A DNA stretch of 64,000 nt, taken from contig CM068825.1 in assembly GCA_028554795.2 (NCBI GenBank), positions 93,048,451 through 93,112,450 of the forward strand, in the 5' to 3' direction. Position numbers and translations under genes: made by a program. Positions 1 through 64,000 of this stretch are shown here, piece after piece (positions within the stretch are counted from its first letter, which is position 1; each line of letters opens with the position of its first letter). The notes below the pieces were generated by a model. That model saw nothing but the letters and a program-made list of their open reading frames with translations, did not search any database and was not told where the DNA came from. This stretch comes from Sinohyriopsis cumingii (lineage: Eukaryota > Mollusca > Bivalvia > Unionida > Unionidae).

Positions 1-600
1 TGGTTATCACCCTGGAGGTCAGGTTTCTGATCCGATTTTGATCTAATTTGAAATATGGGCTTGTCAAAGATCTTGATTTGGTTCAAAATTAAGTGAAAGA
101 TTTATGCCAAGAAATAATATAGAAATGCAGTAATGCCATGTAAGTATTACTTAATTAAAATACTTTACCCCCCCCACCCACCTACACACACACACTAAAC
201 TACATATTAATGGTAGTGTTGCATTTGATTGGCTGAACTTGTTACCTCACTAGAAGCCATAATTTGTGATCTGATTTGGATCAGACTTGGAATATATGTT
301 TATATCATCAAGTTCTTGGACTGTTTCAGGGATGAGTAAGATCCATGCATATTTATGAAGTAATCTTGCTTGTGAGTGTTTGAGCTTATTGTTGCACTGG
401 AAATGATAATACTGGTCTGATTTATTTACCCTGAAGCTCTTGGGCAGTTTCTAATTCATGTGGTTTCTATGCATACTAATTAGGTGATCTTGCATCTGAT
501 CATCAGACCTTGTTACTACTCTGAAGCCATGTTTTGATCTGTTAGTTTTATTATTATCAGGATAATGGATGACTTTGCATATTAATTTATTAATTATGTC
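1..600 (+). repeat. Degenerate tandem repeat, unit about 137-140 bp (family R137)
   Basis: Imperfect copies of one unit follow each other. The marker phrase GATCTGATTTGGATCAGACT begins at 268, and weaker versions lie near 28 and 498. The same phrase and the following text (a TATATCATCAAG-like stretch, then a CATGCAT-containing stretch) recur in the cleaner array at 29841-30370, so both belong to one family. No coding potential is seen. Copies here have diverged more than at 29.8 kb. Confidence 0.6.
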
Positions 601-789
601 TTTATCTTTAGAAATAATTGTTATCTACTGTTAGTATTATTGGTAAAAAAATAGTTTTATGAGATAGCCTGCTATGTGAAATGGTCAGCTGATAAGTTAT
701 GTAAGACAGATGAGCATTATCAGTCCAACTTGTGTTTCTTGCCTATGCAGTTCAATTTATTATTCCTATCACTGGGTTATATTGATTTT

Positions 790-1330
790 CTGGACTCCTA
801 TGTGCTGATCTGGCACACAGTATGGCCAACTTGAAAATCTTGTTATTGCATTTTCTCTTGAACAGGAAGCCATATCATCCTGGCTTATAACTGGAAGACT
901 TCTTTCAGTGTCTTGTTGATCTTAAATGATAACTGCCAGTGAGACACCCAGTATGGTCAGCATAGTGGCTTTCTTGAAAATCCTGTTATGGCTACTAAAT
1001 TTAGATGGAAAGTCATATTGACTTGGATTTTTGTTGAAAGACTTAATGTCTGGTTGGTCTGAAATGAAATGGGTGTTGATCTGACATCCAATTTAGCCTC
1101 CATGGCAGCTATCTTTAAATGTTTGTTATACTGACTAAATGGAAGATTGTATAGACACATGGTTTTCATCAGAAAAATGGTGTCTGGTTAATTTTGAATG
1201 AAAATGATACTGATCTGAAACCCATATAGCCACCACAGCTGCCATCATATCTTGAATATCTTATTTTTTTGCTACTCTTCAAGAATTAATGATCATATTG
1301 ATTTTCACAGGCAGACTTCTTAATTATATC
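790..1330 (+). repeat. Degenerate tandem repeat, unit about 140 bp
   Basis: Four diverged copies can be followed by a shared pattern: CTGATCTGGCACACAGTATGG near 802, a CACCCAGTATGG version near 943, a CTGACATCCAATTTAG version near 1080 and a CTGAAACCCATATAG version near 1215. Each is followed by a TTGAAAATC/TTGTTAT-like stretch. This is probably intron or intergenic filler of the plus-strand gene. Nothing coding is seen. Confidence 0.5.
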
Positions 1331-1737
1331 TAGGTGTTCCAGAATAAAAATGCTCACTATAAAGCACATGAAACAAATGATGTCAGCTTATGTAATGTAT
1401 TTTAAATTCCACATCAATTTTTCAATCAATGATTTAAATTTGCATTACCTGTGCTTTTTTATCCTAGAGGGTCTATTTCTCAAAAGAATTCTTTTTATTA
1501 GTTAAAACCCCTGGATATAAGTATTTCATTCGGGAGGCATACTAATTGATGAAATAGATTCAAGAGTTTACAGACCTCTTTATCTTAAGATTTTTCTTCA
1601 AAATATTCATTGTGAAGTCATCTTACAGACCGAAGAATAAATCAAACACTCACAGTGACATTTTGAGTAAAACACATAGTTTACATTACTGAAGGGTTTA
1701 TGATAAACTGTAAATCAGTTATAAATATGTCTCATTA

Positions 1738-1933
1738 TTGCAGAGTTAAGTATGTAGTACATTTTTGTGATAAACTTGGATGTTACATTGCGAAGTAAAG
1801 TATGCGGTACATAATTTTGATAATTTTTGTATGTTACGTTGCAGGGTAAAGTATGCAATAGATAATTCTAATAATTTTGGAATGTTGCAGTGCAGAGTGG
1901 GGTAGGCAGTACATAATTTCAGTAATTTTGCAG
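1738..1933 (+). repeat. About 51-bp tandem repeat, four copies, running into a splice acceptor
   Basis: Copies start near 1738, 1789, 1841 and 1891. Each has a TTGCAG/AGTAAAGTATG-like start and a TACATAATTTTGATAATTTT-like end. The last copy ends in AGTAATTTTGCAG at 1921-1933, which is the acceptor of the coding exon at 1934. The exon's splice signal is therefore embedded in, or derived from, the repeat unit. Confidence 0.65.
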
Positions 1934-2032
1934 GTTCTTGAAGTGCATGAGCAGCTAGAGCGACCTCATACAGCTCTTGGAGAGGAGAATCTAGATGACA
2001 AGGAGAAGGCTATTGTACGGGAGATGTGTAAT
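1934..2032 (+). CDS. Internal coding exon of a plus-strand gene (family not recognised)
   Basis: A 99-nt exon of exactly 33 codons, phase 0 at both ends. The acceptor is TTTTGCAG and the donor is AAT|GTAAGC at 2033. It encodes an acidic, probably helical segment that starts VLEVHEQLERPHT, continues through EEKAIV-like acidic residues (LDDKEKAIVREM) and ends MCN. It joins in frame to the exon at 3890, giving KAIVREMCNVVWRKLGD, which has the look of a conserved motif in a cytoplasmic scaffold or adaptor protein. I cannot name the family with confidence. Upstream exons must lie left of the window, since nothing between 1 and 1933 looks coding. Evidence for the exon is the clean splice sites, the phase match and the soluble, biased composition. 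Confidence 0.75.
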
Positions 2033-2433
2033 GTAAGCATTTTATCCAGATTTAAAGGATAGTTTGGTATGTCAGAAATAAAAAACAAATAATTTGCTGT
2101 CCATTCATTTTTCTTACTCTTACAAGGTCTTTTTTATTCATACAGTACATAGTGGATTTTAGAAAAACCAGTTCCCCAGTCTGTTTAGACTGAGCATAAT
2201 TGCAGTGGTTCTGCCTTTATAAAAATGGGCTTCAGTTCTCAAAGCAAAATTCACATATGCTAACCACAGACCTTTGAGGCTCTATCACTGTAGTGAGAAA
2301 ATGTCAGAATAAATAACCAAGAATGAAATGAAGCAAAATAAATGGAAATAATTTGTTTCCACACATTGATGGACTTTAAAATGCCTGTGGGCTTACATCT
2401 GAAGCAGTAAATAAATTGTTGACTGTACTAAAG

Positions 2434-2484
2434 TGTATATATATATATGTGTGTGTGTGGGTGTGTGTGTGTGTGTGTGTGTGA
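2434..2484 (+). repeat. (TA)n(TG)n microsatellite
   Basis: A short TA run passes into a TG run with one GG interruption. It lies in the intron and is probably length-variable. Confidence 0.9.
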
Positions 2485-2802
2485 GATCCAATAAATGATT
2501 TTCAGTTTGCAAAGCAAAGCAGTGAAGAATATTTAACAGCTGAGCAACAGTTAGGTATGCAGATACAAACTTATACCTTCATTGTCAAAGGAACGACACA
2601 AAATCATTAAATGCTTGTTTTAAAGTACAGTGTGACCCTGCTATAACATGGTCCTCCCACTTTTAAAATAATTTCTGGTGGCATCTTCAAAGTATCTAGG
2701 CATGAAGACCGTTCAGTGTTTCATAAATTATGCCAAACTGTCAGTAAATACTGTAACCAAAAATAGCAAAAATCTTTAAACAAACGTTACCATGCTCATC
2801 AA

Positions 2803-3097
2803 CGCTTCGGTGGCCTAGTGGTTATAGTGCCTGCCTCTGATGCAGGAGGTCGTGGGTTCGATCCCTTGCCGAGTCATACCAAATACTCACAAAAATGGTA
2901 CTAACAGCTGCCTCGCTGGGCATTCAGCATTAGGAAGTTAGTGTTAGAGCTGGTTGGCCTGGTGTCAGGATAATGTGACTGGGTGGGACATCATGCTACA
3001 TGTTTGCGACATGATGCTCCAGTGCTAGACACTACTATAAACTGCCACACTGCAGACATCTTAGCAATATGACTGGAAAATCCTAATGACACACACC
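2803..3097 (+). mobile_element. tRNA-derived SINE, family A, plus-strand copy
   Basis: The head (2803-2876) is tRNA-like, with an A box TGGCCTAGTGG at 2811-2821 and a B box GGTTCGATCCC at 2855-2865, the internal RNA polymerase III promoter of tRNA-derived SINEs. A unique body follows, marked by CAGCTGCCTCGC, GGTGTCAGGATAATGTGACT and GGGACATCATGCTACATG. The 3' end is ACACACACC-like. The same head, body and tail occur on the minus strand at five places between 35.7 and 50.9 kb. This copy is the most diverged, and its tail has a deletion relative to the others. A functional tRNA is unlikely because the long body is conserved with the head among all copies. Confidence 0.85.
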
Positions 3098-3889
3098 ATG
3101 CTGACCAGATAGATTTTGACTTGACAGAAAGCATCCTGAAATTAACAGCTTTCACGTTTGGGTAAATAATGCTCGTCTGCAATCAGATATGGCTGCCATT
3201 ACTTGAAATAGATAAACTGTCAATAAAGTCTTCTAAATAATGATTTGAAAGAATCTGACTGTTTGACAGATTGAAGGTGTCATAGGTTGAATGACTTTCA
3301 AATAAATGAAGATGATGAAATTCAACCATCAGATAAAGTTACTGCAATTAAAAGTAGAAACATGTTTGCACAGTGGGATTTAAAAGAAATACTAAAAATA
3401 TAACAAAGTTTGACACAAAACATCTTTGCATAAGTGCCTTTCAAAATTTACCGATGATGCTGATTGTTTAATTGTATAAAATGTTGGAAGGGGTGTCAGG
3501 TCTCTTGAAATTTTTTTACCAACAGTATACTTAGTTTGACTGTTATGAAAGATTGTTGGTCAGTTGAGCAACAGTCCCATCAAGGAACTCTTATCTTATT
3601 TAAAATGTTTTGTACTTTTTGGACTTACTGGTAGACTTTTTGTCTGCATATTGACATTGAGGGTCAACATGTTTTACAAGCACAAATCTAGTTTGGCAGT
3701 TTGCCCAGCATTTGGCTTTAAGTTACATTTCAGCTAAGTAATCAATCTCAGGTTCACTTTGGCTTCTTGTTTCTGTAATAACTGTATTTATATTAAGCCA
3801 AGCACCCCTGTACACATACAATTTTAGCTTAGATATCATAATTTTCAAATTTACTGGTTTTTAATATTTATTTATATTTTGTCTAACAG

Positions 3890-4828
3890 GTGGTTTGGCG
3901 AAAACTTGGTGATGTTGGTACTGAAAGAGGATCAGAAAACAGCACCCCTCACCCAGTTTATGAAAACCTGAACTCTGGTCGCAGAAGTGCACCCCTTTCC
4001 CAGGCTCACCAGACCACTTCACCTCATAGTAAACCATCGAGTCTAACTCTCCCACCCCCACCACCTCCACAAACCCATGCAAAAGGAGAACATTCCCACC
4101 CATTAGAGCCTCCTCCTCCATTAGGGTATAGGTCCGTCTCCAGACCAGACCTCCAGCACCCACAATCAAAGGCCAGCATACCACAGCCTATCCATTCATC
4201 TCAGTACCTCTCGCATGATAGACGGCAACATCCCCACCACAGTACCAGTTCAGACCAATCGCTGGCCCATCTAACCAAGTACGAGAAGACTGATGCAGGG
4301 CCAGCTTCTGCTAGTCAGCAGCCAGGGTACAACCAGCATTCAGTTGTTAGCCAGGGTCATCCTCAGCAGAACTATCCACCTCAAAATAACCCTTCCTACC
4401 AATACTCTCAGCGACAAAGGTCAGATCATCCCAAAAACAGTGCATCAGCATCATTATTGTTTAACATGTCCAGATCTCCACCCAGTAAGACGTCTGTCTC
4501 ACAAAGAACTGCCAACCCTTTAGTGTTCAGCCAAACTGCTGCCTCCTCCAAGGCTTTGTTACATGACTACCAGAACTACCCCTCTCCAGCTGAGCCACAT
4601 TTCCAGCCCACCAGGTCCTCCAGTGCTACCTACATGAACACTGCAGCTCCCCAACAGATCTCAGGACCTCCACATCCCAAGCAGTCCTACCTTCAGTACT
4701 CTGATCGTAGGGCAAGTTACCTTGAGGCAACAAATTCTAGAGAAGGGAGACCACTCTCAGGATACATGGAGGATCTAGGGACACAGAGAGACATAAGAAA
4801 TTACTACAATCAAGACTACCCAAGATGA
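3890..4828 (+). CDS. Terminal coding exon: Pro/Gln/Ser/His-rich C-terminal tail
   Basis: Phase 0 acceptor TCTAACAG|GTG. The exon begins VVWRKLGD, completing the motif begun in the exon at 1934-2032, and runs 312 codons to TGA at 4826-4828. After about 15 residues the sequence becomes low-complexity and probably disordered. It has a proline run (SLTLPPPPPP, about residues 52-61), a second proline cluster (EPPPPLGY), many SQ/QQ/HP pairs, tyrosines in YENLN and YNQDYPR contexts, and several serine/arginine pairs (SRPD, RSPPS, RRAS) that look like kinase or SH3/WW-ligand sites. No membrane segment is seen. A scaffold or adaptor tail is likely; the family is not identified. A minus-strand ORF overlaps at 3861-4184 and is a shadow. 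Confidence 0.8.
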   Translation: MVWRKLGDVGTERGSENSTPHPVYENLNSGRRSAPLSQAHQTTSPHSKPSSLTLPPPPPPQTHAKGEHSHPLEPPPPLGYRSVSRPDLQHPQSKASIPQPIHSSQYLSHDRRQHPHHSTSSDQSLAHLTKYEKTDAGPASASQQPGYNQHSVVSQGHPQQNYPPQNNPSYQYSQRQRSDHPKNSASASLLFNMSRSPPSKTSVSQRTANPLVFSQTAASSKALLHDYQNYPSPAEPHFQPTRSSSATYMNTAAPQQISGPPHPKQSYLQYSDRRASYLEATNSREGRPLSGYMEDLGTQRDIRNYYNQDYPR

Positions 4829-6329
4829 TTAGGATTGTTTTACATTTCCTTCAGATCTTTAAATCAGGTAAATTTTTATTTGAAATTTTCATAAAGCTTT
4901 ATTTAAAACATTTTCTGTATCATGCTAGTCGTGCATTTGTACCCAAAGTCCATATCTCAGCTAATGGCAGTACTTTTTTTTCAATAATGTTTTATCCATC
5001 CATCATCTGCCCATCTGTCTTTCATCAGTATCTCTTATTTATTCTATGCCTACCATAAGGCAGAACATATGATGTTGTCTCTCAGCCTATCCATTTGGTA
5101 CTGATTTGGTTTCAGCACAATAACTCTAGATGGACACCATCTGCAGTAACCAACTTTTGTGAATGGTTTAAACCCTAAGTTAGGAAGAGTCCAATTGATT
5201 TTGGTGTCAAACGCGAAGATCACTAACTGAATGAAGGAATTGGTTACCATATATTAACTTAAGTTCTCCATCATCTCAAGTTACCAAACTTTATGGATGC
5301 CTTGTACTTGGGGTAAGAATGAACCTGCTTGAGTTTGTAGTCAAAAGGTCATGGTGACTTGAAGTAAAACTAGTTCAACACAACACTATTAGGTCTGTAT
5401 CACATATGTGGACCAAACTTGTGGATATTTTGCACTTGAGATAAGGATAAAATTAGTTAGATATATTGGGTGAGAAGGTCATGGTGACTGAAAGAAGAAT
5501 TCTTTTTTAACTCACATAAGTATTAGTTTTAGATCTCATTTCTGGACCAAACTTTGTGGATGGCTTACGCTTGGGGAAAGGAAGAAGCCTATTCCTTTTG
5601 GAAATAAAGGTTAAAGGTGAATGTCATAATTGCTGAAAAAAGAACAGTGCAAATTTCAGTTATTTTTATTGAGTACTATTAAACAGGGGTGGTTGTTTAT
5701 TGTGCTGTTCACAGTAAACTTGTTATATCTCATAAACAAGTTTGACCATTTAAGGTAAATTGAAATAGGAAGAAATCAGCTGTTAACATGTTTCAGGTTT
5801 TTAAAAGTAATGACCATCTGTCTTCAAATATGGCTGTTTTTCTAGAAATAAAGAAACTTTTTCAATTTATCTTTTTTCCAATACTATAAAATTGTAGTCA
5901 ACAGGGAGCATCATGACAATTTGGCTTTTCAAGATGTGCGAGTATACCAGTCTGACTTCAGATATGTTCTTCAGTACTGAAAATAGAAGCACCTTAAATT
6001 GATTTCTCTAAACTGAACAGAATTCAAACAAAGTTGGTATGGAGTTTCTTGGCATGAAGGTCTTTCACGTTTATGAAAGTAATACTGACATCCTGTAGAA
6101 TAAATAAAAGCAGCAACGCTTTCCAGTGACTTCATTGTTAAAAAAATGAAACAGGATTTGACCACATCTTTCAGAGAGAATTCTGAGATCAAAACCTTCA
6201 AACTGAAAAGATGAGAAATGATGGCAAACAGTCTTCACACATTGCAGCAGGTGCTAAAAAAATAACACCCTCTTTAAACAGTTTGTTAAAAGAAAACTGC
6301 AAAAAAGAAAATCTGAATAAAATTTGAGA
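4829..6329 (+). other. 3' untranslated or downstream region
   Basis: No further coding exon is seen. AATAAA-like words lie near 5603, 5845 and 6099-6108 (AATAAATAAA), any of which could be the cleavage signal of the plus-strand gene. The middle is filled by the AGGTCA-type repeats listed separately. Confidence 0.5.
5090..5640 (+). repeat. Degenerate tandem repeat, unit about 130 bp, with AAGGTCA words
   Basis: The phrase ACCAAACTTTATGGATG near 5283 recurs as ACCAAACTTGTGGATATT near 5412 and ACCAAACTTTGTGGATGG near 5546. Each is followed by a GCACTTGGG(G)TAAGGA-like stretch and then AAAAGGTCATGGTGACT. A weaker copy starts near 5100. The same family occurs at 22020-22720. Repeats of this wording are common in mollusc genomes, to my knowledge. 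Confidence 0.7.
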
Positions 6330-8356
6330 CAAATGTCACCTTGGTTAGCGATGGCTAGTAGACAAATGTCAGCTTGGTTAGGGATGGCTAGTAGACAAAT
6401 GTCAGCTTGGTTAGGGATGGATGGTAGACAATGTCAGCTAGGTTAAGGATGGCTGGTAGGCAGATGTCAGCTAGGTTAGGGATGGCTGGTAGGCAGATGT
6501 CAGCTAGGTTAGGGATGGCTGATAGGCAGATGTCATCTAGATTATGGATGACTGGTAGACAAATGTCAGCTAGGTTAGGGATGGCTGGTAGACAAATGTC
6601 AGCTAGGTTAGGGATGGCTGGTAGGCAGATGTCAGCTAGGTTAGGGATGACTGGTAGGCAGATCTCAGCTAGGTTAGGGATGGCTAGTAGACAAATGTCA
6701 GCTTGGTTAGGGATGGCTGGTAGGCAGATGTCAGCTAGATTATGGATGACTGGTAGACAATGTCAGCTAGGTTAAGGATGGCTGGTAGGCAAATGTCAGC
6801 TAGGTTAGGGATGGCTGGTAGGCAGATGTCAGCTAGGTTAGGGATGGCTGGTAGGCAAATGTCAGCTAGGTTAGGGATGGCTGGTAGACAAATGTCAGCT
6901 AGGTTAAGGATGGCTGGTAGGCAGATGTCAGCTAGGTTAGGGATGACTGGTAGGCAGATCTCAGCTAGGTTAGGGATGACTGGTAGACAGATCTCAGCTA
7001 GGTTAGGGATGGCTGGTAGGCAGATCTCAGCTAGGTTAGGGATGACTGGTAGGCAGATGTCAGCTAGGTTAGGGATGGCTGGTAGGCAGATGTCAGCTAG
7101 GTTAGGGATGGCTGGTAGGCAGATGTCAGCTAGGTTAGGGATGACTGGTAGGCAGATGTCAGCTAGGTTAGGGATGACTGGTAGGCAGATCTCAGCTAGG
7201 TTAGGGATGGCTGGTAGGCAGATGTCAGCTAGGTTAGGGATGGCTGGTAGGCAGATGTCAGCTAGGTTAGGGATGGCTGGTAGGCAGATGTCAGCTAGGT
7301 TAGGGATGACTGGTAGGCAGATGTCAGCTAGGTTAGGGATGACTGGTAGGCAGATCTCAGCTAGGTTAGGGATGGCTGGTAGGCAGATGTCAGCTAGGTT
7401 AGGGATGGCTGGTAGGCAGATGTCAGCTAGGTTAGGGATGGCTGGTAGGCAGATGTCAGCTAGGTTAGGGATGACTGGTAGGCAGATGTCAGCTAGGTTA
7501 GGGATGACTGGTAGGCAGATGTCAGCTAGGTTAGGGATGGCTGGTAGGCAGATGTCAGCTAGGTTAGGGATGGCTGGTAGGCAGATGTCAGCTAGGTTAG
7601 GGATGGCTGGTAGGCAGATGTCTGCTAGGTTAGGGATGACTGGTAGACAAATGTCAGCTAGGTTAGGGATGACTGGTAGACAAATGTCAGCTAGGTTAGG
7701 GATGGCTGGTAGGCAGATGTCAGCTAGGTTAGGGATGGCTGGTAGGCAGATGTCAGCTAGGTTAGGGATGACTGGTAGGCAGATCTCAGCTAGGTTAGGG
7801 ATGGCTGGTAGGCAGATGTCAGCTAAGTTAGGGATGGCTGGTAGGCAGATGTCAGCTAGGTTAGGGATGACTGGTAGGCAGATCTCAGCTAGGTTAGGGA
7901 TGACTGGTAGGCAGATCTCAGCTAGGTTAGGGATGACTGGTAGGCAGATGTCAGCTAGGTTAGGGATGACTGGTAGACAAATGTCAGCTAGGTTAGGGAT
8001 GGCTGATAGGCAGATGTCAGCTAGGTTAGGGATGGCTGGTAGGCAGATGTCAGCTAGGTTAGGGATGGCTGGTAGGCAGATGTCAGCTAGGTTAGGAATG
8101 ACTGGTAGACAAATGTCAGCTAGGTTAGGGATGGCTGGTAGGCAGATGTCAGCTAGGTTAGGGATGGCTGGTAGGCAGATGTCAGCTAGGTTAGGAATGA
8201 CTGGTAGACAAATGTCAGCTAGGTTAGGGATGGCTGGTAGGCAGATGTCAGCTAGGTTAAGGATGGCTGGTAGATAGATGTCAGCTAGGTTAGGGATGAC
8301 TGGTAGGCAGATGTCAGCTAGGTTAGGGATGGCTGGTAGGCAGATGTCAGCTAGGT
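6330..8356 (+). repeat. 33-bp minisatellite, about 61 tandem copies
   Basis: The unit is 11 codons long, for example ATGTCAGCTAGG followed by TTAGGGATGGCTGGTAGGCAG. Because 33 is divisible by 3 and the unit has no stop in certain frames, the array reads as long ORFs on both strands: MSARLGMAGRQ on plus (505 codons, 6760-8277) and LADICLPAIPN on minus (560 codons, 6735-8417). Single-base deletions near 6430 and 6759 shift phase. Variants include GCT/ACT (A/T), ATG/ATC (M/I) and AGGCAG/AGACAA. Each unit contains TTAGGG and four or five GG runs. No promoter, splice site or flanking coding sequence supports translation. Confidence 0.95.
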
Positions 8357-9924
8357 GAGGTACCTTAGTAGTGTTTTCTCCAGGATGCATGAATCCCTGC
8401 TTAATTATCTCCTTCAAAATGAACTAATGTGAAAATCACATGTAGCGTATTTGCCATGAGCACAATTAATTAGTATTAAGAAAGCTCAGACTGTTCATGC
8501 AGGAACTTCACTTCTGCATAAACCACCATAAGCAAGTATTGTTTTCATGAGTTTTTGAAAGTGAGCAATGATATCCTTTAATTGATTATTTAGTTAATAA
8601 AAAGCATTTTACCAGCTACACTTTAATTGATTATTTAGTTAATAAAAAGCATTTTACCAGTTGCACTTGGCAAGGTTGTAAAATGGCAGCATGGAGTTTA
8701 TAATTTTAAGTGACAGTGTCACAACTGTTGCGTACTAATGAATGCAACATAGTACTATTTTCATTATACATGATCACTGCTGCCAAGCTAATAATGAAGA
8801 TACGTTTCATCTTATGTCACTAAAAAATGTTGATCACACACATTTGTTGAAACATGCTGTTAGAGTCTTTTTATAGATCCTATTCTCATATAAAAACTGT
8901 CTTCCCTGATACAAATTGAAAATCTCCTCATTATGAAAATGCTAGAGCTGAAATTCCCCCATTTAATACAGACCCATTTGGGTCTCCTGTAGAAAATTAC
9001 AAAGTATAACCCATGTAGATGAAAGTTTCATGCATATATTTATTATTTTCTATAGATTGTACAGGAAAGATTTGTTACTGATAGAACATTGCAAAGTTAC
9101 TGTACTTGCTTGTAAGTCAGGTCCAACTGCAGACAACATAGAGCATGATCTGATGTCACACACTGCACCAGCAGGGTCTGTGTTATATGTTCTACTGATT
9201 AATACTAACAAACTGCATAGATCCAGATCAGCTGGTGCATTATTTGATGGCAGATCTTTTTATGTGTAACTTGCAGTTAGACTCAATGCATGGTATTTTC
9301 TTCAAATACATTTCCCAATCATAATATCTTAAGAGGTCTATTACTACCTCACAATTCCAGCCCTTCCAGTTTAAAACTTTTTTGCTAAAAGGCTTAAAGT
9401 TATCTGCCCACCTATGTAGCAGTTAGAGTGATCTCCCTTTGATGCCAGGATTGGCACAAAATCCCATGAATTTGCTACATTCACTACATCCACTCCTGCC
9501 AAGTAGCACACTGTCTACCAACAGAGAGGCCTCACAAAATCCATACAAGCGGCATGAAAGTTCTCAAAACATCTTCAAAGGGAATGATACTCTGTAAATT
9601 TCCAATTTTTCTTTCTTCCTTTTGCCAACAACAAAGTTTGCTAACTTTATATGTTGTCACTTTGCCTTCTTTATAGAATTAGGTGCCTTTGGTACATAGC
9701 TGCATGGGTCATGATGGCATCCCCTCATATTGCTGTAACCATATTAATAAGTGCATGTCTGGTGATATAAATACCTCATTTAATATTGCTGTATAATTTC
9801 CACTAAGCCAGGATACATACAGTTCAGCTTCTACAGTATCTTGTCTTAACATCTAATTCTTAGTTGTATGTGTGATGCTTTACTGATTGTACTGTATTAT
9901 ACAGACATGATTTTTCTCCGTTTT
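8357..9924. other. Intergenic, mostly featureless
   Basis: Apart from a 45-bp duplication at 8576-8665, this is AT-rich DNA with only short chance ORFs. I see no RNA gene or recognisable element. Confidence 0.5.
8576..8665 (+). repeat. 45-bp direct duplication (two copies)
   Basis: CTTTAATTGATTATTTAGTT and the following AATAAAAAGCATTTTACCAG are repeated exactly with a 45-bp period; only the last few bases differ (CTACA versus TTGCA). This is a recent tandem duplication. Confidence 0.95.
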
Positions 9925-9942
9925 AAAGCGGAATTCCGCTTT
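9925..9942. repeat. 18-bp perfect palindrome
   Basis: AAAGCGGAATTCCGCTTT is its own reverse complement. It lies about 250 bp upstream of the broken zinc-finger reading frame at 10190 and may be part of the same mobile unit. Confidence 0.9.
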
Positions 9943-10189
9943 TCTCCTGACTTGAATCCGAGTTTTCTTGATATAGTCCGTTTTATTTTTCATTATGTCC
10001 GATCCAGTTTTTAAATGGTCTATTCGGTCCCATTCCGCAACGACCCTTGTAACATATTCGCTGCATATATTAGTTAGCCCACGACTCTCGTAAAGAATAT
10101 TCTGATTGGTCAAAAGTTTAAATTCATCCAATGAATTTTTGTGTAAATGAAACTGATGGCAATGAAAAGAAGAAGCATGCTTACAAAAA

Positions 10190-10620
10190 ATGGCGTCCCG
10201 AGTTGTTGAGAGAGACCATGACACGAGAAGTTTAGATAAAGGTTTAAAAAATGTATGGAAATGGGAATGGCTGGAGCAAAAAGTCGACGGAAAATTAGTT
10301 GGTCAGTTTATAAGAAAACTGAACACTAGAGGACTGGCATTTTGTGACCTCTGCAATAAAGATATAAATTACAGAAGTCGTGGTTGGAAGAGTCTGGAAC
10401 AGATGTAGCCCTCTGTCAGAATATGTGCACTGCATGTCGCCAACACAAGCTGGGGCTTGAAAGGAAAAAGGCTCTTGTTGAGAAGGAAAAAAAAAATGAT
10501 TGCACATTGAGCCAACACAATCATTGTTGACAGAAACTGAAGGCTAAAGAAATCTTTGATAAAGCCGCAAAAAAATCTCGACTGGCATATCAACAGGTTT
10601 TGTCCAGTGGACAAAAAGAC
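10190..10620 (+). pseudogene. Broken zinc-finger (BED/C2H2-like) reading frame, probably transposon-related
   Basis: The frame from an ATG in good context (AAAATGGCG, near 10190) gives about 70 residues: a Trp-rich stretch WKWEWLEQKV, then GQFIRKLNT and FCDLCNKDI with a CxxC pair, then GWKSL, and stops at 10408. After the stop another frame continues with basic and cysteine-containing sequence (CTACRQHKLGLERKK) to about 10540, suggesting a frameshift before the expected zinc-binding histidines. A Trp-rich start followed by a CxxC finger is seen in zinc-finger proteins associated with DNA transposons, but I cannot assign a superfamily. A minus-strand ORF at 9880-10224 overlaps the start and is probably a shadow. 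Confidence 0.45.
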
Positions 10621-10974
10621 AAGTGAATATATGGGATTATTTGTATATAGGGGATGTACTTGGGTGTTTATTTTACAGATTTATTATGAAAAGAGAGAAG
10701 TGTAATATGTTGGCAGCAAAAAATGCCTAATTATTGACTTAATTACGATGTGAACACTGACATACACATGAAATAACTTAAGCACCAATAGTATTGGAGA
10801 AAAAATTCATGTGACAATAAAGTTTATTGATTGTGAAATTATTCAAGTTGAAAATTTTTGGCAAGTTTTTAGTTTTTCAAATGATTATTTTGTTATATAT
10901 TATGATCATAAGTTGCACCGGAAGCAGCTTTTCATGAGTGTAAAATGCATTTTTGACCGCCGGCCATCTGCCCC

Positions 10975-11035
10975 CTGCACCCCCGGATTGGGGGCACTGC
11001 CCCTCGAAACCCCGTTGGGGGATGACCCCCAAACC
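10975..11035. repeat. GC-rich hairpin cluster
   Basis: In AT-rich surroundings this stretch holds three small inverted repeats in a row: CCCCCGGATTGGGGG, CCCCGTTGGGG and GGGGGATGACCCCC. It could be a structured end or internal module of a mobile element. No coding role is apparent. Confidence 0.6.
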
Positions 11036-11459
11036 CTTCTTTCGGATTTTCAGCTTTTTTTATGGAAGCCCAAAATCATGTCTGTGTATAGATTGTCATC
11101 GGGCCTTTTCCTCTTGGTAACATTGTGTAATGATTAATAAGGTTGCTTCATTACCATTTTTATGTGTAGGTTTTTGTGTGTAATATAGAAAACTTGTTTA
11201 AATTACTGTTTAGCTTCCACCCTGATCAGATAAGTACGGGTAAGTTTTCTATACATGGTTTACTCAGTGTGACCAGCTCATACATGATTCCAGGGCCATA
11301 AAGGGTGATCACATTCCCTGGGGTAAGAAACATCCAGGCCACTCCAAGTTCTTGTTCAAAGAAAATTTTCTTTTATAAAATTAAAAAGTGTTGTTCAGCC
11401 CAGGCCCCGTGGATATATCACTGGCCCCCCCCCCCCTTGTCGGCCCTGCATGATACTCC

Positions 11460-11770
11460 TATAAGAGATGCTTCAGTGATAGGCAGTCAAAATTTGGCCT
11501 TCCTATGGGAAAGTTGTTATTAGAATTATTTGCCTTCACTTCATACAGATAGTTATTATTAGCAACACTTCATTGATTTTACCTGTATAGGCAGTAAAAC
11601 TTGGAATTTTGAGGGTAATTTGTTACTAGAGTTGATCATTTGCCTTCCACTTCATACATATAGTTACTATAATCAACACTTCATTGATTTTACATGTATA
11701 GGCAGTCAAAATTGACCTTCCCACAGGTTGCTCATTACTAGAATTGATTAATTAGCATTCACTCTGCGAA
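11460..11770 (+). repeat. Degenerate tandem repeat, unit about 115 bp, about 2.5 copies
   Basis: ATAGGCAGTCAAAATT near 11478 recurs as ATAGGCAGTAAAACTT near 11587 and ATAGGCAGTCAAAATT near 11698. Each is followed by a TTACTAGA/ATTTGCCTTCACTTCATAC-like stretch. A poly-C run lies just upstream near 11425. Confidence 0.7.
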
Positions 11771-11884
11771 TATTAATAGCGATGCTCGAATTCTCTACAT
11801 GTACAGGCCACATGTACCCTGCATTTATTATAGTGGGTAACTCCACATGGACACTCATTAATTCATAAACCACTCACTGTACAT

Positions 11885-11887
<3 letters not shown>

Positions 11888-11969
<82 letters not shown>
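11888..11969. repeat. (TA)n microsatellite, about 40 units
   Basis: An uninterrupted TA run of about 80 bp. Any short ORFs around it have no meaning. Confidence 0.98.
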
Positions 11970-11971
<2 letters not shown>

Positions 11972-12639
11972 GCTCTATAGTATCTTATCATTTACTATGA
12001 AGTGAGTTTGAGATCAGCAGAAGACTCAGCTAAACATCTCACATATCAGACTTATGGACTAGATACATGGATCATTACCCCATACCCCATCTCAACGTCA
12101 AGAACTAGACATCATGCCAGCCAAGATGAGCATGTTCTTTCATGACCAGTCTCAGCCATATAACTCTGATTGCAATGGCCCATGGCCACAATTAATCATA
12201 CAGTATCAGCCACCAGAAACAAATTTGTCCAGTTCCATAACTTGCATAGTGCTGCTAAGCAGTTACTGTGTACAGTGCCCAGATTGGTGCCGCAGTACCC
12301 AAGAACCCACTTTGTGAAACCAGTTGTACAACAGACCAACCTATATGGCATTGCTGTGCACTTCCTGCACTGACACAATCTATTCAGGCACTCTCATGGA
12401 TCAGTCTAACCAGGTACTTATATGGACAGCGTCCAGTTTATATAGGTACCAAGGGTCCTGCAGGTCCTGGAATATTGAAAAAGTGCTGGAATTTAAAAAT
12501 TAAATTTCAGGGCCTTGAAAAGTCGTGGCATTTCTCAAAACTTTGCAGAGTTTAAAAAACTGATAAGAACTCATGTTTCAAAAAGACTGAGCACCGATGA
12601 AAAAAATTGTCTCCAACACAACAGAGTTACAGTGCAACT

Positions 12640-12930
12640 CTGAATTTGGATATACATGTAATGCGGTTGTGGCATGGCTCACAAAGTACGTGAAATAGCG
12701 TATAAAAATGTATTATCATTTTGCAGAAGAGATTGTGTATGAATTTGAATATAATACAATCGTGGCATGGTTACTGAATTTTTAAATACATGTACATGTA
12801 TTTTTCTTGTACCTGGAAAAAAAATTGTTTTTAAAAGTACAAGAAATAGTGTGTAAAATGTTTATCATCCTTTAAGAGTTCACATATGAATTTGAATATG
12901 ATACAATCATGGCATGGCTTCTGAAATTTA
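12640..12930 (+). repeat. Degenerate tandem repeat, unit about 105-145 bp, three copies
   Basis: The phrase TGAATTTGGATATACATGTA near 12641 recurs as TGAATTTGAATATAATACAA near 12740 and TGAATTTGAATATGATACAA near 12888. Each is followed by TCGTGGCATGG-like sequence and an AAATAG(C/T)GT(A/G)TAAAA-like end. The middle copy contains ACATGTACATGT. Confidence 0.65.
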
Positions 12931-13604
12931 ACAGTTTCACCAGGTTCTTGAAGTGTTATGCCAAAATAAACATTATCAGAAATGTTACTTATTACTGATC
13001 CATGAGTAAAGCCAGCAAGTTGTCTTTGTGATTGTCTTCAGTTAATTCTGTATACAATCATTGTTCAAACAATAGCCGACATGTGTTTTTTCATTAACTG
13101 CATACACAAGCAAGCAACAGACAACAATGCAGTGGTTGATAAAAGATTTTCACAATTTAATAAACATGAAAAAATGAAAGCCACCAACATGTTTGCTGGG
13201 CTTGGTGGTGTTATTAGATGCGATCAGTTGACCGGTAAATAATACCCACTTTATTAGCTGGAAATTGAAAGGGTATGAAATTGTACATGCGTTAGCTTAA
13301 AAATCTTTATAAAAGTATTTTTCACATGTTTCTTTTGATATTCACAAAATCTGAAGTAAAAGTTATGTGCACGCTGAAAGCATGTGTTGTTTGTTAATTA
13401 TTAATGCTGTAGTTGTTCAAATGAATAGGCCTACAGGTGTTAATTGTTGGGAATTTACAATGGATAAAAGTACAAGGAAACACATGAGAAAATTTTAACA
13501 GTATGAAATTTGTACAGATACCATTCATACACCCTGGAAGGTAATGAACCATACTTGTGATTCGTCTTAACCTAATTTTGCTGTTAATTTTCCCATTGAA
13601 TTCA

Positions 13605-13930
13605 TACACATAATGATCTGTGACAAAATTACTGAATAGTTTAAATATGTATATGTATACAATTTTTTGCAGTGTAATTACATGTATTATGGATTAACTG
13701 CATGCCATGATGGTACACTATCAGACAGTAAGTAAACAGTGTTAATACTCTGTTCATGGTATATCTTAGATGTTGAATTCAGAGACAATGATCTGTCACA
13801 AAATTACCAAATATTTTAAATCTTTGTGCTATTTTTCAATGGTATTACATGCATTATGGATGAATTGCATGCCTTGATGGCACGATAGTATATGGTGTTG
13901 ATATCCTATTCATGATATACATTAGACATG
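13605..13930 (+). repeat. Degenerate tandem repeat, unit about 175 bp, two copies
   Basis: ATGATCTGTGACAAAATTAC near 13613 and ATGATCTGTCACAAAATTAC near 13788 each lead into CATG(T/C)ATTATGGAT and TGCATGCC(A/T)TGATGG. Confidence 0.75.
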
Positions 13931-13935
13931 AATAA

Positions 13936-14020
13936 ACCCCGCGTTAATGCGACCCCACTATTAACGCAATCCAAGATTTTGGGACCCTAATTATTGTGTT
14001 TTAGCAGGGTTCCACTGTAC
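13936..14020. mobile_element. Possible pogo/Tigger-like terminal fragment
   Basis: CCCGCGTTAATGCGACCCC is followed by TTAACGCAATCC and ends GGGTTCCACTGTACAA. Text of the form 'TAACGC ... GGTTCCACTGTA' resembles ends of pogo-like elements and their short derivatives. Only one end is visible and no transposase or target duplication was found, so this is weak. Confidence 0.3.
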
Positions 14021-15756
14021 AATTGAAGAATAGTTTCATTTCATATAACCATAGTAAGTTCACCTAAAAGTAGATCTCGCGTGATTTCTGTTGTGTTTTA
14101 TTAAAAAAATTCATATGGTCTTTCTTTATGTTAATTTACTTGACAATGCAAAATATTGTAGTCCTCGAGTTTTGTGAAATGGCCCTGGAAACATTTTGGA
14201 AAAGTCATAGAATTTGTTTTGTTAAGTCTGCAGTCACCCTCTTCAGTCAGTTTAACCTGCATAGCACCTCTTGTCACTTACAGCATATGATGTCCTTCTC
14301 TGAGCCTCAGTTCTAAGAAATGTCTCTTCACTGGCCTTTAAGCCTCTGCCAGCCAAAATAAGCCACAACTTAGTGACCCCTTAGATGTAAGGGAATATTT
14401 TTCATAATGTGCTGCATGTGTAGTGAACTGCCATCCTTGAATTCAAAAACTGGTTCTCAGGTTAGTTCCCTCATCATTATTAGATCTTACTGTGATGAGT
14501 GAAACTGCAGGCTTGGACTGAAGAAGCTTTTACCCAACTTCTATCTGAGCATGTTTACAGAATGGGGTACTTTGTAACAGAGAGGCCAAATAGACTATGG
14601 CCATGGCTGTAAACTTGCAACAGGTGGAATGAGACTCGATGCTACCTCCTCTTTTCTGAAAAGATTAGGTTGACAGAATTCACAGCAAGCGACCAAATAT
14701 ACATTCCTTCCATCCCACAAAGTCTCTGCTACAGCGGAGAGATTTGCAAAGCAGTCAGTAAAAAGTCACTGTGATATCCCTCAAGCACATGCCACTGGGA
14801 AGCAGTCCTACTGAATTTGCAACCTTTGAAAACTATAGTTCTTCCAAAATAAGTGGAAGAGTCCAATGGAGGTCGATCATTTTCACCAGCATTCCATGAG
14901 ACTTTCCCAATCGTAAATGACATACATTCATTGTCCCCCCCATCACAAATCTTGCTATGGTGAAGACTCCAGTCTGTGTTACTAATAGGGAAGACTCTTC
15001 AAGATGACATGTGGACCCTACAAGTTCAGTGCACCTCCTAAGCCTTTGTCCTGAGTTCTTTCAGCTACTATGCAGCACTAATCTATTTGTCAACCTTTTG
15101 CGCTTTTGTATTCACAATGTAATGCAACAGCTGGTTCTAATACCATCCATTGTAAAGACTATGCAAACAGTTTGGACCAAGAGGCATTTCTTCATGTTCC
15201 CATTTGCATGGCTTCCAGAAGTTTTGTGAATTGGCTACAACAGGCTGCAAAAAGCAGGATAATTATATTCTGGAGCAAGATGAATTTCATGTGTTAACCC
15301 TCCTTCTGTTCTCAATGTCCTTTTTTATAAGGACATCTCTTGACCTCTTACCCATTCAGAGTTTTGGTAGACTAGGTCTGGAATCAAGCTTTTCATTGGT
15401 GACTGGATAATCTACATGGGAATGGAGTTCTCATTCTGCCCAACAACTCCACTGTGGTGAATTAATTCAAATAGCAAGGTGTAACCAATTCCCCTGACCT
15501 TTGCATTCTTATGTGGCATTTCTAACGTGGTGCCCTCAACAACAAATCCACATTTAAGTTCAACATATCCTAGGCTGACTAATGTATTGGTAGAACTCAT
15601 TGCCCTGCAAGAAGAAACTAATGTAAACAGAATGGCCTCTTCATCCCTTAGTTTCACTCGATTGATGCTCAGTGTGATCGACCTATCATGGACCTGTCTC
15701 ACCAATTCTGCTTCCAAAAAAGCTTAAGATAATCAATTCTCTTTCTGTAGATTGGA

Positions 15757-16065
15757 ATGGCCAAATGTAAACACTTCTCCAACACCTCAGGTTTTGAAAG
15801 TGATACAGAAATCAAAAGAATTGGAATGTCTCCTCATCCTGATTACTCCACTCAAATAGGAGTATTGGATCAACCCCATAAATCTCGAACAGAATCACCA
15901 GGAATCAGCATTAAGCAACCACAGTGGCAGGTGTTTCATCTCAACCCAGAGTTACTGAACCTACACATCTGGATCTTATCAAAATATGCCCATAGGAAGA
16001 AACGGTTCTCACAAAAAGTGATGGGAATCCCTCAAGTGAGACGGCCATCTACCTTAGAGGCATAA
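15757..16065 (+). pseudogene. Fragment of DIRS-like pol, recombinase-proximal region
   Basis: A 102-codon open stretch. Its second half carries WQVFHLNPELLNLHIWILSK and a basic KKRFSQKVMG stretch, then VRRPST before a stop. Similar text continues after the stop, so this is a piece of a longer broken frame. It is the best-preserved part of the element at 14500-17510. Confidence 0.45.
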
Positions 16066-17137
16066 AAAGGCAATGGAATATATTCTTAGTGGAACACTCG
16101 AGTGCTTATTCCAGTGTAGGCACCCATACCACAGTAGCTAATTTCTTATGACTCTTTAATGAGTAATAGTTAGCACCATTCACAATTTAAACTACTGTTC
16201 CATCATCACTAACACACTATGTTATCATGGATAGAGGATATCGGACAAACCAAAGACCTATCTGATATTCTGTTTAGTTTGGATTTCACCTGGCCAGTGA
16301 CACTGGATCCCAGCCCAAGTGAAATTTTTCATGGATATTAACCTGGTTGAACAAGACACCATTTGAACTACACTCAACTTAAATAGTGCACCTCTCCTAT
16401 AAGTCATGCCTCTTCACTGCTTTTGTGATCATCGGGCAAACTTACTGAATACATTTCCTATTGGGAACCCATCTACATGTAGTTCTGGCAAGGTGGATCA
16501 GTATCACTCATGAAGCAACATGCTTTCACTGACAAGAACAGGCTACTGTTCATGGGTAATCTGACTTTGGTAGTAATTCACGTCTATTCTGGACACTTCA
16601 TTAAAGGTCATCTACAGGAGCCAGTGTGATCTCAGAAGTGGTATTTCAGGAAGACCAAACCATTGCATTGAGGGAGATTATGCCTCATTTTGCCTTCAAA
16701 AGAGGAGAAGGATGATATATCAACATTGGCACTTTCATCCTGAAAAAGGTCGGCTATCTGTTCCACATATTTGACTAAACCTTCTCCAATGAATTTGCTG
16801 CACATATTGGCTCATAATGTTTGGACAACTCGCCACAAACATTGGATGTGAAACTGTTCTCTAGCTCTAATTATCCATGCTGTGGAATGGAGATCTGAGT
16901 ATTTATTAGAGATATTTGATCCTGTAAGGCTCATTTCGATTTGGAGGAACTTTTATCCATTGTGAAAAATATCGCCTTTTCAGGTCATTCAACAGATTCA
17001 TAAAGATGTGGCTTGACAACTTCCATTGGATCGGAAGTTGTCTCCCCTTTTGAAGCCACTTCATGACAGATGGAGCCTAGATGATCTCTCAAGGGTAAGG
17101 GGATGAATCTCCCTCCACCTCTTACCTATTCTCCTGG

Positions 17138-17228
17138 GGTATTATGATTGGGTAACATATTTGAAGAAGAAACAAATTTTTTCTAGTAAAATATGTTTCT
17201 TCGATAATATGTACCTAATCATATACCC
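17138..17228. repeat. Large imperfect inverted repeat (element terminus)
   Basis: The left arm GGTATTATGATTGGGTAACA, continuing through GAAGAAGAAACA, is answered by a right arm TGTTTCTTCGATAATATGTA, continuing through CCTAATCATATACC. The arms are about 36 nt and pair with a few bulges. The right-arm text recurs in reverse orientation at 17447-17503 (GTTTGGGTACGTATTATTGA, then GAAACATCTTTTACCAGAAAAA). Confidence 0.75.
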
Positions 17229-18067
17229 TCCCAGCCTCCCTACAGTTACATCCATAGACAGAGCATGCCTTCCACTCAAGTAGTATATGACAAAGTCACA
17301 GGGTTTGGCACCTATACATACCAGTATCAAGGAGAGATCATTCTACTGAACTACCACCAAGGTGGGCAATTAACTTTGAGCTTTTTAACTCAAAAGTTTT
17401 AACCTGATAGGGCTGGATTTGCAGGGTAGTAGTAGTTCTCCTAAGATATTATGTTTGGGTACGTATTATTGAGAAACATCTTTTACCAGAAAAAATTGGT
17501 TTAATTAGTTTGACAACCACTTTTTTTCATAGTTGCAAATACAGAGACACACACTCACACTTCCATTTTTTGATGGTGTTAAACATGTAACGGCATTAGC
17601 CATTTGAATAAAAAGTGGGTGAGATTTCATTTAGGAGGATAATGGCATCCACGTTTAAAGTTACTGAAAACAATATTTAGATCTCACTTTTTGGCCGAAG
17701 TTTTAGTTAAGAACTGAAACAGTTTCCACATTTTTTTGAAAAGTTTCATCATCAGATGCAAGATTACATGCTTGTGTTTTGTTTTACAGGCAGCTAGATC
17801 ATCCTGTGGACTATGATGATTCTGATGTGTTCATATGGCATATCTTTAGGAAAATATTTCCAAAAGGTTTCGGCAGCTGTTGACTTCATTATTCGTTGTT
17901 ATCTACATACACATCTTTTGACTTAGTAGATGGCACCTTGTTTGCTATCATATGTTCTCATGGTATCTTGTTGCATTCATGAGGATTGATAAAGGATCAG
18001 AAAGGTAGAAGTTGGATAGTTAAGATGGTCATATTTTATTATATAAATGAATATAAGATCTGCACAT

Positions 18068-18090
18068 TCTCTCTCTCTCTCTCTCTCATA
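18068..18090. repeat. (TC)n microsatellite
   Basis: A short TC run of about ten units in AT-rich sequence. Confidence 0.9.
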
Positions 18091-18339
18091 TGTAATCTGG
18101 TGTTATTAATTTCTTTCTATATCATACAGAATTTTAAGTTATTAAATAGTGTTATAACTATAAAAAGAATGTTAGCATCTCAAGTACCAATAACAAACCT
18201 TGACGTTGTGCTTATGTAATTTACAGTTAACAAGAGGGATATAATAATGCAAACTTAATAATTGATCATATTAAGCAAAATAAAATTAAAAACTGAAATT
18301 TTATTATGTCCATTATGATTATAATTCCCAGCTCCCGTC

Positions 18340-18590
18340 AAAAGTGTGGTGGTGCCATGGGTGGCCTAAGGCATTCACCATTATTGATCACTGTCATTTC
18401 ACCTATGTCTGCATGGGTTCTAATCTTGGGCTAAACCAATGTATATATGTGAGAAAGCTGCCAGTAGCTTCCCATGGGTCAGTGGTTCTTACTAGGATTA
18501 TGCTAGGGTTTAATCCCCACCAGTTATTCTGGCCACCATGTATAGCCTATCCTGCACTGCGAAATGGCGTTAAATCCAAAAACTAAACAA
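18340..18590 (+). mobile_element. tRNA-derived SINE, family B, decayed copy
   Basis: It aligns by eye along its length with the copy at 34996-35251. Shared landmarks are the head GTGGCCTAAG/GTGGCCGAGTGG, TCTGCATGGGTTCTAATCTTG as a degenerate B box, GAGAAAGCTGCCAGTAGCTT, and the 3' end ATGTATAGCCTATCCTGCAC, then AAATGGCGTTAAATCCAAAA. Several stops and substitutions show age. Confidence 0.75.
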
Positions 18591-18935
18591 TTAAGAGAGT
18601 GACTATTGACATTAAAGATGCTGTTAAAGATGCTGAGAAGGCATAACAAATGTTCAGAATCATGCCAATGTTCTTGGAATGAAATAAATGATCTATTCTC
18701 AATTATTTTCATACAATGTATGGGAAGTCATTTGCATCATAAGAGTTACGGGACCAATCGTTTTTTTCCACATCTTAAGTCTCTGATCCTGTTGATCTTG
18801 CACATCATACACATTCATGATGAATGTCATAAAAAAAGGAAAGAACCAGTAAAATGTACTACCCATTTTTCCAGATTTATTAAATCCATTTAGTATCAGA
18901 ACATTAACCCTTTACCTCATACAAGCATCTTTGGA

Positions 18936-19005
18936 CACCTCTACTCCATTCGCATGGAAGCGCCTTTTGACGCCTCTACAAGATTCGCATAGAAGCGCCT
19001 TTTGA
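18936..19005 (+). repeat. 35-bp subterminal tandem repeat in the piggyBac-type element
   Basis: Two copies, CACCTCTACTCCATTCGCAT and CGCCTCTACAAGATTCGCAT, each followed by (G/A)GAAGCGCCTTTTGA. Subterminal repeats are often transposase-binding sites in this superfamily; that role is inference. Confidence 0.85.
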
Positions 19006-19200
19006 CGCCTGCGGTAAAATCAGCCATTTTGAGCTAGTTTTCGTAGCGCCACCTTCGGGGAAAACCCCCCATTACATACTACATTCATTTCTGCGAATGA
19101 CAATTACGGCAGATCACGTGGACACTATTCATGCACTGGTCGATATCTGCTATTTAAAGTAACTGGGTTGTAATCTCCACTCTCCAAAATGGCAGCCGCG

Positions 19201-20018
19201 GATTTCATTCAGTACATACGAAGTTTTCACGATTAGAATAACAACCACGAAAGATTCAATAAATTAGGTAAAGTCTCTGATATTGATGTAGGCAGCAATT
19301 AGTTTTTATAAATTATCAAATTCAGATGACTTAGTGATATAGACGCACACGAAAACCTTGTAAATTTTGAGTATCGGAAATAGCAGCTACGGTTGGTCAC
19401 GCGGCCTCACAGACATGACGGTGAACGAGTTCTCTCAAGATTTTGAAGCACATAAAAAAATTCTTCTGTGGAAAATAATTACACAGCTATAACAATCGGA
19501 CATTACTCTTAAATTTTTCCACATATGATATATGTGTACCAAAAATGTAAAATGGTTAAAATTGTTGTTAAATGTAACATACACTAAATTGCTTAACAGT
19601 TCACAGGCAGGATTTCATTCAGTACTTACGAAGTTTTCACGAGTAGAATCACAAACACGAAAGATTCAATAACCTTGGTAAAGGCTATGATATTTATGCA
19701 AGCAGCAATTAGTTTTCTATTGATTGTCAAATTCAGATGACTTAGTGATGTAGACACAGACGAAAAACGTGTAAATTTCGAGTATGGGAGATGGCAGCTA
19801 CGGTCGATCACGCAGCCTCACTGACCTGACGGTGAACAAGTTCTCTCTCAATTTTATAGCACATAAAATATTCTTCTGTGAAAAATAATTACACAGCTAT
19901 AACAATCGGACTTTACTCTTCAATTTTTCCACATATAATAAATGTCTGCCTAAAACGTAAAATGGTTAAAACTGCTGTTAAACGTAACACCACTACATTG
20001 CTTAACAATTCACAGGCA
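19201..20018 (+). repeat. About 410-bp internal direct duplication
   Basis: Copy 1 is 19201-19610 and copy 2 is 19611-20018. Both begin GATTTCATTCAGTAC and end TTCACAGGCA. They differ by scattered substitutions and a few small indels, so the duplication is not recent but both halves are retained. Confidence 0.9.
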
Positions 20019-20514
20019 TGCCTATGCGGATGCGGTCTGCTAGGTAACAGGTGTTTTATTTATAGCGTGCTGCACTTTGTCACTAAGCTCTATGAGGTAA
20101 AGGGTTAATCTTGGAATTTTGTGAAGTATTTGAAGCAACAGGAAATATAACTGACCTTATCCGCATCAAGCAGTGTTGATTTTATTATATGCTACCATTT
20201 TCTATAGTATGGCATTGTTGTCATTTTTTGCGTAGCAGACACTAGATGTAAATTGCCCTATATTAGGAATTTCAAAATTAAATAACACTGACAAATTATG
20301 ATAAGTATGAAAATTTTGGAAAATTTCAGATGTAGCATGAATTTTGTGATATAAATTCTGTTGCATATTTCAGCTGAATTTTCAGCTTTTGTTCATTTGA
20401 ACTTTGATGAAATACATTGGGGATTTCGCTTAATTTTAAGTATTTTAGTGATATATCTGATGCCTGTTTGGTAGAAGATGAAGAAAGGTCCCTTTTTTAA
20501 TGTATTAAAAAAGA

Positions 20515-21160
20515 AACCGATTGATGATCACTAGCAAGAATCATGTTGATGATCACTATTAAGAAACATATTGATGATCACTATAGAAACACATTGATCA
20601 TCACTAGTAAGAATAAGAAACACTGATGATCACTAGTAAGAAACACATTGATGATCACTATTAAGAAACATGATCATCACTACTGACACTAGTATGAAAC
20701 TTTGATCACTAGTAGAAAAACATTGATGATCACTAGTAAGAATAAGAAACACTGATAATCACTAGTAAGAAACACATTGAAGATCACTATAGAAACACAT
20801 TGATCATCATTAGTAAGAATAAACACTGATGATCACTATAGAAACACATTGATCATCACTAGTAAGAATAAGAAACTGATGATCACTATTAAGAAACATG
20901 ATCATCACTAGTAAGAATAAGAAACACTGATGATGATCACTAGTAAGAAACATTGATGATAACTAAAGAAACACATTGATCATCACTAGTAAGAATATGA
21001 AACAGTGATGATCACTAGTAAGAATAAGAAACACATTGATGATCACTATTAAGAAATATCATCATCACTACTGACACTAGTAAGAAACTTTGATCACTAG
21101 TAGAAAAACATTGATGATCACTAGTAAGATACACATTGATGATCACTAGTGATCTCAGAA
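20515..21160 (+). repeat. Satellite-like array of GATGATCACTAGTAAGAAACAC-type units
   Basis: More than twenty irregular copies of a unit of about 22-28 bp built from TTGATGATCACTAGTAAGAA and variants such as CACTATTAAGAAACA, CACTATAGAAACACA and TGATCATCACTAGTAAGAA. Many copies contain short palindromes (TGATCA, ACTAGT). Unit lengths vary, so it is not a clean minisatellite. It lies about 400 bp after the piggyBac-type element. Confidence 0.85.
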
Positions 21161-21489
21161 GAATAGCATCAGATTTTGTTTTGCCAGTGAAAGTACTGCA
21201 GACATGTTGATGTTTGCATCATCACCAGTTTTTGTCTTGTGTCATTCCATTTAATTAAATATATATTGCTGCAGTAGGCCTATGATTATGATTTGTTTCA
21301 GATAATTAAGATGTATATGTAAGGCTATGTCTGCAAAAATTGGGAGAATGTAATATGTCACATTTGACTTCTAAAATACAAATTGTGTATTAATTAAAAT
21401 TAGCTGATATTATTCAAATGATCTTATATAGTTATTGGTTATTTCTGAGATAATTGACTCAGATGGCAGATGTGTTGGATGTACTACTG

Positions 21490-21800
21490 TTGCTATCAGG
21501 TAATGCTGAGATACGTATAACCAGTACTGTACTATGATAGAAACAGATCATGCTGATATATGTGTAACCAGTACTGTTCTATAATAATTAGTACATGTAA
21601 TAGATAATGCTAAGATATGTATAGCCAGTACTTTACTATAATAATTAACAGATAATGCTAACATGTATAGGCAGTACTGTACTATAATTAATAACAGGTA
21701 ATGCTATGATACCTATAGCCAGTACTGTACTATAATAATTAGTAATAAATAATACTAAAATATGTATTACTTGTACAGTGCTACAATGATTAGTAATAGT
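21490..21800 (+). repeat. Degenerate tandem repeat, unit about 50-60 bp, six copies
   Basis: AATGCTGAGATACGTATAAC then CAGTACTGTACTATGAT near 21501 recurs near 21550, 21607, 21651, 21700 and 21748 with changes. The constant words are CCAGTACTGTACTAT and AATAATTAGTA. Confidence 0.75.
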
Positions 21801-22019
21801 TGTAATTGTTTCATTATTTGTATTTTTGATATTATTTGCAATTCTGTGCAAAATCTTGCTTGTTATCTGGTTCATTAATGTATGTTGTTAATTATGGGCA
21901 TGATGGTTTGGAATGACATTTCAGTCAATCATTACGTTTTGTCAGATTTTGAGGTTTTGTTTCTTATATAATTTTCCATCACAGTTGACAGAAGTGTTTG
22001 CTTAGTATGTATTTACACT

Positions 22020-22720
22020 GTTCTCCTGTTAGTTTTAGTTTTTGAGCATTAACTTTAGTTCAGACGTACTGTGACCAAACTTTGTAGGCATACTGCACTT
22101 TTGAGTGGGAAGAATCTCTTAGTTTTGGGTGGAAAAGGTCAAATGTCACACTGACTCAAAGAAAAGGATTTTGGATGAGAACTTATAATTAGTTCAATTC
22201 AGTATAACCAAACGTCATGAATTACATATTCTTGGAGCAGGAAGGACATCTTTGATGACTTTGAGGTGGAAAGGTTGAAGGTCAAGATTATAATTACAGC
22301 AAGAAGTAAAAGTTGTTTCAGCTTAGATAGCTTAAGTTGAAGCCAAACTGTACTTTCCAAACTTCATTGATGGTTTGTATCTGAGGCAAATGGAGAAAAA
22401 AAAAGACAGTTAATATTGGAGTCAAAATGTCAAAGGTCAGGGTCACTGTGGGTCAAACAAAATGATTTTTGTATTAGAAGTCCGGTTCTAGCTAGTGTAT
22501 GTTTACAAAACTTCATGATGATTTGCACTTTGAACTATTTATTTAAGGGTTAAAGGTCAGTGTACCCCAAGCACACATATGGAAAATAGTTTCAGTAAAG
22601 TTTATAAATTACAGATTTCTTTCTTGCTCCAAACTTTCCAGCCAGATTGGTGTCATCTCAAGGAGAAAGCTTTAGATGTTGAGACTTAATGGCTGAAGAT
22701 TAATATGACAGCAAACCAAA
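22020..22720 (+). repeat. Degenerate tandem repeat with AGGTCA words (same family as 5090-5640)
   Basis: Copies are marked by GACCAAACTTTGTAGGCAT near 22070, ACCAAACGTCATGAATTAC near 22207, a CCAAACTTCATTGATGG version near 22358 and a weaker one near 22505. Each is followed by a TTTTGG/GTCAAAAGGTCAAAGGTCA-like block. At 22434-22445 the text AGGTCAGGGTCA places two nuclear-receptor-type half sites side by side (a DR0 arrangement). Confidence 0.7.
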
Positions 22721-22797
22721 GACAAGAATGGTTTGAACATGACAGCTAATAATTTGGTTATGGATCAAGGAAAAAACCTTTTGCTTATGGGATGTTT

Positions 22798-22980
22798 GGT
22801 TAGGTGTTTTGCATCACAGTAGCATGAGTAGGTTATTTAGTACTGAGGCAGTTGGAGTAAAGTGCCTTGCCCAAGGACACACCACAATAGCTTACCCAGG
22901 CTGGTCCAATGTTAGGATTTGAACCCACAACCTTTTGGATGCAAGTGTGGCATGCTAACTACTGAGCTATAACAGCTCCA
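22798..22980 (-). mobile_element. tRNA-derived SINE, family C
   Basis: Read on the minus strand, the head has an A box in TAGCTCAGTAGTTAGCATG and a B box in GTGGGTTCAAATCC (plus-strand 22915-22929). A block GTGTCCTTGGGCAAGGCACT then TTACTCCAACTGCCTCAGTACT follows. The 'TTGGGCAAGGCACTT' wording recalls the central conserved block shared by several animal SINE families, often called a V-type domain. The exact domain name is uncertain. Confidence 0.65.
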
Positions 22981-22989
22981 TTTTTGGGA

Positions 22990-23790
22990 TTAAAAAGTTA
23001 AAATCAACCACACTGCAACACAAGAGTGAATTTTTTGCGTGGGTGGCAGGTTGAGTTTAGCTGCATATCTTAATCAGCATGTATAAATTGTTTGCAACTA
23101 AAGTAAAATAAGAATCTGTTGGTGTAGTCGGGAAGTCAACAATCAAGTTTACATACATATAAAGAAATATGTTTTCTGCATAATACATACATGTTTGTAT
23201 GTATTTGCAGTGCTGTTAAACACATGATGATTATAAAATATTCTGCACATTATTCAGATTTTATCGGATTAATGTTTGAAATTTTAGACAAATGGTTTGA
23301 AAAATATTCAGATATTTCATTGTATCCGATTTTATTTCAACTGCATTTAATACTGTCATGGAAGTGATAATGTAGATCATGCTTTTGTTATGTATAGTTC
23401 AGTCTTTTAACTATATTGTTTATTTGTTTTGTCTTGTTTTGTTGCTTTGAATGTATTTTAATAGCTGCCAGAATTAATTTTTCTCTTGGCAAGTATTTTT
23501 CACAAAACATACAGAAATGCTTGAAATTGCATTTATTGTCAATACTGGGCATTTGATACTGTGTCTATGAAAACTTACCATGTAAGATTATTTCAGTCAT
23601 TTTGAAAATGTGTACCATTATTTAGATAACATTTTGTAAGTATCCTCACATGTGTGCACAGGTTTGATCATCCATTGTACACTTTAACTGAGTTCATTCC
23701 AAAAATTTGAAAGTAATAAGGGTAAATATAAGTATTATGGTTTTTATTACACTCACACACACACACATGGGAATAGCATGTCTATCCATA
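22990..23790. other. AT-rich DNA without recognisable features
   Basis: Only short chance ORFs are present. A short CA run lies at 23751-23768. Nothing else is seen. Confidence 0.5.
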
Positions 23791-24245
23791 CCACACTTCT
23801 TAATATCTCCTTAATGCTCTGCAATATCTTCATGAAACTTTGTATGATTTTATATCATTACTTGATATTGTAAACTGTAAAAAAAAATGGTAAGCAATTT
23901 TAAAATTCTCATTTTTATTACAAATTCTGTCCATCTGGTTGTCTCACCATTCCACTCTTGCCCAGTTAAAATCTGTTGAATCATTTAAGATATTTTCATA
24001 AAACTTGGTATTTATTTTTATCGTGATAATCATTTGTTTTCCATACAAGATTTGACTTTGTCTGATTAATATTTTTTTTTACAAACTGTCCTTTCATCTC
24101 ATGACCACACATTTTACCTGTTAATATTGCCTTATTTGTTTCCGATATCTTTTTCAAACTTCGTATCCCTTTGTATCATGGCATGAGTTTGTGTGCTATG
24201 GAAGGTTCATCTTTATCTAATTAGTACCACTCGTCAAGAATTTGG
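23790..24245 (+). repeat. Degenerate tandem repeat, unit about 160 bp, three copies
   Basis: TCATGAAACTTTGTATGATT near 23830, TCATAAAACTTGGTATTTAT near 23995 and TCAAACTTCGTATCCCTTTG near 24154 occupy the same place in successive units. Each is followed by a TATCAT...GAT stretch and a TTTGACTTTGTCTGATTAAT-like phrase. Isolated relatives appear near 24990 and 26795. Confidence 0.65.
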
Positions 24246-27200
24246 TGTGAATTTCATGACTCAATTATAATAATCATAATATCAGCATTGGTGCCAATAA
24301 CAGTCCTGTATTTCTAATAGCAATATTAGTAGAAGTATATCCAATTGATAGAGTTTGTCCTGTAGCAATCATTTTAACATATTTAAACCTGTATCGATAA
24401 AAGAGGTTTCACAAATGTATGTGAAGAAAACAGGGGCCAAACTGGAATTTGTTTTTTAAATGTCACATCTACATTACAACTGTTATTTCTTTAAACAAAC
24501 AATTAATGAAGACAGCTTTTTCAAAGAATTTGATTAAGATGAGAATATTATATATGGGAAAGAGTTGTTGGAAATACCCATAAACAGATTTGTGCTTTTT
24601 TGTTGGAGTCGCTGGATATATAGGTTATTTTATTGAAGACACATGACTTGTCATTCAGTCAAGGTTTAACCCTTTTTTTTACAAAAACTTAATAGATTAT
24701 TTTAATAGCAAACAGTATTGGCTATCTTTGGAATAGATATGTGTAGGAATTTATGAGATATTTAAAGTTTTATTTTTGGATTTTTATATAATATGATATT
24801 GACCATCAAAGTGATTGGAGCTACAGCAGTGTGAAGATATTTTTTCATTAATTATTTTCGAAATTCATGAAGTTTATCCCTCTTTTCACTAAATGCGAGT
24901 CTGAAGTTTGGCAGCTATAAATAATTTTGAGTTATCTCCCTGTGTTTAAAAATTGCATTTAGAATTCATAGCACCATAACTGAGTTATCTCCATAAAATG
25001 TGGTATGCTATTGTATCTTGACTAGACTGTGCCTTGTAAAAGATTATCTGTATTTTAATAGTTATCCCCCTTTGTTTAATTGGTGTTTGTTATTAGTACA
25101 TAACACTTGTTATTATACACTCCTTTTTTTCTCCATTAACTTTAGTGTCAGAATTATGCAGTATTTTATGATACTGACCACTTTGATATTGCACGCACAT
25201 GCCTAAAAATAGTATAGTGTATTAGCAACTACTTTATAAAAAAAAACGTCCACTCATGTAGTAGAAAATTTATGTTTTAGCTTATTAGATTTGTTGTGGA
25301 TGAACTAAAGCAGCTGTTTCATCTGTTTGAAGTAGAAATGATAAACCGAACAGTGTGGATGAGTCTACTAAATCTCAAACAAAACTTTACAACAAGCAAA
25401 TGAATGAACTTGATATTCATAATGTCCACAACAAATGTGACGGGCGCAGTATTGAAAATAACATTCTCATTATTTAAATAGTTATTTAGGAGTAATGTTT
25501 GTAACTTTTGTTAATGGAATGGTTCAGACCATGACCGGTGCTCTTTAGGGTATATAAAAATAGCATAGTAAAGCATACTGAGGGCAAGGGCTATCACACG
25601 TCTATTAGACATGTACCATTTTTAAGTGAAAGTACTAAATTCGTGCAAAAAATTGCAACTGAATGTCTTGGTAGAAAAGTAAGGCCCTCAGAGCCAATAA
25701 GCCAAGATGACAAAGAATTCTTATTTCTGCTGGCTGATTTAATTGTCACACACCAGCTGCTTTGCAATTTTCTGTGTCAACTTTGTTATTACAATGTTTC
25801 AGATTTAGGTTTGCAATAGACTCCATACAGGTCATAATAGAGCTGGGGTCACTACAAAGAGCATGCAAACGACCAGGTGTAAACAAGTCTTCTTTAGCTG
25901 ATAATAAGAATGGCAAAACAAATATATTTACAATTTTGTATCTTGAATTTCATCACAATGTTCTTTCTTAGTTCTGCAAATCGAATTACATGAGCTATGT
26001 CATGGGTATTAATGCTTGATTACACATTTTGAAATTGTTCTGTAATTTTGACTACATTTCGAACTGCAATAACATTCTCCTTATTGCACTCAGAATGAAA
26101 TGAACATGACATTCCATAGCATCTTTTTGATAATTACAATTGAAAGAAATCATATATTATTCCCACATTATGTTCCAAACATTCAGTTAAAGAACAGAAA
26201 CACATGCAGCTGAATCAAGACTCATCCCTCTCTGCTCAAATCACAGACACTGTTTGTGGAATTGATACAGCTAATAAATCCAGTCCATAATCAGTGGAAT
26301 TGAGTAGAATCATCAGACTAAATCCATTCATTCCAGACCAACTGGAAAAGCTGTTCCAGTGTGCATTTATTCACAATGTGACTCTAAATGTTAATTTCAA
26401 ATAGACCCAAAATGACAAATCTTTTTTAAACTGATGTAGAGTCTGTGACTAAGTTCCAAGGTCGTTGGGTGGTCTTGCATGTGCATTAATATTGTTGTTG
26501 TGAACTGATGAATTTACGGTTGTGTATTTATTTTGGAATACAGCATAAATTCAGTTACTTTGTTCCTTATAGTGTATTTTTGTATAATTAAGCCTTAGGT
26601 TGAATAAGAAATCGAGTATGTAATAAAAAGGTTACTGCTTTTGTAAGGGAAAATATTGACTTGGTTTCTTGGATGGATACTTCACTCCCACAGGTAATAC
26701 ATTGTCAATCTCCAAAAAGAACTCATTCATATTTTCCCATACAAATGCAGTAACCTATAATGACAGTTAATATATTTTCAACCATTTAAGAATATCTTCA
26801 GGAAGCTTGTTATGCATTTATATCATGACAGATTTGTCACATGCAAGAATGGGCTTTGTCACATTATTGCTTTTTTAGTGTGGATGTTCCATAAGCACTC
26901 ACTGGGTGAGTTAGTACAGCAAGTAAAAATCCATTTTATTGTTAATATTTGTATATATAAAGTATAATTGTATTTTTTGCAAAAAGAGAAGAAAAATGTT
27001 TTATATAATTTATTTTTTAGGAAATCGTCAAATCAATCAAGTTAGAAAAGTATGTTTTGTGGCAACATCAGTTAATGTATATCTGGTTTAGAAAGAGTTT
27101 GTGAGCGAAGAGGAGTTGTAAAGAAACCAGTTGTATTAGTCCCTGTACAGTTTTTTTTTTAACCTGGATTTTTTTTTTTAAACCTACATTTTTATCATTT

Positions 27201-29820
27201 GTTACACACAAGTGGGATATTGGATATAAGTTACTGAACTGTTGTATTGTATTATTGGTACATAGAATTGAATATGAGTTACATTTAACCTTCCATCTCC
27301 ATTCTGACATAAAATTGAAAATAATATATTATAGACTCTTTAGTGCATGTTTGGTATGTTACTAACATTCTTTCACACATATAGATCAAGAATTATAGAA
27401 GACAGCCAATTAAACAGTCAAAGAAGCAATAGTGTTCATTTTTTCTTTGTCTTTATATGAATATATATAGTTGAACTTAGTCAATACATATTTATGAGGT
27501 TCGCAGAATAGGCTCCGTTATCACTGAAGAAATTTACTTTATATGTTAAGCTACATTTAATTTTAGTCATGACATAATTGGATACACAGGGCCAATAAAG
27601 TCATATTCTTGACATAAATCTGCCCTGAATGCATTGGCTGGTAAGACCTCAGTTCATTTGGACATTCATCAGATAATGCAAAAAATAGTATGGATGCACA
27701 TGAATATTAAATATTGGTATAGTGTGTTTTGAACCTAGCAATACAAATATTCCAGTACTATTTCATTATATTGGTATAATATGATTTTGGTATAACATGT
27801 GAAATATATTCTTTTGAAACTCTGTTATTTTCATAAAATTAATGTTATCAGCATATTTGTATTTATCACATTTTTCAGTTGACAAAGGCATATTTTCAGA
27901 AAAGGTAATCAGACATTCCATAATGGTGAATCTTTATTACTGAGAAGCAGCCATTATGTGAACAGAGATGCAGCCAGGGCAAATTTTGCTAATATTTTAT
28001 GAATTCACACACTTGGAGTGCATTGACATGCAAGAACTCATGCAAATTAATTTAAAGTTGTGCATATGAAAATGAATTCTGCACAGGACACAGTTTTCAT
28101 TTTACCATTTCCCCTTAAAGTGCTTGTGTCACATCAGTAGATAAATCATAGCGCTTGTTATAACTTCTATCTTTTTTTAGGTTGGCCTCTGATTATACAT
28201 CTAGGTTCTTCAGCTTGACATGACTGGCTGTTAAACTAAATTTGATTGGCAGATCGGGCCCTGGAAAAAGTACTATGATGTAGTTTGAACCTTGCATCAT
28301 GGAAGTTTTACAAATGTATGTTTAAATTACAGGCTACCTCGGAAACCAAAAAGGCTGAATCCAAGCACTGTTCATCATAATGTGAGTTCATTAGGCAAAT
28401 ATTGGCTAATGATAGTGGTACATGTAATTGCAATGATTTTTAAACTTGTGAAGTAAATCAGAATATTGGAGCTCAGAAAGTGTTTTGGAGATGCCAGAAA
28501 GATTTTGAGCCAGAAAATGGTGTTCAATATATGTCTGATGGGCACACTAATAGACAAAAAAAAAGTGGCATGCTGGTCAACGTCTTTTTAGTTGTATTTT
28601 GAAATTAAATGTAGACAAGGCAATTAAAACACAGCAATTTTAGAAGTGGAGTTCAGTTTTCATTTCTTTGCATTAACACTTTTGCTCTAAGGATTTTGTG
28701 CTATAGAATTATAGAACCTGATACGGGATGAGACAATTTGAGTGAATAATAATTTAAAAAAATGAAATTAAGAAGTATATGGTCAAAATACCAGTCTGAA
28801 CAAGCAGATGATGGCATGGATGGATGCCAAAATCCCAATACAGCATTATGGAACAGATGGTAAATTTGGCATAGTAGACAATAAAGCACTGATTCAAGAA
28901 AGCAAAACTTTGGCAGAGCTTATGTTGGATTTTGGAGCAGTAGTATCCAAAAAATAATACCAGTATGTTGTGGAAAATTGTACTAACAATCGTAAACTAG
29001 AGTTTCCCAGCGTGTTAAAGCAAGCTAGCTTGCTATGTATACATCCTTTTAGACAGCCAACTGAATGTGGGTTTCTCAGAACTGAGAAATATTCATACAA
29101 ATAAGAAATAGATTAAGCTCAGAAACAATGAACAGATTAATGCTTATACAACTAGATGCAACAGGTTTCAAAGATATTCATTTCATTAGAGATTTAAAAG
29201 TGTGGAGCAGGAAGAGAGAGATGGATATTGAAGTGTTAAGTAAGTGTTGAACTATGGCAGTTTCCTCCTCTTATTCATTTTTTGTCTACTTTCCCCATGT
29301 TTTGGTGACAAGGAGGAGTTCCCCCCTTTTGGATAAAAGCCTCTCAGCATTTCTGCATAAATGTTAATGAACAAGCACTTTGATGTCATTTATTGCTGAT
29401 TAGCCTTTATTTTGAGCTACAAGCCAATGCATTTGTCAAGCATAGCCAAAGATAACAAGAGGGAGAAAAGTATATTGTTTTAGCATATTTGAGCATCCTG
29501 ATAAAAATAGTCACAGGGCCCTGTGTACAGCATAGTGAAGAACCCTGTAATGCAAGCATAGTGAAGAACCCTGTAATGCAATCATGATTAACTCTGGAAT
29601 AATGTTTGGAATAATTCATCAGATAATTGCTGCAAGCCATCATTAAGTCTTATGCTGGAACTACAAATAATTCAAATCACCTTGAGTCAGGCCTGACCAA
29701 AGGCAAGTACTAAGAAGGATATTTAGCTATGATTATTATCTCACCTGTCTGTATAGCCAAGAGAGCTTGTGGTAAAGTCCTGCATCTGTCAGTCATACAT
29801 CCATTGCATCAACAATTACC
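24246..29820. other. Long gene-free AT-rich stretch
   Basis: I find no exon with convincing splice sites and no intact element. A 93-codon open stretch at 25538-25819 has balanced composition but no good start, no splice context and no family resemblance. A 26-bp direct duplication (GCATAGTGAAGAACCCTGTA then ATGCAA) lies at 29528-29582. Isolated copies of the unit seen at 23.8-24.2 kb occur near 24990 and 26795. Confidence 0.45.
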
Positions 29821-29840
29821 ACCCTGTAGTTTGTATTTAA

Positions 29841-30370
29841 GATCTGATTTCAATCAGACTTGGAATATGGATTCTTGTCATCAAAATGTCAGATGAATTA
29901 AATAATGAGAACCATAAATATTAATGAAGTGATCTTGTATCTGATTGGATGAGCATGTTACCATTCTGGAGGTTTCATTTCTGGTCAAGTTTTAATCAAG
30001 CATGGAATATGTGCTTATATCATTAAGGTCGGAATCAAGTTTGATAATGAGCAAGACCCATGCATGCTGTTGAGGTGATCATGGAGATGTGACTGGCAGA
30101 GTTTGTAACCATGCTGGAGGATTCATTTTTTATCACATTTGGATTAAATGCTTGTATCACCAAGGTTTCAGGTGGATTTGATAATGAGCAAGACCCATGC
30201 ATGCTGTTGAGGTGATCGTGGAGATGTGACTGGCAGAGTTTGTAACCATGCTGGAGGATTCATTTTTTATCACATTTGGATTATATGCTTGTATCACCAA
30301 GGTTTCAGGTGGATTTGATAATGAGCAAGACCCATGCATGCTGTTGAGGTGATCGTGAAGATATGACTTG
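29841..30370 (+). repeat. 137-bp tandem repeat, four copies (family R137)
   Basis: ATAATGAG(C/A)A occurs at 29902, 30044, 30181 and 30318, giving spacings of 142, 137 and 137 bp. The last two units are almost identical; the first is diverged. Constant words are GAGCAAGACCCATGCATGCT, GTTGAGGTGATCGTGGAGAT and CCATGCTGGAGGATTCATTT. The family also occupies the left edge of the window (1-600). Confidence 0.9.
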
Positions 30371-32167
30371 ACAGTGAATTCGCTATAGAGATGTCTTACA
30401 GAGCATCAGCATTTGGTGAACATTTGGTAAAATGGATTACATATCTTGAGGATATGATAAAATGTTTTTCAGATGAAAAATGAATAAAAAATCTTTTCCA
30501 AGACCCAAACTTTAAATAAAATCAGATAGGCATTTTTAAAGTTGAAATCAATGTATTTTATGACATGCTAAAAGAATCCAGTATAATCTATTATAGTTAT
30601 TTTTGGTACAACTTTTTAAACTATCATTGAAGTTTCCTGTTCTTGTCAAAGCCAGTCTTCCAGTTTCTTTTCTTTTAAAATCTTAGCCATTGTGTGAATG
30701 TGTTTGTAACCATATAGCAGCCATTACAGCAACATGTATGATTTTTTTTCATCATTGATTAGATCTGTGTCTATTAGGCGACTATGAAACTGTATAGCAA
30801 CCACAACGTAACATGGACATTTCCTATCAGTGTAGATCTATGTGCTCAATTATTGCAGAGTGATTAAACGGATTATATTATCCGTCCATTTATTACCTGC
30901 TTAACATTGAAGACTAGACAGACCAGAACTTTAATCATGGATTGATGAAATTTCTTGTAATATTTCTAGGGCCACTCACAGGTGGCATATGAGAAGAGAT
31001 TCTAAAAGATATATACATTATTGCTCACATTTATCTATCTGTGTGCATGTGTGTGTGTGTGTGTGTGTGTGTTATCCACTATCTTCATTTCAGGTTGTAT
31101 ATTCAGTTAAAATAAAAATAAATCGGATGCAAAGACTACTTTTATTCTACAAAAATCTTATATTGACTTCAAAACATCTTGTAGACTAAAACAACCTATA
31201 ACTTAGAAAAAAATTTGTTTTAATTGATCATTAATTTTGTCTTCTGAAACCAACTGGAAAATTTAAGAAAGAAGAAATGTCAAATTATCTACAAACAAAG
31301 AAAACTTGTTTGAACTGATATAACATTTGCAAGGAGAACCATTATGGGAAAGGCTAAGATGTCAGTTTACAGAATAAAAAAGTAAAATTTAATAAACCAA
31401 TTATTGTGGCTTTACAGTGCTAGACTCACTTAAGTTGCTTATGTTGTAACTTTCGTTTAAACAAACTCAACATCCACTAAGAAGATATGACAGATGCTGT
31501 CCCATTGTTTGTTTATGTAGAGAAAGATAATTTTGTAATGACATGAAAGAATATATTGAGTTTCATGTGCAAGTGATTATAAACAAGATACTGTTTATGG
31601 TATTCATCGGATGTATAAGAAGGTACAAGGATTTTTAAAATATAAATTGAATTATGTATTCTTATTGGAATCTTGTCGTTTTGGAAGTAACCTTTATGAT
31701 TTAAAAACTGACAAAGATAAAAAAAAGTATGCAAAGATATACAAAATGAATTTAATGAGATACTACTATCATAGGACCCCACTATCATAGGACATATGAT
31801 ATTGCATTAAATAAGGTTGCAGTACGTTTCTATGAAGATAAAAGATTTTTTTATTTTGCATCAGGAAATACTCTGCAACTATAAATAACATGCGACTGAA
31901 TGCTAATTTGCTTCGGTTGGTTGCCTTCTTTTTTCCATCCCAGAGGTTCAAACAATCTAGTACTAGAAACAAAGAATAAGTTCCTTGGTACACACTATAA
32001 GGTAATGTAAACCATTTATCTATGCTGTCACCAGGTTCTAAATTGAAACTACATTATCTTCTCTAAAAAGAAGTTTCTGTTGTAGGTCTTACTGTACATA
32101 AAAATTGGACAGTTAATAATAATAAAATCATGTTATTCAGATTTACAACAAACTTTGTCTTTTTGTA
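30371..32167. other. AT-rich DNA with a TG microsatellite
   Basis: A (TG)n run is at 31046-31072. ACTATCATAGGAC is repeated at about 31765-31790. No coding or RNA feature is seen. Confidence 0.5.
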
Positions 32168-32657
32168 AGCCACATTAGCGGACAAAAGCTGTTCAACTGA
32201 GACAGTCACATTTGAAATTTCACGGTCATATGTCAAGAAATTCAATTTAACTGGTTGAGTCAAATTGTTGGTGTTGAGAGTTGCATTTTATATTTCATGT
32301 TTTGCAGGTTCATCAGTTGAAATACATTATGGTTGTTGAGAGTTTCGTTTGCTGGAATGGAACTTTCAACGCAAACAATTTGATTCAACATGTGAAACTT
32401 CAATTCCCGATATGCTACACTAAAATTTCAACCACCGCCATATAATTCAACTGATAAAATGTAAACACTTTATGTAGAACATGAACCATTCAACCCCTAT
32501 TTAATTCAATAGATAAAACTGGAAAAAGCAACAATTGAATTAGAATTTTTAACATCAACATTTCAATTCAATGTGTGAAAATTGAAGTCTCGACATGTGA
32601 GATTGAAATGTCAACTGCCATTTTCTCGTTATATCAACTTTTGTCCCATATGGCACC
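32168..32657. mobile_element. Candidate fold-back / MITE-type element, about 490 bp
   Basis: The left end GCCACATTAGCGGACAAAAG (32169-32188) is answered by CTTTTGTCCCATATGGC near the right end (about 32639-32655). Complementarity continues inward for about 100 bp with mismatches: CACATTTGAAATTTCAC on the left against GTGAGATTGAAATGTCAAC on the right. The centre is rich in TTCAAC/GTTGAA words. I could not define a target duplication. Long imperfect inverted repeats with no ORF suggest a non-autonomous DNA element. Confidence 0.5.
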
Positions 32658-33956
32658 TTAAACCCTTTCACAATTTGCAACACTACAATTTATTATGTTC
32701 TTTAAAAAAAACTGCTTTATGTGCTAATATTACTTGAATGTTAGATGAAAGCTCTTTGCAAGCATAAAAAAACAGTTGGCTTCTCTTGCCTTCGTTCAGG
32801 AAATATTAAACATAAAAACTTGTTTTGTTGTACTTACTTGCTCATTTTTGAATGAGGAAATCGATAATGCTCTTCAGATTTTGACATGGAATTACATTTG
32901 TGGTCTTGCTCTTCACTCTTGCTCATGAAAATGTTTCGATACCAGATACCAAGTATAATCCCTATTCAACGATACAAGACAATTGCCAAGACCATACAAA
33001 AGGTTCAAACCATGTCAATCTATTGCCTACGATATTAACATCCAAAAACAATGAGTTGGAAGTTTAAAAATCAACTCGGAAAAATGTAGACTAGAGATTG
33101 TTTCCTTTTCCTTTTCCAGTAAATTTATAGTACACTGAGTAATAAGGTTTTCATATCATCCATACACATTTCTTACATCACTGGTTTGTATTACAAATAA
33201 TTCAAGTCGAGTTTACCATAAGATATCGCTTTATGTCATGAACTCATACAAGACAACGTGTGATCGGAAACAAAAAACAAAAAACTAATACAATAGTAGT
33301 CTATTTTAAGATACTAAGGCAATCTGTAACACAAATACAGACGTCAGTTTCTTCGTTAGGGTTGATTTGTATTAGGCATTTGTACTAATATTAAAACGTC
33401 AAAACATATGTAAAGTCCTCTGCACTACAATTTGTGTCCAACAAATTATTTATAATCATTAAACAAACATGGAGGTGTACCGTAGTCCGCAATTACAACA
33501 GGAGACCATGTACACTTTTAATTATTTGTTTCCTTAGATTTTTTTTCATTTTTCTTAGAACATTTTCTGAATTCACAAACAATGTTGAAACTGAAGCAAA
33601 TACATTTTTAATTAAGAAAAGTTAACAATTTTGTTGCTATTCTCGTTATTTCATGCAAAAGGTTAGCCCTAAAGCCGTTAGTATTAGCAATAAAAGTCGT
33701 TCCTGTAATGGTGCAGGAAAATTAAGTTCCTAATATACTCGCAGAAGATCAAATTATACACATTGTTAGACTTCTTATACTAGACGAAAGACATAGATTT
33801 CATTAAAGTATTTCATTGTTTTTAACACAAATTGTGTCAGATACAGAATCATGCAGTTAACAGCCCTCAAACACATGCAAAATTATAAGTCAGTCATGTA
33901 GATCTACAATAGAAGTTTCTTTCGCTAAAGGAGAGCCTCTATGGATACAGAAAAAT
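32658..33956. other. Region downstream (3') of the minus-strand gene
   Basis: AT-rich, with no exon seen. It would include the 3' untranslated region of the minus-strand gene that stops at 33957. I see no clear minus-strand AATAAA close to the stop. Confidence 0.4.
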
Positions 33957-34111
33957 TTATGATGGAAGAGTTTCCGGGTGAACTTTAGATGTTGATCTTG
34001 GAGATGACAGCTCATTTACACCAATCTTTTTTCTTAGCTTCTTGACCATAAAGGTGCCGACTCCAGCAACCACCGTCACGCCCACCACTCCCCCAGCTAT
34101 ACCAGCTGCCA
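33957..34111 (-). CDS. Terminal exon: single transmembrane helix plus cytoplasmic tail
   Basis: Acceptor TTTATTTTAG|TG, phase 1. Fifty codons follow to TAA at 33957-33959. The residues begin AAGIAGGVVGVTVVAGVGTF and continue MV, an uninterrupted hydrophobic stretch of about 22 residues with small-residue (GxxxG-like) spacing. Then comes a stop-transfer KKLRKK and a tail of about 22 residues rich in Ser, Pro and Thr (ELSSPRSTSKVHPETLPS). This is the pattern of a type I membrane protein with the preceding exons outside the cell. The phase-1 acceptor matches the phase-1 donors of all Ser/Thr exons upstream. A plus-strand ORF at 34042 is a shadow. Confidence 0.75.
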
Positions 34112-34374
34112 CTAAAATAAAGAATGTAGTAAATTCAGAGTTGCTGAGTTTGAAATTGTCAAATATGTTGTACTGTTGGATAAATGTGGCTTTTCAAGAA
34201 AGCTTGCTCTGTAAGAATAAAGAAATATGGTAGTCCTGAATGTAGTCTGGAAGGTGGATGGTGTTATTTGAGTCTATCTGAGTGTGTTTTTGGAATTGAT
34301 CTTGGCAATCTTGATGCTGTACTTATGATACAGGATGAAAATTTTATGGTGGAGACAACAACTGGAACCTAGAT

Positions 34375-34715
34375 ATTGTCGAAGTTAACCGAGATGTTAT
34401 TGTGGTTGAAGCAGAATTTGTAGTTGCTATAGACTGAGATGTCGGCCATGTTGACTGAGTTGTAACCATTTTTATCAGTGTTATTGTTGGTGCTTCAGCT
34501 AGCTGAGGTTTTGATTGTATTGAAGATGTTGCTGATGATGGGTGTTGTCAAAGTTGATTGAGATGTTACTGTGGATGATGAAGTAGCTGCTGTTGACTGA
34601 AATGTTGGCAATATTGACTGAGATGTAGTCATTGTTGTAGATGTTATTCCTGCTGACTATGATGTTGCTTGTGTTGAAGGAGATGATGTAGCATTTATGT
34701 TTCTGCTGTGGTGAT
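34375..34715 (-). pseudogene. Decayed Ser/Thr-rich exon (fossil unit)
   Basis: Read on the minus strand, this shares phrases with the live Ser/Thr exons (ATSSPSTQATS, STTMTTSQS, TVTSQSTLTT). It has an in-frame TAG soon after the start and a frameshift in the middle; the Ser/Thr reading resumes in another frame (MVTTQSTWPTSQS, TTNSAS). It lies between the terminal exon and the first intact Ser/Thr exon, as expected for an old, dying member of the array. Confidence 0.6.
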
Positions 34716-34995
34716 CTTTGAATAATGTAAAGTAACATTTAAATAGAACAATACATTGTAGGTGGCAGCGTGTGTATAGTTGGTTAGGGTGGGGTATTTG
34801 AGAGAGCAAATCTGCAAAATCATAACAAAGAGAGCAAGTGAATCAGCAATATGATGAAAAAATTGGATTTCCTACTAGGCGCCGAGTTTTCCTGGTAACT
34901 TGTTTATAAACATTTTGTTGTGCAATTATTTACACACGTATATCATTGAATCCACTGCAAATATATATTCTTTCACATGCCGGTACTAATTGTTC

Positions 34996-35251
34996 TGAGA
35001 GGCCCCGAGTGGCCGAGTGGTCTAAATTGCTGTCCATTATGGATCGCTGCCATCTCATCTCTGTCTGCGTGGGTTTGAGTCTTGGATACGGCCAATGTGG
35101 GTACGTGAGAAAGCTTGCCAGTAGCTTCTCGTGGGTCGGTAGTTCTTTCTGGGGTTTTCCCGGGTTCTTCCTCCACCATTAATACTAGCCGTCATGTATA
35201 GCCTATCGTGTGCTGAAAAATGGCGTTAAACGCCACAACAGCAACAGCAAC
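34996..35251 (+). mobile_element. tRNA-derived SINE, family B, better-preserved copy
   Basis: The head has GTGGCCGAGTGGTCTAA (A box) and GTGGGTTTGAGTC-like text (B box, GCGTGGGTTTGAGTCTTGG). The body has GAGAAAGCTTGCCAGTAGCT and a pyrimidine-rich stretch GTTTTCCCGGGTTCTTCCTC. The 3' end is ATGTATAGCCTATCGTG, then AAAATGGCGTTAAACGCCAC and an ACAGCA tail. It lies in the last intron of the inferred minus-strand gene. Confidence 0.8.
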
Positions 35252-35664
35252 TAATTGTTCTGCAAATTTCCATATTACTTTTTTGTAATCACACTGAACA
35301 TATTTATTCATGAGTGTAGTACTGGGCCAAAGCAAAAGATTAAAATTAGTGTAAACAAACAGTTGTTTATTATTATGTCTGGAATGAAATAGTAATGTAA
35401 ACTCAAGAAAATCAATACGATGCAATTTCAGTACAAGAAACGTTCAGTTTTATTGTGGCAGAATCAATAGACTCTTTCATTCTTGAAATAAATCAGGAAA
35501 AACTCTAACATTTATGTGAGCTAATCAAATAATATGGAACATGGTGTACATGAAATAATGCATTTGTGATAAACGGAATGCAGAAAAGATATATAGTGGA
35601 ATTTGTGAACAATTGTAATACAGAAAACATAAAGAGAAAAGCAGACTGCAGCAATTACGAATAC

Positions 35665-35993
35665 GTGTTTGTGTGTGTGTGTGATTTGGATTTTTCAGGT
35701 AGTGTTAACAATGTTTCAGTCATATCGCTACGATGTCTGTAGTATAACAGCTTATACTGATGTCTACCACTGGGGCATCATGCGGGAGACATATAGCATG
35801 ATGTCCCACCCAGACACATTATCCTGTCATCAGGTCGGCCAGTCCTAACACTAACTTTTTAATGCTGAGCGTCAAACGAGGCAGCTGTTAGAACCATTTT
35901 TTTAAAGTCTTTGGTATGACTCGACCAGGGATTGAACCCATGACCGTCTGCATCCAAGGCGGATGCTCTAACCATTAGGCCACCGGAGTAGTC
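35665..35993 (-). mobile_element. SINE family A, array copy 1
   Basis: The minus-strand head is CTCCGGTGGCCTAATGGTTA, with a B box GGGTTCAATCCC. The body ends with the CACACACACA-type tail at 35665-35682. It sits about 128 bp past the donor of the Ser/Thr exon 36121-36306, the same place as in every other unit. Confidence 0.85.
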
Positions 35994-36120
35994 TATTACA
36001 AATACAACAGTAAAGAAATATAGATGACTTAACAGACGTTCATTGTGTGTTTCTTATCTTTAGTCAAGAACTGGAATATGGGAGGATCCGACAAACATGG
36101 TTAATAACTGGCTGACTTAC

Positions 36121-36306
36121 AAGTTGTAACTGATACTGCAGGAGATGTTGCCACTGTTGTATATGTTACTGTTGTTGCTGATGCTGGCTCAGGTGTTGCT
36201 TGTGCTGAAGGAGATGTTGTTATCAAAACAGTTGTAGTCTGACTTTTTGAGGGCGTCGTCATCTTGGTCGTCGTCGTCGTCTCTGCAGTTGTGCTGCTTG
36301 TGGAAA
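36121..36306 (-). CDS. Ser/Thr-rich mucin-like exon 5 (short form)
   Basis: Acceptor TTTTAG|TTTCCAC, donor TTGTAAGT-type (GTAAGT at 36120-36115), 186 nt, phase 1-1, 62 residues. It begins STSSTTAETT and ends SPAVSVTT. It is about half the length of its paralogues because the middle and C-terminal Ser/Thr repeats are missing, but the length is still a multiple of three. Near the start it has a run of threonine codons where plus-strand GTCGTC repeats make a small trinucleotide tract. Its upstream flank is unusual: only about 170 bp of the flank seen beside 38187-38567 is kept before the sequence jumps to another part of the unit (junction near 36478). Confidence 0.7.
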
Positions 36307-37730
36307 CTAAAAGGGTGATAAATCATTAATAATATTAGGACAGAATTTTTTAGTAAATGTATTAAGATTGAAATTTTCTCTAAATTGTATTAAAGTAATT
36401 TTTCATTAAATTATATTGAAAGCAAATTTCCACTAAAATATATTGAGAGTAATTTTATTATTTCTGTACTACAACTGTATACATTTTATAGGCTTTAAAG
36501 ATTTTGTTTATGAGCTGCAGAGAAATAAAATTGCATAAAACTATAGTATAAGATGGGACTTCTTTAATAGAACTACGTCTCTTGACCTTTAAATTTTAAA
36601 AACGTTACTCGTCTCAGCTTGCGATCAGCCAGGACATGTATTCTATCTATTTATAGGCCATATATTTTAGTGTTTATATCTGAGTGAGATGACATAATCA
36701 CTCTAATCATCCATCTTGTAAACCAAAGTTTAAATGCTAGAACTCAGCTTCTGCCTAAAATATTATGAATACATGTATATAATTGGGGTTGACATCAATG
36801 CCAACAGCCAGCTAAATAAAAAATGCATATAAAATTGCCTCCTCAAGAACAGAAAAAGATCTATAAAATGTCTTTAGAAAAATACATCCTTATAAGGTAT
36901 GATGAAGCATGACACAAAATCTAATGTATGTTAATAGAAAAAACAATTAAAATAACATGACCAATGTATTATAAAGTTTGAGAAAGAATCTAGAGTATGC
37001 AAATGAAAAAGAGCACAAAACTTGTATAATCAATAATGGGAAAAAATGACCTGTTGACTAGATGAAGCCTACCCACTATTGGTGGTATTTGGTTTATTTC
37101 TTATTCTAAAATCCTTTTATATTGAACTTGAAAGTCATACAAATTGATGATACTCGATGGAATTGTATTTTCTGTTAGTTGGCCTATAGAATGAACTTTT
37201 TTGAAAAAACACGGAATCGCAGATAAAGATGAATAGATTTTCTTTTCATGGCCTACACTAGCTGTTGGTGGGTTTGTGATTCTAATTATGTACTTTAATG
37301 GCTGTGAATATATTAAAAGACTAAGTGCATAGGGGCATTGAGTTGGTGGCCCTATTGCTATAACAATATTTTATATGGTAGGCAGGGCTTAGAACTACAA
37401 AATGGATGAAGTACAAACTCTCCATACATTGTGCTATTACTCGTTGGGGACAGTTAAAGGATATACATTATGATTACTTTAGTAAATCAATCTGAATCAG
37501 CTGAATTTGTTGATTTTCATTTCTAGTAACCCATGTATAATATAACTAACTGGCAAACAACAAGTATGCTGGCACACCTGTCTCTCCATTTTCTTCAAAT
37601 ACAGTTGCATTTATCGGCCTGTTGGAGAAAACATATTGAAAAGATATATAATGTACATCAAACATGGAATTTGTGAAGAAATGGAATACAGAAAACATAA
37701 AGAGAAAAACAGACTGCAAAGTTACGAATA

Positions 37731-38055
37731 CGCGTGTGTGAGTGTGTGATTTGGATTTTTCAAGTAGCGTTAACACTTTTTCAGGCATATCGCCACAATG
37801 TCTGCAGTATGACAGTTTATTGTGATGTCTAGCTCTGGGGCATCATGCCGGTGACATGTAGCATGATGTCCCACCCAGTCACATTATCCTGACACCAGGC
37901 CGACCAATCCTAACACTAACCTCTTAGTACTGAGCGCCAAGTGAGGCAGCTGTTAGTACCATTTCTGTAAGTCTTTGGTATTACTCGGCCGGGGATCGAA
38001 CCCATGACCTCCTGTATCCAAGGCGGATGCTCTAACCACTAGGCCTCCGGAGCGG
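37731..38055 (-). mobile_element. SINE family A, array copy 2
   Basis: The minus-strand head is GCTCCGGAGGCCTAGTGGTT, with a B box GGGTTCGATCCC and a tail of CACACTCACACACGCG. Its position relative to the exon at 38187 matches the other units. Confidence 0.88.
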
Positions 38056-38186
38056 TCTATTACGAATACAACAATAAAGAAAAATATATATGACTTAACA
38101 GACGTTGATATTGTGTTTCTTATCTTTAGTCGAGATCTGGAATATGGGAGGATCCGAAGAACATGATGTACAACTGGCTAACTTAC

Positions 38187-38567
38187 AAATTGTAACTGGT
38201 ACTGCATGAGATGTTGATTGAGCTGTAGTCACTGTTGTAGATGTTGCTGCTTGCTGAGATGCTGCTGTTGACACGAGTGTTGCTTGTGTTGAAGCAGATG
38301 TTGATGGCAACTGGGATGTTGTCAAAGTTGACTGAGACGTTACTGTAGCTGAAGGAGAATTTGTAGTTGCTGTTGACTGAGATGTTGGCAATGTTGACTC
38401 AGATGTAACCATTGTTGTAGATGTTACTGTTGTTGTTGATGCTGGCTCAGATGTTGCTTCTGTTGAAGGTGATGTTGTTATCAAAACAGTTGTAGTCTGA
38501 CTTTTTGATGGCGTCGTTGTCATCGTGGTTGACGTTGTCATCTCTGTAGTCGGGCTGCTTGTGGAAA
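38187..38567 (-). CDS. Ser/Thr-rich mucin-like exon 4
   Basis: Acceptor CTCTTTTAG|TTTCCAC, donor ATTT|GTAAGT, 381 nt (127 codons), phase 1-1. It is almost only Thr, Ser, Ala, Pro, Val and Gln, with loose repeats such as TTSPSTEATSEP, STTMVTSEST and SQSTLTTSQLP; no cysteine lies inside the spliced exon. Such PTS-rich tracts carry dense O-glycans in mucins. If the donor is ignored, the frame continues about 30 codons (CKLASCTSC...) to a stop, which marks the intron-retained form. The exon directly follows, in phase, the alternative exon at 39025-39281. Confidence 0.75.
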
Positions 38568-39024
38568 CTAAAAGAGTGATAAATCATTAATACTATTAGG
38601 ACCTAATTTCTGTGTCAATGTATTAAGATTGAAATGTTCTCTAAATTGTATTAAAAGTAATTTTTCATTAAATTATATTGAAAGCAAGTTTCCACAAAGA
38701 CATATTGAGAGTAATTTTATTATTTCTGTACTACAACTGTATACTATTTTAATAAAGATTTCGCTTTTATGAGCAAGTGCAAAACTCTTGTACTATGAAA
38801 TACATTTCTCTTCTATCCAAAAGTCGGCAATTTTTAGACTCTGTTGTAAGATGCTGGACAGGCGAATTCCTTTTGAATGACTAAGATATAAGATTCACGC
38901 ATTTCTTAAAAATGAATAAGCTATGCAGCAGAATTGTCTGTCTGATGACGTACATAGACATTGACATTTTCAGTAAGAAAGACAGGAAAGTCGTTCTGAT
39001 TCAAAATGAATGAACACCAAGTAC

Positions 39025-39281
39025 CTTGACCAATGTCTATATTTGGTCCTGAGGATACGTTCAAAATTGCATATAGATTTAGAACAAGCTTGCGCAAAAT
39101 CAGTTCATTCTTTGAGAAGCAGAAGACTGTGTCTTTCCATCTGTGTTCGTAGACTTCTTTAAAGAATAGGGACTTTGTAATGTTTGAGATGTTCACGGTA
39201 AATGTAATGTTTGAGATGTTCACGGTAAAGTTTAATCTAGACTTGATATTTTTGCAACATTTTTGTGAGCTCTTGCTTATA
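39025..39281 (-). CDS. Sequon-rich exon E2', alternative copy of E2
   Basis: Acceptor ATTCCATTACAG|T, donor GGTCAAG|GTACTT, 257 nt, phase 2 to 1. It encodes ISKSSQKCCKNIKSRLNFTV, then NISNIT twice, KSLFFKEVYEHRWKD, a VFCFSKNE segment, LILRKLVLNLYAILNVSS and GPNIDIGQ. Compared with the copy at 51820-51995 it has 27 extra bases (duplicated NISNITFTV) and 54 extra bases (LILRKL...NVSS). Both differences keep the frame. A phase-2 start cannot follow a Ser/Thr exon (phase 1), so this exon can only be joined to something ending in phase 2, such as the exon at 56499-56639. It is therefore an alternative to E2 or unused. Confidence 0.6.
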
Positions 39282-40764
39282 CTGTAATGGAATGTTTAAT
39301 TATTTTAAAGAATTTATATTCATTCGCATTTATATTTATTAGTGGAAAAGATATAATTCGCTACCAACTTCATGTTTAGATTTAATTTGGAAATAAATAT
39401 TATTTAAGTAATAAAGAGCAATGTTTTAGTAACCTATTTCAAATTAGTATTCTATTTTAAATTTAGTAACATTCCAAAATGCAGAAATTATACAAATGTA
39501 TGAAGCTGGTAAGCTTGAAGGAAAGTTCTAAATTTATATATATTTCATGGATTTTAAATACAAATTTTTATAGATGTATCTTTACAATGTAGTACAGATA
39601 AGTAAATATTGATTAAATTCATTATAGCCAAAATGTATAAAATTCAACAGTTGCTATTAATGCAACAGACGTTTTAAAGAAACGTAATTTACTAAATTCA
39701 AAATAGAATACTAATTTGGAATAGGTTATTAAAACATTAACCGTATTCTCGGCCTCATCAAGTCTGCAATACGCTTTGCTTAATGCACATAATATAGCCC
39801 TCAAACATTTTTGTAAACTGCCGATCTGTATGCCACTATATCAAATAGTTCTGAGTTTGGTTCCTTCATCTGCCATGACATATTCTTCAACGTCTCTTTT
39901 TGCTATTTCGTTCATTTTGCTAATAATATATGTTTTGAATAGTATGATATCTCACCACTTAACCTGATGCAATTGTTTCAGGCAAGCGGATCAGATTTGC
40001 TATGAGACCTAAATGCTTGTTTAGCAGCCTTGTTCTGATTGCTCATACAAATGCTATTTTAAGAAGCCAGATTTAGTCCATATAAAGATTGCATACATTG
40101 GGTGTTCAATATAAAAGACAACTACAAGTTGTTAAATACAAATCACCTAATAATCGCCTTAAAGATTTACATAATTTACAAGTTAGAATGGTAAATGTAA
40201 ATTTCAGCGCCATGCTTGTTTACCTAAACCCTATACAATCTATTCCTCAAGAGACACAAATATAAGTTCCCATACAGCATCACAACCACACACTCTCCAT
40301 GATATAGTTTTTATCTTCATTACATCAGTTGAGAGATATGTTTATCATGCATGAGCTGTATTCTATTTTTATGATTACCTTCAATATGTCATTAACAGAG
40401 TAATTTGGGTGAAAAAATGACATACTGTCTGAAGTCGCTGTGGAGGAGATGTCAAAAATTACTTATGCCATTGTCAATATCCGAGTACACTAAATCATAC
40501 CCGATTAGCAATGGTAGCTTGCTGGACAAAATTATTTAAATTACTGATTGCCATTTCCCTCTACTTCAGATCACATTCATTATTGTAATTTATCCGATCA
40601 TTTTTAACAGCATTTTCATCATGCGTATTATGTTGCCTGTGATTTGTTTGCTTTCTTAATTCGTTTCATCCACCACCTTTTGGCTTTCCACTTTCATCCA
40701 TATCTTCAAATGCTACTTTTACTTTTTTTCTATCTGTTTTGACATTAAATGCCTGTTGCTTGTG

Positions 40765-41085
40765 TACCAATTGTATTATAACGAGTCTTTCAGCCGTTTT
40801 GACGTGTTTCCTGTTGACTGTTTCCTAATATGTTATAACCAATCTTTCAGCCGTTTTTTGTGTCATTCCTGACGATTATTTACCAATTATAACCAATCTT
40901 TCAGCTGTTTTTGTGTGCTTCTCGTTGATTATTTACCGATTTAGTTATAAAAAATTTTTGGGTAGTTTTTATTTGTTTCCTGTTGACTGTTTTCCAATTT
41001 TGCTATAGCCAATCTTTTAGTTGTTCTTTGTGTGCTACCTGTTGATGGTTCACCAATTTTGTTATAATATTTCGGGCAGGTTTAC
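40765..41085 (+). repeat. About 60-bp tandem repeat (AACCAATCTTTCAGC), copy 1
   Basis: About six diverged copies of TATAACCAATCTTTCAGC, then a TTTTTGTGTG(T/C)TTCCTGTTGA-like stretch and TTTACCAATT. The same minisatellite occurs at about 44510-44765, 47690-47920 and 53455-53755 as part of the segmental units. Confidence 0.8.
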
Positions 41086-42235
41086 ACTTTTCTCCAAACA
41101 CTTGCTTTAACCAATTCGCTTTCTAACAGTATTATATTTGAATAGTATTGGAATATTCAATGTTGGTTTCATATTACTTGGAAATAACCATCGCTTTACA
41201 TGTCCTTTTTATGTTTATTTTTCTACCTGTTAAATTGTCAATGGTAGCGGACATTTTATTTGACTGTGAAATAAAGTTTGGATCAACTCTGTTAGTAAAC
41301 ATTTCTGATAAACTATTGTATGACATCACAATTTTCTATGATTCAGTTTCATCCGGTCTTTTTACATAGTAAAGCTGTAACATGTAAGCAAAATGTCAAA
41401 CAAGATGTTCTGAAACTCTCCCTACATCACTGACAAACTGCATTTCACCCTCATCTCCACTTATTCCTTCATATAAATATTTTTACTAGAAATTTATCTT
41501 CCATTCACGTCTTCAGATACACTAAACTTTGATACTATTTCTGTGAACCTATGATCCATTAGATTTTTACCAAGAGGTTCTAGTTATTAGCCCACAAACG
41601 TATTACTATATAGAAATTTGACTGTTCCTTTAAAACAACCTGTTGAGAGCATTCATTTTAACCTTGTATCTATATCATCATCCCTATTATCATCATCATC
41701 ATCAGCTGCAGCAGCAATATTTAGTACTTTCTAGACATCTCTATCTGTCTCTTTCCCTCTCCATTATTCTAAATATCCTTATAGGTTTTATCTACTGGCC
41801 TACAGACTTAGACTAATATATCAGAAAAAGTTAATCCATACTAAAGAGTTATTTATGTCCGGGCATACTTCAACTTGCGACATGTTTGGAGATAAACGAT
41901 ATGATTCATTGTTTCCGGAAATAAGGTGGTGGAATAAATCTATCTATTTTCTGATTTTGTTTTCAGCAAAGTATTTGCACATGCTTGTCTTAAGAGTATG
42001 ATGAAATGCTTCTACTCGAAATGCTTATCTATTCGAATGAGGAGAAAAAGTATTCTTCAATAATTCAATAATCATATCCATCTAAATTAATTTCCTTTAT
42101 CGACTTGTAACAGTATTTTTCTTGGGTTTTGTCCGTATCTTTTCAAATATTATTGCAGTCATGATTTATATCAGTCATCTTCTTTTAGCTTTTACTTTTT
42201 TAGCTCAGGATTATTGTCAAATGAAATCTATTTGT

Positions 42236-42237
<2 letters not shown>

Positions 42238-42304
<67 letters not shown>
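42238..42304. repeat. (TA)n microsatellite
   Basis: About 33 TA units at the flank/core boundary of the segmental unit. Related runs at 49093-49136 and 63261-63322 are of different length. The corresponding place near 45420 has almost no run, so the tract is highly variable among units. The YIYIYI ORF across it has no meaning. Confidence 0.97.
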
Positions 42305-42305
<1 letters not shown>

Positions 42306-43663
42306 CCAACCAGTATAATTTTTATATGTTTGTAAAAGAAGTGTATCTGCTTTGTAAAGATCATGTGTATGACTCACAAATTATTCGGTATAGAAATATG
42401 TTTTGGATTGTTTATATATTGTATCAACATTTTATAGGCTTTAAAGATTATTTGTTTTGAGATGCAGAAAAATAAAATTGCATAAAACTTTAGTATAAGA
42501 CGGAACTTCTTTCCTAGAACTGCGTCTCTTCAGATATTAATTTTAAGACAATTACTCATCTCAGCTTGCGATCAGCCAGGACATGTATTCTATCTATTTA
42601 TAGGTCATACATTTTAGTGTTCATATCTGAGTGAGATGACATAATCACTCTAATCAGCCAACTTGTAAACTAAAGTTTAAATGCTAGAACTCAGGTTCTG
42701 CCTAAAATATTATCAATATATAATTGGGGGTTGACGTCAATACCTAAAGCCAGCTACATAAAAGTGCAGGTCCAATTGGCTCCTCAGGAACAAAAAAAGA
42801 TCTATAAAATGTCTTTAAAAAAAAAACATGCTGATAAGGTCTGATGAAGCATGACACAAAATCTATTGTATGCTAATAGAAAAACAATTAAAATAACATG
42901 ACCAATGTATTATAAAATATGATAAAGAAACTAGAGTATGCAAATGAAAAGGAGCACACAACTTGTATAGTCAATAATAGGAAAAAAAATGATCTTCTCA
43001 CTAGATGCAGCCTGTGGGTGGTAATTGATTTATGTCTTATTCAAAAATCCTTTCATAGTGAACTTGAAAATGATACAAATTGATGATACTCGATGGAATT
43101 TATTTTCTGTTAGTTGGCCTATAGAATGAACTATTTTGAAGAAAAAAATTGAATCGCCGAGACTGAATACATTTTTGTCATGGCCTGCACTAGCTGTTGG
43201 TGGGTTTGTGATTCTAATTATGTACTTTAATGGCTGTGAATATATTAAAAGACTAAGTGCATAGGGGCATTGAGTTGGTGGCCCTATTGCTATAACAATA
43301 TTTTATATGGTAGGCAGGGCTTAGAACTACAAAATGGATGAAGTACAAAGTCTCCATACATCGTGCTATTCCTCGTTGGGGACAGTTAAAGGTTATACAT
43401 TATGATTACTTTAGTAAATCAATCTGAATCAGCTGAATTTATCGATTTTCGTATCTAGTAACCTATCTATAATCTAACTAACTGGCGAACATAAAGTATG
43501 GTGGCACACCTGTCTCTCCATTTTTTTCAAATACAGTTGCACTTATCTGCATGTTGGAGGTAACAAATTGAAAAGATATACAATGTACACGAAATATGGA
43601 ATTTGTGAAGAAAGGGAATACAGAAAACAAAAAGAGAAAAGCAGACTGCAACAATTATGAGTA

Positions 43664-43989
43664 CGTGTATGTGAGTGTGTGATTTGAATTTTTCAAGTAG
43701 CGTTAACAATTTTTCAGTCATATCGCTATGATGTCTGCAGTATGACAGTTTATAGTAACGTCTAGCACTGGGGCATCATGCCGGAGACATGTAACATAAT
43801 GTCCCACCCAGTCACATTATCCTGACACCAGGCCGACCAGTCCTAACATTAACCTCTTAATGCTGAGCTCCAAGTGAGGCAGCTGTTAGTACCATTTTTG
43901 TAAGTCTTTGGTATGACTTGGCCGGGGATCGAGCCCATGACCTCCTGCATCCAAGGCGGACGCTCTAAATATTAGGCCACTCGAGTAGT
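43664..43989 (-). mobile_element. SINE family A, array copy 3
   Basis: Same orientation and place in the unit. The head has lost the A box (ACTCGAGTGGCCTAATATTTAG), a change shared with the copy at 46836-47160, which confirms that these two units are sisters. Confidence 0.85.
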
Positions 43990-44119
43990 CTATTACAAAT
44001 GCAACAGTAAAGAAAAATATACATGACTTAACATACATTGATAATGTGTTTCTTATCTTTAGTCGAGAATTGGATTATGGGAGGATCCGAAAAACATGGT
44101 GTACAACTGGCTGACTTAC

Positions 44120-44494
44120 AAATTGTAACTGGTATTGCAGGAGATGTTGATTGAGCTGTAGCCACTACTGTAGATGTTGCTGCTTGCTGAGATGCTGTTG
44201 ACACGAGTGTTGCTTGTGTTGAAGCAGATGTTGATGGCAACTGGGATGTTGTCAAAGTTGACTGAGACATTACTGTAGTTGAAGGAGAATTTGTAGTTGC
44301 TGTTGACTCAGATGTCGGCAATGTTGACGGAGATGTTGCCATTGTTGTATGAGATAATGTTGTTGCTAATGCTGGCTCAGATGTTGCTTGTGTTGAAGGA
44401 GATGTGATCAAAACAGTTGTAGTCTGACTTTTTGATGACGTCGTTGTCATCTTGGTCGACGTTGTGGACTCTGTAGTCGTACTGCTTGTGGCAA
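44120..44494 (-). CDS. Ser/Thr-rich mucin-like exon 3
   Basis: Acceptor ACTATTTTAG|TTGCCAC, donor ATTT|GTAAGT, 375 nt (125 codons), phase 1-1. It starts ATSSTTTESTTS and ends SPAIPVTI. Ser/Thr/Ala/Pro composition matches the other copies; small in-frame losses (one serine codon in SPSTQ, one alanine in STASQQ) account for the shorter length. Immediately upstream, after ATAGTGATAA, the sequence joins the AACCAATCTTTCAGC minisatellite instead of the E2-containing flank, so this unit carries no E2 exon. The ATG-initiated ORF reaching 44567 is intron read-through. Confidence 0.72.
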
Positions 44495-46835
44495 CTAAAA
44501 TAGTGATAACCAATCTTTCAGCCATTTTGAGTGTGCTTCCTGATGATTGTGTACCAATTATAACCAATCTATCAGCTTTTTTGTGTGTGTTTCTAGTTGA
44601 TAATTTACCGATTTAATTGTAATAAATTTTTCAGTAGTTTTTGTTTGTTTCCTGTTGATTGTTTTCTAATTTTGCTATATCCAATCTTTCAGCTGTTCTT
44701 TACGTGCTACCTATTGACGGTTCACCAATTATGTTATACTCTTTCGGCTCTTTTTACACTTTTCCCACAAACATTTCACTATCTAGAAATTTGACTGCTC
44801 ATTTTAAAACAACCTGTTGAGAATATTCACTTTCACCTTGAATGTATATCATCATGCTTATTATTAGTATCATCATCATCATAATCATCTTCATCATCAA
44901 TATTTAGTACTTTTTATTCTTCTCTGTCTCTTTCCCTCTCCTTTAATCTTAATGTCCTTATAAGTTTTATCTACTGGCTGATAGACTTAGATTAATATAT
45001 CAGAATAAGTTCATCCATACTAAGTAGCAATTTATCTCCGGGTATACTTCAACTTGCGACATGTTTGGAGATAAACGATATGATTCATTCTTTCCGGAAA
45101 TAAGGTGGTGGAATAAATCTATTTTCTGATTTTGTTTTCAGCAAAGTATTTGCACATGCTTGTCTTAAGAGAGACATTATATTTTTCGACTAGAAATGCT
45201 TATCTATTTAAATAAGGAGAAAAAAGTATTCTTCAATAATTCAATAATCATATCCATATAAATTAATTTCCTTTATCGACTTGTAACAGTATTTTTCTTG
45301 GGTTTTGTCCGTATCTTTTCAAATATTATTGCAGTCATGATTTATATCAGTCATCTTCCTTTAGCTTTTACTTTTTTAGCTCAGGATTATTGTCAAATGA
45401 AATCTGTTTGTCAATTTATATACATATAACCAACCAGTATAATTTTTATATGCTCGTAAAAGAAGTGTATATGCTTTGTAAAGATCATGGGCATGACTCA
45501 AAAATTATTCTGTATATAATCATATTTGGTATGTTCATATATTGTATGAGTGGACTGTTCTAATCTTTATGTTCAGAACATTTTATAGGCTTTAAAGATT
45601 GCATTTATGAGCTGCAGAAAAATAAAATTGCATGAAACCATAGTATAAGACGGGACTTCTTTACTAGAACTGCGTCTCTTCAGATATTAATTTTTAAAAA
45701 AGTTACTCATCTCAGCTTGCAAACAGCCAGAACATGTGTTCTATCTATTTATAGGCCATACATTTTAGTATTCATATCTGAGTGAGATGACATAATCACT
45801 CTAATAAGCCAACTTGTAAACTAAAGTTTAAATGCTAGAACTCAGGTTCTGCCTAAAATTATATCAATATATAATTGGGGGTTGACATCAATACCCAAAG
45901 CCAGCTATACAAAAAAAAAAAATGCAGATCCAATTGCCTCCGCAGGAACAAAAAAAGATCTATAAAATGTCTTTAGAAAAAACTCATACTGATAAGGTAT
46001 GATGAAGCATGACACAAAATCTATTGTATGCTAATATAAAAACAATTAAAATAACATGACCAATGTATTATAAAATATTATAAAGAATCTAGAGTATGCA
46101 AATGCAAATGCAAATGAAAAGGAGCACACGACTTGTATAGTCAATAATAGGAAAAAATGATCTTCTCACTAAATGCAGCCTACCCCATGTTGGTGGTATT
46201 TGGTTTATTTCTTATTCAAAACTCCTTTCATAGTGAACTTGAAAGTCATACAAATTGATGATACTCGATGGAATTTATTTTCTGTTAGTTGGCCTATAGA
46301 ATGAACTATTTTGAAACAATTTGAATCGCCGAGATTGAATACATTTTTGTCATGGCCTGGACTAGCTGTTGGTGGGTTTGTGATTCTAATTATGTACTTT
46401 AATGGCTGTGAATATATTAAAAGACTAAGTGCATAGGGGCATTGAGTTGGTGGCCCTATTGCTATAACAATATTTTATATGGTAGGCAGGGCTTAGAACT
46501 ACAAAATGGATGAAGTACAAACTCTCCATACATTGTGCTATTACTCGTTGAGGACAGTTAAAGGTTATACATTATGATTAATTTAGTAAATCAATCTGAA
46601 TCAGCTGAATTATTGATTTTTATATCTAGTATCCCATTTATAATATAACTAACTGGCGAACATAAAGTATGCTGTCACAAATGTCTCTCCATTTTCTTCA
46701 AATACAGTTGCACTTATCTGCCTTTTGGAGAAAACAAATTGAAAAGATATATAATGTGCATGAAATATGAAATTTGTGAAGAAATGGAATTCAGAAAACA
46801 TAAAGAGAAAAACAGACTGCAACAATTATGAATAC

Positions 46836-47160
46836 GTATGTGTGAGTGTGTGATTTGGACTTATCAACTAGCGTTAATACGTTTTCAGACATACCGCTAC
46901 GATGTCTGCAGTATGACAGTTTATAGTAACGTCTAGCACTGGGGCATCATGCCGGAGACATGTAACATAATGTCCCACCCAGTCACATTATCCTGACACC
47001 AGGCCGACCAGTCCTAACACTAACCTCTTAATGCTGAGCTCCAAGTGAGGCAGCTTTTAGTACCATTTTTGTAAGTCTTTGGTATGACTTGACCGGGGAT
47101 CGAGCCCATGACCTCCTGCATCCAAGGCGGACGCTCTAAATATTAGGCCACTCGAGCAGT
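46836..47160 (-). mobile_element. SINE family A, array copy 4
   Basis: It shares the altered head with the copy at 43664-43989 (TCGAGTGGCCTAATATTTAG). The tail is CACACTCACACATAC. Confidence 0.85.
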
Positions 47161-47290
47161 CTATTACAAATACAACAGTAAAGAAAAGTATATACGACTT
47201 AACAGACGTTGATTATGTGTTTCTTATCTTTAGTCGAGAATTGGATTATGGGAGGATCCGAAAAACATGGTGTACAACTGGCTGACTTAC

Positions 47291-47668
47291 AAATTGTAAC
47301 TGGTACTGCAGGAGATGTTGATTGAGCTGTAGCCACTACTGTAGATGTTGCTGCTTGTTGAGATGCTGCTGTTGACACGAGTGTTGCTTGTGTTGAAGCA
47401 GACGTTGATGGCAACTGGGATGTTGTCAAAGTTGACTGAGACATTACTGTAGTTGAAGGAGAATTTGTAGTTGCTGTTGACTGAGTTGTTGGCAATGTTG
47501 ACGGAGATGTAACCATTGTTGTATGAGATAATGTTGTTGCTGATGCTGGCTCAGATGTCGCTTGTGTTGAAGGAAATGTGATCAAAACAGTTGTAGTCTG
47601 ACTTTTTGATGGCGTCGTTGTCATCTTGGTCGACGTTGTGGACTCTGTAGTCGTACTGCTTGTGGCAA
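47291..47668 (-). CDS. Ser/Thr-rich mucin-like exon 2
   Basis: Acceptor ACTATTTTAG|TTGCCAC, donor ATTT|GTAAGT, 378 nt (126 codons), phase 1-1. Start ATSSTTTESTTS, end SPAVPVTI. Very close to the exon at 44120-44494. The frame past the donor again runs through CKSASCTPC to a stop about 30 codons on. The flank upstream is the minisatellite remnant, so there is no E2 exon beside it. Confidence 0.72.
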
Positions 47669-49087
47669 CTAAAATAGTGATAACCAATCTTTCAGCCATT
47701 TTGTGTGTGCTTCCTGACGATTATTTACCAATTATAACCAATCTTTCAGCTTTTTTGTGTGTTTCTAGTTGATTATTTACCGATTTAATTGTAATAAATT
47801 TTTCAGTAGTTTTTGTTTGTTTCCTGTTGATTGTTTTCTAATTTTGCTATATCCAATCTTTCAGCTGTTCTCTATGTGCTACCTATTGACGGTTCACCAA
47901 TTTTGTTATAATCTTTCGGCTCTTTTTACACTTTTCTCCAAACACTTGCTTTAACAAATTCACTTTCTGATAGTATTAGATTTGAATAATGTTGGAACAT
48001 TCAATTTCGGTTTCATATTACTTGGAAATAACCATCGCCTTACATCTTATTTTTATTTTTATTTTTCTACCTTTGAAATCGTCAATGGTAGCGGACGTTG
48101 TATTTGACTTTGAAATATATTTTGGATCAACTATGTTAGTAAACATTTCTTATACACTCCTTTATGACATTACACTTTTCTATAATTACGTTTCATCCGG
48201 TCTTTTTACATAGTAAAGCTGTAACATGTAAGTAAAATGTTAAACGAGCTTTTCTGTAACTCCCCTTACACCATTGGCAAACTGCGGTTCACTTGTCAAT
48301 CTCATCTTCACTTATTCCTTCATACACACATCTTTACTGGAAAATGTCACTTTTATTCATGACTTTAGATACGCTAAACTTTGATACTGTTTCTGTGAAC
48401 TTATGATCCATTAGGTTTTATAAAGAGGATCTAGTTATTAGCCCACAAACATTTTACTATATAGAAATTTGACTGTTCTTTTTAAAACAACCTGTTGAGA
48501 ACATTCACTTTCACCTTGAATCTATATCATCATGCTTATTATTAGTGTCATCATCATCATCATAATCATCTTCATCATCAATATTTGGTACTTTTTTATA
48601 CTTCTCGATCTGTCTCTTTCCCTCTCCATTATTATAAATGTCCTTATAAGTTTTATCTACTGGCTTATAGACTAGATTAAGATATCAGAATAAGTTCATC
48701 CATGCTAAATAGCAATTTATCTCCGGGCATACTTCAACTTGCGACATGTTTGGAGATAAACGATATGATTCATTGTTTCCGGAAATAAGGTGTTGGAATA
48801 AATCTATCTATTTTCTGATTTTGTTTTCAGCAAAGTATTTGCAACATGCTTGTCTTAAGAGAGACATTATATTTTTCGACAGAAATGCTTATCTATTTAA
48901 ATGAGGAGAAAAGTATTATTCAATAATTCAATAATCTTATCCAGATAAATTAATTTCCTTTATCGACTTGTAACAGTATTTTTCTTGGGTTTTGTCCGTA
49001 TCTTTTCAGATATTATTGCGGTCATGCTGCATATGAGTCATCTTGTTTTTGTTTTTACTTTCTTTGCTCAGGATTATTGTGAAATTA

Positions 49088-49092
<5 letters not shown>

Positions 49093-49136
<44 letters not shown>
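49093..49136. repeat. (TA)n microsatellite
   Basis: About 22 TA units, at the same place in the unit as 42238-42304. Confidence 0.97.
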
Positions 49137-49137
<1 letters not shown>

Positions 49138-50529
49138 CCAACCAGCATAATTTGTATATGTTAGTAAAAGAATTATATCTGTTTTGTAAAGATTATGTGC
49201 ATCACAAAATTTTCTGTACAGAAACCTATTTTGGATTGTTCATATATTGCACGAGTGGACTGTTCCAATCTTTAGGTTCAGAACATTTTATAGGCTTTAA
49301 AGATTTTATTTATGAGCTGCAGAGAAATAAAATTGCATAAAACTATAGTATAAGATGGGACTTCTTTAGTAGAACTACGTCTCTTGACATTTAAATTTTA
49401 AAAAAGTTACTCGTCTCAGCTTGCAAACAGCCAGGACATGTATTCTATCTATTTATAGGCCATACATTTTAGTGTTCATATCTGAGTGAGATGACATAAT
49501 CACTCTAATCATCCATCTTGTAAACCAAAGTTTAAATGCCAGAACTCAGGTTCTGCCTAAAATATTGTGAATACATGTATATAATTGGGGTTGACATCAA
49601 TGCCAACAGCCAGCTAAATAAAAAATGCATATAAAATTGCCTCCTCAAGAACAGAAAAAGATCTATAAAATGTCTTTAGAAAAATACATCCTTATAAGGT
49701 ATGATGAAGCATGACACAAAATCTAATGTATGCTAATAGAAAAACAATTAAAATAACATGACCAATGTATTATAAAGTTTGAGAAAGAATCTAGAGTTTG
49801 CAAATGAAAAAGAGCACAAAACTTGTATAATCAATAATAGGAAAAAATGACCTGTTGACTAGATGAAGCCTACCCACTGTTGGTGGTATTTGGTTTATTT
49901 CTTATTCTAAAATCCTTTTATATTGAACTTGAAAGTCATACAAATTGATGATACTCGATGGAATTTATTTTCTGTTAGTTGGCCTATAGAATGAACTTTT
50001 TTGAAAAAACACGGAATCGCAGATAAAGATGAATAGATTTTTTTCATGGCCTGCACTAGCTGTTGGTGGGTTTGTGATTCTAATTATGTACTTTAATTGC
50101 TGTGAATATATTAAAAGACTAAGTGCATAGGGGCATTGAGTTGGTGGCCCTATTGCTATAACAATATTTTATATGGTAGGCAGGGCTTAGAACTACAAAA
50201 TGGATGAAGTACAAACTCTCCATACATTGTGCTATTACTCGTTGGGACAGTTAAAGGTTACACATTATGATTACTTTAGTAGATCAATCTAAATCAGCTG
50301 AATTTGTTGATTTTCATTTCTAGTAACCCATGTATAATATAACTAACTGGCAAACAACAAGTATGCTGGCACACCTGTCTCTCCATTTTCTTCAAATACA
50401 GTTGCATTTATCGGCCTGTTGGAGAAAACATATTGAAAAGATAATATAATGTACATCAAACATGGAATTTGTGAAGAAATGGAATACAGAAAACATAAAG
50501 AGAAAAACAGACTGCAAAGTTACGAATAC

Positions 50530-50855
50530 GCGTGTGTGAGTGTGTGATTTGGATTTTTCAAGTAGCGTTAACACTTTTTCAGGCATATCGCCACAATGTC
50601 TGCAGTATGACAGTTTATTGTGATGTCTAGCTCTGGGGCATCATGCCGGTGACATGTAGCATGATGTCCCACCCAGTCACATTATCCTGACACCAGGCCG
50701 ACCAGTCCTAACACTAACCTCTTAGTACTGAGCACCAAGTGAGGCAGCTGTTAGTACCATTTTTGTAAGTCTTTGGTATGACTCGGCCGGGGATCGAACC
50801 CATGACCTCCTGTATCCAAGGCGGATGTTCTAACCACTAGGCCTCCGGAGCGGTC
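50530..50855 (-). mobile_element. SINE family A, array copy 5
   Basis: Near twin of the copy at 37731-38055: same head GCTCCGGAGGCCTAGTGGTT and same CGCG-ended tail. Confidence 0.88.
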
Positions 50856-50984
50856 TATTACGAATACAACAATAAAGAAAAATATATATGACTTAACAGA
50901 CGTTGATGATGTGTTTCTTATCTTTAGTCGAGATCTGGAATATGGGAGGATCCGAAGAACATGATGTACAACTGGCTGACTTAC

Positions 50985-51362
50985 AAATTTTAACTGGTAC
51001 TGCAGGAGATGTTGATTGAGCTGTAGCCATTGTTGTAGATGTTGCTGCTTGCTGAGATGCTGCTGTTGACACAAGTGTTGTTTGTGTTGAAGCAGATGTT
51101 GATGGCAACTGGGATGTTGTCAAAGTTGACTGAGACGTTACTGTAGTTGAAGGAGACGTAGTTGCTGTTGACTGAGTTGTTGGCAATGTTGACTCAGATG
51201 TAACCATTGTTGTAGATGTTACTGTTGTTGTTGATGCTGGCTCAGATGTTGCTTCTGTTGAAGGTGATGTTGTTATCAAAATAGTTGTAGTCTGACTTTC
51301 TGATGGCGTCGTTGTCATCGTGGTTGACGTTGTCATCTCTGTAGTCGGGCTGCTTGTGGAAA
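50985..51362 (-). CDS. Ser/Thr-rich mucin-like exon 1
   Basis: Acceptor CTCTTTTAG|TTTCCAC, donor ATTT|GTAAGT, 378 nt (126 codons), phase 1-1. Start STSSPTTEMTTS, then SESQTTTILITT; end SPAVPVKI. It is nearly identical to the exon at 38187-38567, with an in-frame three-base loss (TTNSPS versus TTSPS). It directly follows exon E2 (51820-51995): E2 ends with a single G, this exon starts TT, giving GTT (Val). Confidence 0.75.
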
Positions 51363-54133
51363 CTAAAAGAGTGATAAATCATTAATACTATTAGGACATA
51401 ATTTCTGTGTCAATATATTAAGATTGAAATTTTCTCTAAATTGTATTAAAAGTAATTTTTCATTAAATTATATTGAAAGCAAGTTTCCACAAAGACATAT
51501 TGAGAATAATTTTTTTATTTCTCTACTACAACTGTATACTATTTTAATAAAGATTGCGCTTTTATGAGCAAGTGCAAAACTCTTGTACTATGAAATACAT
51601 ATCTCTTGTATCCAAAAGTCGGCAATTTTTAGACTCTGTTGTACGATGCTGGACAGGCGAGTTCCTTTTGGATGACTAGGATATAAGATTCACGCATTTC
51701 TTAAAAATGAATAAGCTATGCAGCAGAAGTGTCTGTCTGATGACGTACACAGACGCGGACATTTTCAGTAAGAAAGACAGGAAAGTCGTTCTGATTCAAA
51801 ATGAATGAATACCAAGTACCTTGACCAATGTCTATATTTGGTCCTTCATTCATTGAGAAGCAGAAGACTTTGTCTTTCCATCTGTGTTCGTAGACTTCTT
51901 TAAAGAATAGGGACTTTGTAATGTTTGAGATGTTCACGGTAAAGTTTAATCTAGACTTGATATTTTTGCAACATTTTTGTGAGCTCTCGCTTATACTGTA
52001 ATGGAATGTCTAATTATTTAAAAGAATTTATATTCATTCGCATTTATATTTATTAGTGGAAAAGATGAATTCGCTACCAACTTCAGGTTTAGATTTACTT
52101 TGGAAATAAATATTATTTAAGTAATAAAGAGCAATGTTTTAGTAACCTATTCCAAATTAGTATTCTATTTTAAATTTAATAACATTCCAAAATGCAGAAA
52201 TTATACAAATGTATGAAGCTGATAAGCTTGAAGGAAAGTTCTAAATTTATATATATTTCTTGGATTTTAAATACAAATTTTTACAGATGTATCTTTACAA
52301 TGTAGTACAGATAAGTAAATATTGATTAAATTCATTATAGCCAAAATGTATAAACTTCAACAGTTGGTATTAATGCAACAGACGTTTTAAAGAAACGTAA
52401 TTTACTAAATTTAAAATAGAATACTAATTTGGAATAGGTTATTAAAACATTAACCGTATTCTCAGCCTCATCAGGTCTGCAATACGCTTTGCTTAATGCA
52501 CATAATATAGCCCTCAGACATTTTTGTAAACTGCCGATCTGTATGCCACTATATCAAATAGTTTGAGTTTGGTTCCTTCATCTGCCATGACATATTCTTC
52601 AACGTCTCTTTTTGCTATTTCGATCATTTTGCTAATAATATATGTTTTGAATATTATGATATCTCACCTCTTAACCTGATGCAATATAGTTTCAGGCAAG
52701 CGAATAAGATTTGCTATGAGACCTAAATGCCTGTTTTAGCAGCCTTGTTCTGATTGCTCATAAAAAAATGCTATTTTAAGAAGCCAGATTTAGTCCATAT
52801 AAAAATTGTATACATTGGGTGTACAATATAAAATACAACTACAAGCTGGATACAAATCACCTAATAATCGCCTTAATGATTTACATCATTTACAAGTTAG
52901 AATGGTAAATGCAAATTTCAGTACCAGGTTTGTTTACCTAAACCCTACACAAGCTATACCTCAACAGGCAAAACAAGAAGTTTCCATACAGCATCACAAC
53001 CACACACCCTCCATGATGTAGTTTTTATCATCTAAATGTCAGTTGAGGAACCTGTTTATCATGCATGGGCTGTATTCCATTTTTATGATTACCTACAATA
53101 TGTCATTAACAGAGTTATTTGGGTGAAAAAATGACATACTGTCTGAAGTCGCTGTGGAGGAGATGTCAAAAATTACTTATGCCATTGTCAATATCGGAGT
53201 TTACTAAATCATACCCGATTAGCAATGGTAGGTTGCTGGAAAAAATTATTTAAATTACTGATTGCCATTTCCCTCTACTTCAGATCACATTCATTATTGT
53301 AATTTATCCGATCTTTTTAAACAGCATTTTCATCATGTGTATTATCTATTGTCTGTGTTTTGTTTGCTTTCTTACTTATTTCATCCACCACCTTTAGGCT
53401 TTCCACTTTTTCTATCTGTCTTGATTTTCAATGCCTGCTGCCTGTTTACCGATGTTATTATAAAGAGTCTTTCAGCCGTTTTGACGTGTTTTATGTTGAC
53501 TGTTTCCTGTTATAACCAATCTTTCAGCCGCTTTGTGTGTGCTTCCTGACGATTATTTACCAATTATAACCAATCTTTCAGCTGTTTTTGTGTGCTTCTA
53601 GTTGATTATTTGCCGTTTTAGTTATAAACAGTTTTTCAGTAGTTTTTGTTTGTTTCCTGTTGACTGTTTACCAATTTTGCTATAGCCAATCTTTCAGCTG
53701 TTCTTTGTGTGCTACCTGTTGACGGTTCACCAATTTTGTTATAATCTTTCTGCTGTGTTTGTACTTTTCTCTTAACCAACTCGTTTTCTAATAGTATTAT
53801 TTTTGAATATTGTTGGAATATTCAATGTTGGTTTCATATTACTTGGAAATAGCCATTGCTTTACATGTCCTTTTTATGTTTATTTATTTTTCTACCTGTT
53901 AAATCGTCAGTGGTAGCGGACATTTTATTTGACTTTGAAATAAATTTTGGATCCACTCTGTTAGTAAACATTTCTGATACACTCCTTTATGGCATTACAA
54001 TTTTCTATCATTCAGTTTCAGTCTGTCTTTTTACATAGTAAAGGTGTAACAAGTAAGTAAAATGTCAAACAAGCTGTTCTGTAACTCTCCTAACACCATT
54101 GGCAAACTGCATTTCACTTGTCAATCTCATCTT
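51363..54133. repeat. Long-unit block, copy 2
   Basis: Counterpart of 38568-41400. Similarity stops abruptly after CAATCTCATCTT at 54133. In other units this is followed by CACTTATTCCTTCATA; here single-copy sequence with the upstream exons begins. Confidence 0.85.
51820..51995 (-). CDS. Sequon-rich exon E2, with paired cysteines
   Basis: Acceptor ATTCCATTACAG|T, donor GGTCAAG|GTACTT, 176 nt, phase 2 to 1. It encodes ISESSQKCCKNIKSRLNFTV, NISNITKSLFF, KEVYEHRWKDKVFCFSMNE and GPNIDIGQ. There are three N-glycosylation sequons (NFT, NIS, NIT) and three cysteines (CC and CFS). Its phase-2 start fits the phase-2 end of the exon at 56499-56639 (AG plus T gives Ser). It probably finishes the Cys-containing domain begun upstream and links it to the mucin-like stalk. 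The in-frame indels relative to 39025-39281 are good evidence that this sequence is, or recently was, coding. Confidence 0.65.
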
Positions 54134-54461
54134 GCCGATTTTCATATTACATTTCGGAGACAGCTTTAGCGCTGCCTGTTGTATTTCTTTCATTTTATGT
54201 CTACTTCTTTAACCTCAGTTGCCTAAATACATCACTAATGTCAAAGTTTAGTAAATTTGTAACCGTTCTGCTAAGCAGATAATCAAGATCTGGGCTGAAA
54301 TGTAATTAATATTTTGCCCTATTCCAGTTATATCCTAACACGTGCCGATAAAAATGGACTTGACTTGTTTAGATCTCTTGTGGTAAAGTTTACAACATAT
54401 GCGGTCAATAAGAAATTGAACATATAAACTTTGCATACACATTTAGCATTTCAGCATAAAT

Positions 54462-54571
54462 TCACCGACCAATACTTATGTTGGCAAAGGAGTGAGCATC
54501 ATTAGATTTTACTGGCTCACTGGCAGCTGAAGGACTGTCAGGCGTAATGTCTGTCACATCTCTAACTGCCA
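54462..54571 (-). CDS. Candidate alternative terminal exon
   Basis: Possible acceptor GATATGTTATATAG|TG, phase 1, then 35 codons to TGA: AVRDVTDITPDSPSAASEPV, then KSNDAHSFANISIGR. Like the real terminal exon at 33957-34111 it opens with TGGCAG and is in phase 1, and its composition resembles a short cytoplasmic or secreted tail; there is no membrane helix. The nearest upstream exon (56499-56639) ends in phase 2, so direct joining would break the frame. It would need an undetected bridging exon, or it belongs to a neighbouring paralogue, or it is chance. Confidence 0.25.
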
Positions 54572-56498
54572 CTATATAACATATCCAAACTTGCATTGTC
54601 ATAACTTCAGCATGTTTAAACCATTTATCATGAAATTGTTTTACTAATAGATGAACACTACTTAACACTGGATAAATGTCATGATAAAATTCTTTCATTT
54701 TATATGGTAGGTTATTTTAATAAGTAAGGTGTGGTTATGTCTGCATAGGCTGTAGGTCAATTATCAAGGGACCTCGCCATGTTTAACTCTATACAAGTGA
54801 TCCAAAATGGTCCGAATTCTCTTCCGGTGACATCGTTCCAGAACATATGATTTGTAATAATGGTAGGGGTGTTTCTCTAAATTGCTCAGACTGCTTTAAT
54901 ATGCCTGTACCCATTCACATTTTGCATGTGTATTTGTATTGGCATATTATATAGCGAAAAATATGTTCATTTATACATGACAAATATGCAAATACTAATT
55001 AATAATATGTTTCTGTGTGAATTTTCATTTTATTAAGAGTGCGGAGTACTACATCCTATGATGCTGAATCATATTTCACAAGCTAGATAAATAACAGACC
55101 TTGTCACTTTACATGATTACGTTACCATAAGTTATGTACAGACAATTTATCTTTAATAAAACAGTTTCCTGAAAATGCAGCAGACCAACTAACTTTCACT
55201 GTAGCACATTCGCACACACACACACACACACACACATGCCGATCGAGCCAACTCCAATAGAGCCTGTCATCCCGAAATAACCAAAGTACCATTTATACAT
55301 CACAGATTCTGCAACTTCTATAAAATATTTGCAAACCTCCTTTGTCGGAAAAGTTACAAATTAAGGGACTATTTCTCTCAAACTAACGATGCTAAGGTGC
55401 TCAAATACAAAATCTAATAAATCAATTAAACTCAATAGATAACGTTTATATACTATCTTGGCCTGGAGTTTCCCTTAAACATGCTGACTTTTTTAAAACT
55501 GTAGTATATATTTGACGCTTCTTATATATGATTTGTTTAACTTTGAACAATCATTCTTTGGGCACAAACGGTTAAAATATCTGTTATTAAGTACACTTAT
55601 TTTGAAGAATAAACTCATGATCCAGAAGATGATGAAGGTTAGTAAATAGCAAATGCATAACAATATGCACTCTAAAAAAAATGGTTTCCGATATAGGAGT
55701 ATATTTGATAAAGTGTGTTAGAAACCACACTAAAGGGAAGGCGTAATAGTTTTTCTTTAGTGTCCATAAAACACTCAGGATTGCTTGCAATTTGGTCTCT
55801 GAAAATGCGTGTCTTCCGCATTGAAAATGTATCTGGTCTATATTTATATTATAATGTAAACAGTAACAACATATATATTACCATATATTTTCTCCACCAC
55901 TCGTACATCTGTACATCGTGTATTATCACTATTTCTGAAATCGACAAAATTTATGATAATATGGAACATTTCACTGTGTTGAAATATACATCTCCTTGAC
56001 AAGACAAAAGACTATATATGAATATTTTAAAAATGGATGTTCTCTTAAGAAAGACTGATTCATATACACCCTAAAAAACGAGTTGAACAATTCAGTGATA
56101 TACACTTATAATGCTTTTAGGAGTTTGCCGCATTTATAGAATTTCTGAGAAGTGTAGGGTCGCATGTATGTACAAAATAAATCTAAAATTAGTTTCCCAC
56201 GAGTCTGACTTACAAACCCAGAATGCTGATGGCTTATGTGCATAACAAGTTATAAACAACGCTCATATTGGTCTATTGTTCAGAAGCAATTTGTAAAGAT
56301 TCTTCCCATTCTTTGGGTACGTTATCATTCAATATTTCACAGCAAAAGACTCATCATATCTAAAAATGAAGAAAAAAATGAAATGGTTATGGGTATGTTC
56401 AACTTTATTACTATTTCAGTATGAGACTTGTTGCGACCAAATATAACGTTGTGAAAAATATTACTCTAAAATAAAAATAAGATGGTTAGTATTCATAC
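54572..56498. other. Intron DNA, single-copy
   Basis: A (CA)n run lies at 55212-55236. A minus-strand open stretch near 55225-55340 contains a hydrophobic WYFGYFGMTGSIGVGSIGM segment, but no splice sites give it a usable phase. Nothing else is supported. Confidence 0.5.
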
Positions 56499-56639
56499 CT
56501 GGTCCTCAAACATATTGTATTCATACCCATCTGGTTGTTAGAAGGGATGAAGGCAGTATCAATAACACATTTGCCTTCTGTCATGACCGGAGAAAAGACA
56601 AAGATATTTTCAACAACACTAGTCTGAATAAGCTCCGGG
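56499..56639 (-). CDS. Extracellular-domain exon B, Cys pair
   Basis: Acceptor TTGTATTTCAG|C, donor ACCAG|GTATGA, 141 nt, phase 2-2. It encodes PELIQTSVVENIFVFSPVMT, then EGKCVIDTAFIPSNNQ and MGMNTICLRT. The alternation of hydrophobic residues (VVENIFVFSPV, CVIDTAFI, NTICLRT) and the C...C pair about 19 residues apart look like a beta-sandwich domain. The first base completes a codon with TG from exon A to give Cys (GQC-PEL), adding another cysteine. I have an impression of similar domains in mollusc extracellular proteins but cannot name the family. Good splice sites, no stop, and phase agreement on both sides support a real exon. Confidence 0.75.
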
Positions 56640-57789
56640 CTGAAATACAACAGGTTTTAAAAATTATAACTATTAAAAAATGTAGATGGTTATGTGATCA
56701 CTAAAGCGAATAATGAATTTGCACCAAAGTTGTCTCAAATCGCTATAGAGCTATTTGTCCCAAAGGAAAAAATATGCAGAGCACAACAAAAAAGAAAAAA
56801 AACATAATGATAAAAGAGAATAATAACGCCAGTGTATTGCACCAAACCAATATAGGAGGCGACAAAGCACAATCACGGAGCATCAGTGTATAGATAACCT
56901 TGCCTTTTGCAAAGCAACATGTTTTAAAATTAATTGCACTAAACATTTTTTAATTCATTGTTAGATCAATTTCTGCTTTTCAAGAATGAATCTTACTTAG
57001 TGTTTAGAGAAGTTTCTCTGAAAGAAAATCGAAGAGCGCATCTAATATTAATTGTTGAAGTCAGTGCAAATTGCTCTCAAGTGTCTCTAAAGGATAATCG
57101 TGCTACGTCGCAATTGCTGAATAAAATATTATTTCTTATATAGAAACGTGTTAAACAAAGCAAGATACACAGAACCAGCAAAAACTAATACATTGTAAAT
57201 AGATTTAGATGTTAATTAATTTGTCTTTCCAATAATTTTATTTTTCTTAAATTATTATAACTCTAATGCTCTTATGAGCGAAATTTATATCAGAACAAGC
57301 CATTGAAAATAAAAATGTTATTTTCGACCTTCATTACTTATATATGTTCACCCTTTCTATTATTTGAATTCTTCCATCCTCCTGTTTCATTCAGTTACGT
57401 GGTATTGCTAGAGTGTTACCATTTCTACATCATTTCTTAAAATTGATTTAGAATACTGACTAGACCTTTCATATCCAATCAGTAAATTAAATGAACATTT
57501 TTGTGAAGAAAAGAAAACTCGGTACCGAGTCAATATGTCACGAATGGACTTAAATGGTTGTTATCCAGAAAAATCCAGGAAGGAAAGGTGCATTCAGCGA
57601 TATAACTTTCACAGGATTTCAAGATCAGCAGAAATAAACCATCTTGAAATTCTTGAATACCATTAACTTTATAATTTAGTCAAGTTTTTTAAAAATTATT
57701 TCATTTCGTTCGTCATATTCGAGTTCTTTGATTTCAAGCTATTCACTGTGGCAGCTTTGAAAAGCGGTCACAGCAGTTTCTCTTCTCAC

Positions 57790-57893
57790 CATTGTCCATT
57801 TTTCGGAACCAGATAGGAGAGGATGTGGCAAGTTGTATTAATCTGGCACTTTACAGTTGAGTTGGCATTCAATGTCGGTGTCTGGAAAGGTGG
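57790..57893 (-). CDS. Extracellular-domain exon A, sequons and cysteines
   Basis: Acceptor ATTATTATAG|CCA, donor GGACAATG|GTGAGA, 104 nt, phase 0 to 2. It encodes PPFQTPTLNANSTVKCQINT, then TCHILSYLVPKNGQ and two bases of the next codon. It has two N-glycosylation sequons (NST, NTT) and two cysteines (KCQINTTC). A proline-rich start followed by a C-x5-C segment and a GQC end reads as the first half of the domain completed by exon B. The polypyrimidine tract of its acceptor is formed by a trinucleotide microsatellite (57896-57933). Confidence 0.68.
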
Positions 57894-57895
57894 CT

Positions 57896-57933
57896 ATAAT
57901 AATAATAATAATAATAATAATAATCATAATAAT
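57896..57933. repeat. (TAA)n trinucleotide microsatellite at a splice acceptor
   Basis: About a dozen TAA units on the plus strand, with one CAT interruption, read as (TTA)n on the minus strand directly before the AG of exon A. The T-rich repeat takes the place of a normal polypyrimidine tract. Confidence 0.9.
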
Positions 57934-59444
57934 GGAAATATTTTAAAGGAACAAAATTATATCAGTTCTGGGATCAAGTCATGGTTGGAAAAATCAATGC
58001 ATATTTTATTACATTTTTTACCTACAATGTAAGGCAGCATTTGTTGCAGAAATTAATGAAAGGAGTGATATCATTTCAATAGCTCTCTGCACAGCATGTC
58101 TGATAAACAAGAAACTCCCTTTTTATCAAGCTCATCTTTTATTTAAATGGAAAAGAAAATAAATATAACATTTAGCTAAATCTTACAAACTTTAACAATA
58201 ACCATAACTTAGGATGTTTAAGGACGTATATATAAACGAACACTAACACCGACGCTAAAAGTGATCACTATGTCAAGCTTCCAATATGGCCACACAATAT
58301 TTCCGATGCTAAGCTGCATTTAATTGAGAACTGAACAATAGGCAGAGTGACTCTTTATACCTTCTCGTAAATTCCCATAATATATTTTGAACAAACAGTT
58401 TGTTAATAAAATTTGATAGGTAAAACAATTATTTCCAGATGAAAGAATATATATACTATGAATATGATGTCAGATTATCATCTTCTGGAGGAAAAAGGAT
58501 CATTAACTTCACAAAGTTAGCAAAGGCCCCATACATGCATACTGTCACATTTATCGATAGCATTCATAGTGTTCCACGTATTTCATTTTATTTCTAAATA
58601 AAAATTGGGGAATGTTTCAGTATTTATTTTCTGAACATTAGAATTGGGGGGAAAATCAGGTGAAACATACAGACACAACCATTAAAATTTGGAACAAAAG
58701 ATAATATTCTGTCATAATGAATAAAATGCACATTTTGCTAATGTTGTTCATGCTTTTAAACGTGTTTAATTAAGGTAAAAACGTTGCAAAATAGACAGGA
58801 AACATCAGACGGTTGATTTTTTTTAGCTTGACCTTGTGTCTGTTCTGTGTTTACAATATATAATTGTTCTAATCTCACATCTGCAGAATCTTGTTAGGAA
58901 TTGGTGTTTAAGAAAATAAGTACATGGAAAAATGAGATGGAGGTGATAAATGGGTGTAAATAAATAAAACAGAATCGTTTTATTTAAAAAGAAACAGTAA
59001 TTTATCTGTGAAATCCAGCAACAACCGAAAATGTCGAACTCTAAGAATTCAGAGGAAATGGAGAAATGGAACTGACTAATATTAAAAAATATAAATGCAT
59101 TCGAATATCCTTCTTTGCAGTTTACCACTGAATATTACATTCTAGTTTATATCGACTACGTAGACATTTGTGAATAATTGCATACTTTGTTGATTAACTT
59201 ACTACAGGTTATATGTTTGTATGCTAACTTATTGTTCAGATTATCTAATAACTGCAAAATTTAAGGTATATGTTACTGCTACTACAGTGAAAATCAACAA
59301 GATTTTGTTCCATAGCAACTGTATTTAATGTGAAAATCGGTTTAAGTGCATTTGTTATGATTTGAACCACATAATATCATTATTTTTCTGCGCTGGATCT
59401 TTTTATAAAATAAAAACTTGACTAATGTTTGCTCATTTACTTAC
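57934..59444. other. Intron DNA
   Basis: AT-rich. A 101-codon minus-strand ORF at 58823-59128 is hydrophobic and low in complexity, and no splice donor fits it. No other features are seen. Confidence 0.5.
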
Positions 59445-59464
59445 CTGAGTAGGTCTGCCAGATA
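59445..59464 (-). CDS. 20-nt microexon
   Basis: TATCTGGCAGACCTACTCAG lies between a strong acceptor (CTTTTTCATTTAG) and a strong donor (CAG|GTAAGTAAATG). To meet the phase-0 start of exon A it must be read TA|TCT|GGC|AGA|CCT|ACT|CAG, giving SGRPTQ, and it must follow a phase-1 donor. That is the phase of every Ser/Thr exon in the array, so a further Ser/Thr exon could precede it. A Gly/Pro/Thr/Gln linker before a PPFQTP start is sensible. The exon is very short, so chance remains possible. Confidence 0.5.
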
Positions 59465-62400
59465 CTAAATGAAAAAGTAAAAATAAAGAATAATTAGAGT
59501 GGATTGGTAATTTTATCAAATGGTAGGATCAGCAATCAATAATAATATGGGGGCAGTGAAATTGGTAATTACAGGAAATTATTTTGTCTTTCAGTTATTT
59601 AAACTAATGTAGATATAGAAGGAAATATGGTTTATTAAAACACTGAAAACTTAAGACATCAGCGTTTGGTTAGTCAGGCCTTATATAATTTGGATCAAGG
59701 TTATTTCTCCTTGTATTCTTCTGCTACTCCAGACGATAGTATCACTTTATACATAGTGAAAACCAAAGCAACACTTACAAGTTATAATGCCTAGGCTAGG
59801 ATAAAATGTTTAAATTCGTTGACATAGTTTTTTCTGTATTCGATGTGAGGGTTCAGTTCTAATTAATCTTGAAAGAATGCTGATTATGAACATTAGCTTT
59901 CAGAACAGTAGTGATGATATTTGTAAGCTGAATGATTACATGATTTTCAAGATATTTAGTAAACAGGGAAATTAATTTTTCCTTTTTTAGGGTCAGGTCA
60001 TAAGAGAGAGTTATTGATAAACCTGCTATTACGACCTTACACCTATAATACTTCATTCACCAGGATAAAGCTTAAAAAAGATATAATACGCAGCAATAAG
60101 GACAGGGAAACTGATCCTAACAAGTATTTCTATCCCCCAATAGAAAGAGTAATTATTACTGTCAAAGAATTTTCTAAAATTTCCTATTCAAAAGGGTATA
60201 TGTTAGGCCAACAATTTACATAAGTGACTAACTTTTCTGCGCTGAACAAAAAAGATTCCCATAGTGCAATAAATTTTCAGACTATTTTTTATAGCTGGAC
60301 TTTAGAAGTACACATGACAACTAATTGCATGGAACAATATGAAATGCACTAGGTGAATTAAGTTCAACAAGTACACACAGATAAACAAAAAGGAAATGTA
60401 GATGCACAAGAAATGTATATTCTGTTTCTGATGTGCATAAATTATTGAAAACAATGAAATAAACTGTTATATCTATTCTAAATATTTCAACATCTGACAG
60501 TCTATTACACACTTAATAAATGTACATAAAATAATTACAATGTAACGTGTTACATAATAGTGGAAATACTATGTTTATACTAAATTTGATTGGAAATCAT
60601 TTTACTGTAATTATCTATTCAACAGTTTATATACAATAAGACGTATAACAGAAAATGAATTTTAGAAACAAAAGAATAAGTGGAAAAAAGTTTTGGTTTA
60701 AATTGGAAATTGGTTACAATTACTAATTAGTGAATACCAAGAAACTAATACTGTATTTTTATATGTGAATGATTAAGTTTAGATGATTTAGAAAAGAAAG
60801 CAATACAATGAACCAAGCTAGTATTCAGTTGTAGGCATTATGGAATAGTGTTATGGGTACAAATGCATCACAAACCTTGTCATTAAAGATCTTTGTCAAA
60901 AAGTTTGATTTATAGTGTCTTTGGCACCAATATTAAAAAGTGTATGAACACATGTTTAATGAGAGTGATATAGATCCAGCAATTATAACAGCTGAATCAT
61001 TTGAAACGTTAAAAGAAAACAAAGAAATGCATTTTTAATGAGACTCTATCTTCGTTTGTTTACAAGGCTGCAGAGATTAACTAGTTAATCAAATAACCAT
61101 AAGATAACAATTAAATGATTTAACCATCAAAAGGGTAAAATGTCAACATTATTTATTATGTATATCTCATGATAGTAAGACCTAACTAAATTGATTTCCT
61201 TTTTATTTATTGTTTGGGTAAATAATCGTTATGAATATCTACTTTGAGATGTTTATCCAACATAATTTTAACACATTTGCATAATGTGTTATCCTTGTCA
61301 GTTCTGAAGCCATACATGTTACTTGTAAGGCCACAACATTCTGGCATGGTACGCCAATCGACTCACCTTTAAACAAACCCAACAACTTTCTAATTGGCTA
61401 ATGGTATCCAATATATGTCATCATCATCGCAATCATGTGTGTCATAAAATATTGTTTTGTTCATATCATTGTTTAAGTTGTCAGTTTAAACATTAATACA
61501 CAACCAGTCTATACCAGACATTAACATTTTTGTTTTCTTTTCATATTGAATCTTTAGCTTGTTGTAATAAAATTCAGGCATCAGCTGTTTACTTCTAGCA
61601 ACAATTGTGCTTTCTAACATTTTCTGGTTCTTTAAACTAGTACAAAGTCTTCATCTGTTATTATTCTCCCTGCTAATGAAATATCCTTTTGAAGCTTAAA
61701 ATATTTCCTTTCTGCCAGTATCTAATTTTAGTTTGCTTCTTTTTCAAGAAATTAAGTTTTCAACCTGTTTCAAAGACAGCTTTAATCATTAATTTAAAAG
61801 AAAACACGTTTTTGAAAGTCAATGGTTGTTTTTGTCTCAAAGGCATGCCTAGTTTATTGTATGATTTTAATCACTGCTCTTGACTGAATGTAACTGCTCT
61901 ATGTATCGATTTCAGTTTTATTCATAACTATAACCGAAGATGTAACCATACATGTTGGTAAATAACATATTTTGCTGTGATTTATAAAGAAATATTGATT
62001 AGGGAAGTGACAATTTTGTACCCTTGTTTGGTTCTGTCAATGTTCTTTGTTATCAAGATAAATCATCCTCTTTCGGAAGTCTTTTGTTCTGATGTCTAAG
62101 GATAATCTTTAAAATAACAAATCTGTCGTTATTTTTGAACCTACATTTTGCATTCTACCAAATGCATTTTCAAATGCCAAAACATAAATTTTCTACAGTT
62201 GAGTTTCGTTTTTCTTCATCTGCCTATTTATAGTTTCTAATGGCCTTTGCTCTGCACACTGCATGAACAAATTGTTGGTGTTTAGGTACATACTATAAGA
62301 CCTTGACTTTAATGTAATGTATACACCATTAATCAGGACTTCCCTCGTGTTTTGCTATCATTAACTTTCTTAAAATACTGACAATTGGCTTTCGCGTATC

Positions 62401-62784
62401 TAATAAGTATCATACTAATTCCTCCTTTGATTCCGGATTCAATCATTAAAACATATCATAATCTGTTTGCACTATCATACTTATTTTCAAACTAGCATAA
62501 CACGATAATCATGGTACACCAAAGTAATGTGCTTGGTCAAGTCTGTAATTATTTGCACATGGAGATGAATTGTAAACAATTATCACAAAGAATTAAAATA
62601 TCTTTATTTACTTAGTAGTCTCGAAGACTAAAATGAGAATTTAGCTCGAAATGTTTCATAATATTTTTGCTTATTCTTAATCATCCTCTGTGCATCTTCA
62701 TTAACTGATTTATTTATTTAAAAAACATTATCCACTTATGGTGGCTCGATTTCTTTAAAATGAATCAATTTATTCTATTTTATA
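59465..62784. other. Intron or 5' region of the minus-strand gene
   Basis: Mostly AT-rich. The only coding candidate is the weak exon at 61367-61397. No signal-peptide exon was recognised. Plus-strand ORFs at 60014 and 61689 have no supporting context. Confidence 0.45.
61367..61397 (-). CDS. Weak candidate exon upstream of the microexon
   Basis: Donor TTTAAAG|GTGAGT is good. The acceptor ATACCATTAG|CC is poor in pyrimidines. Read from phase 0 it gives PIRKLLGLFK and ends in phase 1, as required by the microexon. At 31 nt it could easily be chance. Confidence 0.2.
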
Positions 62785-63266
62785 CATATCTTTACTCGAA
62801 AATTTCACTTCCATTCACGTCTTCAGATACACTAAACTTTGATACTGTTTCTGTGAACTTATGATCCATTATATTTTTACCAAGAGGTTCTAGTTATTAG
62901 CCCACAAACGTATTACTATATAGAAATTTGACTGTTCTTTTTAAATCATCATCCTTATCATCATCATCATCAATATTTGGTACTTTTTATACTTCTTGAT
63001 TTGTCGCTTTCCCTTTGCACATTCTTGTCTTAAGCGTGTGATATAATCTTTCTACTACAAATGCTTATCTATCTGAATGAGGAGAAAAAGTATTCTCCAA
63101 AAATTAAATAATGTTATTTATGTAAATTAATTTCCTTTATCAAACTGTATTTTTCTTGGGTTTTGTCCGTATCTTTTCAGTTATTTTTGTAGTCATGATG
63201 CATATCAGTCATCCTTTTGCTTTTACTTTTTTCATAGCTCAGGATTGTTGTGAAATGAAATATTTT

Positions 63267-63324
<58 letters not shown>

Positions 63325-64000
63325 CAGCATAATTGGTATATGCTTGTAACTAAAGTGTATCTGCTTTGTAAAGATCATGTGTATGACTCACAAATTCTTC
63401 GGTATAGAAACATGTTTTGGATTGTTCATATATCGCATGAGTGGACTGTTCAAATCGTTACATTCAGAACATTTTATAGGCTTTATAGATTTTATTTATG
63501 AGCTGCAGAGAAATAAAATTGCATAAAACTATAGTATAAGATGGGATTTCTGTGCTAGAACTGCGTCTCTTCAGATATTAATTTTAAAAAGTTACTCGTC
63601 TCAGCTTGCAAACAGCCAGGACATGTATTCTATCTATTTATAGGCCATGCATTTTAGTATTCATATCTGAGTGAGATGACATAATCATTCTAATCAGCCA
63701 TCTTGTAAACCAAAGTTTAAATGCTAGAACTCAGGTTCTGCCTAAAATATTATCAATATATAATTGGGGGTTGACATCAATACCCAAAGCCAGCTACATA
63801 AAAAATGCAGATCCAATTGCCTCCTCAGGAACAAAAAAAGATCTATAAAATATCTTTCGAAGAAAAAAACTGATAAGATATCATGAAGCATGACACAAAA
63901 TTTAATGTATGCGAATAGAAAAACAATTAAAATAACATGACCAATGTATTATAAAGTATGATAAAGAATTTAGAGTAAGCAAATGAAAAGGAGCACAAAA
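62785..64000 (-). repeat. Segmental array unit, copy 5, truncated by the window edge
   Basis: The flank resumes with CACGTCTTCAGATACACTAA, with a deletion of about 200 bp near 63016. It passes a TA run (63261-63322), enters the core near 63480 (GGCTTTATAGATTTTATTTA), and is still in the core at 64000. By analogy its SINE and Ser/Thr exon should lie about 1.2-1.6 kb past the window end. Confidence 0.85.
63261..63322. repeat. (TA)n microsatellite
   Basis: About 31 TA units, at the same place in the unit as the runs at 42.2 and 49.1 kb. Confidence 0.97.

Follow-up and report, generated by a model that had tools for sequence, protein, structure and literature searches.

A Sinohyriopsis cumingii membrane-protein gene with a mucin-like stalk probably built by duplication of genomic units

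The window analysed here is a 64,000-nucleotide stretch of the Sinohyriopsis cumingii genome (assembly GCA_028554795.2, contig CM068825.1, positions 93,048,451 to 93,112,450). It very probably contains the 3′ end of a large gene for a single-pass membrane protein, whose mucin-like stalk has been lengthened by copying of genomic units. The best reading of the sequence is a membrane-anchored, mucin-like stalk under an ectodomain of EGF and six-cysteine domains. The window does not reach the 5′ end; the gene extends at least 25 kb upstream of it and perhaps reaches 46–73 kb upstream.

Ten exons were located between 59464 and 33957 on the minus strand, on which all the window features described below also lie. 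All ten have AG acceptors and all but the last have GT donors. The phases are 1→0, 0→2, 2→2 and 2→1 for exons e1 to e4 and 1→1 for each of five mucin cassettes, and the terminal exon is entered in phase 1. In the genomic sequence the joined frame is open to a stop in the terminal exon, and the ten exons are predicted to be joined in the mRNA. An earlier note on this DNA had proposed these exons with their splice sites and closing phases, all of which were reproduced, but its total of 2294 nt (764 codons) was in error: the recount gave 2171 nt, or 723 codons including the stop.

The first exon, e1 (59445..59464), is a 20-nt linker placed by its GT/AG sites and phase. It is the weakest of the ten, as a simple pattern search found no counterpart in the paralogous genes described below. 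The last six-cysteine domain is encoded by e2 (57790..57893, 104 nt), e3 (56499..56639, 141 nt) and e4 (55882..55934, 53 nt), each of which has the same length and phase in both paralogs; e4 was found through this conservation. Two candidates were dropped: the e3 donor ATGG/GTATGA and, for e4, a TGA-terminated exon at 56359. The donor at 56499 and the 55934 exon were preferred because both are also present in the paralogs.

The EGF profile PF00008 was matched above its cut-off by five of six peptides, which come from paralog C9 and from DNA upstream of the window; none was inside the window. No Pfam cut-off was reached by the six-cysteine domain, and PF24937 (12.1 of 27 bits) and PF07495 (16.6 of 26.6 bits) were both rejected as its home. 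Its comparison with the PDB by sequence gave no convincing match (best E 0.51). The 13 peptides given to Pfam, which represent part of the ectodomain, contained no match to a SEA domain.

After the ectodomain come the cassettes: c1 (50985..51362, 378 nt), c2 (47291..47668, 378 nt), c3 (44120..44494, 375 nt), c4 (38187..38567, 381 nt) and c5 (36121..36306, 186 nt), the last of these shortened in frame. There are thus four near-full copies of 124–126 residues and one of 61, so that the length of about 125 residues given in the earlier note holds for the first four but not for the fifth. Each cassette is 54–58% Ser/Thr and 6–8% Pro and has no Cys. Together they form a stalk of about 566 residues, of which at least 315 are Ser or Thr and none is Cys; with this composition it may be O-glycosylated and extended. 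The motif GTAAGT occurs on the minus strand of 34000–56000 only five times, and these are the five cassette donors.

A scan of both strands of 174 kb around the window for open stretches rich in Ser, Thr and Pro (at least 27 of 50 residues) found seven, all on the minus strand at about 34.5–51.4 kb. Five of them are the cassettes, and the other two belong to a decayed cassette. These pieces, which contain stops, lie in the last intron, between c5 and the membrane exon (approximately 34372..34689), and were absent from the earlier note. All six matches to the cassettes are confined to the window locus, at both the DNA and the protein level.

The terminal exon (33957..34111, 155 nt) is assigned from its phase, hydropathy and paralogs. 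As had been proposed, it is entered in phase 1 and contains a hydrophobic helix (maximum hydropathy 2.04 in a 19-residue span) and a stop. The stop is 51 codons into the exon, which encodes nothing beyond the helix and its short basic tail, and the protein has no intracellular tyrosine phosphatase domain. The exon is 41–42% identical to the membrane exons of the paralogs. By sequence search alone this match is weak (E 1.7 and 1.9), and the homology therefore leans on position. Like syndecan (PF01034), the protein has a helix with a basic juxtamembrane stretch, but the profile match of 14.6 bits is below the curated cut-off of 25.2 and it is not a member of that family.

The assembly contains two paralogous genes, C9 and C181. 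In both, the exons for the last ectodomain measure 104, 141 and 53 nt, identical in length and phase to those of the window gene, and are followed by an EGF exon, Ser/Thr-rich 1–1 exons and a related membrane exon. The EGF exon before the mucin exons is missing from the window gene. The C9 chain, which includes three 279-nt 1–1 mucin exons, runs through 508 codons to a stop. The window gene model finds its strongest support in the exon lengths, the phases and the related membrane exon of the paralogs. As five mucin exons were found in the window gene, three in C9 and one in C181, the three genes differ in stalk length. The window and C9 cassette units have no alignable DNA in common, so the two arrays look separate, and C9 appears to have amplified a different exon in the same way. 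A second copy of the last domain in C9 (local 6.2–7.3 kb) has no mucin or membrane exon in view after it, which is an observation counter to generality.

The earlier note had also suggested that the stalk lengthens by duplication of units of 3–6 kb. Duplication of multi-kilobase units is borne out by shared flanks and by a SINE present in all five units. The size range needed widening: acceptor-to-acceptor spacings from the exon coordinates are 3.69, 3.17, 5.93 and 2.26 kb, three of which lie within the proposed limits and one outside, giving a range of 2.3–5.9 kb. The flanking DNA common to the full copies is about 2–5 kb, and that of the short c5 about 0.9 kb. The SINE lies 139–141 bp after the cassette donor. 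It is tRNA-derived and was mapped at 50532..50855 in the c1 unit, with aligned parts of its counterparts at 46836–47123, 43665–43952, 37734–38057 and 35665–35993. It is probably of a mollusc type; Nin-SINEs are described from limpets. A search with the hemocyanin family PF14830 gave no match here or in 14 controls and is uninformative.

The array order is c1 c2 c3 c4, with c1 resembling c4 and c2 resembling c3. The c1 block (49283..54117) is duplicated at 36481–41448, the c4 block; parts of the two differ by only 0.7–4% and another part by 8–11%. For the other pairs of units the divergence after the donor is 5–13%. To judge from the c1/c4 pattern, gene conversion or a patchy duplication of the block has probably contributed in addition to tandem duplication. 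A partial copy of the unit intron lies at 62770..64000 and continues to 64581, beyond the window. A further cassette was searched for on this account, and none was found with it.

In the exons of c1 to c4 the gaps are of 3 nt at all three gap positions, and 16 of the 20 gaps in the c1/c2 intron alignment are not multiples of three. A neutral simulation, which assumes an open ancestor and hand-set branch lengths, retained four open copies in 0.50–0.56% of runs. From exon divergences that cover c1 to c4, cassette dN/dS is 0.55–1.84 over six pairs, near 1. For the ectodomain it is 0.39–0.48 in comparisons with the window copy and 0.74–0.97 among the C9 and C181 copies. The contrast between ectodomain and stalk is therefore partial, the ectodomain being clearly lower only in comparisons with the window copy.

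We propose the following explanation. The ectodomain, mostly outside the window, would consist of EGF exons and the three-exon six-cysteine domain. The long, Cys-free, Ser/Thr-rich stalk would hold it off the membrane, followed by a single helix and the short basic tail. One ancestral 1–1 exon, with its flanking intron and with the SINE already adjacent, may have been copied as multi-kilobase units, every full copy adding about 125 residues to the stalk. The frame would be undisturbed, since it tolerates the gain, skipping or loss of 1–1 exons in any number. Selection would maintain the frame and the Ser/Thr richness more than the sequence, and we infer that stalk length is its target. It is an unlikely extension of this that paralogous surface receptors set their reach by exon number, each having separately amplified its own mucin exon, with symmetric exons allowing splicing to shorten the stalk. 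If so, the receptors in this genome are graded in stalk length and may sense, through a glycocalyx, targets that are nearer or farther away.

The cassettes might instead be spliced alternatively or mutually exclusively, giving isoforms that differ in stalk length or sequence and not one long stalk, as with CD45 exons 4–6. All five cassettes are 1–1, so any subset keeps the frame, and three mucin-like exons of this kind are in use in CD45 (PMC11969063). However, the copies are near-identical in composition, so that swapping one for another would change little, and we regard this reading as possible but rather unlikely. That some or all of the cassettes are decaying, functionless by-products of local duplication would fit a dN/dS near 1, the adjoining decayed copy and the loss of half the length of c5. 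This is quite improbable given that the frame is retained beyond neutral expectation, that five donors and five acceptors are all intact and that C9 has a separate in-frame array.

Similarly little weight is given to a different 3′ end, in which the protein is secreted and the exon at 34111 belongs elsewhere. Its end would then come from read-through beyond a cassette or from a short exon near 56359. In four of the five units the frame stays open past the donor and meets a shared stop after 30 codons, and the AG-led stretch at 56359 would close the domain with a stop. Against it stand the strength and conservation of the cassette donors, the related membrane exon downstream of the mucin exons in C9 and C181, and the replacement of the 56359 candidate by the conserved e4 (55934). 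The c1 and c4 blocks are in parts so alike (0.7–4%, as above) that haplotype copies joined in one contig could be imagined to inflate the array. Such an artefact is very unlikely, as the order of the cassettes is unlike that of two joined haplotypes, the other pairs differ by 5–13% and the c1/c4 blocks themselves include the 8–11% part.

Amplification of mucin repeats as exon plus intron is already known from the SmPoMuc mucins of Schistosoma mansoni (PMC2576457), and the window gene would show a variant of this mode. In SmPoMuc the exon is of 27 bp in a unit of about 1 kb, and as many as 20 units occur, with microsatellites between them. Both systems have tandem units of exon and flanking intron that encode mucin repeats, vary in number between paralogs and have introns homogenised between units. 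Here, in contrast, the units are 2.3–5.9 kb, the exons 186–381 nt (5, 3 and 1 found), and there is an EGF/six-cysteine ectodomain and a membrane exon. The gene therefore works like SmPoMuc but is not a member, the size of the unit and exon and the microsatellites being different. In CD45 (PTPRC), exons 4–6 are likewise separate mucin-like exons giving a variable segment under a folded ectodomain in a single-pass protein. The length there is varied by alternative splicing and a phosphatase lies inside (PMC11969063), whereas the present genes vary in how many duplicated exons they have and the window protein has a short tail. The CD45R0 segment of 41 residues measures 6.6 nm (PMC11969063), and a full cassette would span about 20 nm if extended to the same degree. 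MUC7 also changes its number of Ser/Thr-rich repeats with Ser/Thr content kept (PMC4997351), but its 69-bp repeats vary within one exon and whole exons with introns are copied here.

Unlike the in-exon repeats of MUC7 and the 27-bp exons of SmPoMuc, cassettes of about 125 residues would be added by multi-kilobase duplications. By analogy with CD45-type stalks, the phases would permit skipping of mucin exons. As a paralog has a second, separate array, how exon number relates to stalk length and to function is testable within one genome. Intermediate stages lie side by side in the window: besides the full copies there are an in-frame shortened copy and a decayed copy, together with a conversion-like gradient.

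The window (C2:93048451-93112450, within the 2.9-Gb assembly) had been described in an earlier note as holding ten minus-strand exons with GT/AG sites and closing phases. This was confirmed: AG precedes all ten exons and GT follows all except the last. The chain starts with a linker exon, e1 (59464-59445, phase 1-0), and the three exons of the last six-Cys domain, e2 (57893-57790, 0-2), e3 (56639-56499, 2-2) and e4 (55934-55882, 2-1). Five Ser/Thr-rich mucin cassettes, all of phase 1-1, follow: c1 (51362-50985), c2 (47668-47291), c3 (44494-44120), c4 (38567-38187) and c5 (36306-36121). The terminal exon (34111-33957), which encodes the membrane helix, is entered in phase 1 and runs to a stop. 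The claimed total of 2294 nt and 764 codons could not be reproduced; the sum obtained was 2171 nt, giving 723 codons including the stop when counted after the first two bases. The best reading is that the gene would encode a membrane-anchored mucin-like stalk beneath an EGF/six-Cys ectodomain.

A genome-wide search with the six-Cys domain gave two close copies on contig C9 and one on contig C181. The paralogous genes, at 36259-50207 and 8722-13158 respectively of the extracted stretches, have counterparts of e2-e4 of 104, 141 and 53 nt with the same phases as in the window. In both, an EGF exon of 111 nt comes next, for which no counterpart was seen in the window gene, and after it S/T-rich 1-1 exons: C9 has three, each 279 nt long, and C181 at least one, of 435 nt, and perhaps more. 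The C9 chain runs to a stop over 508 codons, its last acceptor being chosen among three neighbouring AGs. The paralogs support the model of the window gene. The second C9 copy of the domain (local 6.2-7.3 kb) has no visible mucin or membrane exon downstream, so this 3′ end is not common to every copy. Several further weak six-Cys matches (E 0.17-6.3) lie at about 106.69-106.93 Mb on C9, suggesting a cluster of related genes.

Membrane exons were located downstream of the mucin exons on C9 (local 49992-50204) and downstream on C181 (local 21156-21362, provisional limits). These two are 75% identical, and that of the window is 41-42% identical to both. The C9 membrane exon as a genome query gave 32 matches: the C9 and C181 exons, 29 weak matches elsewhere (E 0.5-9.1) and, at E 1.7, the window exon. 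As the window exon stands among such weak matches, its homology rests on position together with sequence.

Beyond the upstream edge of the window, the same strand carries nine conserved pieces that align with C9 (88.9-69.6 kb). A local search found domain matches at 81633, 80978, 95089 and 110591 (E 1e-4 to 0.015), only two of which recur among the genome-wide matches listed, with E values of 1.5 and 2.0. Eight EGF-pattern matches lie at 79.5-136.6 kb in a scan of the minus strand alone, hence with no control strand; Pfam PF00008 was passed by five of six EGF-like peptides (five from upstream, one from C9). From strand and order, we infer that the farthest matches belong to the window gene. 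Neither its 5′ end nor a signal peptide was found.

Several observations speak against chance as the source of the open cassettes. A scan of both strands over 174 kb around the window for stretches with at least 27 S/T/P in 50 residues returned seven, all on the minus strand: five correspond to the cassettes and two to remnants of a decayed further copy, which lies between c5 and the membrane exon. GTAAGT occurs five times on the minus strand of 34000-56000, each time as the donor of a cassette. When the c1-c4 exons are aligned, gaps occur at three positions and are all 3 nt long, while 16 of 20 gaps between the alignable c1 and c2 introns have lengths not divisible by three. A neutral simulation with c1/c2 intron-pair rates, run 5000 times for each of two roots, left all four copies without stops or frameshifts in 0.50-0.56% of runs, and without stops in 12-13% when frameshifts were ignored; it assumes an open ancestor and branch lengths set by us to fit the exon divergences.

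Full units, each a cassette with its flanking intron, have 2-5 kb of DNA in common; for the c5 unit this falls to about 0.9 kb. All five units carry a SINE at 139-141 bp past the donor, so it was present before amplification. The exons of c1 and c4 diverge by 2.9%, those of c2 and c3 by 3.2%, and the remaining four c1-c4 pairs by 7.9-10%; over the 520 bp past the donor the corresponding values are 1.5%, 5.4% and 9.3-10.2%, with c5 at 12.6-13.2% from the other units. In the duplicated c1/c4 block, divergence is 8.3-11.3% over the first 1.2 kb and 0.7-5.3% beyond it, a pattern that suggests gene conversion along a tract, or else a block duplication that was patchy. About 2.1-2.2 kb of DNA ahead of c1 and c4 is absent from units c2 and c3. 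The units contain a 58-bp minisatellite (53508-53744, 47680-47864 and 40752-41067), which in c2 and c3 directly adjoins the acceptor and may there mark a recombination point.

Among the best candidates scored in genome-wide cassette searches, the window locus alone was matched (6/6 for DNA, 6/6 for protein, E ≤0.01). When window 34-64 kb is aligned with the C9 stretch as DNA, e2-e4 and the SINE are covered and the cassettes are not, and the C9 units are 93-94% identical to one another over long matches. Thus the arrays arose, or were homogenised, separately.

Past the donors of c1-c4, the cassette frame stays open over 30 codons, several of them for Cys, until a common stop (93 bases downward from 50985, 47291, 44120 and 38187, minus strand); in c5 it stops early. 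This may represent a read-through tail, or it may reflect chance combined with common descent.

Cassette dN/dS is 0.55-1.84 in the window (six pairs) and 0.85-1.03 on C9 (three pairs), and S/T content is 54-58%: frame and S/T richness are kept and the residues drift. For e2-e3, dN/dS is 0.39-0.48 between the window and three copies, and 0.74-0.97 among those copies. The stalk is about 566 residues long. By our own extrapolation from the 6.6 nm given for the 41-residue mucin-like segment of CD45R0 in PMC11969063, it would reach about 90 nm, each full cassette adding about 20 nm, and that of C9 about 45 nm.

In the titles and abstract openings of the matches listed from open-access literature on mucin repeats, exon duplication, stalk length, symmetric exons and bivalve or mollusc receptors, this gene family is not described. 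In SmPoMuc genes, a 27-bp exon sits in a unit of about 1 kb that is repeated in tandem, an architecture that the same paper ascribes to spider silk genes also (PMC2576457). In MUC7, repeat changes occur inside one exon (PMC4997351).

Elsewhere in the window, a 33-bp minisatellite (6333-8360, 61.5 copies, 93% matches) reads without stops as 11-residue repeats on either strand, with stop-to-stop lengths of 562 and 506 aa. A 313-aa stop-to-stop stretch in which Pro, Ser and His are abundant (3887-4828, plus strand) is possibly an exon of another gene. A tRNA-Gln(CTG) call (2804-2876, plus strand) coincides with the head of a further copy of the cassette-unit SINE (2803-3080), and is therefore probably due to the tRNA-derived part of that SINE rather than to a tRNA gene.
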